A stretch of DNA of 64,000 bases from Streptomyces sp. CA-278952 (GTDB taxonomy: Bacteria > Actinomycetota > Actinomycetes > Streptomycetales > Streptomycetaceae). Positions 1 through 64,000 of the stretch are shown in pieces. The notes under the pieces are model-generated. The model had not been told where the DNA came from and did no database searches. It saw only the letters and a program-made list of their open reading frames with translations. A program made the translations under genes and the position numbers. The DNA lies in assembly GCF_028747205.1 (NCBI RefSeq), contig NZ_CP112880.1, positions 2,790,001 to 2,854,000 of the forward strand, in the 5' to 3' direction. The number at the start of each line of letters is the position of its first letter. Within the stretch, counting starts at the first letter, position 1.

Positions 1-61
1 GGTGTGACGGTTTACCTTCTCCCCCTTTTCCTGCGGAATTGTTAGGCTCGTGGTTTCGCCC

Positions 62-87
62 ACCCGGAGAAGCACATGCTTCTGGGT
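62..87 (+). promoter_or_regulatory. Hairpin in the greA leader
   Basis: AGAAGC at 68-73 pairs with GCTTCT at 78-83 around ACAT, and ACCC (62-65) pairs with GGGT (84-87) after a two-base bulge. It lies between a TAGGCT box (about 43-48) and the greA ribosome site, so it would sit in the 5' UTR. A regulatory role is inference. Confidence 0.45.
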
Positions 88-128
88 AGGGCGATGCTTT
101 GTATTCCCAGCACCGACGAGGAGCACCT

Positions 129-626
129 GTGACCCAGACCAGCGAGAACGTCACCTGGCTCACGCAGGAGGCGTACAACCAGCTCAAGGCCGAGCTGGAG
201 CACCTGTCTGGTCCCGCGCGCACGGAGATCGCCGTCAAGATCGCGGCGGCCCGTGAGGAGGGTGACCTCCGGGAGAACGGCGGGTACCACGCGGCCAAGG
301 AGGAGCAGGGCAAGATGGAGCTGCGGGTGCGCCAGCTGACCCAGCTCCTGGAGCACGCGAAGGTCGGCGAGGCGCCGGCCGACGACGGCGTGGTCGAGCC
401 CGGCATGGTCGTCACGATCGCCTTCGACGGCGATGAGAGCGACACGCTGACCTTCCTGCTCGCCTCCCGTGAGTACGCCAGCACGGAGATCGAGACGTAC
501 TCCCCGCAGTCCCCGCTCGGCCTCGGCGTGAACGGCAAGCGGACGGGCGACGACGCGGACTACGAGCTGCCGAACGGCAAGACGGCGTCGGTGAAGATCC
601 TGGCGGCGAAGCCCTACACCGGCTGA
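129..626 (+). CDS. greA: Transcription elongation factor GreA
   Basis: 165 aa, the usual GreA length. GreA binds the RNA polymerase secondary channel and stimulates cleavage of backtracked transcripts. The N-terminal two thirds form the coiled coil, with the acidic tip visible in EEGDLRENGGYHAAKEEQ. The C-terminal FKBP-like half contains SPLGLGVNGKRTGDD. I start at the GTG preceded by GAGGAG (about 118-123) rather than the upstream ATG at 99, which has no ribosome site. A leader hairpin precedes the gene and a 16-bp terminator follows. It is monocistronic. Confidence 0.95.
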   Translation: MTQTSENVTWLTQEAYNQLKAELEHLSGPARTEIAVKIAAAREEGDLRENGGYHAAKEEQGKMELRVRQLTQLLEHAKVGEAPADDGVVEPGMVVTIAFDGDESDTLTFLLASREYASTEIETYSPQSPLGLGVNGKRTGDDADYELPNGKTASVKILAAKPYTG

Positions 627-650
627 TCCGGCCGCATCACGACGGAACGA

Positions 651-688
651 CACGGGAGCCCCGGCCACGGACGGCCGGGGCTCCCGTG
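651..688 (+). terminator. greA terminator hairpin
   Basis: Perfect 16-bp inverted repeat (651-666 with 673-688) around a 6-nt loop, 25 nt after the greA stop. It has no U tract, as is common in streptomycetes. Confidence 0.8.
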
Positions 689-724
689 CGTCGTGTACGC
701 CGGACGGCCGGGGTCCCCTGGCCT

Positions 725-772
725 GGGTGCGGACGGCGGGGACGGGGCTCCCCGCCCCCGCCGTCCGCACCC
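725..772 (-). terminator. Terminator of the DUF899/ABC operon
   Basis: Perfect 16-bp arms at 725-740 and 757-772 around a 16-nt loop, just past the stop of the leftward DUF899 gene. Confidence 0.75.
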
Positions 773-793
773 GGGCCGTTCCCGCGGGCCGGG

Positions 794-1609
794 TCAGGAG
801 CAGTCGCCGGTGCGGCCGAGGGTCTTCTCGGGCGTCGCGCCGGGGCGGGTCCACTGCGGGGTGGGGCGGCTGGCCGGGCCCCAGCTCGCGGTCCCGTCCG
901 CGTCGGTGCGCCAGTACCAGCAGGCCTGGCCGGCCTCGCCCGGATAGCCGTCGCGGACCCGGCCGATCGCGGGCCGGCCCTCGGGCCGGTCCTCCCACGC
1001 CTCGCCGCGGCCGTAGGGCGTCAGGTCGAGCAGGCCGAAGGAGCCGTTGGCCGCCTCGATTCCGCGGCCCGTGGTGGAGTAGGTGAGGAACACGCGCCCG
1101 CCGTCGCGCAGGAAGCAGGCGAGGTGTCCCATCTCGCCGCCGATCGGCGCGTCCAGGCCCCGCACCGAGTACCAGGGCTGGGTATAGCCCATGAACGCGG
1201 TGAAGGCGGCCACCTCGTCCCAGGAGCCCGTGGTCACGACGGCGAACGAGACGCCCCGGGCGTTGAGGTAGACGGCGTCCCTCATGTGCCAGACCGCGTC
1301 GGTGCAGCCCTCGCACTGGCCCTGGTGCGGTGCGCCGTCGTACCACATGTGCTGGTAGACGACGAGCTCCCGGCGGCCCTCGAACAGGTCGAGGAACGGG
1401 ACCGGGCCCTCGGGTCCGACGACCTCGGCCGTCCCGTCGACCTCCACCATCGGCAGCCGGCGGCGGGCCGCGGCGAGCGCGTCGCCCTGGCGGGTGTGGG
1501 CCTTCTCCCGGACCAGGAGCTCGTCCCGGGCCGCCTGCCAGGTGGCCCGGTCGACGACGGGCGGCGCGCCGGGCAGGCCGGTGGCCGGGTCGTCCGGAGT
1601 GCTGGTCAT
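794..1609 (-). CDS. DUF899 thioredoxin-like family protein
   Basis: 271 aa, matching the DUF899 family, which has a thioredoxin-like fold and no settled biochemical role. Visible family features are the N-terminal WQAARDELLVREKAHTR, the LFEGRRELVVYQHMW strand, and a CEGCTDAVWHM segment carrying a CxxC pair. The C-terminal part is rich in Trp and Tyr. GGAGG lies 6 nt before the ATG. It starts 30 nt after the ABC permease stop on the same strand, so it is probably the last gene of that operon. Redox function is inferred from the fold and CxxC. Confidence 0.8.
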   Translation of the reverse strand: MTSTPDDPATGLPGAPPVVDRATWQAARDELLVREKAHTRQGDALAAARRRLPMVEVDGTAEVVGPEGPVPFLDLFEGRRELVVYQHMWYDGAPHQGQCEGCTDAVWHMRDAVYLNARGVSFAVVTTGSWDEVAAFTAFMGYTQPWYSVRGLDAPIGGEMGHLACFLRDGGRVFLTYSTTGRGIEAANGSFGLLDLTPYGRGEAWEDRPEGRPAIGRVRDGYPGEAGQACWYWRTDADGTASWGPASRPTPQWTRPGATPEKTLGRTGDCS

Positions 1610-1639
1610 GGTTGCCTCCGTGGGGTCGCGTGGCGGGCG

Positions 1640-2503
1640 TCAGACGGCGGCCGAGCGGTATTTGCGGACCGCGAGGGTGCGGAAGACCACGATGATCAGC
1701 ACGGACCAGATGATGGAGGCGAGGATCGGGTGCTCCATCGGCCAGGCCCCGGTGACGGACCTCGGCACGCCCGGCATCGTGTTCCCGAAGAGCTCGCGGG
1801 CCCCGGCCACCGTGGCGCTGAAGGGGTTCCACTCGGCGACGTGCTGGAGGAACGTCGGCATGCCGGTGACCGGCACGAAGGCGTTCGAGATGAACGTCAG
1901 CGGGAACAGCCAGATCAGACCGCCGGAGGTCGCCGCCTCCGGGGTGCGCACGGACAGGCCGATCAGCGCTCCGATCCAGGAGAACGCGTAGCCGAGCAGG
2001 AGCAGCAGCAGGAAGCCGCAGATCACCTTGCCGATGTTCTCGTGGGTGCGCCAGCCGACGATCAGGGCGACTAGCGCGAGCACGACGAGGGTGAGCGTGG
2101 TCTGTACGAGGTCGGCGAGCGTCCGTCCGGTGAGGACCGCGCCCCGGGCCATGGGCAGCGACCGGAAACGGTCGATGAGCCCCTTGTGCATGTCGTCGGC
2201 GATACCCGCGCCGGCGCCCGCGGTGGCGAAGGTGACGGTCTGGGCGAAGATGCCCGCCATCAGGAACTCCTTGTACAGCTGCGGGTCGGTCGAGCCGCCG
2301 ATGCTGATGGAGCCGCCGAAGACGTAGGTGAAGAGCACCACGAACATGATCGGCTGGATCAGCCCGAAGATCACCATTTCGGGGATCCGGGTCATCCGGA
2401 TCAGATTCCGCTTGGCGACGACGAGGGAGTCCTTCACGGACTGCGTGACGCCCCCGGCGGGGCGGGGGACCAACGAGGGGGCGTCCTTGGCGATCGCGCT
2501 CAC
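1640..2503 (-). CDS. ABC-2 type transporter permease, DrrB-like
   Basis: 287 aa integral membrane protein with about six hydrophobic segments (for example IPEMVIFGLIQPIMFVVLF near residue 45 and ICGFLLLLLLGYAFSW near 160). This fits ABC-2 permeases of the daunorubicin-resistance DrrB type. Its start overlaps the end of the ATPase gene by 4 bp, so the two are translationally coupled and form one exporter. The substrate cannot be read from sequence. These pairs export hydrophobic compounds such as antibiotics, or lipids. Confidence 0.88.
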   Translation of the reverse strand: MSAIAKDAPSLVPRPAGGVTQSVKDSLVVAKRNLIRMTRIPEMVIFGLIQPIMFVVLFTYVFGGSISIGGSTDPQLYKEFLMAGIFAQTVTFATAGAGAGIADDMHKGLIDRFRSLPMARGAVLTGRTLADLVQTTLTLVVLALVALIVGWRTHENIGKVICGFLLLLLLGYAFSWIGALIGLSVRTPEAATSGGLIWLFPLTFISNAFVPVTGMPTFLQHVAEWNPFSATVAGARELFGNTMPGVPRSVTGAWPMEHPILASIIWSVLIIVVFRTLAVRKYRSAAV

Positions 2504-3522
2504 CGGGTGTCCTCCTTGCTCCGGGAGTCGGGGGAACGTTCCGCTACGGCTCCGTCGGGCTCCTCGTCCCCGTTCTCGCGCACCTCGGCCGCGTGGCCGG
2601 TGAGGGAGAGGAAGACGTCGTCCAGGGTGGGCCTGCGCAGGGCGATGTCGTCGATCTCCACGCCCTGGGCGTCCAGGTCGCGGATGATCTCGGCCAGCAG
2701 CTTGGCCCCGCCGCTGACCGGGGCGGTCAGCTTGCGGGAGAGCTGGGCGACGGCGACCTCTCCCTTGCCGAGGGCGGTCAGCACGGACCGGGCGCGCTCG
2801 ATCTCGTCCGGGCGGTGCACGACGACCTCGACGCGCTCACCGCCGGTGCGGGCCTTGAGCTGGTCGGAGGTGCCGCGGGCGATGACCTTGCCGTGGTCGA
2901 TGACGCAGATGTCGTGGGCGAGGCGGTCGGCCTCCTCCAGATACTGCGTGGTCAGCAGCAGCGTCGTGCCGCCCGCCACCAGGTCCTCGATCACGTCCCA
3001 GAGCTGCTGCCGGTTGCGCGGGTCGAGGCCGGTCGTCGGCTCGTCCATGAACATCACGGGCGGCGACACGACGAGCGCCGCCGCGAGGTCGAGGCGTCGG
3101 CGCATACCGCCGGAGTACGTCTTGGCGGTGCGGTCGGCGGCGTCGCCGAGGTTGAACCGGTCCAGCAGGACGCCCGCCCGGGCCTTCGCGTCCCGGGCGC
3201 TGAGCTGGTAGAGCTGCCCGACCATCTGGAGGTTCTCCCGGCCGGTCAGGTACTCGTCGACCGCGGCGAACTGCCCGGAGAGCCCGATCGAGCGGCGTAC
3301 CTCGTTGGGCTTCTTCAGTACGTCGATGCCGGCCACGACGGCGGTGCCGCTGTCCGGGCGCAGCAGCGTGGTCAGCACCCGTACGGCGGTGGTCTTGCCC
3401 GCGCCGTTGGGCCCGAGCAGTCCGAGGACCGTGCCTTCGGGGACGTCGAAATCGACGCCGTCGAGGGCTCGTACGTCACCGAAGGTCTTCACCAGACCTT
3501 CGGCGTGGATCGCACCTGGCAT
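2500..3522 (-). CDS. ABC transporter ATP-binding protein, DrrA-like
   Basis: 340 aa. The Walker A motif is GPNGAGKTTA, the signature YSGGMRRRLDLA, Walker B VMFMDEPTTGLD, and the switch histidine lies in LLLTTQYLEEAD. The roughly 100-residue C-terminal extension (ARSVLTALGKG onward) is typical of DrrA-type exporters. It energises the overlapping permease. A 14-bp palindrome containing TAGGAT lies 60 nt upstream. A weak GGGAG precedes the ATG. No regulator is adjacent. Confidence 0.9.
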   Translation of the reverse strand: MPGAIHAEGLVKTFGDVRALDGVDFDVPEGTVLGLLGPNGAGKTTAVRVLTTLLRPDSGTAVVAGIDVLKKPNEVRRSIGLSGQFAAVDEYLTGRENLQMVGQLYQLSARDAKARAGVLLDRFNLGDAADRTAKTYSGGMRRRLDLAAALVVSPPVMFMDEPTTGLDPRNRQQLWDVIEDLVAGGTTLLLTTQYLEEADRLAHDICVIDHGKVIARGTSDQLKARTGGERVEVVVHRPDEIERARSVLTALGKGEVAVAQLSRKLTAPVSGGAKLLAEIIRDLDAQGVEIDDIALRRPTLDDVFLSLTGHAAEVRENGDEEPDGAVAERSPDSRSKEDTR

Positions 3523-3582
3523 GGAGGGGCTCCCCCGTCACTCGCGGATGGTGATGGTGTCGCCGGCGGCGGCCTTCCGGTC

Positions 3583-3596
3583 CGATCCTAGGATCG
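3583..3596. promoter_or_regulatory. 14-bp palindrome at the ABC operon promoter
   Basis: CGATCCTAGGATCG is perfectly symmetric and contains TAGGAT on both strands, a good streptomycete -10 box. It is upstream of the ABC transporter ATPase start, so it may be both promoter and operator. Confidence 0.5.
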
Positions 3597-3669
3597 TCGG
3601 GCCGCCGCCGCCCGGTGAACGGGCGTATCCCCGGCGCCCGGCGCGCGGTGGGTCCCCCGTGCGACCGCC

Positions 3670-4899
3670 TCAGCCCATCACCCGGAAGCCCGCCGCCCGC
3701 AGCGCCGCCTCGACCTCCGCGCAGTGCTGCGGCCCCTTGGTCTCCAGATGCAGGTCGACCTCCGCCTCGGTCAGGCCGAGGCGCGGGTCGGTGCGCACAT
3801 GGCTGATGTCGAGGACGTTGGCGTCGGCCACGGTCAGCGCGGCCAGCAGGGAGGCCAGCGCCCCCGGACGGTCGGTGAGGCGCAGCCGCAGGCTCAGGTA
3901 GCGGCCCGCGGCGGACATCCCGTGCCGCAGGATGCGCTGCATCAGCAGCGGGTCGACGTTGCCACCGGACAGCACGGCCACCACCGGCCCCCGGAACGCC
4001 TTCGGGTCGCTGAGCAGCGCCGCCACCGGGCTGGCCCCGGCCGGTTCGACGACCAGCTTGGCCCGCTCCAGGCAGAGCAGCAGCGCACTGGACAGCTCGT
4101 CCTCGGTGACCGTGCGGACCTCGTCGACCAGCTCCTCGATCAGCCGGTACGGTACGTCGCCGGGCCGGCCCACCTTGATGCCGTCGGCCATCGTGGCCGG
4201 GGAGTCGAGGGAGACGGGGTGCCCGGCGGCCAGGGACGGCGGGTAGCAGGCGGCCCCCTCGGCCTGGACGCCGATGATCCGGACGTCGGGGCGCAGGGCC
4301 TTCACCGCGACGGCGACGCCCGCGGCGAACCCGCCGCCGCCGACGCCGAGGACGATCGTGCGGACCTCGGGGCACTGCTCCAGGATCTCCAGCCCCACGG
4401 TGCCCTGGCCCGCGATGATGTCGGGGTGGTCGAAGGGGTGGATGAAGACCGCGCCGGTCTCCTCCGCGTACCGCCGGGCGGCGGCGAGGGTCTCGTCGAC
4501 GACCTGGCCGTGCAGCCGCACCTCGGCCCCGTACTCCCGGGTCGCGGCGACCTTGGGCAGGGGCGCCCCGACGGGCATGAAGACCGTGGAGCGTACGCCG
4601 AGGAGCGACGAGGCCAGCGCGACGCCCTGGGCGTGGTTCCCGGCGCTGGCGGCGACCACCCCGGCCGCTCGTTCCACCGGGGTGAGGCCGGAGATCCGGA
4701 CGTACGCGCCGCGCAGTTTGAAGGAGCCGGTGCGCTGGAGGTTCTCGCACTTGAGGTGCACCGGGGAGCCGACCAGCTCGGTCAGATGGCGGCTGCCCTC
4801 CAGCGCGGTCACCCGGGCCACCCCGGACAGCATCTTCTGCGCGCCCCGGACGTCGTCGAGGATCAGGGCCGGGTGGCGGGCGGTCGCGCGGAAGCTCAT
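3670..4899 (-). CDS. ilvA: Threonine ammonia-lyase (threonine dehydratase)
   Basis: 409 aa PLP enzyme that deaminates threonine to 2-oxobutanoate for isoleucine synthesis. The PLP lysine is K61 in GSFKLRGAY. SAGNHAQGVA and the glycine loop GVGGGGFAAG are also present. A single ACT-type regulatory domain (LRLTDRPGALASLLAALT) ends the protein, so this is the shorter one-ACT form. The reading frame is open to 5058, but homology begins at MSFRATARHP, so I use the ATG at 4899. It is divergent from the MarR gene across an operator-like region. Confidence 0.88.
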   Translation of the reverse strand: MSFRATARHPALILDDVRGAQKMLSGVARVTALEGSRHLTELVGSPVHLKCENLQRTGSFKLRGAYVRISGLTPVERAAGVVAASAGNHAQGVALASSLLGVRSTVFMPVGAPLPKVAATREYGAEVRLHGQVVDETLAAARRYAEETGAVFIHPFDHPDIIAGQGTVGLEILEQCPEVRTIVLGVGGGGFAAGVAVAVKALRPDVRIIGVQAEGAACYPPSLAAGHPVSLDSPATMADGIKVGRPGDVPYRLIEELVDEVRTVTEDELSSALLLCLERAKLVVEPAGASPVAALLSDPKAFRGPVVAVLSGGNVDPLLMQRILRHGMSAAGRYLSLRLRLTDRPGALASLLAALTVADANVLDISHVRTDPRLGLTEAEVDLHLETKGPQHCAEVEAALRAAGFRVMG

Positions 4900-4953
4900 G
4901 TCCGCAAGTCTTGCAGCTCCGACCGGGCGCGGCAGACTTGTCTCATGGCGGCC

Positions 4954-4980
4954 TGCGGTGGTGTCCGCAGGTTTGTGCGG
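4954..4980. promoter_or_regulatory. Three alternating 5-bp half-sites between ilvA and the MarR gene
   Basis: TGCGG (4954-4958), CCGCA (4965-4969) and TGCGG (4976-4980) are separated by two 6-nt spacers, giving overlapping inverted repeats on an 11-bp period. This fits a MarR-family operator, by inference. Confidence 0.5.
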
Positions 4981-5056
4981 CACTGGTACGCGTTGCCCCG
5001 GGGCCGCGTACTCTGTCCCCCACCCATCCGACACCGCACGAAGAGAGCCCCCGGCC

Positions 5057-5587
5057 ATGCCCCCTCAGGACATGACGACTGCTGCGCCTCCTTCCGGGGG
5101 CGCCGTCCCCGAACACCCGGGCCCCGACCGCCTGCTGGACTCCCTCCAGCATGAGGTGGCGGTCTTCGCCCGCCGTGCCGAGCAGACCCGCCTCGGCGGT
5201 GTCGGCCAGGTCCGCAACTCGATGGACCGGGCGGCGTACCTGCTGCTGAACCGGCTGGACCGGGAAGGTCCGATGGGCGTCAAGGCGTTGGCGGCCGGGA
5301 TGGGCATCGACTCCTCGACGGTGACGCGACAGGTCGCTCCGCTCGTCGACACCGGTCTGGTGAAACGCACGTCGCATCCGGAGGACGGCCGGGCCGTGGT
5401 GCTCCAGCTCTCGCCGCGCGGTCAGGCCCGGCTGGAAGAGGTCCGGGCTTCGCGGCGCGAGCTGATGTCCCAGGTGACGGACGGCTGGTCGCAGGAGGAG
5501 CGGGACACGTTCTGCGCCCTGCTCACCCGTTTCAACGGGTCGTTGGCCGCCCGGCAGGCCGCGTACCAGCCGCCGCAGTCCGACTGA
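5057..5587 (+). CDS. MarR family transcriptional regulator
   Basis: 176 aa. The winged helix-turn-helix is clear: MGVKALAAGMGIDSSTVTRQVAPLVDTGLVKR, followed by the wing HPEDGRAVVLQLSPRG. An amphipathic helical N-terminus (QHEVAVFARRAEQ) and a C-terminal helix would dimerise. It probably controls its own gene and the divergent ilvA through the half-sites at 4954-4980. A longer frame exists upstream, but the ATG at 5057 follows AAGAGAG. The ligand is unknown. Confidence 0.88.
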   Translation: MPPQDMTTAAPPSGGAVPEHPGPDRLLDSLQHEVAVFARRAEQTRLGGVGQVRNSMDRAAYLLLNRLDREGPMGVKALAAGMGIDSSTVTRQVAPLVDTGLVKRTSHPEDGRAVVLQLSPRGQARLEEVRASRRELMSQVTDGWSQEERDTFCALLTRFNGSLAARQAAYQPPQSD

Positions 5588-5746
5588 CGGGGCGCGGGCG
5601 GCGGTCAGCCCCGGGGGGCACCCGAGCGTCAGGCGCGTCGTCCTCGCCCTCGCCCTCGATGAGTTTCGCGTGCCAGCAGGAAGGCGACCGGCAGAGCACT
5701 GTCCGGTGAGCGCACTCGGGCGTTTCGGTTGGCCGAAGGAACAGCA

Positions 5747-5791
5747 CGGCCCGGCCGCACGGTCCAGAGTTCTGGCCGTGCGGCCGGGCCG
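5747..5791. terminator. Bidirectional terminator hairpin
   Basis: A 16-bp perfect stem (5747-5762 with 5776-5791), extended by an inner CCAG/CTGG pairing, between the convergent MarR and small membrane-protein genes. Confidence 0.75.
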
Positions 5792-5811
5792 GCCGTGCCT
5801 TGCGGGGTGCC

Positions 5812-5991
5812 TCAGCGCCTGCGCGAACCGCCGATCCGGCTGCCGGCGCCCACCCCCGCGACGTGCAGGGCCAGGAGCAGGAGGCCGAGCAGCATCACGT
5901 TGCCCGACGCGAACACGTCGTTGGTGGAGATGTCGGCCGCGTTGATGAGGAACGCGATGAAGAACAGTACTGCGGCGGCTATACCCAGCAT
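5812..5991 (-). CDS. Small two-helix membrane protein
   Basis: 59 aa. Two hydrophobic stretches (about 2-19, LGIAAAVLFFIAFLINAA, and 30-47, NVMLLGLLLLALHVAG) flank a short polar loop. The tail GGSRRR is basic and probably cytoplasmic. AAGGAG sits 8 nt before the ATG, while the longer open frame has no ribosome site. It resembles small membrane proteins common in streptomycetes. Function is unknown. Confidence 0.75.
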   Translation of the reverse strand: MLGIAAAVLFFIAFLINAADISTNDVFASGNVMLLGLLLLALHVAGVGAGSRIGGSRRR

Positions 5992-6328
5992 GTGAGTGGC
6001 TCCTTCCGAGCGGTTTCCTCCGTGTGCCCGACATCGGGAGAGGTAGGCCCCGACGCCCCCTGGAGAAAAGCTCACCGCGCGTCGGAGTCGATCAACGAGT
6101 CCGGTAATCCGGTGAACAGACTTCGAGCAGGCGCCCGGCTTCCCTGAAACCGGACCGGAAAACAACCGATTTCGGAGGTGTATCCCGGACGACCCGGGGC
6201 ACGAGGCTGATCAGCGGTTGCTGAAGCAAAGGAATTTCGCCGGAACGAGAGAGCGAACCGTTTCGGCACGCTCCTGAAGGCCGCCCTGAATACGTTCATT
6301 GTTTTCTCTACGAACGAAGGAGCTTCCC
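5992..6328. other. Divergent intergenic region, 337 bp
   Basis: It separates the small membrane protein gene from the PRC-barrel gene and must hold both promoters. The right part (about 6150-6320) is less GC-rich than its surroundings. I see no coding frame with a ribosome site and no convincing operator. Confidence 0.5.
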
Positions 6329-6682
6329 ATGAGCGAGAACCTGTGGGGCTATCAGCCGAGCGTCGGCCACACCGTCGGCACCGACCTGATCGGTTACAAG
6401 GTCGAGGCGACGGACGGCAGCATCGGCAAGGTCGACAAGCATTCCGACGACGTCACGTCCTCGTATCTGGTGGTCGACACCGGCGTGTGGATTCTCGGTA
6501 AGCACGTTCTGCTCCCGGCGGGCACGGTGAACCGGATCGACAGCGATGAGAAGAAGGTCTACCTCGACCTCACCAAGGACCAGGTCAAGGACTCTCCGGA
6601 ATTCGACAAGGACAAGCACATCGGCGACACGGACTTTCACCGCACGACCGGCGAGTACTACGGCCGCCACCGCCGCGTCTGA
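6329..6682 (+). CDS. PRC-barrel domain protein
   Basis: 117 aa, one PRC-barrel domain: DLIGYKVEATDGSIGKVDK followed by SSYLVVDTGVWILGKHVLLPAG. In this family the barrel is a small beta fold found in RNA-processing, photosynthetic and stress proteins. The charged tail (KDKHIGDTDFHRTTGEYYGRHRR) is typical of actinobacterial stress-type members. GAAGGAG at 6316-6322 fixes the ATG. A 21-bp terminator follows. The exact role is unknown. Confidence 0.85.
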   Translation: MSENLWGYQPSVGHTVGTDLIGYKVEATDGSIGKVDKHSDDVTSSYLVVDTGVWILGKHVLLPAGTVNRIDSDEKKVYLDLTKDQVKDSPEFDKDKHIGDTDFHRTTGEYYGRHRRV

Positions 6683-6697
6683 CGCGACGCAGTACGC

Positions 6698-6744
6698 ACG
6701 GCGGGCGGGGCGGGACGCATCAGGCGTCCCGCCCCGCCCGCCGT
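6698..6744 (+). terminator. Terminator after the PRC-barrel gene
   Basis: Perfect 21-bp arms (6698-6718 and 6724-6744) around the 5-nt loop ATCAG, one of the longest hairpins in the window. Confidence 0.85.
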
Positions 6745-6880
6745 CCGCCGAGTACGCCACCCGTCACCACTCGTTGCGACGAAGGGTCTGCGTGCAGTGC
6801 CCCGGGGGGGGCCGCGAACCCGGCCCTTCCCGCCCCGACCGCGTCCGGACTCTTGACCGGGGCGGTGCGCCGGGGCTCGT

Positions 6881-7414
6881 ATGTGGTCCATGGCAGAGCG
6901 GGCGACCCACCGGGACCGGCTCCGCGCCCTGGAGTTCGAGGCCTTCGTGGCGGGCGCGGGCGGTCGTCTGCTGCACACGGCGACGCTGCTCACCGGCGAA
7001 CCGTCGCACCCGCCGGGCGCGTATGGGCGGGCCGAGCGGCTGCTGCACGCGGCGCTCGCCCGTACGTACGCCGACTGGGACGGGCTGCGCGGCGGTGACC
7101 CCTACGACCTGGCCCGCCGGGAGCTGGTGCTCCGGTTCGCCCGGGAGGCCCGGCGCCACCAGCGACCGCGCGGCGGTCCGCTGGACGGGCTGACCCCCGT
7201 CGAACGGCTCGTTCTCGTCCTGCGGGTGTACGAGGAGGTCGGCGAGGAGCAGACGGCGGCGCTGCTCGGGCTGCCGGGCGACCGGATCCGCGCGGTGTGC
7301 GCCCGGGCGGTGGCGGCGCTGCGCGCGCCGCGGCGCGCCGTCGGCCCGGGGCGGGCGCCCTCGCACGGTACGGCCGGGCCGCGGCCGGCCCCGGGCTCCC
7401 GGGCGGCACCGTGA
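6881..7414 (+). CDS. ECF sigma factor-like protein, SigE family
   Basis: 177 aa. The middle segment LLHAALARTYADW resembles a degenerate region 2. Region 4 is clearer: LTPVERLVLVLRVYEEVGEEQTAALLGLPGDRIRAVCARAVAALR, which is helix-turn-helix-like. The central part contains an insertion (PSHPPGAYG) and the -10-recognition region is poorly conserved, so activity is uncertain. The tail after region 4 is Pro/Arg/Gly-rich. Its stop overlaps the next gene's GTG by 4 bp, pointing to a sigma/membrane-partner pair. ATG 6890 is an alternative start. Confidence 0.65.
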   Translation: MWSMAERATHRDRLRALEFEAFVAGAGGRLLHTATLLTGEPSHPPGAYGRAERLLHAALARTYADWDGLRGGDPYDLARRELVLRFAREARRHQRPRGGPLDGLTPVERLVLVLRVYEEVGEEQTAALLGLPGDRIRAVCARAVAALRAPRRAVGPGRAPSHGTAGPRPAPGSRAAP

Positions 7415-7668
7415 GCGCCGACCGCCGGGACCCGCGCGAGGAGCAGGTCCGCCGGATGCTGGACGGCCCGCACCCGGCCCTGCCGCCCGGCCTGGCCGCG
7501 CGGGCGGTGCGGCGCGGCGGGCGCCGGCTGCGGCTGCGCCGGGCGGTGCGGCGGACGGCGTTCTGGCTGCTGGCCGTGGCGTTCGCGGCGTTCCTCGTCT
7601 GGGCCGGGGTCGAGCAGCCGTGGGAGACCGAGCCCGCGCAGGTCACTCCCCCGTTGGAGGGCTGGTGA
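7411..7668 (+). CDS. Small single-pass membrane protein, possible sigma partner
   Basis: 85 aa. A basic N-terminal half (RRGGRRLRLRRAVRRT) precedes one transmembrane helix (FWLLAVAFAAFLVWAGV, about 51-67) and a short acidic exterior. The GTG start overlaps the preceding sigma-like gene's TGA (GTGA), so translation is coupled. By position it could be an anti-sigma or membrane anchor, but no zinc-finger HxxxCxxC motif is present. Function is inference only. Confidence 0.6.
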   Translation: MSADRRDPREEQVRRMLDGPHPALPPGLAARAVRRGGRRLRLRRAVRRTAFWLLAVAFAAFLVWAGVEQPWETEPAQVTPPLEGW

Positions 7669-7738
7669 GCCGTTGGGGTCCGGGGGCGGCGGGCCTACGC
7701 TGGTGGGGTCGGCCGTCGAACGAGCCGAGGAGGCCGTG

Positions 7739-7930
7739 ATGACGAGGAAGATCGCGGACTGCCGCGAGTATCCGAGCGAGATGAACTGCACCCTCACCCT
7801 CTCCGGTGAGGAGGACGAGGTCGTCCGGGCCGCGAGCGAGCACGCCGCGTCCGTCCACGGGCACGAGGACGGCCCCGAACTGCGTGAGCAGGTCAGGGCC
7901 ATGCTGAAGGACGAGAAGGTGGGCGTCTGA
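7739..7930 (+). CDS. DUF1059 family small protein
   Basis: 63 aa. It matches the DUF1059 pattern: DCREYPSEMNCTLTLSGEEDEVVRAASEHAASVHG, with two cysteines and two histidines. GAGGAGG (7727-7734) immediately precedes the ATG, so the longer frame from 7673 is rejected. A strong terminator follows. These cytoplasmic proteins have no established function. Confidence 0.8.
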   Translation: MTRKIADCREYPSEMNCTLTLSGEEDEVVRAASEHAASVHGHEDGPELREQVRAMLKDEKVGV

Positions 7931-7936
7931 CGCATG

Positions 7937-7968
7937 AGGGGCGCCCACCGGTTCCGGTGGGCGCCCCT
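7937..7968. terminator. Bidirectional terminator
   Basis: Perfect 15-bp inverted repeat (7937-7951 and 7954-7968) with a minimal loop, between the DUF1059 gene and the converging metB gene. Confidence 0.85.
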
Positions 7969-7970
7969 CT

Positions 7971-8005
7971 CACTTCTGCCGGGTCGGCTTCACTTCTGCC
8001 GGGTC
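7971..8005. repeat. Short direct repeat beside the metB stop
   Basis: CACTTCTGCCGGGTC occurs at 7971-7985 and again at 7991-8005, a 20-bp period. The second copy runs into the end of metB, which suggests a small local duplication. Confidence 0.6.
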
Positions 8006-9149
8006 AGCCCAGCGCCTGGGTGAGGTCGGCGATCAGGTCGTCGCCGTTCTCGATGCCGACGGAGAGCCGCACCAGGTCGGCCGGGACCTCCAGCAGGGAG
8101 CCCGCGACGGAGGCGTGCGTCATCCGCCCCGGGTGCTCGATCAGCGACTCCACTCCGCCGAGGGACTCGCCGAGCGTGAAGAGCTTCGCCCGGTTGCAGA
8201 CCTCGACCGCCGCCTCCTCGCCGTCCGCGACGCGGAAGGACACCATGCCGCCGAACGCCTTCATCTGCTTGGCGGCGACCTCGTGGCCGGGGTGTCCGGG
8301 CAGGCCCGGGTAGAGGACCTGGGAGACCTTGGGGTGCCGGGTCAGCAGGTCGGTGACCTTGGTGGCGTTCTCGGTGTGCCGGTCCATGCGGACGGCGAGG
8401 GTCTTGATGCCGCGCAGCACGAGCCAGGCGTCGAAGGGTCCGGCGACCGCGCCCATGGCGTTCTGATGGTACGCCAGTTCCTCGGCGAGTTCCGGGTCGC
8501 TGACGACGAGCGCGCCGCCGACGACGTCGGAGTGGCCGCCCATGTACTTGGTGGTGGAGTGCACGACGACGTCGGCGCCGAGCGCGAGGGGCTGCTGGAG
8601 GTAGGGCGAGGCGAAGGTGTTGTCGACGACGAGGCGGGCCCCGGCCTGCCGGGCGACCTGCGCCACGGCGGCGATGTCGGTGATGCCGAGCAGCGGGTTG
8701 GACGGGGTCTCCACCCAGATCGCCTTGGTCCGCGGGGTGAGCGCGTCCCGTACGGCGGCCACGTCCGAGGTGTCCGCCACCGAGAACTCCACGCCCCACC
8801 GCGAGGCGACCTTCGCGAACAGCCGGAACGTGCCGCCGTAGGCGTCGTTCGGGATGACCACGTGGTCGCCGGGGGTCAGCAGCGTACGCAGGAGGCAGTC
8901 CTCGGCGGCGAGGCCGGAGGCGAAGGCGAGGCCGCGGCGGCCGCCTTCGAGGGCCGCGAGGTTCTCCTCCAGGGCGGTGCGGGTCGGGTTGGCGCTGCGG
9001 CTGTACTCGTAGCCGCCGCGCAGTCCGCCCACGCCGTCCTGCTTGTACGTGGAGACCTGGTAGATCGGCGGAACCACCGCGCCGGTGAGGGGGTCCGCGG
9101 TGTTCCCCGCGTGGATGGCGAGGGTTTCGAAACTGTGCTGGTCGCTCAT
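8004..9149 (-). CDS. metB: Cystathionine gamma-synthase
   Basis: 381 aa PLP enzyme of the Cys/Met metabolism family. It joins an activated homoserine ester with cysteine to give cystathionine, or acts as a related gamma-lyase. Visible motifs are YEYSRSANPTRTALE near the start, the cofactor region FASGLAAEDC, VETPSNPLL, and the PLP-lysine stretch VVHSTTKYMGGHSD. I use the ATG at 9149 (MSDQHSFETLAIHAGN), where homology begins. It is divergent from the gene at 9217 with only 67 bp between. Synthase and lyase cannot be separated by eye. Confidence 0.88.
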   Translation of the reverse strand: MSDQHSFETLAIHAGNTADPLTGAVVPPIYQVSTYKQDGVGGLRGGYEYSRSANPTRTALEENLAALEGGRRGLAFASGLAAEDCLLRTLLTPGDHVVIPNDAYGGTFRLFAKVASRWGVEFSVADTSDVAAVRDALTPRTKAIWVETPSNPLLGITDIAAVAQVARQAGARLVVDNTFASPYLQQPLALGADVVVHSTTKYMGGHSDVVGGALVVSDPELAEELAYHQNAMGAVAGPFDAWLVLRGIKTLAVRMDRHTENATKVTDLLTRHPKVSQVLYPGLPGHPGHEVAAKQMKAFGGMVSFRVADGEEAAVEVCNRAKLFTLGESLGGVESLIEHPGRMTHASVAGSLLEVPADLVRLSVGIENGDDLIADLTQALG

Positions 9150-9216
9150 GAGGCCCGAGCGTAGTTCGTGGAGAGGGCCCTTACCGGCCACTCGCCGCTC
9201 CGGTGACAATGGGGTC

Positions 9217-10320
9217 ATGGAGATTCTGTTGTTCCTGCTCGCGATGTGCCTGTTCGCGGCGGTCATCGGCCCCTGGGTCATGCGCCGCCGGGGCGGTATC
9301 CGTCAGGTCGCCCCCGGTTCGCCGGACGCCGCCGACCCGGACACGTACGGCTTCGCCCGCCAGGAGGAGCTGGACGTCCGGATGCCCGGACCCGACCAGG
9401 ACCTCCTGGACGTGCTCGACGTCGTCCAGGGCACCCAGGACTGGCGGGCCGCCGCCCAGCTGCTCGCCGGGACGCCGAAGGACGGCGAGGTGCGCTGGCA
9501 GCGGATCCAGGCCTTCGCGGGCGCGGCCTCGCTGGAGCTGGCGCGGCGGCCCGGGGAGGGCGGCGCGTGGCTGCGGAACTGGCGCGCGGAGTCCCCGAAG
9601 GACGCGGGCGGTGCGGCGGTGCACGCGGAGTTCCTGGTGCAGCAGGCGTGGCGGTCCTCGGCGGCGGGGAGCGACGACTTCCGGATCATCCTGGAGGAGG
9701 CCCGTACGGTCTGCGGCGAGGCGGCCCTCCTCGCGCCGGGCGACCCCGTCCCGTACATCGTGGAGCTGGCGGTGGCCCGGGGACTCGGCTACACCCCCGA
9801 GCAGTTCGACCAGCTCTGGGCGAAGATCATCGACCGGGCTCCGGCCCACATGGGCGCGCACATCGCCGCGCTGCACTTCCACTCCGAGAGGTGGCACGGC
9901 TCCCGCAAGGACGCCGAGGCCTTCGCCACGGCCGCCGCCGCCCGCGCCCCGCGGGGTTCGCTGCTCGCGGCGCTGCCGCTGTTCGCGGTGTACGAGCACC
10001 TGCCGGAGGTCAACCTCGTGCAGGGCTTCTACCGGGGCCAGGTGGTCACCAAGGCGGTCGAGGGCGCGATGTTCGCGGTGCACGCGGCCCGCCCGGACGA
10101 CCCGATGCTGGCCCATGTGCGCCACCTGCTGGTGCTGTTCCTGGTCCACATGGAGCGCTGGTCGGAGGCGATGCACCAGCTGATCCGGATCGACGGCCAC
10201 GTGGGCGCGCTGCCGTGGACGGCGGACGCGGACCCGGCCGCGCAGTACACGGTCTACCGGGCGCTGGCGGTCGCCGGCTACGAGGCGAACGGCGGCAGCC
10301 CGGCGACGCTGCCGCACTGA
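9217..10320 (+). CDS. Membrane-anchored hypothetical protein
   Basis: 367 aa. An N-terminal helix (EILLFLLAMCLFAAVIGPWVM) is followed by basic RRRGG, then about 330 residues of soluble, largely alpha-helical sequence rich in Ala, Trp and Leu. It looks like a helical-repeat domain and contains WRAAAQLLAG and WSEAMHQLIRIDGH. I recognise no catalytic motif. Homologues of this kind are annotated only as hypothetical in streptomycetes. It is transcribed alone and followed by a low-complexity CTGGTC tract. Confidence 0.75.
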   Translation: MEILLFLLAMCLFAAVIGPWVMRRRGGIRQVAPGSPDAADPDTYGFARQEELDVRMPGPDQDLLDVLDVVQGTQDWRAAAQLLAGTPKDGEVRWQRIQAFAGAASLELARRPGEGGAWLRNWRAESPKDAGGAAVHAEFLVQQAWRSSAAGSDDFRIILEEARTVCGEAALLAPGDPVPYIVELAVARGLGYTPEQFDQLWAKIIDRAPAHMGAHIAALHFHSERWHGSRKDAEAFATAAAARAPRGSLLAALPLFAVYEHLPEVNLVQGFYRGQVVTKAVEGAMFAVHAARPDDPMLAHVRHLLVLFLVHMERWSEAMHQLIRIDGHVGALPWTADADPAAQYTVYRALAVAGYEANGGSPATLPH

Positions 10321-10390
10321 GACTCCAGGTCCCCTGGTCTCCTGGTCCTCTGGTCTCCCGGTCCTGGTCCCCTGCTCTCCTGGTGGTCAC
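10321..10390. repeat. CTGGTC low-complexity tract
   Basis: About 70 bp between convergent genes built from imperfect copies of CTCCTGGTC or CCTGGTCCC. It is non-coding on either strand. Confidence 0.6.
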
Positions 10391-10417
10391 CCCGTACGCG
10401 GATCGATCCGTACGGGA

Positions 10418-11635
10418 TCACGGCCCGGCCGGTGCGGGTCCGGGTGCTGGGGCCCTGCCGACCGCCGTGGTCACCAGCGCACCGGCCACGAGAGCCGCGC
10501 CAGTCCCCATGGCCGCCGTGACGCCGATGCCGTCCGCAACCAGCCCACCAGCCAGCGCCCCGAGCGCGATGGCGCCGTTGAAGACCGCGACGAAGAGCGA
10601 CGAGGCCGCCTCGCGGGCGTCGGGCGCGGCGAGCAGCACCCAGGTCTGGGTGGCCACCGAGACACCGCCGTAGCCGAGGCCCCAGACCGCCATCAGTACG
10701 GCCGCGAGGGCCGGGGAGCCGCCCAGCCACGGCAGAGCCGCCAGGGTGAGCGCCAGGACCGCGCCGATCACCAGCAGCGTCGTGCGCGGTGTGCGGGCGG
10801 CTCCGGCCCCGGCAAGGAAGTTCCCGGCCACGCCGGCGACCCCGTACACCAGGAGCAGGGCGCCGATCGTGCCCGCGCCGACGCCGGAGACGTCCTCCAG
10901 GACCGGCCTGACGTAGGTGTACGCGGCGAAGTGCCCGGTGACCAGGAAGCCGACGACGAGGAGACCGGTCCGCAGCCGGGGGTCGCGGGTCAGCCGCAGC
11001 ACCCCGCCGAGCGGAACCGCCCGCTCGGCGGGCAGCCGGGGCAGCAGGACCGCCGCCGCGACCAGCACCACGGCCCCGAGCGCGGCGGCCGCCAGGAACG
11101 CGGCACGCCAGCCCGCGAGATCGCCGAGGTACGTTCCGGCGGGTACGCCCAGGACGGACGCGACGGCGATGCCGCTGAAGACCAGAGAGGTGGCGGCGCC
11201 GGCGGACTTCGCCGGGACCAGGCGCACCGCGAGCCCGGCCGCGACGGCCCAGACGCCGCCCATGCCGACGCCCACCAGGACGCGGGCGGCGACCATGGTC
11301 CCGAAGTCCGGTGCCCAGGCCGCACCGAGGTTGCCGACGACCAGCACCGCGACCAGCACGCACAGGGCCGCACGCCGGTCGGCGCGGCCGAGCAGCGGGA
11401 CAAGGGCGGGGGCCGAGAGGGCCGCGACGAGACCGCTGATGGTGAGCGTCAGACCGGCCACGCCCTCCGGGACGTCGAGCGAGCGGCCCATCGGCGTGAG
11501 CAGCCCGACGGGCAGCATCTCGGACGTGACCACCGTGAACGTGCCGAGCGCGAGGGCCACCACCCCCGGCCAGCCGTTGGGTGCGGGCGCCGGCCGGGCG
11601 GCCGGGGCGGTCGAGGATGCGTGAGCCTGTGTCAT
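10418..11635 (-). CDS. MFS efflux transporter, DHA1 family
   Basis: 405 aa with twelve predicted helices. Family features are TFTVVTSEMLPVGLLTPMG in helix 1, GRADRR in loop 2-3 and ARVLVGVGMGGVWAVAAGLAVRLVP in helix 4, typical of the AraJ/CmlR-like drug or sugar exporters. The start is uncertain: GGAGG is only 1 nt before this ATG, and a TTG at 11647 is possible. It is divergent from a LysR regulator, which probably controls it. The substrate is unknown. Confidence 0.85.
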   Translation of the reverse strand: MTQAHASSTAPAARPAPAPNGWPGVVALALGTFTVVTSEMLPVGLLTPMGRSLDVPEGVAGLTLTISGLVAALSAPALVPLLGRADRRAALCVLVAVLVVGNLGAAWAPDFGTMVAARVLVGVGMGGVWAVAAGLAVRLVPAKSAGAATSLVFSGIAVASVLGVPAGTYLGDLAGWRAAFLAAAALGAVVLVAAAVLLPRLPAERAVPLGGVLRLTRDPRLRTGLLVVGFLVTGHFAAYTYVRPVLEDVSGVGAGTIGALLLVYGVAGVAGNFLAGAGAARTPRTTLLVIGAVLALTLAALPWLGGSPALAAVLMAVWGLGYGGVSVATQTWVLLAAPDAREAASSLFVAVFNGAIALGALAGGLVADGIGVTAAMGTGAALVAGALVTTAVGRAPAPGPAPAGP

Positions 11636-11680
11636 GCCTCCAGCCAACCGGGGGCGGTGGACGGGAACAACGACCGGACT

Positions 11681-11706
11681 CTCATCCTTCTATGAGCTGG
11701 ACTCAT
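11681..11706. promoter_or_regulatory. Alternating CTCAT/ATGAG half-sites in the MFS-LysR promoter
   Basis: CTCAT (11681-11685), ATGAG (11692-11696) and CTCAT (11702-11706) form two overlapping inverted repeats between the divergent genes. This suits a LysR-type binding region, by inference. Confidence 0.5.
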
Positions 11707-11733
11707 CGATGTGGACCGGGGAGGCGGGGGCGC

Positions 11734-12633
11734 ATGAGCAACCCGGCGATCCGGGAGCTGGAGGCCTTCCTCGCGCTGGCCGAGGAGCTCCACTTCGGCC
11801 GGGCCGGAGAGCGCCTCTACCTCTCCCAAAGCCGGATCAGCCAGCTGCTGCGGGCTTTGGAGAGCCGGATCGGCGGCCGGCTGGTCGACCGGACGAGCCG
11901 CCGGGTCCGGCTCACCCCGCTCGGCGAACAGCTCCACACGGGTCTGCGTCCCGCCTTCGACGCGATCGTCACGACGATCGACGAGGTGCGGGAGGTGGCG
12001 CGGGGTCTGGGGGGCGTGTTCCGGGTCGGCTTCCAGGGCACGGCGAACGACGCGTTGCTGCGGGCGGTCACGGCCTTCCGGGACGGGCATCCCGACTGCG
12101 CAGCCGAGATCGTGGAGATCCCGCTCTCCGACCCGTTCGGCGCGGTGCACCGGGGTGAGGTGGACGCGGCGGTGGTGCTGATGCCGGTCCGGGACGACGC
12201 GCTGGTGATCGGTCCGGTCTTCTCGGCCCGGCCGCTGACCCTCGCCGTCTCCGACCGGCACCCGTACGCGCGCCGCCCCGGCATCGAAGCGGAGGAGTTG
12301 GCGGGCTGCCCGCTCATCGGCGTCGCCGGGGCGGCCCCGGAGTACTGGCGGCTGGCCCAGGCCCCGGTCGTCACGCCCGGCGGCCGCGCGATCCCGGCCG
12401 GGCCCGCGGTGAGCAGCCTGCAGGAGGCGTTGGCCCTGGTGCGGGCGGACCGGGGCGCCATGCTGCTGTGCGACCCGACGGCGGACTACTACGGCAGTCA
12501 CGCGGTGGCCTTCGTCCCGGTCACCGGCCTCCCGGACTCCTCACTCGCGTTGGTGTGGCACCGGAACCACGAGACGGCCCGGACGCGTGGTTTCGCCCGG
12601 GCGCTGGCGGACGTCGCCGGTGCCGCCGGGTGA
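11734..12633 (+). CDS. LysR family transcriptional regulator
   Basis: 299 aa. The N-terminal winged helix ([36 protein letters not shown]) is classic, followed by the linker helix and a two-lobed effector domain ([17 protein letters not shown] onward). GGGGAGG precedes the ATG. Orientation and spacing make the divergent MFS exporter the obvious target, through half-sites at 11681-11706. The inducing ligand cannot be inferred. Confidence 0.9.
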
Positions 12634-12665
12634 GCGGCCACCGCCCGGAATCCCGGCGGCCGCTC
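12632..12665 (+). terminator. Hairpin overlapping the LysR stop codon
   Basis: GAGCGGCC (12632-12639) pairs with GGCCGCTC (12658-12665), with a further GC-rich inner pairing. It is a likely terminator before msrA. Confidence 0.5.
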
Positions 12666-12710
12666 CCGTGTTGTACATACCGAACACCGACCCCCCGGAG
12701 GAGCCCCCGC

Positions 12711-13376
12711 ATGTTCCTGAACCACCGCACCCCTGAGCTCCCCACCCCGGAGCAGGCCCTGCGCGGCCGCCCCGTCCCCGAATTCACCGTCCCCTCCCGC
12801 CACACGGTCCTCGGCAACCCCCTGGTGGGCCCGTATCCGGAGGGCCTGGAGGTGGCGGACTTCGCACTGGGCTGTTTCTGGGGTGCGGAGCGGAAGTTCT
12901 GGCAGACCGAGGGCGTCTGGACGACGCTCGTCGGCTACCAGGGCGGCTACACGGAGAACCCCTCGTACGAGGAGGCCTGCTCGGGTCTGACCGGGCACAC
13001 GGAGGCGGTACGCGTGGTCTTCGACCCGGCCGTCGTCACGTACGAGGAACTGCTGAAGCTCTTCTGGGAGTCGCACAACCCGACCCAGGGCTTCCGCCAG
13101 GGCAACGACGTGGGCACCCAGTACCGCTCCGCGATCTACACCCACTCCCCCGCCCAGGCAGCGGCCGCCGACGCCTCCCGTGCGGCGTACCAGAAGGTCC
13201 TGACGGCGTCGGGCCACAAGGAGATCACCACGGAGATCCTTCCGGCCGACGGCCGCCCGTTCTGGCCGGCGGAGGCGCATCACCAGCAGTACCTGGAAAA
13301 GAACCCGGGCGGCTACTGCGGCATCGGCGGGACGGGCGTCTCGTGCCCGATCGGCGTGGCCCCGGCCGAGGGCTGA
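12711..13376 (+). CDS. msrA: Peptide-methionine (S)-S-oxide reductase MsrA
   Basis: 221 aa. It reduces methionine-S-sulfoxide in oxidised proteins using thioredoxin. The catalytic cysteine is C55 in [33 protein letters not shown] and [14 protein letters not shown] are family hallmarks, and cysteines in GGYCG and GVSCP near the C-terminus can act as resolving residues. A GGAGGAG site precedes the ATG. It converges on a TetR gene only 10 bp away. Confidence 0.95.
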
Positions 13377-13386
13377 TCCCGGGACC

Positions 13387-14094
13387 TTACTCCTGCGCCG
13401 CCCCCTGGCCGAGCATCGCCGGAAGCAGCCGCCGCAGCAGCGTGACGAACAGCGCGTCCCGGTCGGCCGGCGGTGCGCCGGCCGAGGTGAGGGCGGCGAG
13501 CAGGTGCGGGTGGCGGCCCTCGGCGGCGACGGCGGCCAGGTGGGCCGCCTGGGCGGACGGGTCGCCGCCGCCCGTCGCGCCGGTCGCGCGGCGGGCGAAG
13601 AGAACGGCCAGGCCGCCGAGGAGACCGATGGCCTCCAGCTTCTGCCCGGCCGTGCCCGGCGCGGGGGCCAGAATCCCGAGCGCGTGGTCGAGGTAGTCGA
13701 TGGCGTGCGGGCCCAGCACCTCGCCGCGCCGGTCGTTCAGATCGGCCAGCCACGGGTGCCGGACGTGCGCGTCCCTGGACTGGAGGGCCAGGCCGACGAG
13801 ATCGTCCAGCCAGTCGCCGCCGGTGGGCCCGGAGAGGTCCAGTTCGCCCGCGACCGCGTCCGCCATGAGGTCCAGCAGCTCGTCCCTGCTCCCCACGTAG
13901 CGGTAGAGCGAGGCGGGCCCCGTGCCCAGCCGCTGTGCGAGCGCGCGCATCGACACGGCAGCCAGGCCCTCCGCGTCGGCGAGGGCGAGGGCCGCCGCCG
14001 TGATCTGGGTGCGGCTTCGTTCGGGTGCGGGGCCGCGCGCACCCCGCTCGGGACGCGACCAGACGGTCGTCGGCCGGGTCTCGCGATCGGCCAC
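13387..14094 (-). CDS. TetR family transcriptional regulator
   Basis: 235 aa. The helix-turn-helix ITAAALALADAEGLAAVSMRALAQRLGTGPASLYRYVGSRDELLDLM sits near residues 30-75, and a long helical TetR_C-type ligand domain follows. The GTG at 14094 has a GGGAAGG site. An in-frame ATG at 14163 would lie inside the operator palindrome and is rejected. It is divergent from an alpha/beta hydrolase, its likely target. The last few residues before the stop leave only 10 bp to msrA. Confidence 0.87.
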   Translation of the reverse strand: MADRETRPTTVWSRPERGARGPAPERSRTQITAAALALADAEGLAAVSMRALAQRLGTGPASLYRYVGSRDELLDLMADAVAGELDLSGPTGGDWLDDLVGLALQSRDAHVRHPWLADLNDRRGEVLGPHAIDYLDHALGILAPAPGTAGQKLEAIGLLGGLAVLFARRATGATGGGDPSAQAAHLAAVAAEGRHPHLLAALTSAGAPPADRDALFVTLLRRLLPAMLGQGAAQE

Positions 14095-14151
14095 GGTCCG
14101 CCACCTTCCCTCAGTGCCCTCGTCCGGGCTCCGGAACTGGCTGTAGTCTAA

Positions 14152-14174
14152 TACCGCGAACATCGTTCGCAGTA
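14152..14174. promoter_or_regulatory. 23-bp TetR-type operator candidate
   Basis: GCGAAC (14156-14161) and GTTCGC (14165-14170) flank ATC. TAC at 14152-14154 and GTA at 14172-14174 extend the dyad, so 9 of 10 arm positions are symmetric. It lies between the divergent TetR and hydrolase genes. Confidence 0.65.
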
Positions 14175-14199
14175 ATGTCGTCCACCGGAGGAGCCCGCC

Positions 14200-15114
14200 A
14201 TGACCTGGACCGAACGCCGCTTCGCCCGCAACGGTGCGGTCGAGCTCGCCCACGACCGGCTCCGGGAGGGCACGGACGGCGAACCGCTGCTCCTGGTGAT
14301 GGGTCTCGCGGTCTCCCGGCACTGGTGGCCCGGGGAGCTGTGCGCGGCCTTCGCCGACGCCGGATTCGCCGTCGCCCGCTACGACCAGCGGGACGCGGGA
14401 GAGTCCACCCGGGTGCCGAAGCGCACCGCCCGGGGCAACCCCTTCGCCGCCCTGGCCGCCGGCCGAAGTGCGGCCTACACCGCCGAGGACTTGGCCGACG
14501 ACGCCGTCGCCGTCATGGACGCGCTCGGCTGGGAGTCGGCGCACCTCTTCGGGCAATCACTGGGCGGCGTCGTCGCCCAGCGCGTCGCCCTGCGCCACCC
14601 GGGCCGGGTGCGCACGCTCACCTCGTCCGCCGCCCTCCCCAGCGATGTCGGCGGGCTGGGAGCCTTCCGCCATGTACGGCTCGGCACGCTCGCGAAGTTC
14701 GCCCGCATCAAGCCCGCCCGGAACCGGGAGGAACGGATCGCGGCCGGGCTCGCGGTGGCCCGGATCGTCGCGTCGCCCGGCTACCCGTTCGACGAGGCGG
14801 AGGCCCTGGAGCGGATCACCGCTGACGTGGACACCGGCATCGCCGACCCGGACGCCCAGTCCCGCCAGATCGGGGCGCCCTGGAACGGTCCGCCCCTGGC
14901 CGAACTGCGCGTCCCCGCACTGGTGCTGCACGGCACGGACGACCCGGTGCTCAAGCCCTCCGCGGGCCGGGCCACCGCCGCGGCGATCCGCGACGCCCGA
15001 CTCGTCCTCCAGCCCGGTGTCGGCCACGACATCCCGCGCGAGCGGCACGCCGCCGTGGCCGCCGAAGTACGGGCACTCGCGGACCGGGCCGCGAGGGTCG
15101 ACGACCGCCCGTAA
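14200..15114 (+). CDS. Alpha/beta fold hydrolase
   Basis: 304 aa. The oxyanion region is LLLVMGLAVSRHWWP. The nucleophile elbow GQSLGG carries S120. The acid lies in LVLHGTDDPVLKP, and the histidine in GVGHDIPRE. The arrangement resembles TAP-like or aclacinomycin-methylesterase-type hydrolases. GGAGGAG precedes the ATG. The divergent TetR gene and the palindrome between them suggest it is induced by a small-molecule substrate. Specificity is unknown. Confidence 0.88.
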   Translation: MTWTERRFARNGAVELAHDRLREGTDGEPLLLVMGLAVSRHWWPGELCAAFADAGFAVARYDQRDAGESTRVPKRTARGNPFAALAAGRSAAYTAEDLADDAVAVMDALGWESAHLFGQSLGGVVAQRVALRHPGRVRTLTSSAALPSDVGGLGAFRHVRLGTLAKFARIKPARNREERIAAGLAVARIVASPGYPFDEAEALERITADVDTGIADPDAQSRQIGAPWNGPPLAELRVPALVLHGTDDPVLKPSAGRATAAAIRDARLVLQPGVGHDIPRERHAAVAAEVRALADRAARVDDRP

Positions 15115-15189
15115 CGGGCCTACCCGGGTCCGATGGCTCCGCGTACCGGCCCTCCCCGGGGCCCGACGGCTCCGCGCACCAACCCTCTC

Positions 15190-15400
15190 CCGGCCCGGGC
15201 GACCGCCCGCAATGCCCCCGGGGGCGGGCGACCGCGTAGCACCCCATGCCCCCGGGGCGGGCGACCGCGTAACACCCCGCGGGTCAGACGACCGGGTAAC
15301 ACCCTCTCGGGCCAGGTGACCGCGCAACGTCCCTTCGCGCAGACGTCCGCGCAGCCTCCTCTCGGGCCAGGCGACCGCGCAACGCCCACTCGGCTCAGGC
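15190..15400. repeat. Degenerate tandem repeat of about 25-34 bp
   Basis: About seven or eight diverged copies of a unit centred on GGGCGACCGCGTAACACCC (variants GGTGACCGCGCAACGTCC, GACGACCGGGTAACACCC, GGCGACCGCGCAACGCCC). It fills most of the gap between the hydrolase and the XRE gene. I see no ribosome site or plausible protein. Confidence 0.65.
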
Positions 15401-15844
15401 GGCCAGCAGTACGCCGCCCACCGGGCCCGACGGACGCATCGCACCGACCGAACCCGCCGGACCGGTCGACCGTACGGACCGGCGGCCGCCGGCCACACCC
15501 GACCCGAGCGAACGCGACCGGGACCGCGCGGCCGTGAGGCTGACCAGCCGCTCTCCCGCCAGCGCCAGGACGTCGGCAAGGCTCAGGCCGAGCGCCTGGG
15601 CCGCGGCGGCCAGCACCTCCGAGGAGGCCTCCTTGAGCCCCCGCTCCACCTCGGAGAGATACGGCATGGAGATGCGGGCCGCCTCGGCGACGTCCTTCAA
15701 CGTCCGCCCCTGGGCCTGGCGTTCGCGGCGCAGCACCTCCCCGACGAGGTCACGCCAGAGCGGTTCCCGGGGCAGAGCCGGTGCCGCCGCCGGGAGCGGG
15801 CGCAGAGGGATCACGTCGGCCTGGTTCGTCGCTCGGATGCTCAC
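15395..15844 (-). CDS. XRE family regulator, ClgR-like
   Basis: 149 aa. The helix-turn-helix is RRERQAQGRTLKDVAEAARISMPYLSEVERGLKEASSEVLAAAAQALGLSLADVL, very close to the ClgR family that activates Clp protease genes in actinobacteria. The C-terminal Ser/Arg/Gly tail (AARSRSRSLGSGVAGGRR) differs from classical ClgR, so this is probably a paralogue. There is no Shine-Dalgarno site. TAGGCT (15852-15857, minus strand) is 7 nt before the GTG, which indicates a leaderless transcript. Confidence 0.82.
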   Translation of the reverse strand: MSIRATNQADVIPLRPLPAAAPALPREPLWRDLVGEVLRRERQAQGRTLKDVAEAARISMPYLSEVERGLKEASSEVLAAAAQALGLSLADVLALAGERLVSLTAARSRSRSLGSGVAGGRRSVRSTGPAGSVGAMRPSGPVGGVLLAA

Positions 15845-15978
15845 CGTCCCCAGCCTAGGAGCGCGGCGCCGCCCCGGCACGGGTCGGGCGTTGCGCTCCG
15901 GGCGGATCTGCTGGTGGTGAAGTCGCGTGACAGACGGCCGACACCGGGGGACGGACGGTTCGAGGAGACGATGCGCGG

Positions 15979-16551
15979 TCACCCCGCCACAGCGACGGCG
16001 GTTCGACGTCGCCGGTAGTAGGCGATCGCGAGGGCGATGGTGATGGGCCCCCAAGCGGCGATGGGGGTGACGCACGCCGTCGCCAGAGCCTCCCAGACTC
16101 CGTTGGAGTACCCGACGGAGTCGACGACGCCGTAGAGAGTGAGGTCGCGGCCGTCGCCCAGCGGGACGGCGGTGAACAGGAAGGTGAGGATCAGGCCGCC
16201 GAGCACGGCGGGGACGACGGCCGCCATCGGCCGGACGCGTCTGCCGCCGATGAGCGGTATCCAGGCGGGCGCAACCTCTCCCCAGCCCCGGACCAGCCCG
16301 ATCGTCAGGAGCGCGATCACTTCCGTCAGCACGCTGAGCCCGAGAACGTACGGGATGCTCAGCCAGTAGGCAGGCAGACTGCCCTCCTGAGCCTCCTGCC
16401 CCATCGTGAAGTGCAGAGCGAAGGGCAGCCGCCACAGGCACGCCGGCAGCAGAAGCAGCGGCAACGCGTAGGCCAGGCGCATCGCCCAGCGCGGAACGGG
16501 CCGCTCGGTATCACTGACGGACGGGGGCCGGTGCACGATCTTCATCGTCAT
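15979..16551 (-). CDS. Integral membrane protein, unknown function
   Basis: 190 aa with about four hydrophobic segments: YALPLLLLPACLWRLPFAL, YVLGLSVLTEVIALLTIGL, PMAAVVPAVLGGLILTFLFTAV and a last one (ACVTPIAAWGPITIALAIAYY). The short cytoplasmic ends are basic. GGTGGAG precedes the ATG. No enzymatic motif is visible. It lies alone between the XRE gene and gdhA. Confidence 0.7.
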   Translation of the reverse strand: MTMKIVHRPPSVSDTERPVPRWAMRLAYALPLLLLPACLWRLPFALHFTMGQEAQEGSLPAYWLSIPYVLGLSVLTEVIALLTIGLVRGWGEVAPAWIPLIGGRRVRPMAAVVPAVLGGLILTFLFTAVPLGDGRDLTLYGVVDSVGYSNGVWEALATACVTPIAAWGPITIALAIAYYRRRRTAVAVAG

Positions 16552-16704
16552 GACTCCACCCTCGCGGAGCAGGCACGACGCGGAATCCCCCGAGCGAGCC
16601 AACCTGCTCCCCCGCCCGGGGGAGACCGCACTTGGCGGCCTCACCCGGGCGGGGCAGCGGTTGCGGCGGCGACCACATCGGCGCCGACGCCTCGCCCCGT
16701 ACGG

Positions 16705-18429
<1,725 letters not shown>

Positions 18430-18612
18430 TCACACTCCGGGTCGACTCTCGCGGGAGCCTCGCAGCACCCAGAGCCCGCCCCCGGAGGCGAGCACGACCA
18501 CGCCCGAGACGACGCTCAGGGCCGTTTCGAGGCCGTTCCTGTCGACCGCGAAACCGAGGAAGACGTTGGCGACGAGCGCGGCGGACAGGATGAGCCAGAG
18601 CAAGGACTTCAT
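18430..18612 (-). CDS. Small two-helix membrane protein
   Basis: 60 aa. Two hydrophobic segments, KSLLWLILSAALVANVFLGFAV and ALSVVSGVVVLASGGGLWVL, are separated by a short polar turn (DRNGLET), with a basic C-terminus (RGSRESRPG). GGAGG lies about 10 nt before the ATG. The composition resembles small streptomycete membrane proteins of unknown role. Confidence 0.7.
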   Translation of the reverse strand: MKSLLWLILSAALVANVFLGFAVDRNGLETALSVVSGVVVLASGGGLWVLRGSRESRPGV

Positions 18613-18862
18613 GATGGGATGCCTCCGTGTTCGGTGATGCGTCCAGCCTGTCGGCCGGAGCGCGCCGCGAGGAGGGAGCAGGCCCCCGTATCGGGGTGCA
18701 GCAGGCTGCACCCCGCCCCCGCGAGCGGGCGGGCCGGGGGCGAACGGGACCATGGCCCGGGCCACGGGGAAGGCGCGCGTGCGGCCGGTGGGAGGCGACC
18801 GTAAGGGTCCCGTGAAAACGAAACCGGGGCAGCGGAGTTACCCGCCAGGAACAGGGACACCC

Positions 18863-18877
18863 CGACTGACGATCAGT
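18863..18877. promoter_or_regulatory. Palindrome upstream of the RDD gene
   Basis: GACTGA and TCAGTC flank CGA, 12 nt before the RDD start codon. A CATGAT box is also 6 nt before the ATG. Possible operator. Confidence 0.3.
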
Positions 18878-18889
18878 CATGATGCCCCC

Positions 18890-19603
18890 ATGACGAAGCC
18901 GTGGGGGCGTCGGCGAGGGCAGCCTCCTGACGAATTGCGGGCGCTGTACGGCGTACGCCCGGCCGGGAGCGGCGCCGTTCGCCCCCGGCCGGCCCCGCCC
19001 ACGACAGCGGGCCGGCCCCTGCACGGGGGCACGCTTCCCCGGGCGGCGTACCCGGCGTACGCCCGCTCGGCGTACGCCACCCCCGCACCCCGGGGGCAGC
19101 CGCGCGTCCCCAAGGGCACGAGCGGCATGCGGCGCTACCTGGCGGTCGGCCTCGACAGCTACCTCTGCCTGCTGGCCGTCGGACTCCTGGTGCGGTCCTG
19201 CCTGAACTCGGGCGGAACAGGACACGCGGTCGCCCTGCTGGTCGTCCAGTTGGTCACGCTGTCGTTCGCCAACCAGGTGCTGCTGACGATGGCGGTCCGG
19301 GCGAGCGCCGGAAAGCTGATCATGGGGGTGCGGGTGATCCGGCTGCCCGACGCGGGGAGGCCGGGATTCCGCCTGCTGGTGCGACGGTGGCTGTACGGGC
19401 TCCTCTGGCTGCCGAGCCGGCCCTGGCACCTGCTCCGCGGCCCGGCGGCGGCCGACGCCCCCGACCGGGCCCCGGGCCGCCGCTCCGAGACGCCCGAGGA
19501 CCTCGCGGGCGTACGCCAGGTCCGACGCAGCGATCTGCGGTCGTACCGGGCGGCGATGCGGGGGCGTACGGACTTGAGCCTGCTGCGTCGAACCCTCAGG
19601 TGA
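18890..19603 (+). CDS. RDD family membrane protein
   Basis: 237 aa. After a Pro/Arg-rich cytoplasmic N-terminus of about 80 residues, the RDD domain begins: MRRYLAVGLDSYLCLLAVGLLV (the Arg/Asp pair in the first helix), a second helix VALLVVQLVTLSFANQVLL, and ASAGKLIMGVRVIRL, the family's conserved Gly-Lys motif. A polar tail follows. RDD proteins are thought to be small transporters, some linked to Na+/H+ exchange. No ribosome site is visible. Confidence 0.75.
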   Translation: MTKPWGRRRGQPPDELRALYGVRPAGSGAVRPRPAPPTTAGRPLHGGTLPRAAYPAYARSAYATPAPRGQPRVPKGTSGMRRYLAVGLDSYLCLLAVGLLVRSCLNSGGTGHAVALLVVQLVTLSFANQVLLTMAVRASAGKLIMGVRVIRLPDAGRPGFRLLVRRWLYGLLWLPSRPWHLLRGPAAADAPDRAPGRRSETPEDLAGVRQVRRSDLRSYRAAMRGRTDLSLLRRTLR

Positions 19604-19615
19604 GAAGGCTTCCCT

Positions 19616-19930
19616 TCAGCGCCAGTCGCCGACGATCCAGGCGACGAGGCGGGGGTCGGCGGTGTACGGGTCGCACTGGGCGATCACGCTGATCGAGACG
19701 AGATCGGAGGTGACGACCTGCCCGACGTCGCGGGCCGCTCGGGTGAAGCCGTCGGAGAAGTCCCCGGGTTCCCCGATCGTCATCGGCTCATCGAACGCGG
19801 CCGGCGGTTCATCGTGGCAGCCCACATGAGGGAGAGGCTGACCGAGGTACCAACCGCAGACGAAGACGGCGTACAGGGCGGCGGTGGCACCCAGGCGGCG
19901 CGGAGTTATCCAGCTTATCCAGTGAGACAC
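19616..19930 (-). CDS. Hypothetical single-pass protein
   Basis: 104 aa from the GTG at 19930. One hydrophobic helix (LGATAALYAVFVCGWYLG) is near the N-terminus. The extracytoplasmic part has two cysteines (VGCHDEPP and AQCDPYTADP) that could form a disulfide. The upstream frame to 20029 is Pro/Arg-rich and unlikely to be coding. I recognise no family. It lies just downstream of the acetyltransferase gene on the same strand, with 43 bp between. Confidence 0.5.
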   Translation of the reverse strand: MSHWISWITPRRLGATAALYAVFVCGWYLGQPLPHVGCHDEPPAAFDEPMTIGEPGDFSDGFTRAARDVGQVVTSDLVSISVIAQCDPYTADPRLVAWIVGDWR

Positions 19931-19973
19931 CTGCCGGAGTGTTCCACGGACCGGGTGACGAGGAACGCGGCGG

Positions 19974-20783
19974 TCAGACCCTGGCGGCACGCGGCCGATG
20001 CCCGGCGAGCCACTCCTCGGCGTAGGCAACCGCTTCAGCCAGTCCGAACAAGTGGCCTACAGTACCGCCGACTTCTCCTCTGCCCACCGTGTTGTCCCTC
20101 TCGAAGGCCGCCCCCAGCTCATCGAAGCGGTCGTCGGAGACCGCGGTGTCGCGCACCGTCATCCAACGGCGACCCTGGGCGGTCATGACCGCGAAGGAGT
20201 TGTCGACCTTGAGCCCTGGAATCCGGTATTCGGCAAGGTGAAACGCCGTACACGACGCGAAGTCCGTGCCCAGGAGCAGGATCCGCGCTCCGCGCTCCTC
20301 GAGCCGTGCGAGGGGGCTGCGTTCGCCGAGCCGGCAGTCGAGCGCGTGGCCGTCCACGATGTCGGCGGCGCTCGGACCCACGGCGGCGAAGGACGTCTGC
20401 GGATGGCGGCTGCGGAGAGCGCCCGGCCAGGTCCGGACGGTCTCCGGGACCACACCGACGCCAAGGGTGGGTGTGGTGCGCGCGTCGAAGGGCGGCATCG
20501 CCGCACGGATGTCCGCCCACCACGCCTCGGGCACGGGCCGGCTCTCCCAGTACGCCGGATCGGAGTTGTTTCCCGAGTGCGTGGGAACGACCAGGGTGCC
20601 CTCGTCGCCGAGAACATCGAGCAGTGCCATGACAACGGCAACGGGACCGCCGCAGACCCAGCCGAGCGAGCTGAGGGAGGAGTGCACCAGGACCGTTTCA
20701 CCAGGCTCCAGCCCGAGCGTGCGCAGGTCCGAGGCGAGCGAATCGCGCGTACACATCGGGCCGGTCGAGGCTTTGGGAGGCAT
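19974..20783 (-). CDS. AAC(3)-family aminoglycoside N-acetyltransferase homologue
   Basis: 269 aa, the length of the Antibiotic_NAT family. Typical segments are LGLEPGETVLVHSSLSSLGWVCGGPVAVVMALLDVLGDEGTLVVPTHSG, followed by PFDARTTPTLGVGVVPE, HPQTSFAAVGPSA, and LLLGTDFASCTAFHLAEYR. Family members acetylate the 3-amino group of 2-deoxystreptamine antibiotics with acetyl-CoA, but many chromosomal homologues have other substrates. AGGAC precedes the ATG at 20783. No aminoglycoside pathway genes are nearby, so resistance is unproven. Confidence 0.82.
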   Translation of the reverse strand: MPPKASTGPMCTRDSLASDLRTLGLEPGETVLVHSSLSSLGWVCGGPVAVVMALLDVLGDEGTLVVPTHSGNNSDPAYWESRPVPEAWWADIRAAMPPFDARTTPTLGVGVVPETVRTWPGALRSRHPQTSFAAVGPSAADIVDGHALDCRLGERSPLARLEERGARILLLGTDFASCTAFHLAEYRIPGLKVDNSFAVMTAQGRRWMTVRDTAVSDDRFDELGAAFERDNTVGRGEVGGTVGHLFGLAEAVAYAEEWLAGHRPRAARV

Positions 20784-20947
20784 GGTCGCCCAGTGTCCTG
20801 GCCATGCGGCCGCCGCGCCACAGGATTTCCGGGCCGTCTCCGCACGTGGAGTTGGACGGTCGCGGTCGGCCGAGGCCCGAACCGCGTCGCCACAACCGTC
20901 CTCCCACCGGATTCGCCTTCCCCAGACGGATCCGGATCGGCCAGCTG

Positions 20948-22435
20948 TCAGAAGGACACAGCGGGGCAGCTCGTGCCCCGTGGTGGGATCGCCAGGTCCG
21001 TGAGGTAGCTGTCCACCGCGTCTTCCATGCAGGGGCCGCTGGTGACGCTGCCGTGGCCGTGGCCCTCGTAGGTGAGGAGCACGCCGCTGCGGCCGAGCTG
21101 CCGGGCCACCGAGACCGCCCACGCGTAGCCGGTGGCGGGGTCGTGCAGCGCGTTGGACACCAGGATCGGCGGTGCGCCGAGCACGCGCAGCCGGTGCTGC
21201 GGGTTGGCGGTCGGCGCGCCCAGACACGCCGCGACCATGTGTATCGGAAGCAGGTAGGGCAGGTCGGGCGCGGTCTTGCTCATCATGGAGACGAGTGAGG
21301 CGTACTCCTGGTAGTCGCGCACGGGCAGGCGCCAGTCGGAGCAGAAGACCGGGGTGGCGAGGGGCAGCGACATGATCGAGGTGGGCGAGGCGGGCAGCGG
21401 CTCGCTCGCGTGCATACGCGCGATCTCCGTGGCCAAGCCCGTGAAGTCGGCCGAGTAGAACTTCCGGAACGCCTTCTTGTTGACCAGGTCCGAAGGCGAC
21501 AGCGAGATGCCCGGCTTCGCCGGGTCCTCCAGCTCACCGCGCCCGGCCCGGTCCAACAGGCTCTGCCAGACGGCGCGTACGTCGCGACCGTGCAGCGCGC
21601 AGTCCGCGGCGCCGTCGCACCACTTCACGAACTCCCGGAACGAGTCCTCCGCCGTGGCCGCCTCGGACCGCAGGAACTCACGGGCGGTCGGGACGCTGTG
21701 GTCCATGACGCTCTCCAGCACCATCGCGCGCACGCGGCGCGGATAGGTCTCGGCGTACTGTGCCCCGAGCAGCGTGCCGTACGAACTGCCGTGGAAGGTC
21801 AGCTTCCGCTCGCCGAGGGCGGTCCGGAGAGCGTCCAGGTCCCGGACTGTCTGGGCGGTGTCGAGGTGGTCGAACACCGGGCCGGTACGGGCCCGGCAAT
21901 CGGCGCGGAGCCGCCTGTTGTACGCCAGGGTGGCATCGAAGTCCGCCTGACTCCTCAGCTCCGGTGACGGCCGATCGGCAAGCAGCTCGTCGGAGCAGAC
22001 CACTGGGTTGCTGCCGCCCACGCCGCGCGGGTCGAAGCTGACGATGTCGAACCCGCGGCGGACCTCGGAGCTGAACCGGCCGATCCTGTCGACCACCGTC
22101 TTCACACCCGAGTCGCCCGGCCCACCGGGGCCGAACACCATCGAGCCGACGCGTGCGCCGGAGTCGGTGGCCTGGCGGCGGGCCACGGCCAGGTCGAGTC
22201 TCGGCCCGTCGGGACGGGCCCAGTCGACCGGCACGGAAAGAGTGGCGCACTCGGCTCCCGGCTTCGTCGCGGCGTCACACGGCGCCCATCGCAGCACCCC
22301 GGTGGCGGCGGCCGGCGACGCGTGAACCACGGGAGCGGCGGCGAGGCCGGTGCTGACGACCGTCGTCGCTCCCAGGGCCATGGCCATGCCCCGTGCGGCG
22401 ACGCCCCGCAGTGCGGATCTTCCTCTGGACAACAT
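20948..22435 (-). CDS. Secreted alpha/beta hydrolase, tripeptidyl-aminopeptidase-like
   Basis: 495 aa. The signal peptide has an RSALRGVAARGM basic region, a hydrophobic core and an APVVHASPAAA cleavage region. GGPGDSG is the oxyanion loop. The catalytic serine is in FHGSSYGTLLGAQYAE, the acid in SNALHDPATGYAWA, and the histidine in YEGHGHGS, as in the S33/TAP C-terminal family of Streptomyces SlpD/SlpE and tripeptidyl aminopeptidases. GAGGAGG precedes the ATG. It probably trims peptides outside the cell. Confidence 0.88.
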   Translation of the reverse strand: MLSRGRSALRGVAARGMAMALGATTVVSTGLAAAPVVHASPAAATGVLRWAPCDAATKPGAECATLSVPVDWARPDGPRLDLAVARRQATDSGARVGSMVFGPGGPGDSGVKTVVDRIGRFSSEVRRGFDIVSFDPRGVGGSNPVVCSDELLADRPSPELRSQADFDATLAYNRRLRADCRARTGPVFDHLDTAQTVRDLDALRTALGERKLTFHGSSYGTLLGAQYAETYPRRVRAMVLESVMDHSVPTAREFLRSEAATAEDSFREFVKWCDGAADCALHGRDVRAVWQSLLDRAGRGELEDPAKPGISLSPSDLVNKKAFRKFYSADFTGLATEIARMHASEPLPASPTSIMSLPLATPVFCSDWRLPVRDYQEYASLVSMMSKTAPDLPYLLPIHMVAACLGAPTANPQHRLRVLGAPPILVSNALHDPATGYAWAVSVARQLGRSGVLLTYEGHGHGSVTSGPCMEDAVDSYLTDLAIPPRGTSCPAVSF

Positions 22436-22591
22436 GAATCCTCCTCGTGCAGGGAGCGGTTGTTCGAGGCGCGTGGACCCGGCCGGGGGCACACTCGTCA
22501 CGTTAGGTGCGCTGTCGCCGATACGGTTCCTCTGTCAGGGTTTTCTCCGGGTCGGGCAGGGGGCCGCTCAGGGCCGATAGGGTCCCGTTCC

Positions 22592-23332
22592 ATGACTGCC
22601 TCGGAGCCCACCATCGTCGCCACGTCGGGTGGGCATCGTGCGGGTGGCCGCACGATGGTGATGTTTGATGCGTTGGTGCACCACGCGGTCGAACTGTCAG
22701 GAGTGCACGGACGCCGCCCCCGCATCATGTACGTCGGGACGGCCATTGGCGATGCCGAGCACTTCACATCACGTATGACCGAGGCTGCCCGGGTTGCCGG
22801 GTTCGACCTGACACCACTTCATCTCTTCCCGATGCCCAACCTTGATGACATCGAGGGGGCGGTACTTGATCAGGATGTCGTCTGGGTCATGGGTGGCTCG
22901 GTGGCGAACCTGTTGGCCGTGTGGCGAGTCCACGGGCTGGACCGTGTCATGCGGCGGGCGTGGGATGCCGGCGTCGTACTCAGCGGGGTCAGCGCGGGGT
23001 CGATCTGCTGGTTCCAGGGGGGTGCCACTGACTCCTTCGGACCTGCGCTCCAGCCGGTCACGAACGCCCTCGGCTTTCTGCCGTACGGCAACGGCGTGCA
23101 CTACGACACCGACAAGGGCCGCCGTCCGATGGTCCATAGGCTCGTCGCCGAGGGCACCTTGCCGGTGACGCACTGCACCGATGACGGTGTGGGCCTGGTC
23201 TACCGCGGCACCGAGCTGGCTGAAGCTGTCACAGAAGTACCCGGGAAGGGTGCCTATGTAGTCGTGCGCGAAGGGGACTCAGCTGTTGAGGACCGCATAG
23301 AGCCTCGCCGGTTGCCGCCGCTACGGCTCTGA
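22592..23332 (+). CDS. Peptidase E (S51 family) homologue
   Basis: 246 aa. The S51 nucleophile elbow is GVSAGSICW with S134. VWVMGGSVANLL and THCTDDGVGLVYRG are also typical. PepE cleaves Asp-Xaa dipeptides, while relatives such as cyanophycinase cleave other beta-aspartyl bonds. There is no Shine-Dalgarno site, but TAGGGT (22578-22583) is 8 nt before the ATG, so it may be leaderless. The third-position GC is visibly lower than in neighbouring genes, which may mark transfer. Confidence 0.85.
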   Translation: MTASEPTIVATSGGHRAGGRTMVMFDALVHHAVELSGVHGRRPRIMYVGTAIGDAEHFTSRMTEAARVAGFDLTPLHLFPMPNLDDIEGAVLDQDVVWVMGGSVANLLAVWRVHGLDRVMRRAWDAGVVLSGVSAGSICWFQGGATDSFGPALQPVTNALGFLPYGNGVHYDTDKGRRPMVHRLVAEGTLPVTHCTDDGVGLVYRGTELAEAVTEVPGKGAYVVVREGDSAVEDRIEPRRLPPLRL

Positions 23333-23451
23333 ACGCGTCGGGCGAGGTATCCACCTTGCCGCCCTAACCTCGGCGTCCGATGAGACGGGTCAGTGCCTCT
23401 GTCGGCCTCCTATCGCATGCGCTCAGTAAGGCATGGCGGGCGGGCACGGCG

Positions 23452-23484
23452 AAGCGCCCGGCGGAGACGACGTGCCGGGCGCTT
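23452..23484 (-). terminator. Terminator of the DUF397 operon
   Basis: An 11-bp stem (23452-23462 with 23474-23484) and 11-nt loop, 25 bp past the DUF397 stop on the minus strand. Confidence 0.65.
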
Positions 23485-23508
23485 GCGGGGCTGCGTGCGG
23501 GGCTCGTA

Positions 23509-23721
23509 CTACGACCGCACGAACTCGCCGCCCACGACGCCGCCTTCGAACGCGGCCCACTCGCCGGAGGTGAAGACGAGAGCGGGGCCGTTGCCCTGGT
23601 CCTTCGTGTCGCGCATGGCTACGCGGCCGTCGCCGAGGAACGCGACCTCGACGCAGGTGGCGTTGTTCTGTGAGCGGCTGGACTTACGCCATACCGCGCC
23701 TGTCAGATCCGCGCTCATCAT
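23509..23721 (-). CDS. DUF397 small protein
   Basis: 70 aa. It contains the DUF397 signature: WRKSSRSQNNATCVEVAF, then VAMRDTKDQGNGPALVFTSGEWAAF. Its start overlaps the end of the XRE gene by 4 bp. DUF397 proteins are nearly always paired with a DUF5753 XRE regulator in streptomycetes, as in the whiJ and abaA loci, and appear to modulate that regulator; physical interaction is inferred here. A hairpin follows. Confidence 0.9.
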   Translation of the reverse strand: MMSADLTGAVWRKSSRSQNNATCVEVAFLGDGRVAMRDTKDQGNGPALVFTSGEWAAFEGGVVGGEFVRS

Positions 23722-24602
23722 CGGGAAAACTCCTTTGCCGCTTGCCGAAGGATGTTCTGGGTGCCCTTGTGATCCAGAGCGGCTCGCCAGATGGAAGTGA
23801 ACGCCTGGTCGTACCGCTCGATCTCCTGCGGTTTGTCGAGGTACAGGTCGCCGGTGAAGCCCTCCATGTAGACGGTGGGCGGCTCCATCGGCTGTCCGTC
23901 GCCGTTGACGGGAAAGCGCAAGAGTGTGAACGGCCCCGACACGAGGCCATAGTGCAGACCTGCCGCGAACGGCACGACCCGCAATGAGACGTTCGGCAGT
24001 TCCATCGTCTCGGCCAGGCGGTGCAACTGGCGAGCCATTACTTCGCCTCCGCCGACCGGTTGGCGGAGCACCGCTTCACCAAGCGCCAGTTCCAAGGTGG
24101 GCGGGCTGGTCACCCTGGTCAGCAACTCCTGTCGCGCCATTCGGACATGTACCCGTCGCTCGATCTCATCGCGGTCGACGTCATGGGTGCCCTCCCGGAT
24201 CAGCGCTCGGGCGTAGTCCTCCGTCTGCACGAGACCCGGCACCAGGTCCTTGATGTACTGACGCAGACTTGCCGCAGCCCCCTCCAGCCCGATGAAGAGG
24301 TCGAAGCCCTCCGGGATCACGTCGCCGTAGGCGTGCCACCATCCCCGGTTCTTGGTCTCCTTGGCCAGCCCCATCAGGCCCATGGTCAACTCGGCGTCAG
24401 CACCGTACGCACGACACATGGCCTCAACATCCAGGCTGCGCATCGAAGTCTGGCCCGTTTCGATGCGCCAGATCTTCTGATCCGACCACTCCAGGGCCGT
24501 CGACGCCGCGCGCACGGTCAGCCGCGCGCGATTGCGCAGCTCACGCAAGTTTCGCCCCAGTTGACGGCGGGGCACGGTCGAACCGCTTGCCGCTTCCACC
24601 AC
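23718..24602 (-). CDS. XRE-DUF5753 regulator (WhiJ family)
   Basis: 294 aa. The helix-turn-helix is LGRNLRELRNRARLTVRAASTALEWSDQKIWRIETGQTSM, and the DUF5753 domain starts near WWHAYGDVIPEGFDLFIGLE and contains IKDLVPGLVQTEDYARALI. I use the GTG at 24602 because GGAGG (24611-24615) is 8 nt before it. The frame is open to 24629. It is the WhiJ-type member of a module with DUF397 and the divergent resolvase-like and ATPase genes. Its target is likely the AT-rich divergent promoter at 24603-24815. Confidence 0.9.
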   Translation of the reverse strand: MVEAASGSTVPRRQLGRNLRELRNRARLTVRAASTALEWSDQKIWRIETGQTSMRSLDVEAMCRAYGADAELTMGLMGLAKETKNRGWWHAYGDVIPEGFDLFIGLEGAAASLRQYIKDLVPGLVQTEDYARALIREGTHDVDRDEIERRVHVRMARQELLTRVTSPPTLELALGEAVLRQPVGGGEVMARQLHRLAETMELPNVSLRVVPFAAGLHYGLVSGPFTLLRFPVNGDGQPMEPPTVYMEGFTGDLYLDKPQEIERYDQAFTSIWRAALDHKGTQNILRQAAKEFSR

Positions 24603-24815
24603 TTGATGTGCCTCCGATCTGCAACCCACCTTACATCCGAAATGGAAGCCTGAGGATCGCCATTATGGAATAGGGGATATTTGTTCGAGAAATCGAATTC
24701 ACGATTTCCAATCTGGAGTGTTGCATATTCGAATGCTCCAGTGCTTCACTCGGTTACCTACAGGACGGGCGCGAGCACGTTGAGTGATCACGCCCTAGCG
24801 AGGGGACCGAGCGCG
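24603..24815. promoter_or_regulatory. AT-rich divergent promoter with nested dyads
   Basis: It is markedly AT-rich for this window. GAAATCG (24689-24695) and CGATTTC (24702-24708) form one dyad. CTGGAG (24713-24718) and CTCCAG (24736-24741) form a second, enclosing GCAT and ATGC. These are candidate sites for the XRE regulator. Confidence 0.5.
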
Positions 24816-25136
24816 ATGAACCCGCTGATCTTTGGCTACATGCGAGTGCCCGACGACATGAGCGACCAGGAGGCGAAGCAGAAACAGGACGACCTCGCCA
24901 CGTACGCCGAGAGCAACGGCTTCCACCTGGCGACCGTGTTCCACGAGTACGTACCGGGAGCGCAGTCCGCGTTCACGGAGCTGGTGGAGGCGGTCAAGCG
25001 CGCCGAAGCCAAGCACGTGGTCGTGCCGTCCTACCGGGAGCTGGCGCTCAACCGGTCGCTCCAGAACGCCATGCTCACCCACCTCTCGTACGCCACCGGC
25101 GGCGCGCAAGTCATCAGCTTGGACGACTGCTCATGA
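24816..25136 (+). CDS. Resolvase-fold protein lacking the catalytic serine
   Basis: 106 aa, only the N-terminal domain of serine recombinases. GYMRVPDD aligns with the active-site GYaRvS: R10 is kept but Pro12 replaces the nucleophilic Ser. VVVPSYRELAL replaces the usual LVVxxLDRLxR, so one Asp and one Arg are lost, and no DNA-binding domain follows. It cannot recombine DNA as written. Its stop overlaps the next ATG (ATGA), so it is coupled to the ATPase. AGGGG precedes the start. A regulatory or scaffold role is inferred. Confidence 0.8.
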   Translation: MNPLIFGYMRVPDDMSDQEAKQKQDDLATYAESNGFHLATVFHEYVPGAQSAFTELVEAVKRAEAKHVVVPSYRELALNRSLQNAMLTHLSYATGGAQVISLDDCS

Positions 25137-25696
25137 CGCGCCAGGAGGTGCCCTACCAGCCGGAGCACGTGCGCTTCGTCGACCAACTCTCCTTGACTGC
25201 CGCGCAGTCGGCCGTCTCGACCTCCCGTCACTTCCTGCGGTTCGCTCTCTCCAAGTTGCATGCGGCTCTCATCGAGGACGATGTCCTTCTCGTCGCCTCG
25301 GAGCTGGTCACCAACGCCATCACCATCACCGGAGTGGTGGCCGAGAAGCCGACGTGGGGCGAGCTGGAGCGGCTCGACCTCGTCCACGTCCGTCTCGTCG
25401 GCCTGCGGGACAGCGTCGTCATCGAGGTGTGGGACGTATCGAGCGAGCCCCCCGTGCTCAGGCGTGCCGAGGACGACGCCGAGGACGGGCGCGGGCTGTT
25501 CCTCGTACGGCAGCTCGCGCGGCGCTGGGGTTCCTTCCGCGCCGGGAGCGGGAAGGCGGTCTGGGCCGAGCTGGGCGTACGGTCGCCGCTGCCGCGGCGA
25601 CAGGAGAGCGGGCTCTCCACGGCCCGGCCTGCGGTGGCAGGGCCCGCTGCCGTGGTGCTCGGCCGCGTCCTCGCGGGGCTGGACACAGCGCTATAG
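25133..25696 (+). CDS. HATPase, SpoIIAB/anti-sigma-like
   Basis: 187 aa. The Bergerat-fold N box is LLVASELVTNAI (E57, N61), followed by VIEVWDVSSEPP and the lid/G2 box DGRGLFLVRQLARRWG. This matches the small stand-alone ATP-binding proteins related to SpoIIAB/RsbW, which are abundant in streptomycetes and found in WhiJ/AbaA-type loci. It overlaps the resolvase-like gene by 4 bp. Kinase versus binding activity is unknown. The last 40 residues are Ala/Pro/Arg-rich and poorly conserved in type. Confidence 0.85.
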   Translation: MTRQEVPYQPEHVRFVDQLSLTAAQSAVSTSRHFLRFALSKLHAALIEDDVLLVASELVTNAITITGVVAEKPTWGELERLDLVHVRLVGLRDSVVIEVWDVSSEPPVLRRAEDDAEDGRGLFLVRQLARRWGSFRAGSGKAVWAELGVRSPLPRRQESGLSTARPAVAGPAAVVLGRVLAGLDTAL

Positions 25697-25710
25697 GGGC
25701 GCCGGACACG

Positions 25711-25754
25711 CCGAAGGCGGCGGTCCCGGCGTCTGCCGGGGCCGCCGCCTTCGG
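25711..25754. terminator. Bidirectional terminator
   Basis: A 20-bp stem (25711-25730 with 25735-25754, one G-U-type pair) and loop GTCT, between the converging ATPase and L,D-transpeptidase genes. Confidence 0.8.
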
Positions 25755-25795
25755 GCGGGGGCGGGGGGTGCCGAGAAGGAACGGCGGGGGAGGGA

Positions 25796-27064
25796 TCAGG
25801 CCTGGGAGCCGGCCGTCCACTCGGACCAGCTCATGTTCCAGCCGTTGAGGCCGTTGTCCGGGGTGATGGTCTTGTCCGGGGAGTTCTTGACGATGACCAC
25901 GTCGCCGACGAGGGAGTTGTCGTAGAACCAGGCGCCGGGCGCGCTGGAGTCGTTCGCGCCCTTCACGTCGGCGAGGCCCACGCAGCCGTGGCTGGTGTTG
26001 GCGTTGCCGAAGATGCCCTTGCCCCAGTAGTTGCCGTGGATGAAGGTGCCCGACGTGGACAGGCGCATGGCGTGCGGCACGTCCTTGATGTCGTACTCGC
26101 CCTTGCCGTCGTCATCGGTGAAGCCGACGGTGGCGCCGTTCATCCGGGTCTCCTTGTGCTTCTCGGAGATCACCATCTGACCGTTGTACGTGGGGTTCTC
26201 GGGCGAGCCCGCGGAGATCGGGATCGTCTTGAGCGTCTTGCCGTCGCGGGTGACCGTCATCGTCTTGGACTTCACGTCCACGGTGGAGACCTGGTTGCGG
26301 CCGACCTTGAAGGTCACGGACTTCTGCTGGACGCCGAAGACGCCGTCCGCACCCTCGACGCCGTCGAGGGCCAGCTTCAGGGTGACGGTGGAGCCGCCCT
26401 GCCAGTAGTCCTCCGGGCGCAGGTCCAGGCGCTGGGAGTTGAACCAGTGGCCGACGACTTCCTGGCCGCTGCTGGAGGTCACGGTGATGCCGTCCTGGAC
26501 GGCCTTCTTGTCCGTGATCGCCTTGTTGAAGTTGATCGAGACGGGCATCCCGACGCCGACCGTGGAGCCGTCCTCGGGGGTGAAGTTCCCGATGAAGCTG
26601 TTGTCGGGCGAGACGGTGGTGAAGGAGCTGTTCTCGTGGGCCTCGCGGCCCTTCGCGTCGGCCGCCGTGGCGTCGATCTTGTACGTGGTGGACCGCTCCA
26701 GCTGGCCCGCGGGCTTCCAGCTGGACCCGTCGGCCGCCAGCGTGCCCTCGACCGGGTCGCCGGCCGCCGTGGTCATGACGACCTTGGTCAGCTTGCCCTT
26801 GGCGACGGTGACCTGGGCGGCGTTGTTGATGCTGGCGTTGGCCGCGCCGTTCTTCGGCTTGATCGCTATCTGCGCCTCGGAGGCGTCTGCGGCTGCCGCC
26901 TTGTCCACTTCCTGCTGCGACGACTCCGAGCTCCCGGCGTTCGTCTTTCCGCCCTTGTCGCCGTCGTCGCTACAGGCAGAAAGCACCAGCACGCCGCCGA
27001 GCAGTGCGGACATGGCCATGAGGCCCCTGCGCCGCTTGCTGTCCGTCATCACACGCTTCTCCAT
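25796..27064 (-). CDS. L,D-transpeptidase lipoprotein (Ig-like plus YkuD)
   Basis: 422 aa. The lipobox LSAC follows a KRRRGLMAM basic start. Two Ig-like domains (about 60-240) precede the YkuD domain, whose motif HGNYWGKGIFGNANTSHGCVGL has the catalytic His and Cys. These enzymes make 3-3 peptidoglycan crosslinks outside the membrane and are carbapenem-sensitive. ATG 27064 follows GGGGAA; ATG 27049, with GGAG, is an equal alternative and only shortens the n-region. Confidence 0.9.
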   Translation of the reverse strand: MEKRVMTDSKRRRGLMAMSALLGGVLVLSACSDDGDKGGKTNAGSSESSQQEVDKAAAADASEAQIAIKPKNGAANASINNAAQVTVAKGKLTKVVMTTAAGDPVEGTLAADGSSWKPAGQLERSTTYKIDATAADAKGREAHENSSFTTVSPDNSFIGNFTPEDGSTVGVGMPVSINFNKAITDKKAVQDGITVTSSSGQEVVGHWFNSQRLDLRPEDYWQGGSTVTLKLALDGVEGADGVFGVQQKSVTFKVGRNQVSTVDVKSKTMTVTRDGKTLKTIPISAGSPENPTYNGQMVISEKHKETRMNGATVGFTDDDGKGEYDIKDVPHAMRLSTSGTFIHGNYWGKGIFGNANTSHGCVGLADVKGANDSSAPGAWFYDNSLVGDVVIVKNSPDKTITPDNGLNGWNMSWSEWTAGSQA

Positions 27065-27251
27065 CGTTGCCGATTCCCCAGAATCCCCGGACGGGGCCGC
27101 CAGGCCGCTATTCCCCGTCAATGTTCCAAGAACACCCGGAAAGGGTGCTCCGTTCCACATCCATGACAGATGTGGGGAACACCACTCATCGACGCGGCCC
27201 CGGCAGCGGTGGTTCCCGCGCCCCGGCCTCTCTTTGCGCCGGCGCCCGGCA

Positions 27252-27280
27252 CGGCCCCGGTCCGCCGGTGAGCGGGGCCG
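27252..27280 (-). terminator. Hairpin after the acidic-protein gene
   Basis: CGGCCCCG (27252-27259) pairs with CGGGGCCG (27273-27280), just past the stop of the leftward gene that begins at 27749. Confidence 0.5.
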
Positions 27281-27299
27281 GGGCCGGTGTCCTCACAGG

Positions 27300-27749
27300 T
27301 CACGCCCGCTCCGCGGGATCACCGTCCTCGCCGTCGTTCGTTCCATTGTGCGCGACCGCGTCGCCATACCCCTCCTCCTCGTCCCCGTCCGGCGGCAGGA
27401 AGAGGTCCTCGTCGCCGTCGTCCGCGCCGTCCCAGCCCTCCGCGTCGGGGTCGTACTCGATGCTTTCGCTGCTCCAGGAGGCCTGGGCCAGTTCGACTCC
27501 GGGCACCTCGCTGACCAGGTCGAAGGGGTCGACCAGCGAGGCGAGGGCCTCCGCACCGTCTGCCCGGACCGTGGCCTCCGCATGCATCCGCTCCTCGGCG
27601 GTGTCGCTCCCGGCGACCGCCGCGACGGGCTCCCCGTACTCGGCGGCGATGGATTCGAGGGCGGTACCGGTCAGGGCGTCGAGGTCGGTGACCTCCAGCA
27701 CCATCTCCACGCGAAGTCGAACAAACCTGGATGTCTCTTCTGTGCTCAT
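27300..27749 (-). CDS. Acidic hypothetical protein
   Basis: 149 aa. The N-terminal 90 residues (RLRVEMVLEVTDLDALTGTALESI) look folded. The C-terminal 50 are strongly acidic and Gly/Asp-rich (DPDAEGWDGADDGDEDLF). There is no signal peptide. No Shine-Dalgarno site is present, but TACGCT (minus strand, 27757-27762) is 7 nt before the ATG, which supports a leaderless start at 27749 over the longer frame. Family unknown to me. Confidence 0.65.
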   Translation of the reverse strand: MSTEETSRFVRLRVEMVLEVTDLDALTGTALESIAAEYGEPVAAVAGSDTAEERMHAEATVRADGAEALASLVDPFDLVSEVPGVELAQASWSSESIEYDPDAEGWDGADDGDEDLFLPPDGDEEEGYGDAVAHNGTNDGEDGDPAERA

Positions 27750-27857
27750 AGGCCGGAGCGTAAGGCCCGGCGATGCCGCGACTTTCCACCGACCCGCTGC
27801 TTTGCTTAGCATCGGCCCACGGGGCTAACTCATGGTTGTCGCAAGGGGATCGAATCT

Positions 27858-28175
27858 GTGTCCGTCGCTCGTCGCACACTGCTGACCGCCACCGCCGCAG
27901 GCACCCTGCTGGCCGCTCTCTGGTTCGTCCCGTCGGCCAACGCGACCGGTGAGAGGAGCGCTCAGGGCGCCCCGGCCGCCACGTCCGAACGGACGACCGC
28001 CGAACAGTCCGCCGGGAGCCCCGACAGCGTCTCCGGCGCGCTCCTCGCCGACACCGGGCCGGGCCCGGACACGACCCCGTATCTCATCGGCGGCACAGCC
28101 CTGTTGGGTCTCGGCGCGGGCTTCGTCACCTACTCGGTGCGCCGCTCCGGGGCCGGGACGCGCCCGGCGCTCTGA
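27858..28175 (+). CDS. LAxTG cell-wall-anchored surface protein
   Basis: 105 aa. The signal peptide spans about 1-29 (RRTLLTATAAGTLLAALWFVPSANA), followed by about 33 residues of Ser/Thr/Gly/Ala-rich linker. LADTG is at 63-67, then a hydrophobic helix (TPYLIGGTALLGLGAGFVTYSV) and a basic RRSG tail. LAxTG is the motif used by class E sortases that anchor chaplins in Streptomyces. AAGGGG precedes the GTG. With almost no mature domain, its function is unclear; it may be a spacer or regulator in the wall. Confidence 0.8.
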   Translation: MSVARRTLLTATAAGTLLAALWFVPSANATGERSAQGAPAATSERTTAEQSAGSPDSVSGALLADTGPGPDTTPYLIGGTALLGLGAGFVTYSVRRSGAGTRPAL

Positions 28176-28193
28176 TCATCCGTACGTACGTGA

Positions 28194-28226
28194 GAGGGCT
28201 CCCGCGACGATGGCGCGGGAACCCTC
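28194..28226 (+). terminator. Terminator after the LAxTG gene
   Basis: GAGGG plus TCCCGCG pair with CGCGGGA plus CCCTC around ACGATGG, with one C/A mismatch. It lies between convergent genes. Confidence 0.6.
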
Positions 28227-28259
28227 CTCCGAAAGCCTTCCGTGCGTACGGGACCCGGC

Positions 28260-29810
28260 TCAGGCCAGCGGCCCCGTGACCGGCTCCACGGCCGCGACCA
28301 GGCGCCCTTCCCGTACGAACGTGTCGGCGGCGGCCAGGTCCGGCGCGAGGAAGCGGTCCGGGCCCGGGCCCTCGGCGCCGGCGGCCCGCAGCGCGTCCAC
28401 GGCGGCCTGCGAGGCGGGGGCGGGGGTCAGGCCCTGGGCGGCGCGGATCTCGACGGCGCGGGTCGCGGCGTACAGCTCGACGGCGACGATCCGGGCCAGG
28501 TTGTCCACGGCCGTACGGAGTTTGCGCGCGGCGGACCAGCCCATGGATACGTGGTCCTCCTGCATCGCGGAGGACGGGATGGAGTCGGCGGAGGCGGGGA
28601 CCGCGAGCCGCTTCATCTCGCTGACCAGGGCGGCCTGGGTGTACTGGGCGATCATCAGGCCCGAGTCGACCCCGGCGTCGTGCGCGAGGAACGGCGGCAG
28701 GCCGTGCGAGCGGTTCTTGTCGAGCAGCCGGTCGGTGCGGCGTTCGCAGATCGAGCCGAGGTCGGCGGCGACGATCGCGAGGAAGTCCAGGACGTAGGCG
28801 ACGGGCGCGCCGTGGAAGTTGCCGTTGGACTCGACCCTGCCGTCGGGCAGGATCACCGGGTTGTCGACGGAGGAGGCCAGTTCGCGGCCCGCGACCACGG
28901 CCGCGTAGTCGAGGGTGTCGCGGCCCGCGCCGTTGACCTGGGGGGCGCAGCGCACCGAGTAGGCGTCCTGGACCCGGGGCGCGTCGTCCTGGTGATGGCC
29001 TGTCAGGCCGGAACCAGCCAGCACGCGCGCCATGTTGTCCGCGCTGACACCCTGGCCGGGGTGCGGGCGGATGGCGTGCAGCTCGGGGGCGAGGACCTTG
29101 TCCGTGCCGAGCAGCGCCTCCAGGGAGAGGGCGGCGGTGATGTCGGCCGAGGTGTAGAGGTTCTTCAGGTCGGCGAGGGCCATGACCAGCATGCCGAGCA
29201 TGCCGTCGGTGCCGTTGAGGAGGGCCAGGCCCTCCTTCTCGCGGAGCTCGACCGGGGTGATGCCGTGCGCGGCGAGGAGCTCGCCGGCCGGGCGGACGGT
29301 GCCGTCGGGGCCTTCCGCGTCGCCCTCGCCCATCAGGGTGAGCGCGCAGTGCGAGAGCGGGGCGAGGTCGCCGGAGCAGCCGAGCGAGCCGTATTCGTGG
29401 ACGACGGGCGTGATGCCCGCGTTCAGCACGTCGGCCATGGTCTGCGCGACCTCGGGGCGTACGCCGGTGTGACCCGAGGCGACCGTCTTCAGCCGGAGGA
29501 ACATCAGCGCGCGGACCACCTCGCGCTCGACGCGGGGGCCCATGCCGGCCGCGTGCGAGCGGACGATGTTGCGCTGGAGCTGCGCCCGCAGTTCCGGGCT
29601 GATGTGGCGGCTGGCGAGGGCGCCGAAGCCGGTGGAGACGCCGTAGACCGGCTCGGGCTTGGCGGCGAGCGCGTCCACGATGAGACGGGCGGCGGCCAGG
29701 GCTTCCACGGCGGCGGCGGAGAGCTCGACCCGGGCGTCGTGGCGGGCCACGGCGACGACGTCCTCGGCGGTGGTTCCGGACGTCCCCACCACAACAGTGT
29801 GCATATCCAT
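28260..29810 (-). CDS. hutH: Histidine ammonia-lyase
   Basis: 516 aa. It converts histidine to urocanate, the first step of histidine catabolism. The MIO prosthetic-group motif is GSLGCSGDLAPLSH (Ser146); note Cys-Ser-Gly rather than the usual Ala-Ser-Gly. YGVSTGFGALA and QEDHVSMGW are conserved. TACGCT (minus strand, 29818-29823) is 7 nt before this ATG, supporting a leaderless start here instead of the second ATG (29804). No other hut genes are adjacent, as I recall for S. coelicolor. Confidence 0.95.
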   Translation of the reverse strand: MDMHTVVVGTSGTTAEDVVAVARHDARVELSAAAVEALAAARLIVDALAAKPEPVYGVSTGFGALASRHISPELRAQLQRNIVRSHAAGMGPRVEREVVRALMFLRLKTVASGHTGVRPEVAQTMADVLNAGITPVVHEYGSLGCSGDLAPLSHCALTLMGEGDAEGPDGTVRPAGELLAAHGITPVELREKEGLALLNGTDGMLGMLVMALADLKNLYTSADITAALSLEALLGTDKVLAPELHAIRPHPGQGVSADNMARVLAGSGLTGHHQDDAPRVQDAYSVRCAPQVNGAGRDTLDYAAVVAGRELASSVDNPVILPDGRVESNGNFHGAPVAYVLDFLAIVAADLGSICERRTDRLLDKNRSHGLPPFLAHDAGVDSGLMIAQYTQAALVSEMKRLAVPASADSIPSSAMQEDHVSMGWSAARKLRTAVDNLARIVAVELYAATRAVEIRAAQGLTPAPASQAAVDALRAAGAEGPGPDRFLAPDLAAADTFVREGRLVAAVEPVTGPLA

Positions 29811-30033
29811 ATTCAGCAGCGTACGTATTGAAAGCCTTCATGTCACTAGTGGTGCCGTGCAGGGCCCCTTACGGGACAGCGTGGTTCCGTGAGCGGCCTG
29901 TCCACCACGCCGGGGCCCGACGCGCCACCACCGCACGGAGACCCGACGCACCTCCACCGCGCGCCGAGACCGACCGATGCGCCACCGCGCCGACGCACGC
30001 CCGCGCTCAGCCCGAACTGCGGGCCTCCCGGGC

Positions 30034-31188
30034 TCACGGCCGGTTGCCGCGCAGCCTGCGCCGGTCGTGCGCGGACTTCGGCGGGGAGTCCGCGAGCCGG
30101 ATGACCTCGCCGTCCCGCCCGGCCACCACGGGGCCCAGCGAGCGGGCGGCCTTGGCCCGGTACTGGGCGGCGTCCGCGAGCCGGAAGAGCCTGCGGGCCG
30201 AGCGCACCGGGCCGATCGGGTCACCGGTGGAGGCGACCCCGCAGGCGACCCCGTCGCCCAGCTCGATCACCGCCGCCCGGTCGCACAGCTCGGCGGCGAC
30301 GCCGACCACCGCGTCGGCCGGGGGGCCCACCGCGAGCAGGCAGAACTCATCGCCGCCCAGCCGGGCGGCCAGCGCCTGGGGCAGCATCGCCCCGCACAGC
30401 GACAGCACCGAGCCGAAACGTTCCAGCAGACGGTCGCCGACGGCGTGGCCGTGGGTGTCGTTCACCGCCTTGAGGCCGTTCAGGTCGCAGACGACGAGGC
30501 TGACGACCGTGTCGTCGGCCCGGTGCCGCTCGACGGCCTCGTCGAGCCGGATGTCGACCGCTCGGCGGTTCGCCAGACCGGTCAGCGGGTCGGTGAAGGC
30601 CAGCTTGCGGACCTCCTCCAGGCGCTCGGTCTGGGCGATCCCGGAGGCCACGACGGCGGCGAGCACGGTCGCGAAGTTCGCGTCGGCCCGGTCGAAGACG
30701 GGCTGCCCGGCCGGCCGCGCCACATACAGCTCGCCCCACGCCCGGCCGTGCAGCACGATCGGCGCGACCACGCAGCAGCCCCGGCCACGCCGCCGGAGCG
30801 CCGCGACCCGCTGGTGGCAGTACGGGCGGGCGCCGCGCGCCGGACCGCCCGCGCCGGGCTGCCCGTCGGCGGTCTCCACCCAGGCGTCGGGCTCGCCGCC
30901 GCCGGCCCAGCGCTCGTGCAGGAACTCGGTGATCTCCGGGAACTCATGGACCGGGTAGGCCTCCTCCTCGGGGAACTCCTCCTCCCCCTCGGCCCGCTGC
31001 CCCGCGTTCACCAGCACCCGCAGCCTGCCCCGGTCCCGCTCCCACACGGAGAGCGCGGCGAAACTGCCGCTCAACGCCTCGCAGGCGCCCAGCGCCGCCG
31101 CCCGCCACGATTCGCGCGGCGTGTAGGCCGCGGCCATGGTCTGCGCAAGCGAAACCACGGCTCGCAGCCGCTCATCGTCACCACCCAT
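30034..31188 (-). CDS. GAF-GGDEF diguanylate cyclase
   Basis: 384 aa. A GAF-like domain occupies about residues 20-190. The GGDEF domain follows: FTDPLTGLANRRAVDIRLDEA, then CDLNGLKAVNDTHGHAVGDRLL and the intact RLGGDEFCLL active site. An obvious RxxD inhibitory site is absent. It would make cyclic di-GMP, which drives BldD dimerisation and blocks sporulation genes in Streptomyces. There is no EAL domain and no transmembrane segment. TAGGA precedes the ATG. Confidence 0.9.
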   Translation of the reverse strand: MGGDDERLRAVVSLAQTMAAAYTPRESWRAAALGACEALSGSFAALSVWERDRGRLRVLVNAGQRAEGEEEFPEEEAYPVHEFPEITEFLHERWAGGGEPDAWVETADGQPGAGGPARGARPYCHQRVAALRRRGRGCCVVAPIVLHGRAWGELYVARPAGQPVFDRADANFATVLAAVVASGIAQTERLEEVRKLAFTDPLTGLANRRAVDIRLDEAVERHRADDTVVSLVVCDLNGLKAVNDTHGHAVGDRLLERFGSVLSLCGAMLPQALAARLGGDEFCLLAVGPPADAVVGVAAELCDRAAVIELGDGVACGVASTGDPIGPVRSARRLFRLADAAQYRAKAARSLGPVVAGRDGEVIRLADSPPKSAHDRRRLRGNRP

Positions 31189-31292
31189 TCCTACAGCCTA
31201 TGTAGATTTGTCACCTTTTGATCAGTTTGAAGCGTAACTAATTCCACCTATTTCCCGGCAGGGTGCTCACTCTGCGCAACCGGCATTCCGGC

Positions 31293-32105
31293 TCACTCGC
31301 CGGGCCAGTCGGGGCGCCGCTTCTCGTTGAACGCGGCCACCCCCTCCGCCCGGTCCCCGGAGAAGGCCACCGACCGCCAGGCCGCGTCCTCCACCTCCAG
31401 GCCCGCCCGCAGATCGAGCCCCTGCCCCAGCCGGAGCGCCTTCTTGGCCGCACGCAGCCCGACCGGCGAGTTGGCGGCAATCCGGCCGCCCAGCGCGAGG
31501 GCCTCCTCGCGGTCCCGGCCCGCCTCGACCAGCTCGTCGACCAGCCCCAGTTCGCGGGCCTCGGCGGCCTCGACGCGGCGGGCGCTGAACACCAGCTCGG
31601 CGGCGCGCGCCGCCCCCACCCGGCGCGGCAGCAGCTGCGTACCGCCGCCGCCCGGGATGACGCCCACGGACACCTCGGGCAGCCCGACCACGGCGGTGGC
31701 GTCGGCGACGATGACATCGCAGGCGAGGGCGAGTTCGAAGCCGCCGCCGAGGGCGAAGCCGTGCACGGCCGCGATCACCGGCATCGGCAGCTCCAGGACC
31801 CCGGTGTAGGCGGCGCGGGCGGTGGGCCGCTGACGTACGAGGTCGGCGTCGGTGAAGGAGTTGCGCTCCTTGAGATCCGCGCCCACGCAGAAGGCCCGCT
31901 CATGGCTGGAGGTCAGGACGGTAACCCGGACGTCCCGGTCGGCGCCGAGTGCGTCGCAGGCTGCGGCGATGGAGCGGGCCATGTCGGTGGAGACGGCGTT
32001 CATGGCCTTGGGCCGGTCGAGGACCAGCTCGGCCACGTGGTCCTGCCCCGCGTGCCGTCGTACGACGACGAACTCCCCGTACCGCTGCTCGGACGTGACG
32101 GTCAA
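31293..32105 (-). CDS. Enoyl-CoA hydratase/isomerase family protein
   Basis: 270 aa crotonase-fold protein. The oxyanion segments are HERAFCVGADLKER and HGFALGGGFELALACD. The two glutamates expected for hydration are in GGGFELAL and GLPEVSVGVIPGGGGTQLLP. It would hydrate 2-enoyl-CoA in fatty-acid or amino-acid breakdown. I use the TTG at 32105, which has AGGGG 7 nt upstream, since homology begins at TVTSEQRYGEF. The preferred acyl chain is unknown. Confidence 0.87.
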   Translation of the reverse strand: MTVTSEQRYGEFVVVRRHAGQDHVAELVLDRPKAMNAVSTDMARSIAAACDALGADRDVRVTVLTSSHERAFCVGADLKERNSFTDADLVRQRPTARAAYTGVLELPMPVIAAVHGFALGGGFELALACDVIVADATAVVGLPEVSVGVIPGGGGTQLLPRRVGAARAAELVFSARRVEAAEARELGLVDELVEAGRDREEALALGGRIAANSPVGLRAAKKALRLGQGLDLRAGLEVEDAAWRSVAFSGDRAEGVAAFNEKRRPDWPGE

Positions 32106-32243
32106 GACTGCACCCCTGTCGTTTTCTGGTGGGGCGGACGGCCCGTTAACGTGCGTTACCGTCACCGATCCTAGACAGGACGGCACCGCCCCCGACAGGG
32201 CGAGCCGGGGACGGAAACGTAACGAACGAAGGGACGGCCGCGC

Positions 32244-33443
32244 TCAGGAGCCGGTCTTGCCCCGCCGGGCCAGCAGCCACGGCTCCACCACGCCGAGCCC
32301 GCGCACCGGGCGCTGCCACATCGGCTGGAGCCCGAAGCGGTACGTGGGCAGCGGCGGCTCGTCGTCGGGCTCGCGGCCCTCCTTCTCGGCGACCCGGCCC
32401 CGTTCGGCGGCGGCCGCGACGGCCTCGGCGGCCTGCGCCTCGGACTCCGGGGCGTCGCCGTGCCGGATCAGCTCCTTGGCGAACGCCCCGTCGACCAGGA
32501 CGGCGTCCTTCGGCGCTATCGAGGTGAGCCGGCTGGCGAGGTTCACCGTGGTGCCGAAGACGTCGCCCATCCGGGTGGTGACCGTGCCGAAGGCGATGCC
32601 GACGCGCAGGGCGGGCATCGTCTCGTCCTGGGACATGGCCTCGATCAGCCGGAGCGCTATCTCGGCGGCCGTGCCCGCGTCGTCGGCGGCGAAGAGGACC
32701 TCGTCGCCGAGGGTCTTGATCAGCCGGCCGCCGTGCGCGGCGACCAGGTCGGCGGCGGTCGTCTCGAAGGACTCGACCAGTTCGCCCAGCTCCTCCTCCT
32801 CGAGGCGCCGGGTCAGCCGGGTGAAGCCGACCAGGTCCGCGAAGCCGACGGCGAGCCGCCGGTCGACCATCTCGTCGTCGTCCGCGGCCTGCACGACCCG
32901 GCCGGTGGCGGCGGCGAGCTGGCGCCGCCACACGTAGACGAGGAACTCCTGGAGCTCCGGGAGCAGCAGTTCGACCAGCGGATACGTGACCTCGGTGCGG
33001 GTCATGCCCGGCTCGGGCGGCTCGGTCAGCCCCTCCAGGAACGAGTCGATCTGCCACTCGGCCAGCCGGGCGGTGGTCTGCCCGGTGGAGCGGGCGACCT
33101 GGATCGCCATCGGCTCGCTGAGCAGCCCCGCCTCGACGAGACCGGCGAGCCGGCGCAGGGCGAGCACGTCCGCCTCGGTGAGCGCCTTGGCCTGGCCGAT
33201 GTCGGCGAAGCCCATGGCCCGCCAGAACCGGGAGGCCAGGTCCATGGAGACCCCGGCGGTGCGGGCCGCCTGGAAGGGCGTGTAGCGCCGGTCGGCCCCC
33301 AGGATCAGCGCTTCGAGGCGGATGGCGAGGGGGTCGTCGGTCGGTTCCACCGTGTGGTCGACCTCGTGGTGGGGTGTGGCGTGGACCGAGGAGTCCGACC
33401 CGGGCTCCTCACCCGCGCCGGACGTCGTGTCGCCGACGGTCAC
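32244..33443 (-). CDS. cya: Adenylate cyclase (class III)
   Basis: 399 aa, soluble. The N-terminal half (about 1-200) is an adenylate-cyclase regulatory domain with a helix-turn-helix-like segment (TPFQAARTAGVSMDLASRFWRAMG). The class III catalytic domain follows: VGFADLVGFTRLTRRLEEEELGELV with the two metal aspartates, and IKTLGDEVLFAADD. VFGTTVNLASRL holds the transition-state region. This is the architecture of S. coelicolor Cya, which makes cAMP needed for germination and development. GTG start after AGGAGG. Confidence 0.93.
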   Translation of the reverse strand: MTVGDTTSGAGEEPGSDSSVHATPHHEVDHTVEPTDDPLAIRLEALILGADRRYTPFQAARTAGVSMDLASRFWRAMGFADIGQAKALTEADVLALRRLAGLVEAGLLSEPMAIQVARSTGQTTARLAEWQIDSFLEGLTEPPEPGMTRTEVTYPLVELLLPELQEFLVYVWRRQLAAATGRVVQAADDDEMVDRRLAVGFADLVGFTRLTRRLEEEELGELVESFETTAADLVAAHGGRLIKTLGDEVLFAADDAGTAAEIALRLIEAMSQDETMPALRVGIAFGTVTTRMGDVFGTTVNLASRLTSIAPKDAVLVDGAFAKELIRHGDAPESEAQAAEAVAAAAERGRVAEKEGREPDDEPPLPTYRFGLQPMWQRPVRGLGVVEPWLLARRGKTGS

Positions 33444-33621
33444 CAGCCGCCTCCTGCCCGTTCCCTGCGCACTGCCCTGCCGATCTGTCGCTGGATCGCC
33501 TCAACGATACGGCAGGTGTGCCCCAGCTCACGTCCTTGGTTGTCCGTCATCGGTGCGTCGCGCGTGACATCTCCGGCATACGCCGTATCCACCGGTACGC
33601 CCGCCGCGGGCACACGGCCGG

Positions 33622-34491
33622 TCAGGTCAGGCCGCCCGCCGCGCCCCGCAGGTGGACGATGTCCCCGGCCGACACCGGCCGCTGGAGCCCGCCCTCGGTG
33701 GAGAGGACGAGACGCCCGTCCCCGTCGATCGCGACCGCCTCGCCGACCAGGGACGCGCCCCCCGGCAGCTCCGCCCGCACGGTCCGGTCCAGCGTCGCGC
33801 AGCCCGCCGCGTAGGCGGCCTGGAGCCCGCTCGCGGCCGCGTCGCCGTCCGCCGCCTTCCACCGGCCGTACCACTCCTCCAGCGAGCGCAGGACAGCGCG
33901 CAGCAGCGTCTCGCGGTCGGTGGAGACCGCTCCGGCGAGCGCCAGCGATCCGGCGGTGGGCGCGGGCAGCTCGTCGGCGCGGAGCGAGACGTTGACGCCC
34001 AGGCCGACGACGATGCCGTCCCCCGCGAACTCGCCGAGGATGCCGCCCGTCTTGCGTTCCTCCCCTTCCACCGCGACCAGCAGATCATTGGGCCACTTCA
34101 GCGACATGTCGACACCCGCCGACTTCGCGAGGCCGGTCGCGGCGGCGACCCCGGCCAGCAGCGGCACCCACCCCCATCGCTCCACCGGGACGTCGCCGGG
34201 CTCCAGGTAGACCGAGAGGAACAGCCCTGAGCGGGGCGGCGCGGTCCAGGTCCGCTCCAGCCGTCCGCGCCCGGCGGTCTGCTCCTCGGCGACCAGCACC
34301 GTGCCCTCGCCCACCGCCCCGCCACGGGCCCGCCCGGCGAGGTCGGTGTTGGTGGATCCGGTGGACTCCACGACCTCCAGCGACGTCCACAGCGCGTCCG
34401 GCCGCAGCAGTCCGCGCCGCAGCGCGGTCACGTTGAGGGGCGGCCGGTCGAGGTCCGACCAACGGTTGTGTGGCGCATCCGGTGGTGTCAT
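33622..34491 (-). CDS. birA: Biotin-protein ligase
   Basis: 289 aa. It adenylates biotin and attaches it to carboxyl carrier domains. The biotinyl-AMP loop is GRGRLERTW, the substrate strand is LSLKWPNDLL, and GGILGEF follows. There is no N-terminal DNA-binding domain, so this is a group I, non-repressing ligase. TAGGCT (minus strand, 34499-34504) is 7 nt before the ATG and no ribosome site exists, so it is probably leaderless. It is divergent from pccB, and AccA2 nearby is its expected substrate. Confidence 0.92.
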   Translation of the reverse strand: MTPPDAPHNRWSDLDRPPLNVTALRRGLLRPDALWTSLEVVESTGSTNTDLAGRARGGAVGEGTVLVAEEQTAGRGRLERTWTAPPRSGLFLSVYLEPGDVPVERWGWVPLLAGVAAATGLAKSAGVDMSLKWPNDLLVAVEGEERKTGGILGEFAGDGIVVGLGVNVSLRADELPAPTAGSLALAGAVSTDRETLLRAVLRSLEEWYGRWKAADGDAAASGLQAAYAAGCATLDRTVRAELPGGASLVGEAVAIDGDGRLVLSTEGGLQRPVSAGDIVHLRGAAGGLT

Positions 34492-34646
34492 GCAACCCAG
34501 CCTAGGTGTGGCAAAGGACGCACTGCCTTTCCGGAGGCGCGCCGATACCCTACGAGTCAGTAGCCAGAGCCGGACTGACGGCTGGCCGTCCCCCCGTGAC
34601 CGGTGCCAGACGTCGTCCCCGTGACCAGGCAGGGAGCCGCCCCCCG

Positions 34647-36227
34647 ATGTCCGAGCCGCTAAGCGACATCCACACCACCGCGGGCAAGCTCGCGGACCTG
34701 ACGCGCCGCATCGACGAAGCGACGCACGCCGGTTCGGCCCGCGCGGTCGAGAAGCAGCACGCCAAGGGCAAGCTGACGGCCCGTGAGCGGGTCGGGCTGC
34801 TGCTGGACGAGGGCTCCTTCGTGGAGCTCGACGAGTTCGCCCGGCACCGCTCCACCAACTTCGGCATCGAGAAGAACCGCCCGTACGGGGACGGTGTCGT
34901 CACCGGTTACGGCACGGTCGACGGCCGCCCGGTCTGCGTGTACTCGCAGGACTTCACCATCTTCGGCGGTTCGCTCGGCGAGGTCTACGGCGAGAAGATC
35001 GTCAAGGTCATGGACTTCGCGCTGAAGACCGGCTGTCCGGTCATCGGCATCAACGACGGCGGCGGCGCGCGCATCCAGGAAGGCGTCGTCGCGCTCGGCC
35101 TGTTCGCCGAGATCTTCCGCCGCAACGTGCACGCCTCCGGGGTCATCCCGCAGATCTCGCTGATCGTCGGCCCGTGCGCGGGCGGTGCGGTCTACTCCCC
35201 CGCGATCACCGACTTCACGGTGATGGTCGACCAGACCTCGCACATGTTCATCACCGGCCCCGACGTCATCAAGACGGTCACCGGCGAGGACGTCGGCTTC
35301 GAGGAGCTGGGCGGCGCCCGTACGCACAACACCACCTCCGGGGTGGCGCACCACATGGCGGGCGACGAGAAGGACGCCATCGAGTACGTCAAGTCGCTGC
35401 TGTCCTACCTCCCGTCGAACAACCTCTCCGAGGCCCCGGCCTTCCCGGAGGAGGCGGACCTCGCCACCACCGACGAGGACCGCGAGCTGGACACGCTCAT
35501 CCCGGACTCGGCGAACCAGCCGTACGACATGCACACCGCGATCGAGCACGTGCTGGACGACGGCGAGTTCCTGGAGACCCAGGCCCTGTTCGCGCCGAAC
35601 ATCATCACCGGCTTCGGCCGGGTCGAGGGCCACCCGGTCGGCATCGTCGCCAACCAGCCGATGCAGTTCGCCGGCTGCCTGGACATCAACGCCAGCGAGA
35701 AGGCCGCGCGCTTCGTCCGCACCTGCGACGCGTTCAACGTCCCCGTCATCACCTTCGTGGACGTGCCGGGCTTCCTGCCGGGCGTGGACCAGGAGTACGG
35801 CGGCATCATCCGACGCGGCGCGAAGCTGATCTACGCCTACGCGGAGGCGACGGTCCCGCTGATCACCGTCATCACCCGCAAGGCGTTCGGCGGCGCGTAC
35901 GACGTGATGGGCTCCAAGCACCTGGGCGCCGACCTGAACGTCGCCTGGCCGACCGCCCAGATCGCCGTCATGGGCGCCCAGGGCGCGGTGAACATCCTGC
36001 ACCGCCGCACCATCGCGGCCGCCGAGGACCCGGACGCGACGCGGGCCGAGCTGATGACGGACTACGAGGACGCGCTGCTCAACCCGTACGTGGCGGCCGA
36101 GCGCGGCTACGTCGACGCGGTCATCATGCCGTCCGACACCCGGGCCCATATCGTGAAGGGGCTGCGTCAGCTGCGTACGAAGCGGGAATCCCTGCCTCCG
36201 AAGAAGCACGGCAACATTCCGCTCTAG
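34647..36227 (+). CDS. pccB: Propionyl-CoA carboxylase beta subunit
   Basis: 526 aa carboxyltransferase that moves CO2 from biotin to acyl-CoA, giving methylmalonyl-CoA or malonyl-CoA for fatty acids and polyketides. Both crotonase-like halves are present. D419 in FGGAYDVM occupies the position that I recall (Asp422 in S. coelicolor PccB) as selecting propionyl-CoA. AGGGAG precedes the ATG, and the longer frame is not homologous. pccE follows 32 nt later. Confidence 0.93.
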
Positions 36228-36259
36228 GCCCCATCAGCCGCTCGCAGAAAGGTCTGCCC

Positions 36260-36466
36260 ATGATCAAGGTCGTACGGGGCAACCCCACCCCGGAGGAGCT
36301 GGCCGCCGCACTGGCGGTGGTCCGGGCGCGCGCCGTGGCGGCGTCCGCCGTCTCGTCGGGCGCGCCGCTGCCGCCCGAGCAGTGGTCCGACCCGGGGCGC
36401 ATCGCCCGCGCCGGCAGCCCGCAGCCGGGCCCCCGGGCCTGGGCGCGGACGTACTGGCCGGCCTGA
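36260..36466 (+). CDS. pccE: Acyl-CoA carboxylase epsilon subunit
   Basis: 68 aa. The epsilon subunits of actinobacterial acyl-CoA carboxylases share IKVVRGNPTPEELAAALAVVRARA at the N-terminus and end in a Trp-rich tail (WARTYW). They stabilise the alpha-beta complex and raise its activity. It lies directly downstream of pccB, as in S. coelicolor. A weak AGAAAGG precedes the ATG. Confidence 0.92.
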   Translation: MIKVVRGNPTPEELAAALAVVRARAVAASAVSSGAPLPPEQWSDPGRIARAGSPQPGPRAWARTYWPA

Positions 36467-36473
36467 GGCGCGC

Positions 36474-36501
36474 AGCCGCCCCCGTCCGCACGGGGGCGGC
36501 T
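36474..36501 (+). terminator. Terminator after pccE
   Basis: Perfect 12-bp stem (36474-36485 with 36490-36501) and loop CCGC. Confidence 0.75.
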
Positions 36502-36553
36502 CTGAGTACCCGTACTCAGGCGTTGGGGCGGGCGGCGCAGCAGGATCGGGAGC

Positions 36554-36682
36554 ATGCTGTGGTCCGACCCCGAGAACGAGCCGCCGAAGGAACTGCGCGA
36601 CGCCCAGGACATGATGCGCAGAGTGGGTGTCCTGCTGGCGCTGTCGATGCTGGTGGCGATGTCCGTCCTCGGCTTCCGCTGA
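36554..36682 (+). CDS. 42-aa single-pass membrane protein
   Basis: The peptide starts [18 protein letters not shown] and has one transmembrane helix ([18 protein letters not shown]) to the end. GGGAG is 2 nt before the ATG. The composition and length resemble tiny streptomycete proteins that I recall being annotated as morphogenic membrane proteins (MmpB-like); that link is from memory and uncertain. It lies between pccE and maf, on the same strand. Confidence 0.65.
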
Positions 36683-36734
36683 GAGCCGGGCCCGTGGCCG
36701 CACGTCCCCCGCGGGCCCTTCTACGATGGCCCGC

Positions 36735-37337
36735 ATGACTGATCAGCGCCGTCTCGTGCTCGCCTCCGCCTCCCCCGCCCGTCTCGGTCTGCTGCGGCAG
36801 GCCGGATTCGCTCCCGAGGTGATCGTCAGCGGGGTGGACGAGGACGCCCTCGGCGCACCGACCCCCGCCGAGCTGGCGCTCGTCCTGGCCCGGGCCAAGG
36901 CGGCGGCCGTCGCGGGGCGCGCCGAAGCGGCGGGCGCCCTGGTCATCGGCTGTGACTCGGTGCTGGAGCTGGACGGCGAGGCGCTGGGCAAGCCGGCCGA
37001 CGCCGAGGAGGCGACCGCCCGCTGGAAGTCGATGCGCGGCCGGTCGGGCGTCCTGCGGACCGGGCACAGCGTGATCGACACCGCCTCCGGCCGTACGGCC
37101 TCGGCGACGGGGTCCACGGTCGTACGGTTCGGCGAGCCGAGCGACGCCGAGGTCGCCGCCTATGTGGCCTCGGGCGAACCGCTCCACGTCGCGGGGGCGT
37201 TCACCCTGGACGGCCGCTCGGCGCCGTTCGTGGACTCCATCGAGGGCGACCACGGCAATGTCATCGGGCTCTCGCTGCCGCTGCTGCGCCGACTGCTGGG
37301 CGAGCTGGACGTCTCCGTCACGGAGCTGTGGGTCTGA
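36735..37337 (+). CDS. maf: Maf-family nucleotide pyrophosphatase
   Basis: 200 aa. It hydrolyses non-canonical or m5-type nucleoside triphosphates to monophosphates. Motifs: [16 protein letters not shown] at the start, [20 protein letters not shown], and [17 protein letters not shown] near the end. TACGAT (36722-36727) is 7 nt before this ATG, so I start here rather than at the ATG at 36726, which lies inside that box. The stop codon sits in a 24-bp tandem repeat. Confidence 0.88.
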
Positions 37338-37384
37338 TCTGTCCCGGAGCCGTAGGTCTGATCTGTCACGGAGCTGTGGGTCCG
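37319..37384. repeat. 24-bp tandem repeat across two convergent stop codons
   Basis: Units at 37319-37342, 37343-37366 and a partial 37367-37384 share CGGAGCTGTGGGTCTGATC with few changes. The maf stop is in unit 1, and the stop of the leftward membrane gene is at the unit 2/3 junction. Confidence 0.75.
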
Positions 37385-37863
37385 AGACCCGCGGCGGCCC
37401 CGGCGGACGGGCTTCCAGCGGGTGTCCGCGCCGCCGCCGGGCCCGCCCCGTCGCTCACCCCGTCCTCGGCCCGGGTCTCGGGTCCGTATGCCAGCAGGGT
37501 GAGCACCAGCAGGGCCAGCACGAGCATCATGAACGCGAAGGCGCTCCAGCCCACCAGGCCGACGGTGACCGCGCCGAGGACGCCGTGCACGACCGCGCAG
37601 CCGATCAGGGCGAGGCGTCCGAAGCGCCCCGGAGCGCGGTCGCGGGCCCCGGCCAGCAGGGCGATCAGCCCGCACAGGACCAGCAGCAGCCCACCGACGC
37701 CGCCCATCACCCAGGTGCCGGTGGACATGGCGTCCGGGTCCAGGCCGGCGAGCGACATGTTCTGGTTCTCGGCGACCGTGGCCAGGACGGCGTTGATGAG
37801 CACGATGCCCACCGCCTCCCCGAACAGCACGAGCGCGGTCACCAGCGCCACCGGTCTGCGCAT
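37366..37863 (-). CDS. Four-helix integral membrane protein
   Basis: 165 aa with four hydrophobic segments: VALVTALVLFGEAVGIVLINAVL, GGVGGLLLVLCGLIALLAGA, LALIGCAVVHGVLGAVTVGLVGW and FMMLVLALLVLTLLAYG. The tail is Ala/Gly/Pro-rich. GGGGGTGG precedes the ATG at 37863; an in-frame ATG at 37917, with GAAGGA, is also plausible. I recognise no family. It overlaps the repeat shared with the maf 3' end. Confidence 0.7.
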   Translation of the reverse strand: MRRPVALVTALVLFGEAVGIVLINAVLATVAENQNMSLAGLDPDAMSTGTWVMGGVGGLLLVLCGLIALLAGARDRAPGRFGRLALIGCAVVHGVLGAVTVGLVGWSAFAFMMLVLALLVLTLLAYGPETRAEDGVSDGAGPAAARTPAGSPSAGAAAGLGPTAP

Positions 37864-38217
37864 GACCGATCCACCCCCTGTTACCTGCGGTACGTGCGTA
37901 GCGCGGACCCTACTCATGGGTATTCCTTCGGACAAGGGGTCGGACAGGCCCGTACGCCGGGCAAAGAATCCATCGACCGTTCGTAGGGACTCCACAAAGA
38001 AATGCCGTGAGGCGTTGACCCTAAAGACAGAGACCTGCACCACACCGGCTGGTTACTGTGCGGTTGAGGATCGCGGCGTACCGTGGTGCCACAAGGGATT
38101 TCACTACTGGGGCAAGCCTCGGATCACACTCCGTGTGGGCAAGCTCACCAATGGGGACGGGTCGTACAGCCGTGTCGGTAGTCCCTAAACTCAGCTTGTT
38201 TCCAGGAGGGAGTCATC
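37864..38217. promoter_or_regulatory. accA2 upstream region, 354 bp
   Basis: It holds the divergent promoters of the membrane gene and accA2. It is less GC-rich than its surroundings, and it contains CACAC-TCC-GTGTG (about 38124-38136) and two GGGCAAGC copies about 22 bp apart. TAAACT near 38187 may be the accA2 -10 box. No convincing gene is present. Confidence 0.45.
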
Positions 38218-39972
38218 GTGCGCAAGGTGCTCATCGCCAACCGTGGCGAAATCGCTGTCCGCGTTGCTCGGGCGTGCCGGGACGCGGGGATCGCGAGCGT
38301 TGCGGTCTACGCCGAGCCGGACCGGGACGCGCTGCATGTCCGGGCCGCAGACGAGGCGTTCGCCCTGGGCGGTGACACCCCGGCCGCCAGCTATCTGGAC
38401 ATGGCCAAGGTGCTGCAGGCCGCCAAGGACTCGGAGGCGGACGCGATCCACCCCGGGTACGGGTTCCTGTCGGAGAACGCGGAGTTCGCCCAGGCCGTCC
38501 TGGACGCCGGGCTGACCTGGATCGGCCCGCCGCCGCAGGCCATCCGTGACCTGGGCGACAAGGTGGCCGCCCGGCACATCGCCCAGCGCGCGGGGGCCCC
38601 GCTGGTGGCCGGCACCCCGGACCCGGTCTCCGGGTCCGACGAGGTCGTCGCGTTCGCCGAGCAGAACGGACTGCCCATCGCGATCAAGGCCGCCTTCGGC
38701 GGCGGCGGTCGCGGCCTGAAGGTGGCCCGCACCCTGGAGGAGATCCCGGAGCTGTACGACTCCGCGGTCCGCGAGGCCGTCGCGGCGTTCGGCCGGGGCG
38801 AGTGCTTCGTCGAGCGCTACCTCGACAAGCCCCGCCACGTGGAGACCCAGTGCCTGGCCGACCAGCACGGCAACGTGGTCGTCGTCTCCACCCGTGACTG
38901 CTCGCTCCAGCGCCGCCACCAGAAGCTCGTGGAGGAGGCCCCGGCCCCCTTCCTGACGCAGGCGCAGAACGACGAGCTGTACGCGGCGTCCAAGGCGATC
39001 CTGAAGGAGGCCGGCTACGTCGGCGCCGGGACGGTCGAGTTCCTCGTCGGCACCGACGGCACGATCTCCTTCCTGGAGGTCAACACCCGACTCCAGGTCG
39101 AGCACCCCGTCACCGAGGAGGTCACGGGCATCGACCTCGTACGCGAGATGTTCCGCATCGCCGACGGCGAGGAGCTCGGCTACGGCGACCCCGCGCTGCG
39201 CGGTCACTCCTTCGAGTTCCGTATCAACGGTGAGGACCCGGGCCGCGGCTTCCTGCCCGCCCCCGGCACCGTCACCACCTTCGCGCCGCCGACCGGGCCC
39301 GGCGTCCGCCTCGACGCGGGCGTCGAGTCCGGCTCGGTCATCGGCCCGGCCTGGGACTCCCTGCTCGCCAAGCTCATCGTGACCGGCGCGACCCGCGAAC
39401 AGGCGCTCCAGCGCGCCGCCCGCGCGCTCGCCGAGTTCACCGTCGAGGGCATGGCCACCGCCATCCCCTTCCACCGTGCCGTCGTCGCGGACCCCGCCTT
39501 CACGGCGGACCCGTTCACCGTCCACACCCGGTGGATCGAGACCGAGTTCGTCAACGACATCAAGCCCTTCACCGCCCCCGCCGACGGGGACACGGACGAC
39601 GAGGCCGGCCGGGAGACCGTCGTCGTCGAGGTCGGCGGCAAGCGCCTGGAGGTGTCGCTGCCGTCCTCGCTGGGCATGTCGCTGGCCCGCACCGGCCTCG
39701 CCGCCGGCGCGAAGCCCAAGCGCCGCGCCGCGAAGAAGGCCGGCTCGGCCGCCTCGGGCGACAGCCTCGCCTCGCCCATGCAGGGCACCATCGTCAAGAT
39801 CGCGGTGGAGGAGGGCCAGGAGGTCAAGGAGGGCGACCTCGTCGTCGTCCTGGAGGCCATGAAGATGGAGCAGCCGCTCAACGCGCACCGCTCCGGCACC
39901 GTCAAGAGCCTCACCGCCGCCGTCGGCGCCTCCGTCTCCTCCGGCGCCCTGATCTGCGAGATCAAGGACTGA
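38218..39972 (+). CDS. accA2: Acyl-CoA carboxylase alpha subunit (biotin carboxylase/BCCP)
   Basis: 584 aa. The biotin-carboxylase part starts [15 protein letters not shown], followed by ATP-grasp motifs [13 protein letters not shown] and [16 protein letters not shown]. The biotinyl domain is C-terminal, with K549 in EAMKMEQP. It carboxylates biotin for PccB and the AccB-type beta subunits. An Ala/Lys-rich hinge ([16 protein letters not shown]) separates the two parts. AGGAGG precedes the GTG. It is encoded 2 kb from pccB-pccE rather than in one operon. Confidence 0.95.
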
Positions 39973-39987
39973 CCGCCCGCCGCACCC

Positions 39988-40033
39988 CGAAGGGGCCCGT
40001 CCACGTCGTGATGACGCGGGCCGGGCCCCTTCG
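39988..40033 (+). terminator. accA2 terminator
   Basis: Perfect 12-bp arms (39988-39999 and 40022-40033) around a 22-nt loop. Confidence 0.7.
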
Positions 40034-40061
40034 TCACAGTGGCATCCTGGAACCCACAGAA

Positions 40062-40082
40062 GGTCCGAGGTCCGAGGACCGA
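40062..40082. promoter_or_regulatory. GGTCCGA heptad repeats before the TetR gene
   Basis: GGTCCGA, GGTCCGA and GGACCGA lie head to tail. The last two contain the dyad GGTCC-GA-GGACC. It ends 16 nt before the TetR start codon, a possible autoregulatory site. Confidence 0.4.
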
Positions 40083-40098
40083 GGGAGGGGCGGAAGCC

Positions 40099-40695
40099 AT
40101 GGCAGGGGCGATCCCGATGGAGACGAGCACGGCAGGACCGCCGGTCCGGCCGATGCGCGCGGACGCGCGCCGGAACCACGACCGGCTGGTGGGCGAGGCT
40201 CGCAGATCCTTCGCCGAGCACGGCACGGACGCGTCGCTGGAGGACATCGCCCGGCGGGCGGGGGTGGGCATCGGCACCCTCTACCGGCACTTCCCGAACC
40301 GGGACGCCCTGATGAACGCGGTCTTCCAGGACGCCCTGAGCTCGCTCCTGGACCGCTCCCGGGAGCTGGCGGCGGCGGAAGCCCCCTGCCGGGCGCTGGT
40401 GGACTGGCTGGGTGCGATCGTCACTCATGCGGGTGAGTACCGCGGCCTGGCCCACGGCCTGATGTCGGCCTCGCGCAACGGGACCTCGGCACTCGTCCAG
40501 TGCCATCTGCCGCTCCGGGAGGCGGGCGCGGGGCTGCTGCGCCGGGCCCAGGAGAGCGGGTCGGTGCGGGCCGACGTCTCGATCGACGATCTGCTCCAGC
40601 TCACCAACGCGATCGCGCTGGCGGCCGAGCAGTCGCCCGACGACCCGGAGTTGGCGGAGCGGTTGCTGCGGCTGACCTTGCGGGGCCTGAAGTAG
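40099..40695 (+). CDS. TetR family transcriptional regulator
   Basis: 198 aa. The N-terminal helix-turn-helix is LVGEARRSFAEHGTDASLEDIARRAGVGIGTLYRHFPNRDALMNAVF, and a helical ligand domain follows. A GGGAGGGG site precedes the ATG at 40099. Another ATG at 40117 is possible. It stands alone between accA2 and DeoR, with no divergent partner. The heptad repeats just upstream suggest autoregulation. Target and ligand unknown. Confidence 0.88.
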   Translation: MAGAIPMETSTAGPPVRPMRADARRNHDRLVGEARRSFAEHGTDASLEDIARRAGVGIGTLYRHFPNRDALMNAVFQDALSSLLDRSRELAAAEAPCRALVDWLGAIVTHAGEYRGLAHGLMSASRNGTSALVQCHLPLREAGAGLLRRAQESGSVRADVSIDDLLQLTNAIALAAEQSPDDPELAERLLRLTLRGLK

Positions 40696-40751
40696 CGGGG
40701 CTGAAGTAGCGGGCCCCGCGGCCGGCGTGCTCGGCCGCTGCGCGGGGCTTC

Positions 40752-40823
40752 TCCCCGCCCCGCCCCTTCCCGAACCCGGGGCTCCGCCCCGGACCCCGCT
40801 CCTCAAACGCCGGAGAGGCTGAC
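40752..40823 (-). repeat. 72-bp dispersed intergenic repeat, copy A
   Basis: Read on the minus strand it aligns without gaps to 45092-45163 (plus strand), 64 of 72 positions identical. The shared core is TCCGGCGTTTGAGGA and GGGGCGGAGCCCC. It is a palindromic element of the type often seen between streptomycete genes. Confidence 0.85.
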
Positions 40824-40831
40824 AGGCGGAC

Positions 40832-41794
40832 CTACCGCCGCCGCAGGTCCGCCACCCGGGCCCGCTGCTCGCCCGGCACGTCCGCCAAGGCGGAAGCGCT
40901 GCGGAGCTGCGGCCCGAGACCGCCGTTCTGCGTGCGCCGCTGGCCGGGGAGCGGCATGTCCCGGCGGGGCTGACGCCCCGGTGGGGAGCCGTCCCCGCCG
41001 GACGCGTCCGCGTCCGTGCCGGCCACCGTGATCTCCACGCCCTGGTCCGCCAGGGACTGGAGCTCGGCGGCGGCCCGCTCGTCGTGGAGCGGGGGCTCGT
41101 CCGTCACCAGGCGGGTGATCAGCTCGGTGGGCACCGTCTGGAACATGGTGTCCGAGCCGAGCTTGGTGTGGTCCGCCAGGACGACCACCTCCGCGGCGGC
41201 CTGCACGAGCGCCCGGTCGACGCTGGCCGAGAGCATGTTGGAGGTGGACAGACCACGCTCCGCCGTGAGACCGCTCCCGGAGATGAAGGCCCGGGAGACC
41301 CGCAGCCCATGGAGGGACTGCTCGGCCCCGCTGCCCACCAGCGCGTAGTTGCTCCCGCGCAGGGTGCCGCCGGTCATGACGACTTCGACGCGGTTGGCAT
41401 GGGCCAACGCCTGGGCCACCAGCAGGGAGTTGGTGACGACGGTCAGGCCGGGGACCCGCGCGAGCCGGCGGGCCAGCTCCTGCGTGGTCGTGCCGGCGCC
41501 GACCACGATGGCCTCGCCCTCGCCGACGAGGCCTGCGGCCAGGTCGGCGATGGCAGTCTTCTCCGCGGTGGAGAGATGGGATTTCTGCGGAAAGCCGGAC
41601 TCCCGCGTAAAACCGCCCGGCAAGACCGCACCGCCGTGCCGGCGGTCGAGGAGTCCTTCTGCCTCCAGTGCCCGCACGTCCCGCCGTACGGTCACTTCGG
41701 AGGTCTGGACGACGCGGGCGAGCTCACGGAGCGATACCGCCCCGTTGGCACGCACCATTTCGAGGATCAACTGACGACGTTCTGCAGCGAACAC
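40832..41794 (-). CDS. DeoR family transcriptional regulator
   Basis: 320 aa. The winged helix RRQLILEMVRANGAVSLRELARVVQTSEVTVRRDVRALEAEGLLDRRHGG is followed by the DeoR sugar-phosphate domain (VVGAGTTTQELARRL, VVTNSLLVAQAL, DHTKLGSD). The tail after about residue 255 is Gly/Arg/Pro-rich. Its position beside the nucleoside genes suggests it senses a ribose or deoxyribose phosphate, but this is inference. A dyad ACCTGA-CC-TCAGGT lies just upstream. Confidence 0.9.
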   Translation of the reverse strand: MFAAERRQLILEMVRANGAVSLRELARVVQTSEVTVRRDVRALEAEGLLDRRHGGAVLPGGFTRESGFPQKSHLSTAEKTAIADLAAGLVGEGEAIVVGAGTTTQELARRLARVPGLTVVTNSLLVAQALAHANRVEVVMTGGTLRGSNYALVGSGAEQSLHGLRVSRAFISGSGLTAERGLSTSNMLSASVDRALVQAAAEVVVLADHTKLGSDTMFQTVPTELITRLVTDEPPLHDERAAAELQSLADQGVEITVAGTDADASGGDGSPPGRQPRRDMPLPGQRRTQNGGLGPQLRSASALADVPGEQRARVADLRRR

Positions 41795-41807
41795 GGAACT
41801 GACAGTA

Positions 41808-41821
41808 ACCTGACCTCAGGT
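41808..41821. promoter_or_regulatory. Dyad upstream of the DeoR gene
   Basis: ACCTGA and TCAGGT flank CC, 13 bp before the DeoR start codon. Candidate autoregulatory operator. Confidence 0.45.
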
Positions 41822-41863
41822 GAGTTTTCAGCGGTTTGCGCCGAATAACAGAAGTTGCACTTC

Positions 41864-41897
41864 AAAGGGGCCTCCAAGTGGTATAGGAGGCCCCTTT
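41864..41897 (-). terminator. lpdA terminator
   Basis: Perfect 12-bp stem (41864-41875 with 41886-41897), 10-nt loop, ending in TTT. It lies beyond the stop of leftward lpdA and before the DeoR promoter. Confidence 0.8.
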
Positions 41898-41990
41898 GTT
41901 GTTCGGCGGTGATCGTCAGGCGGTCCCCGCGCCGCCCGGACTGCCGCCCGGATGCGGCGGGATGCCGGAAATGCCGCGCCCGACGGGCCC

Positions 41991-43430
41991 TCAGCCCTCG
42001 CCCGTGAGCTTGCGGGTGTGCAACTGCCGTGCCACTTCGGCGATCGATCCGGACAGGGACGGGTACACGGTGAACGCGTTTGCGATCTGTTCCACCGTCA
42101 GGTTGTTGTCGACCGCGATCGAGATGGGGTGGATCAGCTCGCTGGCGCGCGGCGCGACCACGCAGCCGCCGACCACGATCCCCGTACCGGGGCGGCAGAA
42201 GATCTTGACGAAGCCGTCGCGGATGCCCTGCATCTTGGCGCGCGGATTGCGCAGCAGCGGCAGCTTCACCATCCGGGCCTCGATCTTGCCCGCGTCCACC
42301 TCGGCCTGGCTGTAGCCGACGGTGGCGATCTCCGGGTCGGTGAAGACGTTGGCGGAGACGGCCTTGAGGTTCAGCGGGGCGACCGCGTCGCCCAGGAAGT
42401 GGTACATCGCGATGCGGCCCTGCATCGCGGCGACCGAGGCCAGCGCGAAGATCCCGGTGACGTCACCGGCCGCGTAGACGCCGGGGGCGCTGGTGCGCGA
42501 GACCCGGTCGGTGAGGACGTGTCCGGAGTCCTTGAGCCGTACGCCGGCCTCCTCCAGGCCCATGCCCGCGGTGTTCGGGATGGCGCCGACCGCCATCAGG
42601 CAGTGCGAGCCGGTGATGACCCGGCCGTCGGCGAGCGTCACCTCGACCCGGTCGCCGACGCGCTTGGCGGACTGGGCGCGGGAGCGGGCCATGACGTTCA
42701 TCCCGCGGCGGCGGAAGACGTCCTCCAGGACGGCGGCGGCGTCCGGGTCCTCGCCGGGCAGCACCCGGTCGCGGGAGGAGACGAGGGTGACGCGCGAGCC
42801 GAGCGCCTGGTAGGCCCCGGCGAACTCGGCGCCGGTGACACCGGATCCGACGACGATGAGCTCCTCGGGAAGCTCGTCGAGGTCGTAGACCTGGGTCCAG
42901 TTCAGGATGCGCTCGCCGTCGGGCTGCGCGTCCGGGATCTCCCGGGGGTGGCCGCCGGTCGCTATCAGCACGGCGTCGGCGGTCAGCCGCTCCTCGGTGC
43001 CGTCGGCGGCGGTGACGACGACCTGGCGGGACCCGTCGGTGGCCTGGAGCCCGTCGAGCCGGCCCCGGCCGCGCATCACGCGGGCGCCGGCCCGGGTGAC
43101 GGAGGCGGTGATGTCGTGGGACTGGGCGAGCGCGAGGCGCTTGACCCGGCGGTTGACCTTGCCGAGGTCCACGCCGACGACCCGGGCGGCCTGCTCCACG
43201 TGCGGGGTGTCGTCGGCGACGATGATGCCCAGCTCCTCGTACGAGGAGTCGAAGGTGGTCATCACCTCGGCCGTGGCGATCAGGGTCTTCGAGGGCACGC
43301 AGTCGGTGAGGACCGAGGCCCCGCCGAGACCGTCGCAGTCGACGACGGTCACCTCCGCACCGAGCTGGGCGCCCACCAGGGCTGCCTCGTAGCCGCCGGG
43401 GCCGCCGCCGATGATCACGATCCGGGTCAC
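41991..43430 (-). CDS. lpdA: LpdA-type NAD(P)H:quinone oxidoreductase
   Basis: 479 aa. FAD fold VIIGGGPGGYEAALVGAQLGAEVTVVD, NAD fold LIVVGSGVTGAEFAG, second FAD motif APGVYAAGDVTG, and a C-terminal dimerisation domain. The redox-active disulfide of lipoamide dehydrogenases is broken: Ser39 replaces the first Cys of the CxxxxC pair and only Cys44 remains (GGASVLTDCVPSK). This matches M. tuberculosis LpdA, a quinone reductase without lipoamide activity. GTG start at 43430 with a weak GAGGCGGA. Confidence 0.87.
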   Translation of the reverse strand: MTRIVIIGGGPGGYEAALVGAQLGAEVTVVDCDGLGGASVLTDCVPSKTLIATAEVMTTFDSSYEELGIIVADDTPHVEQAARVVGVDLGKVNRRVKRLALAQSHDITASVTRAGARVMRGRGRLDGLQATDGSRQVVVTAADGTEERLTADAVLIATGGHPREIPDAQPDGERILNWTQVYDLDELPEELIVVGSGVTGAEFAGAYQALGSRVTLVSSRDRVLPGEDPDAAAVLEDVFRRRGMNVMARSRAQSAKRVGDRVEVTLADGRVITGSHCLMAVGAIPNTAGMGLEEAGVRLKDSGHVLTDRVSRTSAPGVYAAGDVTGIFALASVAAMQGRIAMYHFLGDAVAPLNLKAVSANVFTDPEIATVGYSQAEVDAGKIEARMVKLPLLRNPRAKMQGIRDGFVKIFCRPGTGIVVGGCVVAPRASELIHPISIAVDNNLTVEQIANAFTVYPSLSGSIAEVARQLHTRKLTGEG

Positions 43431-43704
43431 GAAAAGTCCGCCTCGCGTTGGGTTACCCCGCGGCCGCCCTGCCGCCCCGGCCGGGGGTCCGGGGGATCGC
43501 CCCGGGGGAATGCAGTACGTACTCCATTGTCCCGCACGCGCCAAGGTGCTTCGCCCCGGGGCCCTCCATACGGGAAAGAGGGCCTCCGCCGCACGGGAAC
43601 GAGCGGCCCGCACACCCAGGTGGCGCCGCCCCCGCACTCCCCCGACCGGGGCCTTCGTCACAGGAACCGCCGCTCCCGCGCCCACCTCCCGTACCCTCGG
43701 TCCC

Positions 43705-44142
43705 ATGTCGCTCTACGCCGCGTACGCCGGCAACCTCGACGCGCGGCTGATGACCCGCCGCGCTCCGCATTCCCCGATGCGCAGCACCGGCTGGCTCAAC
43801 GGCTGGCGGCTGACCTTCGGCGGGGAGCAGATGGGCTGGGAGGGGGCGCTGGCCACCGTGGTGGAGGCGCCGCGCTCCCAGGTCTTCGTCGCGCTGTACG
43901 ACCTGGCGCCGATGGACGAGGACTCGATGGACCGCTGGGAGGGTGTCGGGCTCGACATCTACCGGCGGATGCGGGTGCGCGTGCACACCCTGGACGGCGA
44001 GGAGCCGGCCTGGATGTACGTGCTGAACGGCTATGAGGGCGGGCTGCCCTCGGCGCGCTACCTCGGCGAGATCGCGGACGCCGCGGAGTCCGCCGGCGCA
44101 CCGCACGACTACGTGATGGAACTGCGCAAGCGCCCCTGCTGA
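43705..44142 (+). CDS. Gamma-glutamylcyclotransferase-fold protein
   Basis: 145 aa. The GGCT fold begins [14 protein letters not shown], related to the YGSN nucleotide-like loop. Conserved acidic positions follow in [13 protein letters not shown]. It may release pyroglutamate from gamma-glutamyl peptides, but the family is broad. It is divergent from lpdA, and I recall the same neighbours in mycobacteria. No Shine-Dalgarno site; TACCCT (43692-43697) is 7 nt before the ATG, so it is probably leaderless. Confidence 0.78.
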
Positions 44143-44187
44143 CCGGGGCGGACCGGGGCCCGGTCGCGCTGTGTTCGTGCAAAAGCA

Positions 44188-44210
44188 CAAAGACCCGCGG
44201 AGCGTCTTTG
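44188..44210 (+). terminator. Hairpin between the GGCT gene and pnp
   Basis: CAAAGAC (44188-44194) pairs with GTCTTTG (44204-44210) around a 9-nt loop. It probably terminates the upstream gene. Confidence 0.55.
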
Positions 44211-44221
44211 CGCCGGTACAT

Positions 44222-44233
44222 CTACGCGCGTAG
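44222..44233. promoter_or_regulatory. CTACGCGCGTAG operator, pnp promoter
   Basis: A perfect 12-bp palindrome, identical to sites before deoC and add. It covers the expected -35 position of a TACGCT box (44246-44251), which is 7 nt before the pnp GTG. Confidence 0.75.
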
Positions 44234-44258
44234 GGATTCAGCGGTTACGCTCGTCCGC

Positions 44259-45083
44259 GTGAACGCATCTGTTATTCCGGACAACATCCAGAGCGACCCG
44301 CGGGCAGCCGCCGCCGGGGCTGCCGCACGTCTGCGCGAGCTGACCGGCGCCGAGACCCATGACGTCGCCCTGGTCATGGGCTCCGGCTGGGCGCCCGCGG
44401 GCGAGGCACTCGGCGTCCCGGAGGCCGAGTTCCCCGTGACCGACCTGCCCGGCTTCCCGGCGCCCGCCGTCGAGGGCCACGGCGGCACGGTCCGCTCGTA
44501 CAGGATCGGCGAGAAGCGCGCCCTGGTCTTCCTCGGCCGCACGCACTTCTACGAGGGCCGGGGCGTCGCCGCCGTCGCCCACGGGGTCCGTACGGCGGTG
44601 GCCGCGGGCTGCGGGACCGTCATCCTGACGAACGGGTGCGGTGGGCTGCGCGAGGGCATGCGCCCGGGACAGCCGGTCCTGATCAGCGACCACATCAACC
44701 TGACGGCCACTTCCCCGATCATCGGCGCCAACTTCGTCGACCTGACCGACCTGTACTCCCCGCGGCTGCGCGCGCTGTGCAAGGAGATCGACGACACCCT
44801 CGAAGAGGGCGTCTACGTCCAGTTCCCCGGCCCGCACTACGAGACCCCGGCCGAGATCAACATGGTCCGGGTCATGGGCGGCGACCTGGTGGGCATGTCC
44901 ACGGTCCTGGAGGCCATCGCGGCCCGGGAGGCGGGCGCCGAGGTGCTCGGACTCTCCCTCGTCACCAACCTGGCGGCCGGCATGTCCGGAGAGCCCCTCA
45001 ACCACGAGGAGGTCCTCCAGGCCGGCCGCGACTCGGCGACCCGGATGGGCGCGCTGCTGGCCCGGGTGCTCGACCGCGTCTGA
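44259..45083 (+). CDS. Purine nucleoside phosphorylase
   Basis: 274 aa, trimeric-type PNP. It splits purine (deoxy)ribonucleosides with phosphate to base and (deoxy)ribose-1-phosphate. Motifs: [44 protein letters not shown] and the base-binding VTNLAAG. The GTG at 44259 has no ribosome site and a TACGCT box 7 nt upstream, which implies a leaderless message. Its operator is shared with deoC and add. The phosphomutase gene downstream handles its sugar product. Confidence 0.92.
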
Positions 45084-45091
45084 GCCGCGTG

Positions 45092-45163
45092 CACAGCCCG
45101 TCCGGCGTTTGAGGACCGGGGCCCGGGGCGGAGCCCCGGTTTCGGGAAGGGGCGGGGAGGGGA
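45092..45163 (+). repeat. 72-bp dispersed intergenic repeat, copy B
   Basis: Inverted copy of the element at 40752-40823, with 64 of 72 bases identical. It lies just after the pnp stop, where its palindromic core may act as a terminator. Confidence 0.85.
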
Positions 45164-45263
45164 TCAGCCCGCGCAGCGCACACCCCACCCCACCCCGCCC
45201 GCGCCCCGGACCACCCGCACCCACCCCCGTACCCCTTCCGCACACCCCCGAAAGGCGGCCCCC

Positions 45264-46904
45264 GTGCAGCACGACCTCATCGCGCAGGCCAGGACCTGGC
45301 TGGCCGAGGACCCCGACCCCGAGACCCGCGAGGAGCTGGGCGCGATCATCGAGGCGGGGGACGCCCAGGAGCTCGCCGCCCGCTTCGCGGGCACGCTCCA
45401 GTTCGGCACCGCCGGGCTGCGCGGGGAGCTGGGAGCCGGGCCGATGCGGATGAACCGGTCCGTGGTGATCCGGGCGGCGGCGGGCCTCGCCGCGTATCTG
45501 AAGGCCCAGGGCGAGGAGGGCGGGCTCGTCGTCATCGGCTACGACGCCCGCTACAAGTCGGAGGACTTCGCGCGCGACACCGCGGCCGTGATGACCGGCG
45601 CCGGGCTGCGCGCCGCCGTGCTCCCCCGCCCGCTCCCCACCCCCGTACTGGCGTACGCCATAAGGCACCTGGGAGCCGTCGCCGGGGTCGAGGTCACCGC
45701 CAGCCACAATCCGCCGCGCGACAACGGCTACAAGGTCTACCTCGGCGACGGCTCGCAGATCGTGCCTCCGGCCGACGGCGAGATCGCCGCCGCCATCGAC
45801 GCGGTCGGCCCGCTGGCGGGCGTGGAGCGCCCCGAGGACGGCTGGGAGACCCTCGGCGACGAGGTCCTCGCCGCCTACCTCGCCCGCACGGACGCGGTCC
45901 TGGCCCCCGACAGCCCCCGTACGGCACGCACCGTCTACACCGCGATGCACGGCGTCGGCACCTCGGTGCTGACCGCCGCGTTCGAGCGGGCCGGGTTCCC
46001 CGCGCCGGTGCTCGTCACCGAGCAGGCCGAGCCCGACCCCGCGTTCCCCACCGTGGCCTTCCCGAACCCGGAGGAGCCCGGCGCGATGGATCTCGCCTTC
46101 GCCACCGCGCGCCGGGCGGCACCGGACCTGGTCATCGCCAACGACCCGGACGCGGACCGCTGCGCCGTCGCCGTGCCCGACACCGCCACCGAGGGCGGCT
46201 GGCGGATGCTGCGCGGCGACGAGGTGGGCGCGCTGCTGGCCGCGCACCTGGTGGAGCGGGGCGTGAGCGGCGTGTTCGCCGAGTCGATCGTGTCGTCGTC
46301 GCTGCTCGGCCGGATCGCGGAAAAGGCGGGCCTCGGGTACGAGGAGACGCTGACGGGCTTCAAGTGGATCGCCCGGGTGGACGGCCTGCGGTACGGGTAC
46401 GAGGAGGCGCTCGGCTACTGCGTCGACCCCGAGGGCGTCCGCGACAAGGACGGCATCACCGCCGCCCTGCTCGTCGCCGAGCTCGCCTCCGTACTCAAGG
46501 AGCAGGGCCGTACGCTCCTGGATCTGCTGGACGACCTGGCGCTCACGCACGGTCTGCACGCCACCGACCAGCTCTCGGTGCGGGTGGAGGACCTGTCGGT
46601 CATCGCGGACGCCATGGCCCGGCTCCGCGAGCAGCCGCCGGCCGCGCTGGCCGGTCTCGCCGTCACCTCGGCCGAGGACCTGGCGCGGGGCACGGACAGG
46701 CTGCCGCCCACCGACGGGCTGCGCTACCAGTTGGAGAGCGCCCGGGTGATCGTCCGCCCGAGCGGCACCGAGCCGAAGCTGAAGTGCTACCTGGAGGTCG
46801 TCGTCCCGGTGGCGGACGCGGCCGGGCTGCCCGCCGCGCGGGCCCGGGGAGCCGAACTGCTCGCCGGGATCAAGCGGGACCTGGCGGTGGCGGCGGGCAT
46901 CTGA
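45264..46904 (+). CDS. Alpha-phosphohexomutase, probable phosphopentomutase
   Basis: 546 aa. The catalytic serine loop is VTASHNPPRDNGYKVY, the metal loop NDPDADRCAVA, the sugar loop GYEEALGYCVDPEGV, and the phosphate loop VRPSGTEPKLKCYLEV. The length and context match the PGM2-like branch, in which members convert (deoxy)ribose-1-phosphate to the 5-phosphate. That links PNP to DeoC, and no classical deoB is present. Older annotations would say phosphomannomutase. GTG start after GAAAGGCGG. Confidence 0.88.
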   Translation: MQHDLIAQARTWLAEDPDPETREELGAIIEAGDAQELAARFAGTLQFGTAGLRGELGAGPMRMNRSVVIRAAAGLAAYLKAQGEEGGLVVIGYDARYKSEDFARDTAAVMTGAGLRAAVLPRPLPTPVLAYAIRHLGAVAGVEVTASHNPPRDNGYKVYLGDGSQIVPPADGEIAAAIDAVGPLAGVERPEDGWETLGDEVLAAYLARTDAVLAPDSPRTARTVYTAMHGVGTSVLTAAFERAGFPAPVLVTEQAEPDPAFPTVAFPNPEEPGAMDLAFATARRAAPDLVIANDPDADRCAVAVPDTATEGGWRMLRGDEVGALLAAHLVERGVSGVFAESIVSSSLLGRIAEKAGLGYEETLTGFKWIARVDGLRYGYEEALGYCVDPEGVRDKDGITAALLVAELASVLKEQGRTLLDLLDDLALTHGLHATDQLSVRVEDLSVIADAMARLREQPPAALAGLAVTSAEDLARGTDRLPPTDGLRYQLESARVIVRPSGTEPKLKCYLEVVVPVADAAGLPAARARGAELLAGIKRDLAVAAGI

Positions 46905-46923
46905 CGCACCGCTTTCACGCCGA

Positions 46924-46955
46924 AGGGCCGGCCCCTCCCGGGAGGGGCCGGCCCT
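46924..46955. terminator. Bidirectional terminator
   Basis: Perfect 16-bp inverted repeat (46924-46939 and 46940-46955) between the phosphomutase and PH-domain genes. Confidence 0.85.
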
Positions 46956-46979
46956 CCGGCATCCGGTCGCCCCGGCCTC

Positions 46980-47618
46980 TCAGCCGAGCGCCCCCACCAC
47001 CGCGAGCAGGACGGCCCCCGCGACGGCCGGGGCGATCACCTCGTAGGCCCAGCGCACGGAGCCCCGGTCCGCGCCCTCGGCGGTCGTGTCGCCGGCCCGC
47101 TCGGCGAGGTCCCGAAGATCGCGGACCGTCTGGTCGGCGGACGCGGTGCGCGCGGCGGAGTCGCGGACGTCGGCGCTGACCGACGTACGGCCGTAGGGGT
47201 CGTCGTGGGCCGCGCGGGCCGCGCCGCGCGCCGCGCGCTTGCGGGCGCGCAGGGAGACCGGGATCGCCCACAGCTGGTACTTCGTGCCGTCCTGGGTGAG
47301 CAGCTCGGAGGAGTACGAGGCCCGTACGTCGGCGACCTCGGTCCAGGGCAGCTGGATCGTCCGGAACGGGTTGCGGACCCGGATGTGCTCGTCGTCCGCG
47401 AAGACGGCGGGCCGCAGGGTGAACGCCACGACCAGCGGCACCACGAGGAGCAGCGCGGCCGCCGCCAGCCAGGGCATCCGTCCCTCGCCCCGGATCATGG
47501 CGTCGCCGGCCATCCAGGCGATCAGCAGGAGCAGCAGCGACCCGCAGACCAGTGCGGCGACGGAACGGTAGGTCCGTGTCGCGGGGGGCGGCTCTGCGGG
47601 AGGTGTGGGGCTCGTCAT
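46980..47618 (-). CDS. PH-domain membrane protein
   Basis: 212 aa. Two helices (AALVCGSLLLLLIAWMAG and PWLAAAALLLVVPLVVAFTL) precede a bacterial PH-like domain (VFADDEHIRVRNPFRTIQLPWTEVADVRA). A linker follows, then a last hydrophobic helix (VIAPAVAGAVLLAVVGAL). The ATG at 47618 begins a Pro-rich N-terminus. These bPH proteins are common in actinobacteria and of unknown function. The gene lies divergent from deoC but is probably unrelated. Confidence 0.8.
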   Translation of the reverse strand: MTSPTPPAEPPPATRTYRSVAALVCGSLLLLLIAWMAGDAMIRGEGRMPWLAAAALLLVVPLVVAFTLRPAVFADDEHIRVRNPFRTIQLPWTEVADVRASYSSELLTQDGTKYQLWAIPVSLRARKRAARGAARAAHDDPYGRTSVSADVRDSAARTASADQTVRDLRDLAERAGDTTAEGADRGSVRWAYEVIAPAVAGAVLLAVVGALG

Positions 47619-47775
47619 GGGGCCGATTCTGCCTGACGGGCGCGGAGGGTGGCGCAGCGGACGCACCGCACGGCCGCCCGCCGCCGGGCCGCGGCGTCCG
47701 GAGTGTGGGCGCGCGGGGGCGGGGTGGGATGCGGGGTGCGGGACGCACGGATGGCCTGGCCCCCTGTACAGGTCG

Positions 47776-47787
47776 CTACGCGCGTAG
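47776..47787. promoter_or_regulatory. CTACGCGCGTAG operator, deoC promoter
   Basis: Second copy of the 12-bp palindrome. It ends one base before the -10 box TATGCT (47789-47794), which is 6 nt before the GTG. A bound repressor would block RNA polymerase. Confidence 0.75.
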
Positions 47788-47800
47788 ATATGCTCCCCTG

Positions 47801-48754
47801 GTGACCATGCCCACCACTGCTCCCGCATTTTCCGACGCGACGGCGTCCGACAGTGCGCTGCGCCGCTTCCTGTTCGGGCTGCCCGGCGTCGACGCCGTCG
47901 GCCTCGAAGCGCGCGCCGCCGCCCTCGGAACCCGTTCGATCAAGACGACGGCCAAGGCGTACGCCATCGATCTCGCCATCTCGATGATCGACCTGACGAC
48001 GCTGGAAGGCGCGGACACCCCGGGCAAGGTCCGGGCTCTCGCCGCCAAGGCCGTCAACCCCGACCCGACCGACCGCACCGCCCCGCGCACCGCCGCGGTC
48101 TGCGTCTATCCCGACATGGCGGCCACCGCCGCCGCCGCGCTGGCCGGCTCCGGTGTGAAGGTGGCGTCCGTGGCGACCGCCTTCCCGGCGGGCCGCGCCG
48201 CGCTCGACGTCAAGCTCGCGGATGTCCGCGACGCCGTGGCGGCCGGGGCCGACGAGATCGACATGGTGATCGACCGGGGGGCGTTCCTCTCGGGCCGGTT
48301 CCTGAAGGTGTACGAGGAGATCCTCGCCGTGAAGGCGGAGTGCGGCCCCGCCCGCCTCAAGGTGATCTTCGAGACCGGTGAGCTGTCCACGTACGACAAC
48401 ATCCGCCGGGCCTCCTGGATCGGGATGCTGGCGGGCGCCGACTTCATCAAGACCTCGACCGGCAAGGTGGCCGTCAACGCCACCCCCGCCAACACGCTCC
48501 TCATGCTGGAGGCCGTCCGCGACTTCCGGGCGCAGACCGGCGTGCAGATCGGCGTCAAGCCGGCCGGCGGGATCCGCACCACCAAGGACGCGGTGAAGTT
48601 CCTGGTGCTGGTGAACGAGACCGCGGGCGAGGACTGGCTGGACCCGCACTGGTTCCGGTTCGGTGCGTCCAGCCTGCTCAACGACCTGCTGATGCAGCGC
48701 CAGAAGCTCAGCACCGGCCGTTACTCCGGCCCCGATTACGTGACGGTGGACTGA
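47801..48754 (+). CDS. deoC: Deoxyribose-phosphate aldolase
   Basis: 317 aa, class I aldolase. It cleaves 2-deoxyribose-5-phosphate to glyceraldehyde-3-phosphate and acetaldehyde. The Schiff-base lysine is K217 in ADFIKTSTGK, and VKPAGGIRTTKDA supplies the second conserved lysine. It has an N-terminal extension of about 50 residues, as in actinobacterial and eukaryotic DERA. The GTG at 47801 is leaderless-type; ATG 47807 is an alternative. The aldehyde dehydrogenase gene follows after 5 bp. Confidence 0.93.
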   Translation: MTMPTTAPAFSDATASDSALRRFLFGLPGVDAVGLEARAAALGTRSIKTTAKAYAIDLAISMIDLTTLEGADTPGKVRALAAKAVNPDPTDRTAPRTAAVCVYPDMAATAAAALAGSGVKVASVATAFPAGRAALDVKLADVRDAVAAGADEIDMVIDRGAFLSGRFLKVYEEILAVKAECGPARLKVIFETGELSTYDNIRRASWIGMLAGADFIKTSTGKVAVNATPANTLLMLEAVRDFRAQTGVQIGVKPAGGIRTTKDAVKFLVLVNETAGEDWLDPHWFRFGASSLLNDLLMQRQKLSTGRYSGPDYVTVD

Positions 48755-48759
48755 TAGCC

Positions 48760-50199
48760 ATGGCATCCGCATTCGAGTACGCACCGGCGCCGGAGTCCCG
48801 CGCCGTCGTCGACATCGCCCCCTCCTACGGGCTGTTCATCGACGGCGAGTTCGCCGAGGCCGCCGACGGCAAGGTCTTCAAGACCCTCTCGCCGAGCAGC
48901 GAGGAAGTCCTCTCCGAGGTCGCGCGCGCCGGCGCGGCGGACGTGGACCGGGCCGTGAAGGCGGCCCGCAAGGCGTTCGAGAAGTGGTCGGCGCTGCCCG
49001 GCTCCGAGCGCGCCAAGTACCTGTTCCGGATCGCCCGGATCATCCAGGAGCGCAGTCGCGAGCTCGCCGTTCTCGAAACCCTCGACAACGGCAAGCCGAT
49101 CAAGGAGACCCGCGACGCGGACCTCCCACTGGTCGCGGCGCACTTCTTCTACTACGCGGGCTGGGCCGACAAGCTGGACCACGCGGGGTACGGCGCGAAC
49201 CCCCGTCCGCTGGGTGTGGCCGGACAGGTCATCCCGTGGAACTTCCCGCTGCTGATGCTCGCGTGGAAGATCGCCCCGGCGCTCGCCACGGGCAACACCG
49301 TGGTCCTGAAGCCCGCCGAGACGACCCCGCTCAGCGCTCTGTTCTTCGCGGACATCTGCCGCCAGGCGGGGCTCCCCAAGGGCGTCGTCAACATCCTGAC
49401 CGGGTACGGGGACGCGGGCGAGGCCCTCGTCACGCACCCCGACGTGAACAAGGTCGCCTTCACCGGCTCGACCGCCGTCGGCAAGGCCATCGCGCGCTCC
49501 GTCGCGGGCACGGACAAGAAGGTCACCCTGGAGCTGGGCGGCAAGGGCGCGAACATCGTGTTCGACGACGCGCCGATCGACCAGGCCGTCGAGGGCATCG
49601 TCACCGGGATCTTCTTCAACCAGGGCCAGGTCTGCTGCGCCGGTTCCCGGCTGCTCATCCAGGAGTCGGTCCAGGACGAGGTGCTGGACGCCCTGAAGCG
49701 CCGGCTGTCCACGCTGCGCCTGGGCGACCCGCTGGACAAGAACACCGACATCGGTGCGATCAACTCCGCCGAGCAGCTCGCGCGGATCACCTCCCTGGTG
49801 GAGACCGGCGAGGCGGAGGGCGCGGAGCGCTGGAGCGCCCCCTGCGAACTGCCTTCGTCCGGCTACTGGTTCGCCCCGACGCTCTTCACGAACGTCACCC
49901 AGGCACACACGGTGGCCCGCGACGAGATCTTCGGCCCGGTGCTCTCCGTCCTCTCCTTCCGCACCCCGGACGAGGCGGTCGCCAAGGCGAACAACAGTCA
50001 GTACGGCCTCTCGGCCGGCATCTGGACGGAGAAGGGCTCCCGCATCCTCGCGGTGGCGAACAAGCTCCGCGCGGGCGTCGTCTGGGCCAACACGTTCAAC
50101 AAGTTCGACCCGACGTCGCCGTTCGGCGGCTACAAGGAGTCGGGCTACGGCCGCGAGGGCGGCCGCCACGGCCTGGAGGCGTACCTCGATGTCCGATAA
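48760..50199 (+). CDS. Aldehyde dehydrogenase (complete, catalytic)
   Basis: 479 aa. All ALDH features are present: VIPWNFPLLMLAWKIAPALATGNTVVLKPAE, FTGSTAVGKAI, the catalytic Glu in VTLELGGKGANIV, and the catalytic Cys in FFNQGQVCCAGSR. It lies 5 bp after deoC, which suits oxidation of the acetaldehyde that DeoC releases. The 3' end overlaps the next gene by 11 bp. It is closest in feel to the catalytic half of the ALDH16 family. Confidence 0.9.
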   Translation: MASAFEYAPAPESRAVVDIAPSYGLFIDGEFAEAADGKVFKTLSPSSEEVLSEVARAGAADVDRAVKAARKAFEKWSALPGSERAKYLFRIARIIQERSRELAVLETLDNGKPIKETRDADLPLVAAHFFYYAGWADKLDHAGYGANPRPLGVAGQVIPWNFPLLMLAWKIAPALATGNTVVLKPAETTPLSALFFADICRQAGLPKGVVNILTGYGDAGEALVTHPDVNKVAFTGSTAVGKAIARSVAGTDKKVTLELGGKGANIVFDDAPIDQAVEGIVTGIFFNQGQVCCAGSRLLIQESVQDEVLDALKRRLSTLRLGDPLDKNTDIGAINSAEQLARITSLVETGEAEGAERWSAPCELPSSGYWFAPTLFTNVTQAHTVARDEIFGPVLSVLSFRTPDEAVAKANNSQYGLSAGIWTEKGSRILAVANKLRAGVVWANTFNKFDPTSPFGGYKESGYGREGGRHGLEAYLDVR

Positions 50200-51106
50200 C
50201 AACCGACTTGGCGTCTTCAAGACCTACAAGCTGTACGTCGGGGGCAAGTTCCCCCGCTCCGAGAGCGGCCGGGTGTACGAGGTGAGCGACTCCAAGGGCC
50301 AGTGGCTGGCGAACGCGCCGCAGTCCTCCCGCAAGGACGCGCGCGACGCGGTCGTGGCCGCGCGCAAGGCGTTCGGCGGGTGGTCGGGCGCGACCGCGTA
50401 CAACCGGGGCCAGGTCCTCTACCGCGTCGCGGAGATGCTGGAGGGCCGCAGGGACCAGTTCGTCCGTGAGGTGGCCGCCTCCGAGGGGCTGTCGAAGTCC
50501 AAGGCGGCGGCCGCGGTGGACACGGCGATCGACCGCTGGGTCTGGTACGCGGGCTGGACCGACAAGATCGGGCAGATCTCCGGCGGGGCGAACCCGGTCG
50601 CGGGCCCCTTCTTCAACCTCTCCACCCCCGAGCCGACGGGCGTGGTCGCGGTCCTCGCGCCGCAGAAGTCGTCGTTCCTCGGCCTGGTCTCGGTGATCGC
50701 CCCGGTCATCGCGACCGGCAACACGGCGGTCGTCGTCGCCTCGGCCGACGCCCCGCTGCCCGCGCTGTCGCTGGGCGAGGTGCTGGCCACCTCCGACGTG
50801 CCCGGCGGCGTGGTCAACATCCTGTCGGGCGTCACGGCGGAGCTGGCGGCCCCGCTCGCCGCCCACCAGGACGTCAACGCGATCGACCTCACCGGTGCGG
50901 ACGCCGCCCTGGCGAAGGAGCTGGAGATCGCGGCGGCGGACAACCTGAAGCGCGTCCTGCGCCCGGGCCCTGCTCACGCGGACGGCGCGGCGGACTCCGC
51001 GGACTGGTCGGCCTCCCCGGACACGCACCGCCTGACGGCGTTCCTGGAGACCAAGACGGTGTGGCATCCGACGGGCGCCCTGGGAGCCGCCGGCTCCTCG
51101 TACTGA
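50189..51106 (+). CDS. Truncated aldehyde dehydrogenase without active site
   Basis: 305 aa. It aligns with the first part of ALDH (KLYVGGKFPRSESGRVYEV, VVAVLAPQKSSFLGLVSVIAPVIATGNTAVVVAS, GGVVNILSG) but ends before the catalytic Cys and oligomerisation region. No GQxC motif exists. It overlaps the complete ALDH gene by 11 bp, so the two are coupled. It resembles the non-catalytic second domain of ALDH16 proteins, here as a separate gene. Presumed partner subunit, by inference. Confidence 0.85.
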   Translation: MSDNNRLGVFKTYKLYVGGKFPRSESGRVYEVSDSKGQWLANAPQSSRKDARDAVVAARKAFGGWSGATAYNRGQVLYRVAEMLEGRRDQFVREVAASEGLSKSKAAAAVDTAIDRWVWYAGWTDKIGQISGGANPVAGPFFNLSTPEPTGVVAVLAPQKSSFLGLVSVIAPVIATGNTAVVVASADAPLPALSLGEVLATSDVPGGVVNILSGVTAELAAPLAAHQDVNAIDLTGADAALAKELEIAAADNLKRVLRPGPAHADGAADSADWSASPDTHRLTAFLETKTVWHPTGALGAAGSSY

Positions 51107-51122
51107 CGCACACCCGGTGCCC

Positions 51123-51160
51123 GGACGGGGCCGCCCTCCCACCCCGGGGCGGCCCCGTCC
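51123..51160. terminator. Bidirectional terminator
   Basis: Perfect 14-bp stem (51123-51136 with 51147-51160) and 10-nt loop, between the convergent ALDH and secreted-protein genes. Confidence 0.75.
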
Positions 51161-51181
51161 GCCGTCTCTCCGCGCCGGGCT

Positions 51182-51601
51182 TCAGCCCGTGATGAGCCCG
51201 GTGACCGTCCCCACCACGGGCAGGTCGCCGAGCGCTCCGCCGCTGCTGATCGGGTCCGTGAGGACGGCCGTGGTCAGCGGCTTGAAGTCCGCGATCTGGG
51301 TGCCCACGGCGTTGTCCAGCGGGTCCACCCCGGTGTTGGCCAGCGGGTCCAGCTGGAGCTCGGTGATCGGCGCGACGCTCTCGGCCAGCGAGGTCCCGAG
51401 CGCACTGGTCACCGCCGGTCCCGCCGTCTCGCCGACCGACCGGAGGGCCGAGGAGCCCTGGTCCGGGATCTCCGCGACCGGGGGCAGCTGGACGGCCCCC
51501 GCGGAGCCCGCGCCGGCTCCCAGGGCGGCCCCCAGCGCGGTGAGGGTCAGACCGGCGCGCAGCAGGACGCGACGTTCGGGCTTACGTGCATGAAGTGCCA
51601 T
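51182..51601 (-). CDS. Small secreted protein
   Basis: 139 aa. The signal peptide (RRVLLRAGLTLTALGAALGAGAGSAGA) ends near residue 36. The mature part is Leu/Pro/Thr/Ala-rich, without cysteines: LDPLANTGVDPLDNAVG and a final LGDLPVVGTVTGLITG. AGGTGGA precedes the ATG. The same style of protein is encoded at 57651-57953. They look like streptomycete cell-wall or secreted proteins of unknown function. Confidence 0.75.
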   Translation of the reverse strand: MALHARKPERRVLLRAGLTLTALGAALGAGAGSAGAVQLPPVAEIPDQGSSALRSVGETAGPAVTSALGTSLAESVAPITELQLDPLANTGVDPLDNAVGTQIADFKPLTTAVLTDPISSGGALGDLPVVGTVTGLITG

Positions 51602-51727
51602 GTTTCCACCTGGTCGATCTCGTCGGGTAATCGTCTGTGCGCGCAGAGTAGTTGAGGTGTGATGCTGGATACCAACAGGAGGCCCGAGGGGTCCCCTGCG
51701 CGGCTCAATGCCTCACACTTCTGTTCT

Positions 51728-52372
51728 GTGAGTTCCCAACCGATCCCGACCCGCGTCGTGCTGCTCGCGGGCCCTTCCGGCTCCGGCAAGTCCGTCCTCG
51801 CCGCCCGCACCGGCCTGCCGGTGCTGCGCCTGGACGATTTCTACAAGGAGCACGACGACCCGACGCTGCCCCGGGTACCGGGCTCCACGGACATCGACTG
51901 GGACTCCGCCGGGTCCTGGGACGCGGACGCGGCGGTGGCCGCCATCGCCGAGCTGTGCCGGTGCGGCCGTACGGACGTCCCGGTGTACGACATCGCCACC
52001 AGCTCCCGTACGGACCATGAGGCCTTCCACATCGAGCGGTCACCGCTGTTCGTGGCGGAGGGCATCTTCGCGGCGGACATAGTGGAGCGCTGCCAGGAAC
52101 TGGGCCTGCTGGCCGACGCGCTGTGCCTGCGCGGCCGCCCGTCCACCACGTTCCGCCGCCGCCTGGTGCGGGATCTGCGCGAGGGCCGCAAGTCGGTGCC
52201 GTTCCTGCTGCGGCGGGGCTGGCGGCTGATGCGGGCCGAACGCCGCATCGTGGCCCGCCAGACGGCCCTGGGGGCGCACCCCTGCGGCAAGGAGGAGGCG
52301 CTGGGGCGGTTCGCCGCCGCAGCGGCGGGGCGGTGCCGCAGGGCGGGCGTGGGGGCGCGGGTCCCGGAGTAG
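51728..52372 (+). CDS. Uridine kinase-like P-loop protein
   Basis: 214 aa. The P-loop is VVLLAGPSGSGKSVLAA, followed by LRLDDFYKEHDDPTLPR, the substrate loop of uridine kinases. FVAEGIFAADIV is the second core strand, and RRLVRDLREGRKSV forms a lid. It would phosphorylate uridine or cytidine, matching the nucleoside theme. The GTG at 51728 is the only reasonable start before the P-loop, and no ribosome site is visible. The substrate is likely but not certain. Confidence 0.82.
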   Translation: MSSQPIPTRVVLLAGPSGSGKSVLAARTGLPVLRLDDFYKEHDDPTLPRVPGSTDIDWDSAGSWDADAAVAAIAELCRCGRTDVPVYDIATSSRTDHEAFHIERSPLFVAEGIFAADIVERCQELGLLADALCLRGRPSTTFRRRLVRDLREGRKSVPFLLRRGWRLMRAERRIVARQTALGAHPCGKEEALGRFAAAAAGRCRRAGVGARVPE

Positions 52373-52703
52373 GGACGGGCGCCCCCGGGCTCGCGCTCAG
52401 CCGGTGGGGGCCGCGCAGCCGAAGGTCTTGGCTGTCCGCACTTGCTCGCTTCCTGGTGCGAAGGGCCGGGCGTCTCCAGGCCCATTGGCCCCACCGACCC
52501 GCAGTGACCCCACGGAAAGCGGGGCCGTACAGGACCCCCCGGCCCGTACGACCCCGCTGTGTTCCCCCCGTGACCCGCGCCTCCCCCGAAGCGACGGGCC
52601 GTTCCCCCGTGGTGGTTCCCCCGAACCCCCTCGGTCCCCGTTCTTACTGCTCCCCCGTACTTCCCCCGTGGCCCCCGCCTCCCCCGGGACGGAGGGCCCA
52701 GCC
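52373..52703. other. C-run-rich intergenic region, 331 bp
   Basis: Convergent udk-like and sigQ genes end on either side. About 52560-52700 carries ten or so C4-C6 runs (variants of TTCCCCCGTGG and CTCCCCCG). On the sigQ transcript strand these are G runs, which may form G-quadruplexes. No gene is seen. Confidence 0.55.
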
Positions 52704-53471
52704 TCAGGCCACCAACTCGCCGAAGGACTCCTGCTCGTCACGTCCGAAGCTGAGGACCTCGTCCTCGCGCAGCCGGCGCAGGGAGCGCCAGATGCTGGAC
52801 TTCACCGTGCCGACACTGATGTCGAGGATCGACGCGATCTCCGGGTCGGTGCGGCCCTCGTAGTACCGCAGGACCAGCATCGTGCGCTGGAGTTCGGGCA
52901 GCCGGGCGAGCGCCTGCCACAGCACCGCCCGCAGCTCCGTGCCGCGCATCGCGTCCGTGTCGCCCACCGTCTCCGGCAGCTCCTCGGTCGGGTATTCGTT
53001 GAGCTTGCGCCTGCGCCAGGCGCTGATGTGCAGATTGGTCATGGTGCGGCGCAGATAGCCGCCGACCGCCGCCTTGTCGCTGATCCGGTCCCACGCCCGG
53101 TAGGTCGAGAAGAGGGCGCTCTGCAGCAGGTCCTCGGCCTCGAACCGGTCACCGGTCAGGTGGTAGGCGGTCGCGTACAGGGAGGCCCGTCGCTCCCGGA
53201 CGTAGGCCGTGAACGCCGCTTCGGCGTCCGCGTCTCCCGTCCGGGCCGTGCGGTCCCCCGTGGCCTCCCCGTACGCGCTCGCCGCCCCCTTGGGCGCGTC
53301 GAGCACCGTCATGTACGGCATGCGCACCTGCTCCGCCGCCGTCTGGTGCTGACGCCCGGCGCTCCGAACACACCCCCGCATGTTCATGACGCCGGACTTC
53401 TCCGTGCTCCGCCCGACGTCGTGGAGGCGCGTGACAACTGCGCTTGAGCTGGTGCTGTGCAGTGCGTTCAT
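52704..53471 (-). CDS. sigQ: RNA polymerase sigma factor SigQ
   Basis: 255 aa SigE-family ECF sigma factor. Region 2 is RRASLYATAYHLTGDRFEAEDLLQSALFSTYRAW, and region 4 LQRTMLVLRYYEGRTDPEIASILDISVGTVKSSIWRSLRRLR. It is divergent from afsQ1, exactly as sigQ in S. coelicolor, where it is an AfsQ1 target linked to antibiotic control. The frame is G/C3-biased back to the ATG at 53471 (AGGGGG upstream), so I keep the roughly 50-residue N-terminal extension. The ATG at 53321 would give a 205-aa form. Confidence 0.88.
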   Translation of the reverse strand: MNALHSTSSSAVVTRLHDVGRSTEKSGVMNMRGCVRSAGRQHQTAAEQVRMPYMTVLDAPKGAASAYGEATGDRTARTGDADAEAAFTAYVRERRASLYATAYHLTGDRFEAEDLLQSALFSTYRAWDRISDKAAVGGYLRRTMTNLHISAWRRRKLNEYPTEELPETVGDTDAMRGTELRAVLWQALARLPELQRTMLVLRYYEGRTDPEIASILDISVGTVKSSIWRSLRRLREDEVLSFGRDEQESFGELVA

Positions 53472-53555
53472 CTCGCGCCCCCTATCGGTGGAGTCCGTTC
53501 GTTCCCTGTTGTCGAAGAGCTTGCCGGGGCAGTTTCATGGCGCTGTCCCCCGACT

Positions 53556-53571
53556 GTCACAGGCCTGTCAC
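53556..53571. promoter_or_regulatory. AfsQ1-type binding site
   Basis: GTCAC-AGGCCT-GTCAC exactly fits the GTnAC-N6-GTnAC direct repeat that I recall for AfsQ1. It lies between sigQ and afsQ1, about 83 bp before the afsQ1 start and 85 bp before sigQ. Confidence 0.8.
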
Positions 53572-53653
53572 AGGGGTGGTCGGGGCCGTGCCCGGACAAT
53601 CGGACCGGGCCACAGGTCGAACTGAAGCGCCACCATGGGCCAGAATGACGTTC

Positions 53654-54331
53654 GTGCCTTTCCTGTTGCTGATCGAGGACGACGACGCCATCCGCACGGC
53701 CCTCGAACTCTCGTTGTCACGCCAGGGCCACCGTGTGGCCACCGCGGCGACGGGAGAGGACGGCCTGGAGCTGCTGCGCGAGCAGCGGCCCGACCTGGTC
53801 GTGCTGGATGTGATGCTGCCCGGGATCGACGGTTTCGAGGTGTGCCGGCGTATCCGCCGCACCGACCAACTGCCGATCATTCTGCTGACCGCGCGCAGCG
53901 ACGACATCGACGTCGTGGTGGGACTGGAGTCCGGCGCGGACGACTATGTGGTGAAGCCTGTCCAGGGACGGGTGCTCGACGCCCGGATCCGGGCGGTGCT
54001 GCGCCGGGGGGAGCGCGAGTCGACCGACTCCGCGACCTTCGGCAACGTGGTGATCGACCGCTCCGCCATGACCGTCACCAAGGACGGTGAGGATCTGCAG
54101 CTCACGCCGACCGAGCTGCGGCTCCTGCTGGAGCTGAGCCGCCGGCCCGGCCAGGCCCTGTCCCGGCAGCAGTTGCTGCGGCTGGTGTGGGAGCACGACT
54201 ACCTGGGCGACTCCCGCCTGGTGGACGCCTGTGTGCAGCGGCTGCGCGCGAAGGTGGAGGACGTACCGTCCTCGCCGACCCTGATCCGTACGGTGCGGGG
54301 CGTGGGCTACCGGCTGGACTCGCCTCAGTGA
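53654..54331 (+). CDS. afsQ1: Response regulator AfsQ1
   Basis: 225 aa OmpR family. Receiver: acidic IEDDD, phosphorylated D52 in VVLDVMLP, the Thr in LLTARS and the Lys in DDYVVKPVQG. C-terminal winged helix: LTPTELRLLLELSRRPGQALSRQQLLRLVWEHDYLGDSRLVDACVQRLRAKVED. The sequence is nearly what I recall for S. coelicolor AfsQ1 (225 aa). GTG 53654 gives that length; ATG 53645 is in frame. It governs antibiotic production, nitrogen responses and sigQ. It overlaps afsQ2 (GTGA). Confidence 0.95.
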   Translation: MPFLLLIEDDDAIRTALELSLSRQGHRVATAATGEDGLELLREQRPDLVVLDVMLPGIDGFEVCRRIRRTDQLPIILLTARSDDIDVVVGLESGADDYVVKPVQGRVLDARIRAVLRRGERESTDSATFGNVVIDRSAMTVTKDGEDLQLTPTELRLLLELSRRPGQALSRQQLLRLVWEHDYLGDSRLVDACVQRLRAKVEDVPSSPTLIRTVRGVGYRLDSPQ

Positions 54332-55857
54332 CCGAATCCGCCAAGCGGTCCCTGCGCGCCGGTCTGCGCTGGACCAGTCTGCGGCTGCGCCTGGTCGTGG
54401 TGTTCGCGCTGGTGGCGCTGACGGCCGCGGTCTCCGCTTCGGGGATCGCGTACTGGCTCAACCGCGAGGCCGTGCTGACCCGTACCCAGGACACCGCGCT
54501 CGACGACTTCCGGCGGCAGATGCAGGACACCGCGGCGGAGCTGCCGACCCGTCCCACCAAGGACGACCTCCAGCGGGCCGCCGGTCAGATGGCGTCCAGC
54601 GGCCCGGGTTACAGCGTGCTGCTGGAGGCCGAACGCGAGCGCGGCAAGCCGATCGTGGGCTACTCCGACCTGGACAGCTTCACCCGGGCCGATGTTCCGG
54701 ACTCGTTGCAGAAGCAGGTGGCCCGCAAGCAGTCGCTGACGTCGAGCAACGAGCACGAGTACCACCTGTTCTGGCAGCGGACGAGCATCGCGGGCACGCC
54801 GTATCTGGTCGCCGGTACGCGGATCATCGGCGGCGGCCCGACCGGTTACATGCTCAAGTCCCTCGACCAGGAACGGCAGGACCTCAACTCGCTGGCCTGG
54901 TCGCTGGCGATCGCCACCGCCCTCGCGCTGGTCGGCTCGGCGCTGCTGGCGCAGGCCGCCGCGACGACGGTGCTGCGTCCGGTGCAGCGGCTCGGCGACG
55001 CGGCCCGCAAGCTCGGCGAGGGCAAGCTCGACACCCGCCTGGAAGTGTCCGGCACCGACGAACTCGCCGATCTCTCCCGTACGTTCAACAGGACGGCGAG
55101 CTCGCTGGAGAAGAAGGTCGCGGACATGAGCGCGCGGGAGGAGGCGAGCCGCCGGTTCGTCGCCGACATGTCGCACGAGCTGCGGACCCCGCTGACCGCG
55201 ATCACGGCGGTGGCCGAGGTGCTGGAGGACGAGGCGGACACCCTCGACCCGATGATCGCGCCGGCCGTGCATCTGGTGGTCAGCGAGACCCGGCGGCTCA
55301 ACGACCTGGTGGAGAACCTGATGGAGGTGACCCGCTTCGACGCGGGCACGGCCCGGCTGGTGCTGGACACGGTCGACGTCGCCGACCAGGTGACCGCGTG
55401 CATCGACGCGCGGGCCTGGCTGGACGCGGTGGACCTGGACGCGGAGCGCGGCATGATGGTCCGGCTCGATCCGCGCCGGCTGGACGTGATCCTGGCCAAC
55501 CTGATCGGCAACGCCCTCAAGCACGGGGGTTCGCCGGTGGGTGTGCGGGTGCGGACCGAGGGCGAGGAGCTGGTCATCGAGGTACGGGACCACGGTCCGG
55601 GCATCCCCGAGGACGTGCTGCCGCACGTCTTCGACCGGTTCTACAAGGCCAGCGCCTCCCGGCCGCGGTCGGAGGGCAGCGGGCTCGGCCTCTCCATCGC
55701 CATGGAGAACGCGCACATCCACGGCGGTGACATCACGGCGGCGAACTCCCCGGACGGCGGTGCCGTCTTCGAACTGCGGCTGCCGCGCGACGCCGAGAAG
55801 CTCGCGGACCACGGTGAACCGGGGGCGGACGCCCCGGACGGGAACGGGACGACGTGA
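54328..55857 (+). CDS. afsQ2: Sensor histidine kinase AfsQ2
   Basis: 509 aa. One N-terminal helix (LVVVFALVALTAAVSASGIAYWL), an extracytoplasmic sensor of about 130 residues, a second helix (LAWSLAIATALALVGSALLAQAA), then HAMP. The H box is MSHELRTPLTAI (H283), with N box NLIGNALKHGG and G boxes DHGPGIPEDVLPHVFDRFYKA and GSGLGLSIA. It phosphorylates AfsQ1. Its start overlaps the afsQ1 stop by 4 bp, and its own end overlaps the lipoprotein gene. Confidence 0.95.
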   Translation: MTESAKRSLRAGLRWTSLRLRLVVVFALVALTAAVSASGIAYWLNREAVLTRTQDTALDDFRRQMQDTAAELPTRPTKDDLQRAAGQMASSGPGYSVLLEAERERGKPIVGYSDLDSFTRADVPDSLQKQVARKQSLTSSNEHEYHLFWQRTSIAGTPYLVAGTRIIGGGPTGYMLKSLDQERQDLNSLAWSLAIATALALVGSALLAQAAATTVLRPVQRLGDAARKLGEGKLDTRLEVSGTDELADLSRTFNRTASSLEKKVADMSAREEASRRFVADMSHELRTPLTAITAVAEVLEDEADTLDPMIAPAVHLVVSETRRLNDLVENLMEVTRFDAGTARLVLDTVDVADQVTACIDARAWLDAVDLDAERGMMVRLDPRRLDVILANLIGNALKHGGSPVGVRVRTEGEELVIEVRDHGPGIPEDVLPHVFDRFYKASASRPRSEGSGLGLSIAMENAHIHGGDITAANSPDGGAVFELRLPRDAEKLADHGEPGADAPDGNGTT

Positions 55858-56489
55858 AGCGCGGCTATGTCACGTACCGGCGAGGCCCGCTCCGGCGGCA
55901 TACGGCAGCCTCGCTGGCGGCCGTACTGGCGGCCGCGGCGCTGGTCTCCGGGTGCGGGATCCGTACGACCTCGGTGCCGGTGGACGCGGGGCCCGCGCCC
56001 TCCCGGGTGCCGTGCCGGCTGTCCTCCTCGGACGTCGCCACCCGGTCGCCGGACCACGTGAGCACCACCGTGTATCTGGTGTGCACCTCGCAGCTGGTCA
56101 CCGCGGAACGTCCGGTGGCGGCGGACGCGACCGGCGCCGACCCCCTGGCGGTCGCCCGGGCGCTCCTGGAGGAGGTCCAGCAGGCGCCGACCGCGGACGA
56201 GCGGCGGGCCGGGTTCACCACCGCGGTTCCGGCGGGGCTGCGGGTGTCCCCGGCCCGGGACGGCGACCCGGCGGGCGCCGTGCGCCTCAGCAGCCAGCCG
56301 GAGGACCTGTCGGCGGAGGCGCTGGCCCAGCTGGTGTGCACGTACGCGGAGAGCGAGACGCTGGTCCGGGACGGCTCGGTGGTCCTGGGCGGGCCCGGGG
56401 ACTACCCACCGCGCGGCTATCTGTGCACCTCGCAGACGAAGTCCCGGCCGGGCGACCTGGCGACGCCGGACGGCGTCCGGCTGGACTGA
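55854..56489 (+). CDS. Lipoprotein of the afsQ operon
   Basis: 211 aa. The GTG overlaps the afsQ2 stop by 4 bp. The lipobox LVSGC follows a basic, hydrophobic leader, so it is membrane-anchored outside. Mature sequence has GerMN-like features (DPLAVARALLEEVQQAPTADERRAGFTTAVPAGL) and four further cysteines, in PCRLSSS, YLVCTSQ, QLVCTYA and GYLCTSQ. By position it may tune AfsQ2 sensing. The role is not established as far as I know. Confidence 0.82.
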   Translation: MKRGYVTYRRGPLRRHTAASLAAVLAAAALVSGCGIRTTSVPVDAGPAPSRVPCRLSSSDVATRSPDHVSTTVYLVCTSQLVTAERPVAADATGADPLAVARALLEEVQQAPTADERRAGFTTAVPAGLRVSPARDGDPAGAVRLSSQPEDLSAEALAQLVCTYAESETLVRDGSVVLGGPGDYPPRGYLCTSQTKSRPGDLATPDGVRLD

Positions 56490-56607
56490 CCCGGTTTCCG
56501 GGCGGTCGGGCGGCCCTCCCGGTCCGGGAGGAGGGGCCGCCCGGGAGAGCCGCCCGGGAGGCGGGCCGCTGCGGCGCGGAACCGATCCTGCCGGTCGCGG
56601 CGTCTTG

Positions 56608-57180
56608 GTGGACGTGCGTCACAGTTCGGACGGCGAGACCGTCATCCACTTCCGCGCGGCGGGGGTCACTCTCCTTGCCGCGCATCTGCTGTTCGTCGGG
56701 TGGCTGACGCTGCGCCCGCTGGACGTTCCCTGGATCATGGCGGCGAATTTCGAGCCGCTCGCCGGGATCAGGGCGGACCTGGCGCTGGGACCGGCCGAGG
56801 CGGCCCGCCGGATCGGCGGGGCGTTGTCGCTGCTGGCCCCACTGGGGGTGCTGCTGCCGATGGCCGGGGGCCGGGTCTTCGTCTCCCCCTGGGTCTCACT
56901 GCTGCGTACGGTCGCCGCCGGCGCGCTGATCTCGCTGGCCATCGAGCTGGGCCAGACCGGGGTGCCCGGTCAGATCGTCGACATCGACTCGCTGCTGCTG
57001 AACACCACGGGGGTGGTGCTGGCCCATCTGCTGGTCGTCCCGGTCTGCCGGGCGCGGCTGCGCCGCCGGGGTGTGCCGGGGGTGCGGGACCTGCCCTGCT
57101 ACCGGCAGGAGACCCGTCTCAGGGACGAGGCCCCTGGGGGGTCGACCCCGACGATTACCGGGGTCGGCCTCGCTCCGTAG
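56608..57180 (+). CDS. VanZ-like family membrane protein
   Basis: 190 aa. Four hydrophobic segments (GVTLLAAHLLFVGWLTLRPLDVPW, GALSLLAPLGVLLPMAGG, TVAAGALISLAIELGQ, NTTGVVLAHLLVVPV) and the ExxQ-containing ISLAIELGQTGVPGQIVDIDSLLLNTTG are the VanZ signature. VanZ relatives lower teicoplanin binding, but most chromosomal homologues are uncharacterised. The start is uncertain (TTG 56605, GTG 56608 or GTG 56614), none with a good ribosome site. Confidence 0.8.
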   Translation: MDVRHSSDGETVIHFRAAGVTLLAAHLLFVGWLTLRPLDVPWIMAANFEPLAGIRADLALGPAEAARRIGGALSLLAPLGVLLPMAGGRVFVSPWVSLLRTVAAGALISLAIELGQTGVPGQIVDIDSLLLNTTGVVLAHLLVVPVCRARLRRRGVPGVRDLPCYRQETRLRDEAPGGSTPTITGVGLAP

Positions 57181-57273
57181 AGCGATGCTTTGTCCCCCTT
57201 CGCGGCGCACCATGGATACATCGGGGAGCGCACGAGGCCGCTCCTCACACCACGGTTCGCGAAGGAGCCCACC

Positions 57274-57480
57274 ATGGCCGCACTTGTCCGCCCCCGCGAA
57301 GGCCGCATGATCGGCGGAGTGTGCGCGGGTCTCGCCCGGCGCTTCGGTATCTCCGCCAAAACGATGCGCGTCATCTTCGTCGTCTCCTGTCTGCTGCCCG
57401 GCCCGCAGTTCCTGCTCTACGTGGCGCTGTGGGCACTGCTGCCGTCGGAGAAGTCCGCCTCCTCCGCGACGGCTTGGTGA
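57274..57480 (+). CDS. PspC domain small membrane protein
   Basis: 68 aa. A complete PspC domain: LVRPREGRMIGGVCAGLARRFGISAKTMRVIFVVSCLLPGPQFLLYVALWALLPSE, with one to two membrane-spanning segments. PspC proteins work in envelope-stress signalling. Stand-alone copies like this are common in streptomycetes. GAAGGAG is a few nt before the ATG at 57274. A 19-bp terminator follows. Confidence 0.9.
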   Translation: MAALVRPREGRMIGGVCAGLARRFGISAKTMRVIFVVSCLLPGPQFLLYVALWALLPSEKSASSATAW

Positions 57481-57531
57481 CGCGCCGGACCACGGGGAGC
57501 AGACGGAGTGCAGACGGGGAGCAGATACGCA

Positions 57532-57572
57532 CAGTGGGGCGCACACCCTGGATCAGGGTGTGCGCCCCACTG
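57532..57572 (+). terminator. Terminator after the PspC gene
   Basis: Perfect 19-bp arms (57532-57550 and 57554-57572) around GAT, also followed by the convergent small secreted-protein gene. Confidence 0.85.
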
Positions 57573-57650
57573 GCATGTACGGGTGGCGCCGGTGGCCCGG
57601 CGCGCGCGTGCCGGGGCGTGGCCGCCCGGCCTGGGTCGGCCGACAGGCTC

Positions 57651-57953
57651 TCAGCCGCCGAGCGGGATCCCGTTGGCGGTGAGGCCCTTGGTGGGCAGTC
57701 CGCCGAGCAGGCCGGTGACCGGGGCGGCCGCGTCGGTGGCGTCGCCGCCGAGGACCTTGTCGACGGTCTCCTGGACCGGCGCGTTCTGCGCCGACTTGGC
57801 GACGGTGTCGAGCGCCATCGTCGAGACGGGGAGCACTCCGGCCGCGGTCTCCAGCGGCAGCGAGGGGGCGGCGGAGGCGCTGCCGGCGGCGGCAGCGGCG
57901 AAAGCGGCGCCGAGAGCGGCGACACCGAGAGTCTTGGCAGCAGACTTCTTCAT
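57651..57953 (-). CDS. Small secreted protein
   Basis: 100 aa. The signal peptide (KKSAAKTLGVAALGAAFAAAAAGSASAA) is cleaved near residue 29. The mature part has no cysteines and ends VTGLLGGLPTKGLTANGIPLGG. AAGGA lies about 10 nt before the ATG. In composition and length it resembles the product of 51182-51601. Streptomycetes carry many such small Gly/Leu/Thr-rich exported proteins. Function unknown. Confidence 0.75.
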   Translation of the reverse strand: MKKSAAKTLGVAALGAAFAAAAAGSASAAPSLPLETAAGVLPVSTMALDTVAKSAQNAPVQETVDKVLGGDATDAAAPVTGLLGGLPTKGLTANGIPLGG

Positions 57954-58041
57954 GGCGAATTCATCCTTGGGGAAGGGGATGTGAGCGGCTCTGCAAGCTA
58001 GCCATCCCGCTGCCCCTGTCGCAAACATCCCGACACGCGGA

Positions 58042-58072
58042 AAAGGGCCGGGATTGCATTTCCCGGCCCTTT
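58042..58072 (-). terminator. add terminator
   Basis: Perfect 12-bp stem (58042-58053 with 58061-58072) and 7-nt loop, just past the add stop on the minus strand. Confidence 0.8.
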
Positions 58073-58087
58073 CGCCTGTCGGAGGCC

Positions 58088-59242
58088 TCAGCCCTTGGAG
58101 GCCGCGGAACCGCTGGTCACAGCGGTCTGGCGGAAGAGCCACTCGGACTTCAGCTCCGCGTAGCCGGGCTTGACGACATCGTTGATCATGGCGAGACGTT
58201 CGTCGAAAGGAATGAAAGCTGATTTCATCGCATTGACTGTGAACCACTGCATGTCATCGAGCGTGTATCCGAAGGTCTCGGTCAGCCGCTCGAATTCCCC
58301 GGTCATGCTCGTGCCGCTCATCAGCCGGTTGTCCGTGTTCACGGTGATCCGGAAGTGCAGCTTGCGCAGCAGTCCGATCGGGTGCTCGGCGTACGAGGTG
58401 GCCGCGCCGGTCTGGAGGTTGGAGGTCGGGCACATCTCCAGCGGGACGCGCTTGTCCCGTACGTAGGAGGCGAGGCGGCCGAGGGTGACCGAGCCGTCCT
58501 CGGCGATCTCGATGTCGTCGATGATCCGCACCCCGTGGCCGAGGCGGTCGGCGCCGCACCACTGGAGGGCCTGCCAGATCGACGGCAGGCCGAAGGCCTC
58601 GCCCGCGTGGATGGTGAAGTGGTTGTTCTCGCGCTTGAGGTACTCGAACGCGTCGAGGTGGCGGGTGGGCGGGAACCCGGCCTCGGCGCCCGCGATGTCG
58701 AAGCCGACGACGCCCTGGTCGCGGTAGCTGTTGGCGAGTTCGGCGATCTCCAGGGCGCGGGCCGCGTGCCGCATCGCGGTGAGGAGGGCGCCGACGCGGA
58801 TGCGGTGTCCGCCCGCGCGAGCGATGCGCTCACCCTCGCGGAAGCCCTCGTTGACGGCCTCGACGACCTCTTCGAGGGTCAGGCCGCCCTCCAGGTGCTG
58901 CTCGGGGGCGTAGCGGATCTCGGCGTAGACGACGCCGTCCTCGGCGAGGTCCACGGCGCACTCGGCGGCCACCCGGAACAGTGCGTCACGGGTCTGCATG
59001 ACGGCGCAGGTGTGGGCGAACGTCTCCAGGTAGCGCTCCAGCGAACCGGAGTCGGCGGCCTCGCGGAACCAGGTGCCGAGCTTGTCGGCCTCGGTCTCGG
59101 GGAGGGAGTCGTAACCCTGCGCGCGGGCCAGCTCGACGATGGTGCCCGGCCGCAGGCCGCCGTCGAGGTGGTCGTGGAGCAGCACCTTGGGGGCGCGCCG
59201 GATCTGGTCGGAATCAGGGACGTTCGGGGTCTGGCTCGTCAT
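58088..59242 (-). CDS. add: Adenosine deaminase
   Basis: 384 aa. It converts (deoxy)adenosine to (deoxy)inosine, the substrate of PNP. The metal-binding [19 protein letters not shown] carries the first two His, EIRYAPEQH follows, then [10 protein letters not shown] and GHGVRIIDD with the catalytic Glu/His. [16 protein letters not shown] supplies the last Asp. ATG 59242 has no ribosome site; TAGAGT (minus strand, 59249-59254) is 6 nt upstream, so it is leaderless-type. The CTACGCGCGTAG operator precedes it. Confidence 0.95.
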
Positions 59243-59258
59243 CTTGGCACTCTAGCGC

Positions 59259-59270
59259 CTACGCGCGTAG
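59259..59270. promoter_or_regulatory. CTACGCGCGTAG operator, add promoter
   Basis: Third copy of the palindrome, 4 nt upstream of the TAGAGT -10 box on the minus strand. It is further flanked by GCGC on both sides. Confidence 0.75.
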
Positions 59271-59345
59271 AGCGCCTGGTGTCGATGCGTAACAGTGACC
59301 GCGAAGTCGGGTGGAGTACACCTCACCTTCTGACACTGTTCTGTC

Positions 59346-60107
59346 ATGGGACAGCGCGCACTCTCCTCGCCCGACGCCAGGCTGGGACGGGCCGTTCGGT
59401 CGGCCGGAACGTTGGACGAGGTCAGCGGCGTGGTGCTGCTGCTCCCGGACGGCCGGGCCGACTCGCACCGTCGCCCCTCCCCCCTGTCGTACGCGGCACA
59501 GCTGCCGTTCGCCCGTGCCCTGGCCCGTGCCGGGGTGGGCGACGGGCTCGCGGTGCACGTGCTGCGCTACCGCCGCCGGGGCTGGAACGCGGACGACGCG
59601 CATCCCGTCGAGGACGCCGCGTGGGCGGCCGACGAGGTCCAGCGCCGGTACGGCGACGTACCGGTCTGCCTGGCCGGCCACGGGATGGGCGGGCGGGCCG
59701 CGCTGCGGGCGGCCGGACACGGGGCGGTCACCTCGGTCCTGGCGCTGGCCCCGTGGCTGCCGGAGCGGGCGGCGGCCGAGCCGGAGCCGGTGAGGCAACT
59801 GGTGGGGCGGCGGGTGCTGATCGTGCACGGCACCAACGACGAGCGCACCGACCCGGAGCTGTCCTACCGGCTGGCCGAGCGGGCGAAGAAGTCCAACCGG
59901 GACACCTGCCGCTTCGAAGTCCATTCCGACGGCAACGCGTTGCGCCAGCACCGCTCCGAAGTGATGGCGCTGGCCGCCGACTTCGTGCGCGGTTCGCTCT
60001 TCGCCCGGTCCTACGCCCGCCCGGTCGCGGACGCGCTCGCCGCTCCGCCGCCGCTGGGGCTGCGGATGCCGTTGGCCGCCGGGTTCGGCCGTTCGCTGCG
60101 GCACTGA
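59346..60107 (+). CDS. Alpha/beta hydrolase-fold protein lacking the nucleophile
   Basis: 253 aa. The fold is clear (GVVLLLPDGRADS, then VCLAGHGMGGRAALRAA, then VLIVHGTNDERTDP), but the nucleophile elbow GxSxG reads GHGMG, with Gly113 where Ser belongs. The acid region HGTNDERT is kept, and the expected His region (FEVHSDGNALRQHR) is displaced. It is probably not a serine hydrolase as written. No ribosome site is visible before the ATG. Function unknown. Confidence 0.8.
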   Translation: MGQRALSSPDARLGRAVRSAGTLDEVSGVVLLLPDGRADSHRRPSPLSYAAQLPFARALARAGVGDGLAVHVLRYRRRGWNADDAHPVEDAAWAADEVQRRYGDVPVCLAGHGMGGRAALRAAGHGAVTSVLALAPWLPERAAAEPEPVRQLVGRRVLIVHGTNDERTDPELSYRLAERAKKSNRDTCRFEVHSDGNALRQHRSEVMALAADFVRGSLFARSYARPVADALAAPPPLGLRMPLAAGFGRSLRH

Positions 60108-60131
60108 AGGCGCGCCCCGCCGGGCGCCCGC

Positions 60132-61085
60132 TCAGTCCGGCAGCAGGTGGCCGCGGCGCGAGAGCAGGAAGCGTTTGAAGGCGGCGACCGGCGGGGTGTC
60201 GGGGTGGCCGTCCAGCCAGGCGACCCCGATCTCGCGGGCGGCGCGCGGTGCGGTGACCGTCAGCTCGACGACGCCGGGGCGGGCGACCGCGGGCGGCGGC
60301 AGCAGGGCCACCCCGAGCCCGGCGGCGACCAGCCCGCGCAGGGTCTCCGCCTCCTCGCCCTCGAAGGCGACCCGGGGCGTGAAGCCCACCTCCGCGCACA
60401 GGTCGTCGGTGATCCGGCGCAGCCCGTAACCGGGCTCCAGGGTGACGAACGTTTCGTCGGCGGCCTCCGCGAGCCGGATGCGCCGGCGGGACGCCAGGCG
60501 GTGGTCGTCGGGGACCACGAGGCGCAGCCGCTGTTCGTCGAGGCGGCGGGCGACCAGGTCGGGGGCGTCGGGCACGGGTGAGGTGAGGCAGAGGTCGAGG
60601 CCGCCCGCGCGCAGCCGTTCGATCATCGCCTCGCCGTAGTTCTGCACGAGCTGGAAGCGGACCTTGGGGTGGTCGACCCGGAAGGCGCGGATCAGGGCGG
60701 GCACGGTCTCCGAGCCCATGGTGTGCAGGAAGCCGAAGGAGACCCGGCCCGCCGTCGGGTCGGCGTCCGCCCGGACCGAGTCGGCGGCCTTCTCCACCTC
60801 GGCCAGGGCCCGTTCCGCCGAGCCGAGGAAGGTGCGGCCCGCCGGGGTGAGCGAGACGGTGCGGCCCCTGCGGGCGAACAGGGCGACGCCCAGGTCCGCT
60901 TCGAGCCGGACCATGGCCCGCGAGAGCGTGGACTGCGGGACGCCCAGCTCGTGTGCGGCGCGGGTCACATGCTCGTGCCGGGCGACCGCCTCGAAGTACG
61001 CGAGGCGGGGCGCGAGCACGGCCCGGATGTCTTCTTCGTAACCACTGGGTGACAGCCACGGCCCTGAGCTGCGTTCATGCGCCAT
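60132..61085 (-). CDS. LysR family transcriptional regulator
   Basis: 317 aa. The winged helix LAYFEAVARHEHVTRAAHELGVPQSTLSRAMVRLEADLGVALFARRGRTVSLTPAG begins near residue 25 and is followed by the substrate domain. The ATG at 61085 has a GATAAT box 7 nt upstream and no ribosome site, so it may be leaderless. It is divergent from an MFS transporter with only 62 bp between, its likely target, with a dyad in that interval. Confidence 0.9.
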   Translation of the reverse strand: MAHERSSGPWLSPSGYEEDIRAVLAPRLAYFEAVARHEHVTRAAHELGVPQSTLSRAMVRLEADLGVALFARRGRTVSLTPAGRTFLGSAERALAEVEKAADSVRADADPTAGRVSFGFLHTMGSETVPALIRAFRVDHPKVRFQLVQNYGEAMIERLRAGGLDLCLTSPVPDAPDLVARRLDEQRLRLVVPDDHRLASRRRIRLAEAADETFVTLEPGYGLRRITDDLCAEVGFTPRVAFEGEEAETLRGLVAAGLGVALLPPPAVARPGVVELTVTAPRAAREIGVAWLDGHPDTPPVAAFKRFLLSRRGHLLPD

Positions 61086-61102
61086 GGGATTGATTATCGC
61101 AG

Positions 61103-61124
61103 TTCTGTGCATTGGACGCATGAA
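61103..61124. promoter_or_regulatory. LysR-type dyad between LysR and MFS genes
   Basis: TTC, TGC, a 7-nt spacer, GCA and GAA form an interrupted dyad (TGC 61108-61110, GCA 61118-61120), overlapping the divergent start region. Confidence 0.4.
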
Positions 61125-61147
61125 ACGTCTCGCTCTACTTTCGACGT

Positions 61148-62458
61148 ATGCCTCCCGCCAGTACCGGGGCATCCACCATCGTCGTGGATGCCTCTGCCCC
61201 GCAGTCCCCCGTCACCACCACCGCCGCGCCCGCCGCCGCCACCCATGAGCGCCTGGAGCCCGGCCGCCCCGGCTACCGCCGGATGAGCTTCGCCCTCTTC
61301 GCCGCCGGTGTCGCGGCCTTCGCGCTCCTCTACTCCACCCAGGCGCTGCTGCCCGCGCTCTCCGCGTCGTTCGACGCGAGTGCCGGACAGGCGAGCTGGA
61401 CGGTCTCGGCGGCGACCGGGGTGCTGGCCCTGTTCGTGCTGCCGCTGAGCGCGCTCTCGGAGCGGTTCGGGCGGCGGCAGCTGATGACGGCGTCGCTGGC
61501 GATCGCGGTGCTCGTCGGACTGCTGGTGCCCTTCGCCCCCTCGATGGGCGCGCTGATCGCGCTGCGCGCCGTCCAGGGTGCGGCGCTCGCCGGACTCCCG
61601 GCCTCCGCGATGGCCTATCTCGCGGAGGAGGTGCGGCCCAAGGCGCTGATCGCCGCGATCGGGCTGTTCGTCGCGGGCAACAGCATCGGCGGTATGAGCG
61701 GGCGCATCCTCACCGGGTGGGTCGCCCAGGCCTGGGGCTGGCGCGCCGCGCTGGCGGCGGTCGGGCTGCTCGCGCTGGCATGCGCCGTCGTCTTCCACTT
61801 CCTCATCCCGAAGGCCCGGAACTTCCGTCCCGGTTCGCTGAACCCGAAGGCCCTCGCGAAGACCGTCGCCACGCATCTGGCCGACCCGCTGCTGGTCCGG
61901 CTGTACGGGATCGGCGCGCTGTTCATGACGGTGTTCGGCGCGGTCTACACGGTGATCGGCTACCGGCTCGTCGAGGAGCCGTTCAGCCTGCCGCAGGGCG
62001 TCATCGGCTCGATTTTCCTGGTCTACCTGGTCGGTACGGTCTCCTCCGCCGCCGCCGGACGCCTGGTGGCCCGCCTCGGCCGCCGGGGCGCGCTCTATCT
62101 GGCGGTCTCCACCACGGCCGCCGGGCTGCTGCTCTCGGTGGCCGACCGGCTGGCCGCCGTACTCCTGGGCCTGGTGCTGATCACGGCCGGCTTCTTCGCC
62201 GGGCACGCGGTCGCCTCGTCGTCGGTGAGCCGCACCGCGACGACGGGCCGGGCACAGGCCTCGGCGCTCTACCAGTCGGCGTACTACCTGGGCTCCAGCG
62301 TGGGCGGCACGCTGGGCGCGGTCGCCTTCCACGCCGGGGGCTGGACGGCGACGGTGGCGCTCGGGCTGCTCGCGGTCCTCGGGGTCGTCTCGATCACCCT
62401 GTACGGCACCCGGGTGGCGCGTGCGGAGCGGCGGGCGCTCCTCCCCGCCACGCGCTGA
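61148..62458 (+). CDS. MFS transporter, YnfM-like
   Basis: 436 aa, twelve helices after a 45-residue Ser/Ala/Pro-rich N-terminus. ALLYSTQALLPALSASFDAS in helix 1 and the loop motif SERFGRRQLMTAS are typical of the YnfM/YbcL (AAHS-like) group. Helix 4 has ALRAVQGAALAGLPASAMAYLAEE. It is divergent from its probable LysR regulator. TACTTT (61136-61141) is 6 nt before the ATG, with no ribosome site, so it is probably leaderless. Substrate unknown. Confidence 0.87.
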   Translation: MPPASTGASTIVVDASAPQSPVTTTAAPAAATHERLEPGRPGYRRMSFALFAAGVAAFALLYSTQALLPALSASFDASAGQASWTVSAATGVLALFVLPLSALSERFGRRQLMTASLAIAVLVGLLVPFAPSMGALIALRAVQGAALAGLPASAMAYLAEEVRPKALIAAIGLFVAGNSIGGMSGRILTGWVAQAWGWRAALAAVGLLALACAVVFHFLIPKARNFRPGSLNPKALAKTVATHLADPLLVRLYGIGALFMTVFGAVYTVIGYRLVEEPFSLPQGVIGSIFLVYLVGTVSSAAAGRLVARLGRRGALYLAVSTTAAGLLLSVADRLAAVLLGLVLITAGFFAGHAVASSSVSRTATTGRAQASALYQSAYYLGSSVGGTLGAVAFHAGGWTATVALGLLAVLGVVSITLYGTRVARAERRALLPATR

Positions 62459-62557
62459 AGCACAACCGAGACATGCCGGCGCGCAACCACCGCACCCCTT
62501 CGCACGTCTACCAGGCGTAACCAACAAAGCACTGTGGGCGAAGGGGAGTTGGCGCGC

Positions 62558-63274
62558 ATGGGAGTCACGGCGAAGATATCCGGAAGACCTCTGCGACGAG
62601 GGGTGGCCCTGTCCGTCGCCGGACTGGTGGCCGCTCCGGCCCTGGTCCTGGGCACCGGCACCGCCGCCCACGCGGCGTCCTGCACCAAGTCGGTGGGACC
62701 GCACCAGAAGCAGGTCGAGAAGTTCCTGAAGCGGCCCGTGGACGGCAAGCAGTCGACGGCCGACTGCAAGGCGACCCAGAAGTTCCAGAAGAAGCACGGG
62801 ATCACCCCCACCATCGGCTACGCCGGTCCGCTGACCTGGCGCACGATGAACACGATGCTCGCCCAGAAGGCGGCCGGGAAAAACCCCAACAAGGCCAAGA
62901 AGTGCCCCACCAACAAGGGGCGCATCGCCTGCGTCGACCTGACGCGGCAGCTGAGCTGGATCCAGGACGGCAAGAAGCTGACGTACGGACCGGTGCCGGT
63001 GCGGACCGGCCGGAACGGCGTCGAGACCCGGACCGGGTCCAAGAAGATCTACTGGCGCAACATCAAGCACTGGTCGACGATCTACAAGGTCTGGATGCCG
63101 CACTCCCAGTTCTTCGACGGCGGCCAGGCGTTCCACTCGGTCACCAAGTCCATGTACAACCCGCCGGGCTCCGGCGGCTGTGTCAACATGCGCCCCGCCG
63201 ACGCGAAGGCATACTGGAAACTGCTGAAGAACGGCGACGACGTGTACGTGTACGGGCGCAAGCCCGGGACCTGA
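62558..63274 (+). CDS. Secreted peptidoglycan-binding L,D-transpeptidase, atypical motif
   Basis: 238 aa. The signal peptide (RPLRRGVALSVAGLVAAPALVLGTGTAAHA) is followed by a peptidoglycan-binding-like domain (VEKFLKRPVDGKQS to GPLTWRTM) and a YkuD domain. The catalytic signature reads AFHSVTKSMYNPPGSGGCVNM. The usual SHGC is SGGC, with Gly207 before Cys208, while the upstream His in AFHSV is kept. The fold is safe, but activity is uncertain. AAGGGGAG precedes the ATG. Confidence 0.85.
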   Translation: MGVTAKISGRPLRRGVALSVAGLVAAPALVLGTGTAAHAASCTKSVGPHQKQVEKFLKRPVDGKQSTADCKATQKFQKKHGITPTIGYAGPLTWRTMNTMLAQKAAGKNPNKAKKCPTNKGRIACVDLTRQLSWIQDGKKLTYGPVPVRTGRNGVETRTGSKKIYWRNIKHWSTIYKVWMPHSQFFDGGQAFHSVTKSMYNPPGSGGCVNMRPADAKAYWKLLKNGDDVYVYGRKPGT

Positions 63275-63442
63275 GCGACGCGCTGGGAGCACTTCCCGAG
63301 GGGTGCCGGACCCCGTGGCCGTGGCCATGGCGTGCGGTACCCCTTGTCCTCTTTCCGCCCCGGCTGTCAGTGGCCTGCGGTAGCTTCCGACGTACCGGGT
63401 GACGGATGCCACAGCGCGGCTGCGCGCGACAGGGGTGGAGCG

Positions 63443-64000
63443 ATGAGCGATCTGACCACGACGACGGCCACGGGAGCGGCGGCGGGTGCCGGGGGCGCCG
63501 ACGCCGCCGGGATCGACAGCCGCCTGGAGGGCCACCGGATCGAGCTGACGGGGTACTGCTACCGGATGCTCGGATCCGCCTTCGAGGCCGAGGACGCGGT
63601 GCAGGACACCCTGGTCCGGGCCTGGCGCAACTTCGACAAGTTCGAGGGCCGCTCCTCGCTGCGCTCCTGGCTCTACCGGATCGCCACCAACGTCTGCCTG
63701 GACATGCTGAACGCGGGCAACAAGCGGGCCCGCCCGGTCGACCTGACGGGCCCCACACCGCTCGCCCAGGCCGCGCTGAGCCCCCGCCCGGAGAACGTGT
63801 GGCTGGAGCCGATGCCCGACGGCCGGATCCTGCCCTCGGTCCAGGACCCGGCGGAGGCGGCCGTGGCGCGCGAGTCGGTGCGCCTGGCGTTCGTCGCCGC
63901 CCTCCAGCACCTGCCGCCCAAGCAGCGGGCCGTGCTGATCCTGCGCGAGGTCCTCGCCTGGAAGGCCGCGGAGGTGGCCGAGCTGCTGGAGACCTCCGTC
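63443..64000 (+). CDS. ECF sigma factor, SigG-type (cut by window end)
   Basis: 186 codons are visible with no stop. Region 2 is [55 protein letters not shown], and region 4 begins [29 protein letters not shown]. The long linker with [37 protein letters not shown] is characteristic of the SigG/ECF56-type group, which usually has a SnoaL-like C-terminal domain; that part would lie beyond the window. GGGGTGGAG precedes the ATG. Confidence 0.88.

Follow-up and report, generated by a model that had tools for sequence, protein, structure and literature searches.

The window analysed here comprises 64,000 nucleotides of the chromosome of Streptomyces sp. CA-278952 and contains three genes of nucleoside scavenging, each preceded by the same 12 bp palindrome, CTACGCGCGTAG. 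The first is pnp (44259..45083, + strand; purine-nucleoside phosphorylase, above the cut-off of equivalog TIGR01698), with its copy at 44222..44233 inside the 14-mer TCTACGCGCGTAGG at 44221-44234. The second, deoC (47801..48754, + strand; deoxyribose-phosphate aldolase, above the cut-off of equivalog TIGR00126), has its copy at 47776..47787 (14-mer GCTACGCGCGTAGA). The third, add (58088..59242, − strand; adenosine deaminase, above the cut-off of equivalog NF006847), has an exact match at 59259..59270; no strand is assigned to any of these sites. Behind pnp stands a phosphoglucomutase/phosphomannomutase-family gene (45264..46904, + strand) without a site of its own, which is a candidate phosphopentomutase, and directly behind deoC lies an aldehyde dehydrogenase gene (48760..50199, + strand; Pfam Aldedh) that likely shares an operon with it. 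A weak site, TCTGTGCGCGCAGA, at 51634..51647 (no strand) before a uridine-kinase-like gene (51659) is found in only one of eight genomes and is probably due to chance.

An exact-match scan recovered the three copies where the original prediction had placed them, and no fourth copy in the window, where it had noticed none. The exact palindrome is not scattered over the genome: the whole chromosome (8,211,675 bases) has three copies, all in the window, compared with none for a reversed control pattern. Three exact copies did not arise in any of 100 dinucleotide-shuffled versions of the window. Places with one mismatch number 18 further for CTACGCGCGTAG and 22 for the control, and such copies are therefore mostly chance. 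Two of the 18, situated upstream of deoA and nupA, are no more than 16 kb from the add copy; near-copies just beyond the window precede deoA, nupA and bmpA.

The palindrome is nearly universal in the Streptomycetaceae. It occurs in exact form in 80 of the 81 genomes tested (16 of 17 genera), with degenerate copies in the remaining one, and in all 61 Streptomyces genomes, with 2–6 copies each compared with 0–3 for the control; among other members of the class it is present in 10 of 268. Three exact copies in a genome of another family (G146) are attributed to chance, as no adjoining nucleoside gene was found and one of the copies is in a low-complexity GC stretch. The copies in loci L045, L065 and L149 lie inside ORFs of coding appearance, and that in L068 probably does likewise. 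No shared palindrome was seen in the nucleoside clusters of other families (13 loci outside the Streptomycetaceae). The background of single-mismatch copies, equally frequent for the reversed control, would suit a chance or codon-related repeat, but the exact copies exceed the control both here and across the 61 genomes and, in most of the loci inspected, precede nucleoside genes, which makes this explanation wholly implausible.

Conservation before orthologous genes had been proposed as a check on the original prediction, and it was found before orthologues of pnp, deoC and add. The counts that follow are partly circular, because the scoring matrix was built from sites of these very genes and an exact copy was the reason for choosing many of the loci; they leave out matches below 45% identity and any gene with less than 300 bp of upstream sequence on its locus. 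A site lies upstream of pnp in 12 of 12 genomes, deoC in 9 of 9, add in 10 of 10, bmpA in 7 of 7, nupA in 6 of 7 and deoA in 2 of 7. By the same counting, no site lies upstream of cdd (0/7), nupC (0/8), the mutase (0/12), the aldehyde dehydrogenase (0/10) or the M20 peptidase (0/6), and none was found upstream of the adjacent TetR and LysR genes (0/4 and 0/9 genomes). A second add gene outside the cluster also carries a site in five genomes, and the motif precedes purSQL or purNH in some members of the family. Sites in one to three genomes suggest that the regulon may reach a secreted nuclease, nucleotidases, dihydropyrimidinase and purSQL. A shared operator before nucleoside genes is well supported.

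The arrangement of the promoters is compact. The −10-like box of pnp, TACGCT (44246..44251, + strand), is 12 nt past the operator and 7 nt before the GTG at 44259, and a TAnnCT-type box, mostly TACCCT or TACGCT, is found at the same position in most relatives. For deoC the box TATGCT (47789..47794, + strand) is 1 nt past the operator and 6 nt before the GTG at 47801, and for add the box TAGAGT (59249..59254, − strand) is 4 nt past the operator and 6 nt before the ATG at 59242. These TAnnnT boxes are as first described, and a spacing of 6–7 nt is too short for a ribosome-binding site; bmpA, nupA and deoA have longer leaders than these three genes. In the leaderless genes the operator is centred over the −35/−10 region, ∼19–32 nt ahead of the start. 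The distance from operator to gene varies: most sites of pnp, deoC and add are 10–25 nt away and those of bmpA 45–95 nt, while 14 bp remain fixed across sites, with little conservation on either side.

Operators inside the core promoter are typical of a repressor, and because of this position only do we infer repression rather than activation. The perfect symmetry of the palindrome and its closeness to promoters would also be compatible with an activator site or a hairpin element; the location over the promoter elements, the gene-to-gene variation in distance around a constant 14 bp and the poorly conserved flanks argue against this, and we consider it very unlikely. The palindrome is most likely the operator of a repressor. 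The regulon as originally drawn holds up in its conservation, in the single trans-acting protein that it calls for, in the location of its operators in the core promoter and in the leaderless-type starts of pnp, deoC and add, but it comprises more than three genes.

In E. coli, ribose or deoxyribose phosphates release DeoR, a repressor of nucleoside genes. A DeoR-family gene at 40832..41794 (− strand), put forward in the original prediction as the nearest candidate, could in the same way encode a protein that these sugar phosphates release from the palindrome. Its product contains the sensor domain DeoRC as well as HTH_DeoR (Pfam, both above cut-off), the gene is two genes away from pnp, and lpdA and pnp stand beside it in all nine cluster loci with a deoR match (83–93% identity, one being a short end fragment). 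Its own promoter does not bear this out: no site precedes deoR in 11 of 11 genomes, the 43 deoR upstream regions scored (29 from Streptomycetaceae and 14 others) reach a matrix score of at most 5.9, and the deoR promoter of the Streptomycetaceae contains a different conserved block. Furthermore, the palindrome is absent, both exactly and with one mismatch, from the 15 orthologue loci outside the family (58–70% identity, one 48%); sugar-type ABC ATPase genes occur in five of these loci, and pnp or deoC in none. Since its promoter is without the site, the DeoR candidate is unsupported, and we judge it very improbable that this protein is the regulator. The accompanying remark that the regulator may be elsewhere was right.

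Our candidate is a LacI-family gene (G000:C1:4338881-4339918) that follows immediately on glnR, ∼1.5 Mb away from the window. This large distance from the nucleoside cluster was counted against the assignment. The gene is identified as the SCO4158 orthologue by its neighbourhood: the product of the gene just upstream matches GlnR_1st (PF21695, 150.5 bits) and a protease-like ORF was recognized downstream by eye, in agreement with the order of glnR and a protease gene around S. coelicolor SCO4158 in excerpts of PMC9739823 and PMC3878966. The protein (L219) consists of an N-terminal LacI helix-turn-helix (PF00356, 51.1 bits, cut-off 27) and a periplasmic-binding-protein-like effector domain (PF13377, 102 bits, cut-off 26.5; PF00532, 82.6 bits, cut-off 22.2). 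Each of 22 Streptomycetaceae genomes has one match (68–77% identity, 100% in the genome of the query), and relatives with 41–47% identity occur in 8 of 48 other genomes.

A motif-like site, which is lopsided and overlaps the −10 box TAGACT such that part of its conservation may be that of the promoter, is present in the promoter of the candidate itself in 18 of 22 genomes with matrix scores of 7.5–15.5. Other LacI promoters score at most −0.4 (n = 19, leaving out five further loci without a clear start), and the deoR regions remain below this range as well. Of the 22 candidate promoters, 11 score at least 9.7, the 99% point for random stretches, and four (L207, L226, L227 and L228) have no site.

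The same class of operator is found in the promoters of distant homologues. In a set of 20, fetched after the pattern was fixed and reduced from 23 new homologues by dropping the weakest three, 16 promoters contain TCWANNCGNNTWGA (at least nine of the ten fixed letters), compared with one of 24 other LacI genes, these being all control LacI loci including the five without a clear start (Fisher p = 1.7e-7). In this subfamily the operator varies together with a single residue of the recognition helix: among the homologues with a site (22 of 28, the 28 forming eight clusters of which five have a site, so that the site-bearing ones belong to few orthologue groups), Thr goes with TCTA in 12 of 12 cases and Pro or Asp with TCAA in 8 of 8. 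Six homologues have the helix residue and no site (four with Thr and two with Pro). The candidate has Thr in 22 of 22 genomes, and the palindrome is of the TCTA type.

It is unlikely, though less so than the other alternatives, that the motif is read by a different Streptomycetaceae transcription factor (LacI, TetR, GntR or other) and that the SCO4158-type protein only looks right. The screen for rival regulators covered the LacI genes of two genomes, and this scope, like the four candidate promoters without a site, leaves room for such a factor. Against it, the operator class matches the own promoters of the LacI subfamily to which the candidate belongs. Moreover, in a Streptomycetaceae member with a 5.4 Mb genome (96% complete) there are five LacI matches, one of them with the helix of the candidate. 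Besides the candidate, only one LacI gene is shared between this genome and a second small one (L190/L203), and its protein has a different helix and no site. A LacI protein of the ScnR1/SCO1642 type was rejected because its published motif differs.

The reading that we prefer, with a probability of roughly 0.8, is that the palindrome is the operator of the LacI-family repressor directly downstream of glnR, which would control the nucleoside-scavenging genes. The sites, their conservation and family restriction, the motif-like site in the promoter of the regulator and the operator code in its homologues are all read from sequence. A dimer of the protein is predicted to bind the 14 bp site tCTACG-CG-CGTAGa, over or between promoter elements, and would thereby block transcription of bmpA, the nupA operon with cdd, deoA, add, pnp and deoC; the secreted nuclease and nucleotidases, the dihydropyrimidinase operon and purSQL may be further targets. 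A metabolite signalling nucleoside supply or purine need would presumably release the repressor. This would explain how streptomycetes turn on nucleoside recycling, for example at mycelium lysis, and would offer a single control point for engineering nucleoside antibiotics and purine supply.

We give even odds to a wider version, in which the LacI protein beside glnR would be a Streptomycetaceae-wide master repressor with the helix code Thr/TCTA and Pro or Asp/TCAA. Its cascade would run from a secreted ExeM/NucH-like nuclease through 2′,3′-cyclic- and 5′-nucleotidases and the nucleoside importer to phosphorylases and deaminases, and would end in the degradation of deoxyribose and pyrimidine bases; in some genera it would also take in de novo purine synthesis. 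Such a repressor would tie development and nitrogen control to the reuse of DNA from dead mycelium, and the operator code would let other members of the LacI subfamily be assigned operators from sequence. SCO4158-type regulators are conserved beside glnR and have no regulon in the papers found; regulation of glnR by SCO4158 is a guess in an excerpt of PMC9739823. The literature covered, which does not include Meng et al. 2012 on SCO4158, does not link the palindrome or SCO4158 to nucleoside genes, and a term search of parts of PMC2276206 and PMC6627660 gave nothing on the palindrome.

Published expression data show the three genes rising jointly in S. lividans (RNA-seq; PMC6302529 Table 3), with pnp going from 5 to 64, deoC from 7 to 69 and add from 11 to 49 TPM in one contrast, which is other than nucleoside addition. 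In a ΔargR mutant the DeoC protein is lower (PMC3293853), and a secreted nucleotidase gene and the adenosine deaminase SCO5662 are higher. Other regulators hence act on these genes too.

Among known LacI-family systems, E. coli PurR, which regulates purine biosynthesis, is a sequence relative (PDB entry 1bdh, E = 3.8e-35 with the G362 orthologue). The candidate scores 174.9 bits with the PurR equivalog (cut-off 501); the motif before purSQL or purNH is a point of likeness, whereas the main predicted targets are salvage and catabolic genes. CytR acts together with CRP at spaced half-sites, unlike the single compact 14 bp palindrome inside the promoter that is proposed here. The CytR regulon belongs to γ-proteobacteria and is treated in PMC3454398. 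CytR acts on genes of nucleoside transport and catabolism (deo, cdd, uptake), as is predicted for the candidate, which scores 158.9 bits with the CytR equivalog (cut-off 436). The closest solved structures by sequence (G362 orthologue) are CcpA (1rzr, 3.5e-43) and RbsR (9ny7, 2e-39), with equivalog scores for the candidate of 156.2 bits (cut-off 442.35) and 182.5 bits (NF047341, cut-off 382), respectively. SCO4158 is called 'the ccpA gene' in an excerpt of PMC4365011; the regulon predicted here concerns nucleosides rather than the general carbon control of CcpA. UriR of Corynebacterium (LacI; NF051853) is actinobacterial and nucleoside-related by name, and the candidate scores 115 bits with it (cut-off 550). 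NupR of Bacillus thuringiensis regulates nucleoside permease genes and belongs to a different family, GntR/HutC (excerpt of PMC9430930). According to parts of PMC12292694, ScnR1 and GvmR of S. caniferus (LacI) recognize 14 bp palindromes with a central CG, as is predicted for the candidate; their motif, RTSATACGHATRAY / RTCATWCGYATGAY, is unlike the palindrome here, and ScnR1 is grouped there with SCO1642 (68% identity).

The 12-bp palindrome CTACGCGCGTAG lies upstream of pnp (44222-44233), deoC (47776-47787) and add (59259-59270). An exact-match scan bore out these three positions and the absence of further copies in the window, and none of 100 shuffles yielded three; the TAnnnT boxes and start codons that the original prediction had placed at the three genes were also located in the sequence. 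Random scatter, which would have spoken against a regulon, is not seen: in the whole 8.2 Mb chromosome (G000, where the window spans 2790001-2854000) exact copies occur at the three window sites only, and the reversed pattern used as a control is absent. Single-mismatch copies are no commoner than those of the control pattern (18 versus 22), and each such copy outside the cluster is therefore to be treated with care. The stricter symmetric pattern YWAYGCGCGTWR is found at 11 places, versus at most one for its control.

The exact motif is present in all 61 genomes of the genus, with 2-6 copies each (control 0-3), and in a sample of the class it occurs in 28/28 genomes of the genus versus 10/268 others. 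Within the Streptomycetaceae it is found in 80 of 81 genomes and 16 of 17 genera; in the exceptional genome, G362, pnp and bmpA are preceded by CTACGCGCGTTA and deoC by CTACGCGAGTAG. A 14-bp weight matrix trained on the pnp, deoC, add, bmpA, nupA and deoA sites gives scores of at least 15 upstream of pnp (12/12 genomes), deoC (9/9), add (10/10) and bmpA (7/7), in agreement with the expected conservation before orthologues, although these per-gene counts are partly circular since the matrix is built on sites of the genes that it scores. The same threshold is reached upstream of nupA in 6/7 genomes, G362 being without a site, and upstream of deoA in 2/7, the other five having deoA at most about 110 bp behind cdd. 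It is also reached at lpdA (1/12) and a PH-domain gene (3/8), where the intergenic region is common with pnp or deoC, and is not reached upstream of the mutase (0/12), aldehyde dehydrogenase (0/10), lysR (0/9), nupC (0/8), cdd (0/7), M20 peptidase (0/6) or tetR (0/4) genes. Outside the 12-mer, only the adjoining upstream base (T or G) is strongly conserved.

Judged from the sequence, the putative regulon extends beyond the three genes. Just past the window, near-copies lie upstream of deoA, encoding thymidine phosphorylase (CTATGCGCGTAG, G000 2860628), nupA, encoding a nucleoside-type ABC ATPase (CTACGCGTGTAG, 2865161), and bmpA, encoding a lipoprotein (CTACGCGCGTTA, 2866556); among relatives, 15 upstream regions share the variant found at bmpA. 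Five of the 11 YWAYGCGCGTWR places belong to the cluster. Three precede genes for secreted nucleic-acid breakdown enzymes, namely an ExeM/NucH-like nuclease (L007/L337), a 5'-nucleotidase (L148) and a 2',3'-cyclic-nucleotide phosphodiesterase/3'-nucleotidase-like protein (L150); the best NCBIfam models behind the nuclease and nucleotidase names score below cut-off, and the locus ends within two of the three genes. A further place, again CTATGCGCGTAG, lies 29 nt upstream of the gene for a secreted M23 peptidase (L151, G000:C1:7745671), and two (L004 and L149) are within or near unrelated coding sequence. Single-mismatch places precede purSQL (CTACCCGCGTAG, L015), a purine/uracil-type permease gene (CTCCGCGCGTAG, L012) and an operon with a dihydropyrimidinase gene (TIGR02033, over cut-off; L005/L338). 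In L005, L007 and L015 the listed ORF starts ahead of the site, and we infer a later start. An occurrence of CTACGCGCGTAC right where a gene judged rpoB-like by eye begins (L011, G000:C1:3090929) is regarded as chance.

In other family members, exact copies precede a second adenosine deaminase gene outside the cluster (L049, L050, L051, L054 and L058), which lies megabases off on the cluster's contig in two cases and on a different contig in three. Exact copies are also found before purN and/or purH (L061, L062 and L079), before purSQL (L057, identified by its likeness to L015) and before a secreted 5'-nucleotidase gene (L056), where a GNAT-like gene on the opposite side is nearer to the site. 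Together with L015 and L148, the site thus precedes purSQL and the 5'-nucleotidase gene in two genomes each. In L042 and L055 the exact motif precedes the start of a HAD hydrolase gene by 17 nt; a small gene of XRE type and another resembling methionine aminopeptidase (named by eye) are nearby. Three genomes of genus g127 (L059, L060 and L063) have it 40-49 nt upstream of a gene whose secreted product shows no confident catalytic domain.

The DeoR-family gene at 40832-41794 (minus strand), originally proposed as the nearest regulator candidate, is rejected as the reader of the palindrome: its own promoters reach a score of 15 in 0/11 genomes, and the best score among 43 is 5.9. Family deoR promoters have a common conserved block that differs from the operator, which is probably a control element of DeoR itself or of another regulator. 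In most members (upstream of window position 41794; L089-L104, L134-L146) it reads CTATACCACTT...GAACAACTTC...GCTGAAAGCAGACGGTC...TTACTGTC and ends in a leaderless-type start. Fifteen DeoR orthologue loci from outside the Streptomycetaceae, at 58-70% identity apart from one at 48%, contain no exact or single-mismatch copy of the motif and neither pnp nor deoC. Sugar-type ABC ATPase genes (27-33% identity to NupA) are present in five of these (L119, L120, L121, L123 and L133), so DeoR may sense sugar phosphates there.

The layout of the motif, with CG at the centre and A four bases from it, is of the LacI type; the CcpA operator TGTAAGCGCTTACA serves for comparison. In G374, a 96%-complete family genome of 5.4 Mb, five LacI matches were obtained, of which two have orthologues in G362; the helix STAVVSYVIN occurs in one of the two. 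This protein, the candidate regulator, is matched once per genome in 22 family genomes (68-77% identity to the G362 query, self 100%). The G362 query finds relatives at 41-47% identity in 8/48 other genomes; the G000 query has matches in 65/394 class genomes, 40 from the genus and 25 others at no more than 46%, and three of the 40 also contain a more distant paralogue. Among solved structures, CcpA, RbsR and PurR come closest to this protein, and no cut-off of an NCBIfam equivalog model is reached. The G000 gene (G000:C1:4338881-4339918), a putative orthologue of SCO4158, sits behind a gene with a GlnR_1st domain. Passages in PMC9739823 and PMC3878966 locate SCO4158 downstream of glnR and link the protease gene SCO4157 to its promoter, a passage in the former suggests that SCO4158 might regulate glnR, and a SCO4158 probe is listed in the ArgR band-shift table of PMC5839063. 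In largely open-access literature, we found no link between the palindrome or SCO4158 and nucleoside genes.

A motif-like site, for example TTCACCCGCGTAGACT, lies over the -10 box at a fixed place before this LacI gene in 18 of the 22 family genomes, with scores of 7.5-15.5, and was not found in L207, L226, L227 and L228. Control promoters of 19 other LacI genes score at most -0.4; random 100-bp stretches, with true sites left in, score 2.6 at the 95% point and 9.7 at the 99% point. A site scoring at least 7.5 is present in 80/80 named LacI loci, a set of close relatives comprising the best 80 of 546.

Next, distant homologues were compared. The pattern TCWANNCGNNTWGA was drawn post hoc from eight of them, six of which match at least nine of its ten fixed letters. 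Of 23 new homologues from the G000-query class search, fetched after the pattern was fixed, the three weakest were excluded; among the remaining 20 (17 from outside the genus and three Streptomyces paralogues) 16 have the site, 15 of them perfectly, versus 1/24 control LacI genes taken from G362 and G374 (Fisher p=1.7e-7), many of the 20 being mutually orthologous and all 28 homologues forming eight clusters, five with the site. Among the 22 site-bearing homologues, the helix residue covaries with the operator: T is paired with TCTA (12/12), P (7/7) and D (1/1) with TCAA, and V (2/2) with one TCTA side and one TCAA side. The six without a site at this threshold comprise four with T and two with P, the latter having GCAACACGAGTTGC. 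The family protein has T in 22/22 cases, and the operator predicted for it, TCTANNCGNNTAGA, is the motif itself, TCTACGCGCGTAGA. Three Streptomyces genomes (L330, L331 and L334) contain a second LacI gene from this subfamily, whose own promoter carries the palindrome GCAACACGAGTTGC or TCTAATCGTTTAGA. In L230 and L232 (family f19), two adjacent operators form the 28-bp inverted repeat TCAACACGAGTTGCGCAATTCGTGTTGA, with a variant in L233.

Measured to the start codon, the operator centre is about 19 nt upstream at deoC, 22 nt at add and 32 nt at pnp, over or between the -35 and -10 positions. A fixed site at a variable distance from the gene would suit a repressor better than an activator. The targets deoC and deoA fit a predicted induction by nucleosides or by sugar phosphates derived from them, and purSQL, purNH and the permease gene fit a predicted derepression on purine starvation; for the core regulon we lean towards putative induction by a nucleoside-derived metabolite. 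A joint response of the three genes, as the original prediction expected, is seen for their orthologues in S. lividans RNA-seq, in a contrast of a cellulase-producing strain rather than of nucleosides: Table 3 of PMC6302529, where each is named once in the main text, gives rises from 5 to 64 TPM for SCO4917 (pnp), 7 to 69 for SCO4914 (deoC) and 11 to 49 for SCO4901 (add), with 136/7,496 genes up in that strain. According to a passage in PMC7244524, Add and three putative nucleases are more abundant in S. coelicolor than in S. lividans.

The nupA gene of G000 (about 2865050, minus strand; L016) has no in-frame ATG, GTG or TTG from the upstream stop to codons past the Walker motif. AGGAG(AG)TGCGYC-ATC is conserved in 14/14 loci, comprising L016 and 13 relatives (L021, L025, L036, L037, L038, L044, L046, L053, L074, L076, L085, L086 and L166), with ATA instead of ATC in L085. 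As an ordinary start codon seems to be lacking, this suggests that nupA uses a rare ATC/ATA start.
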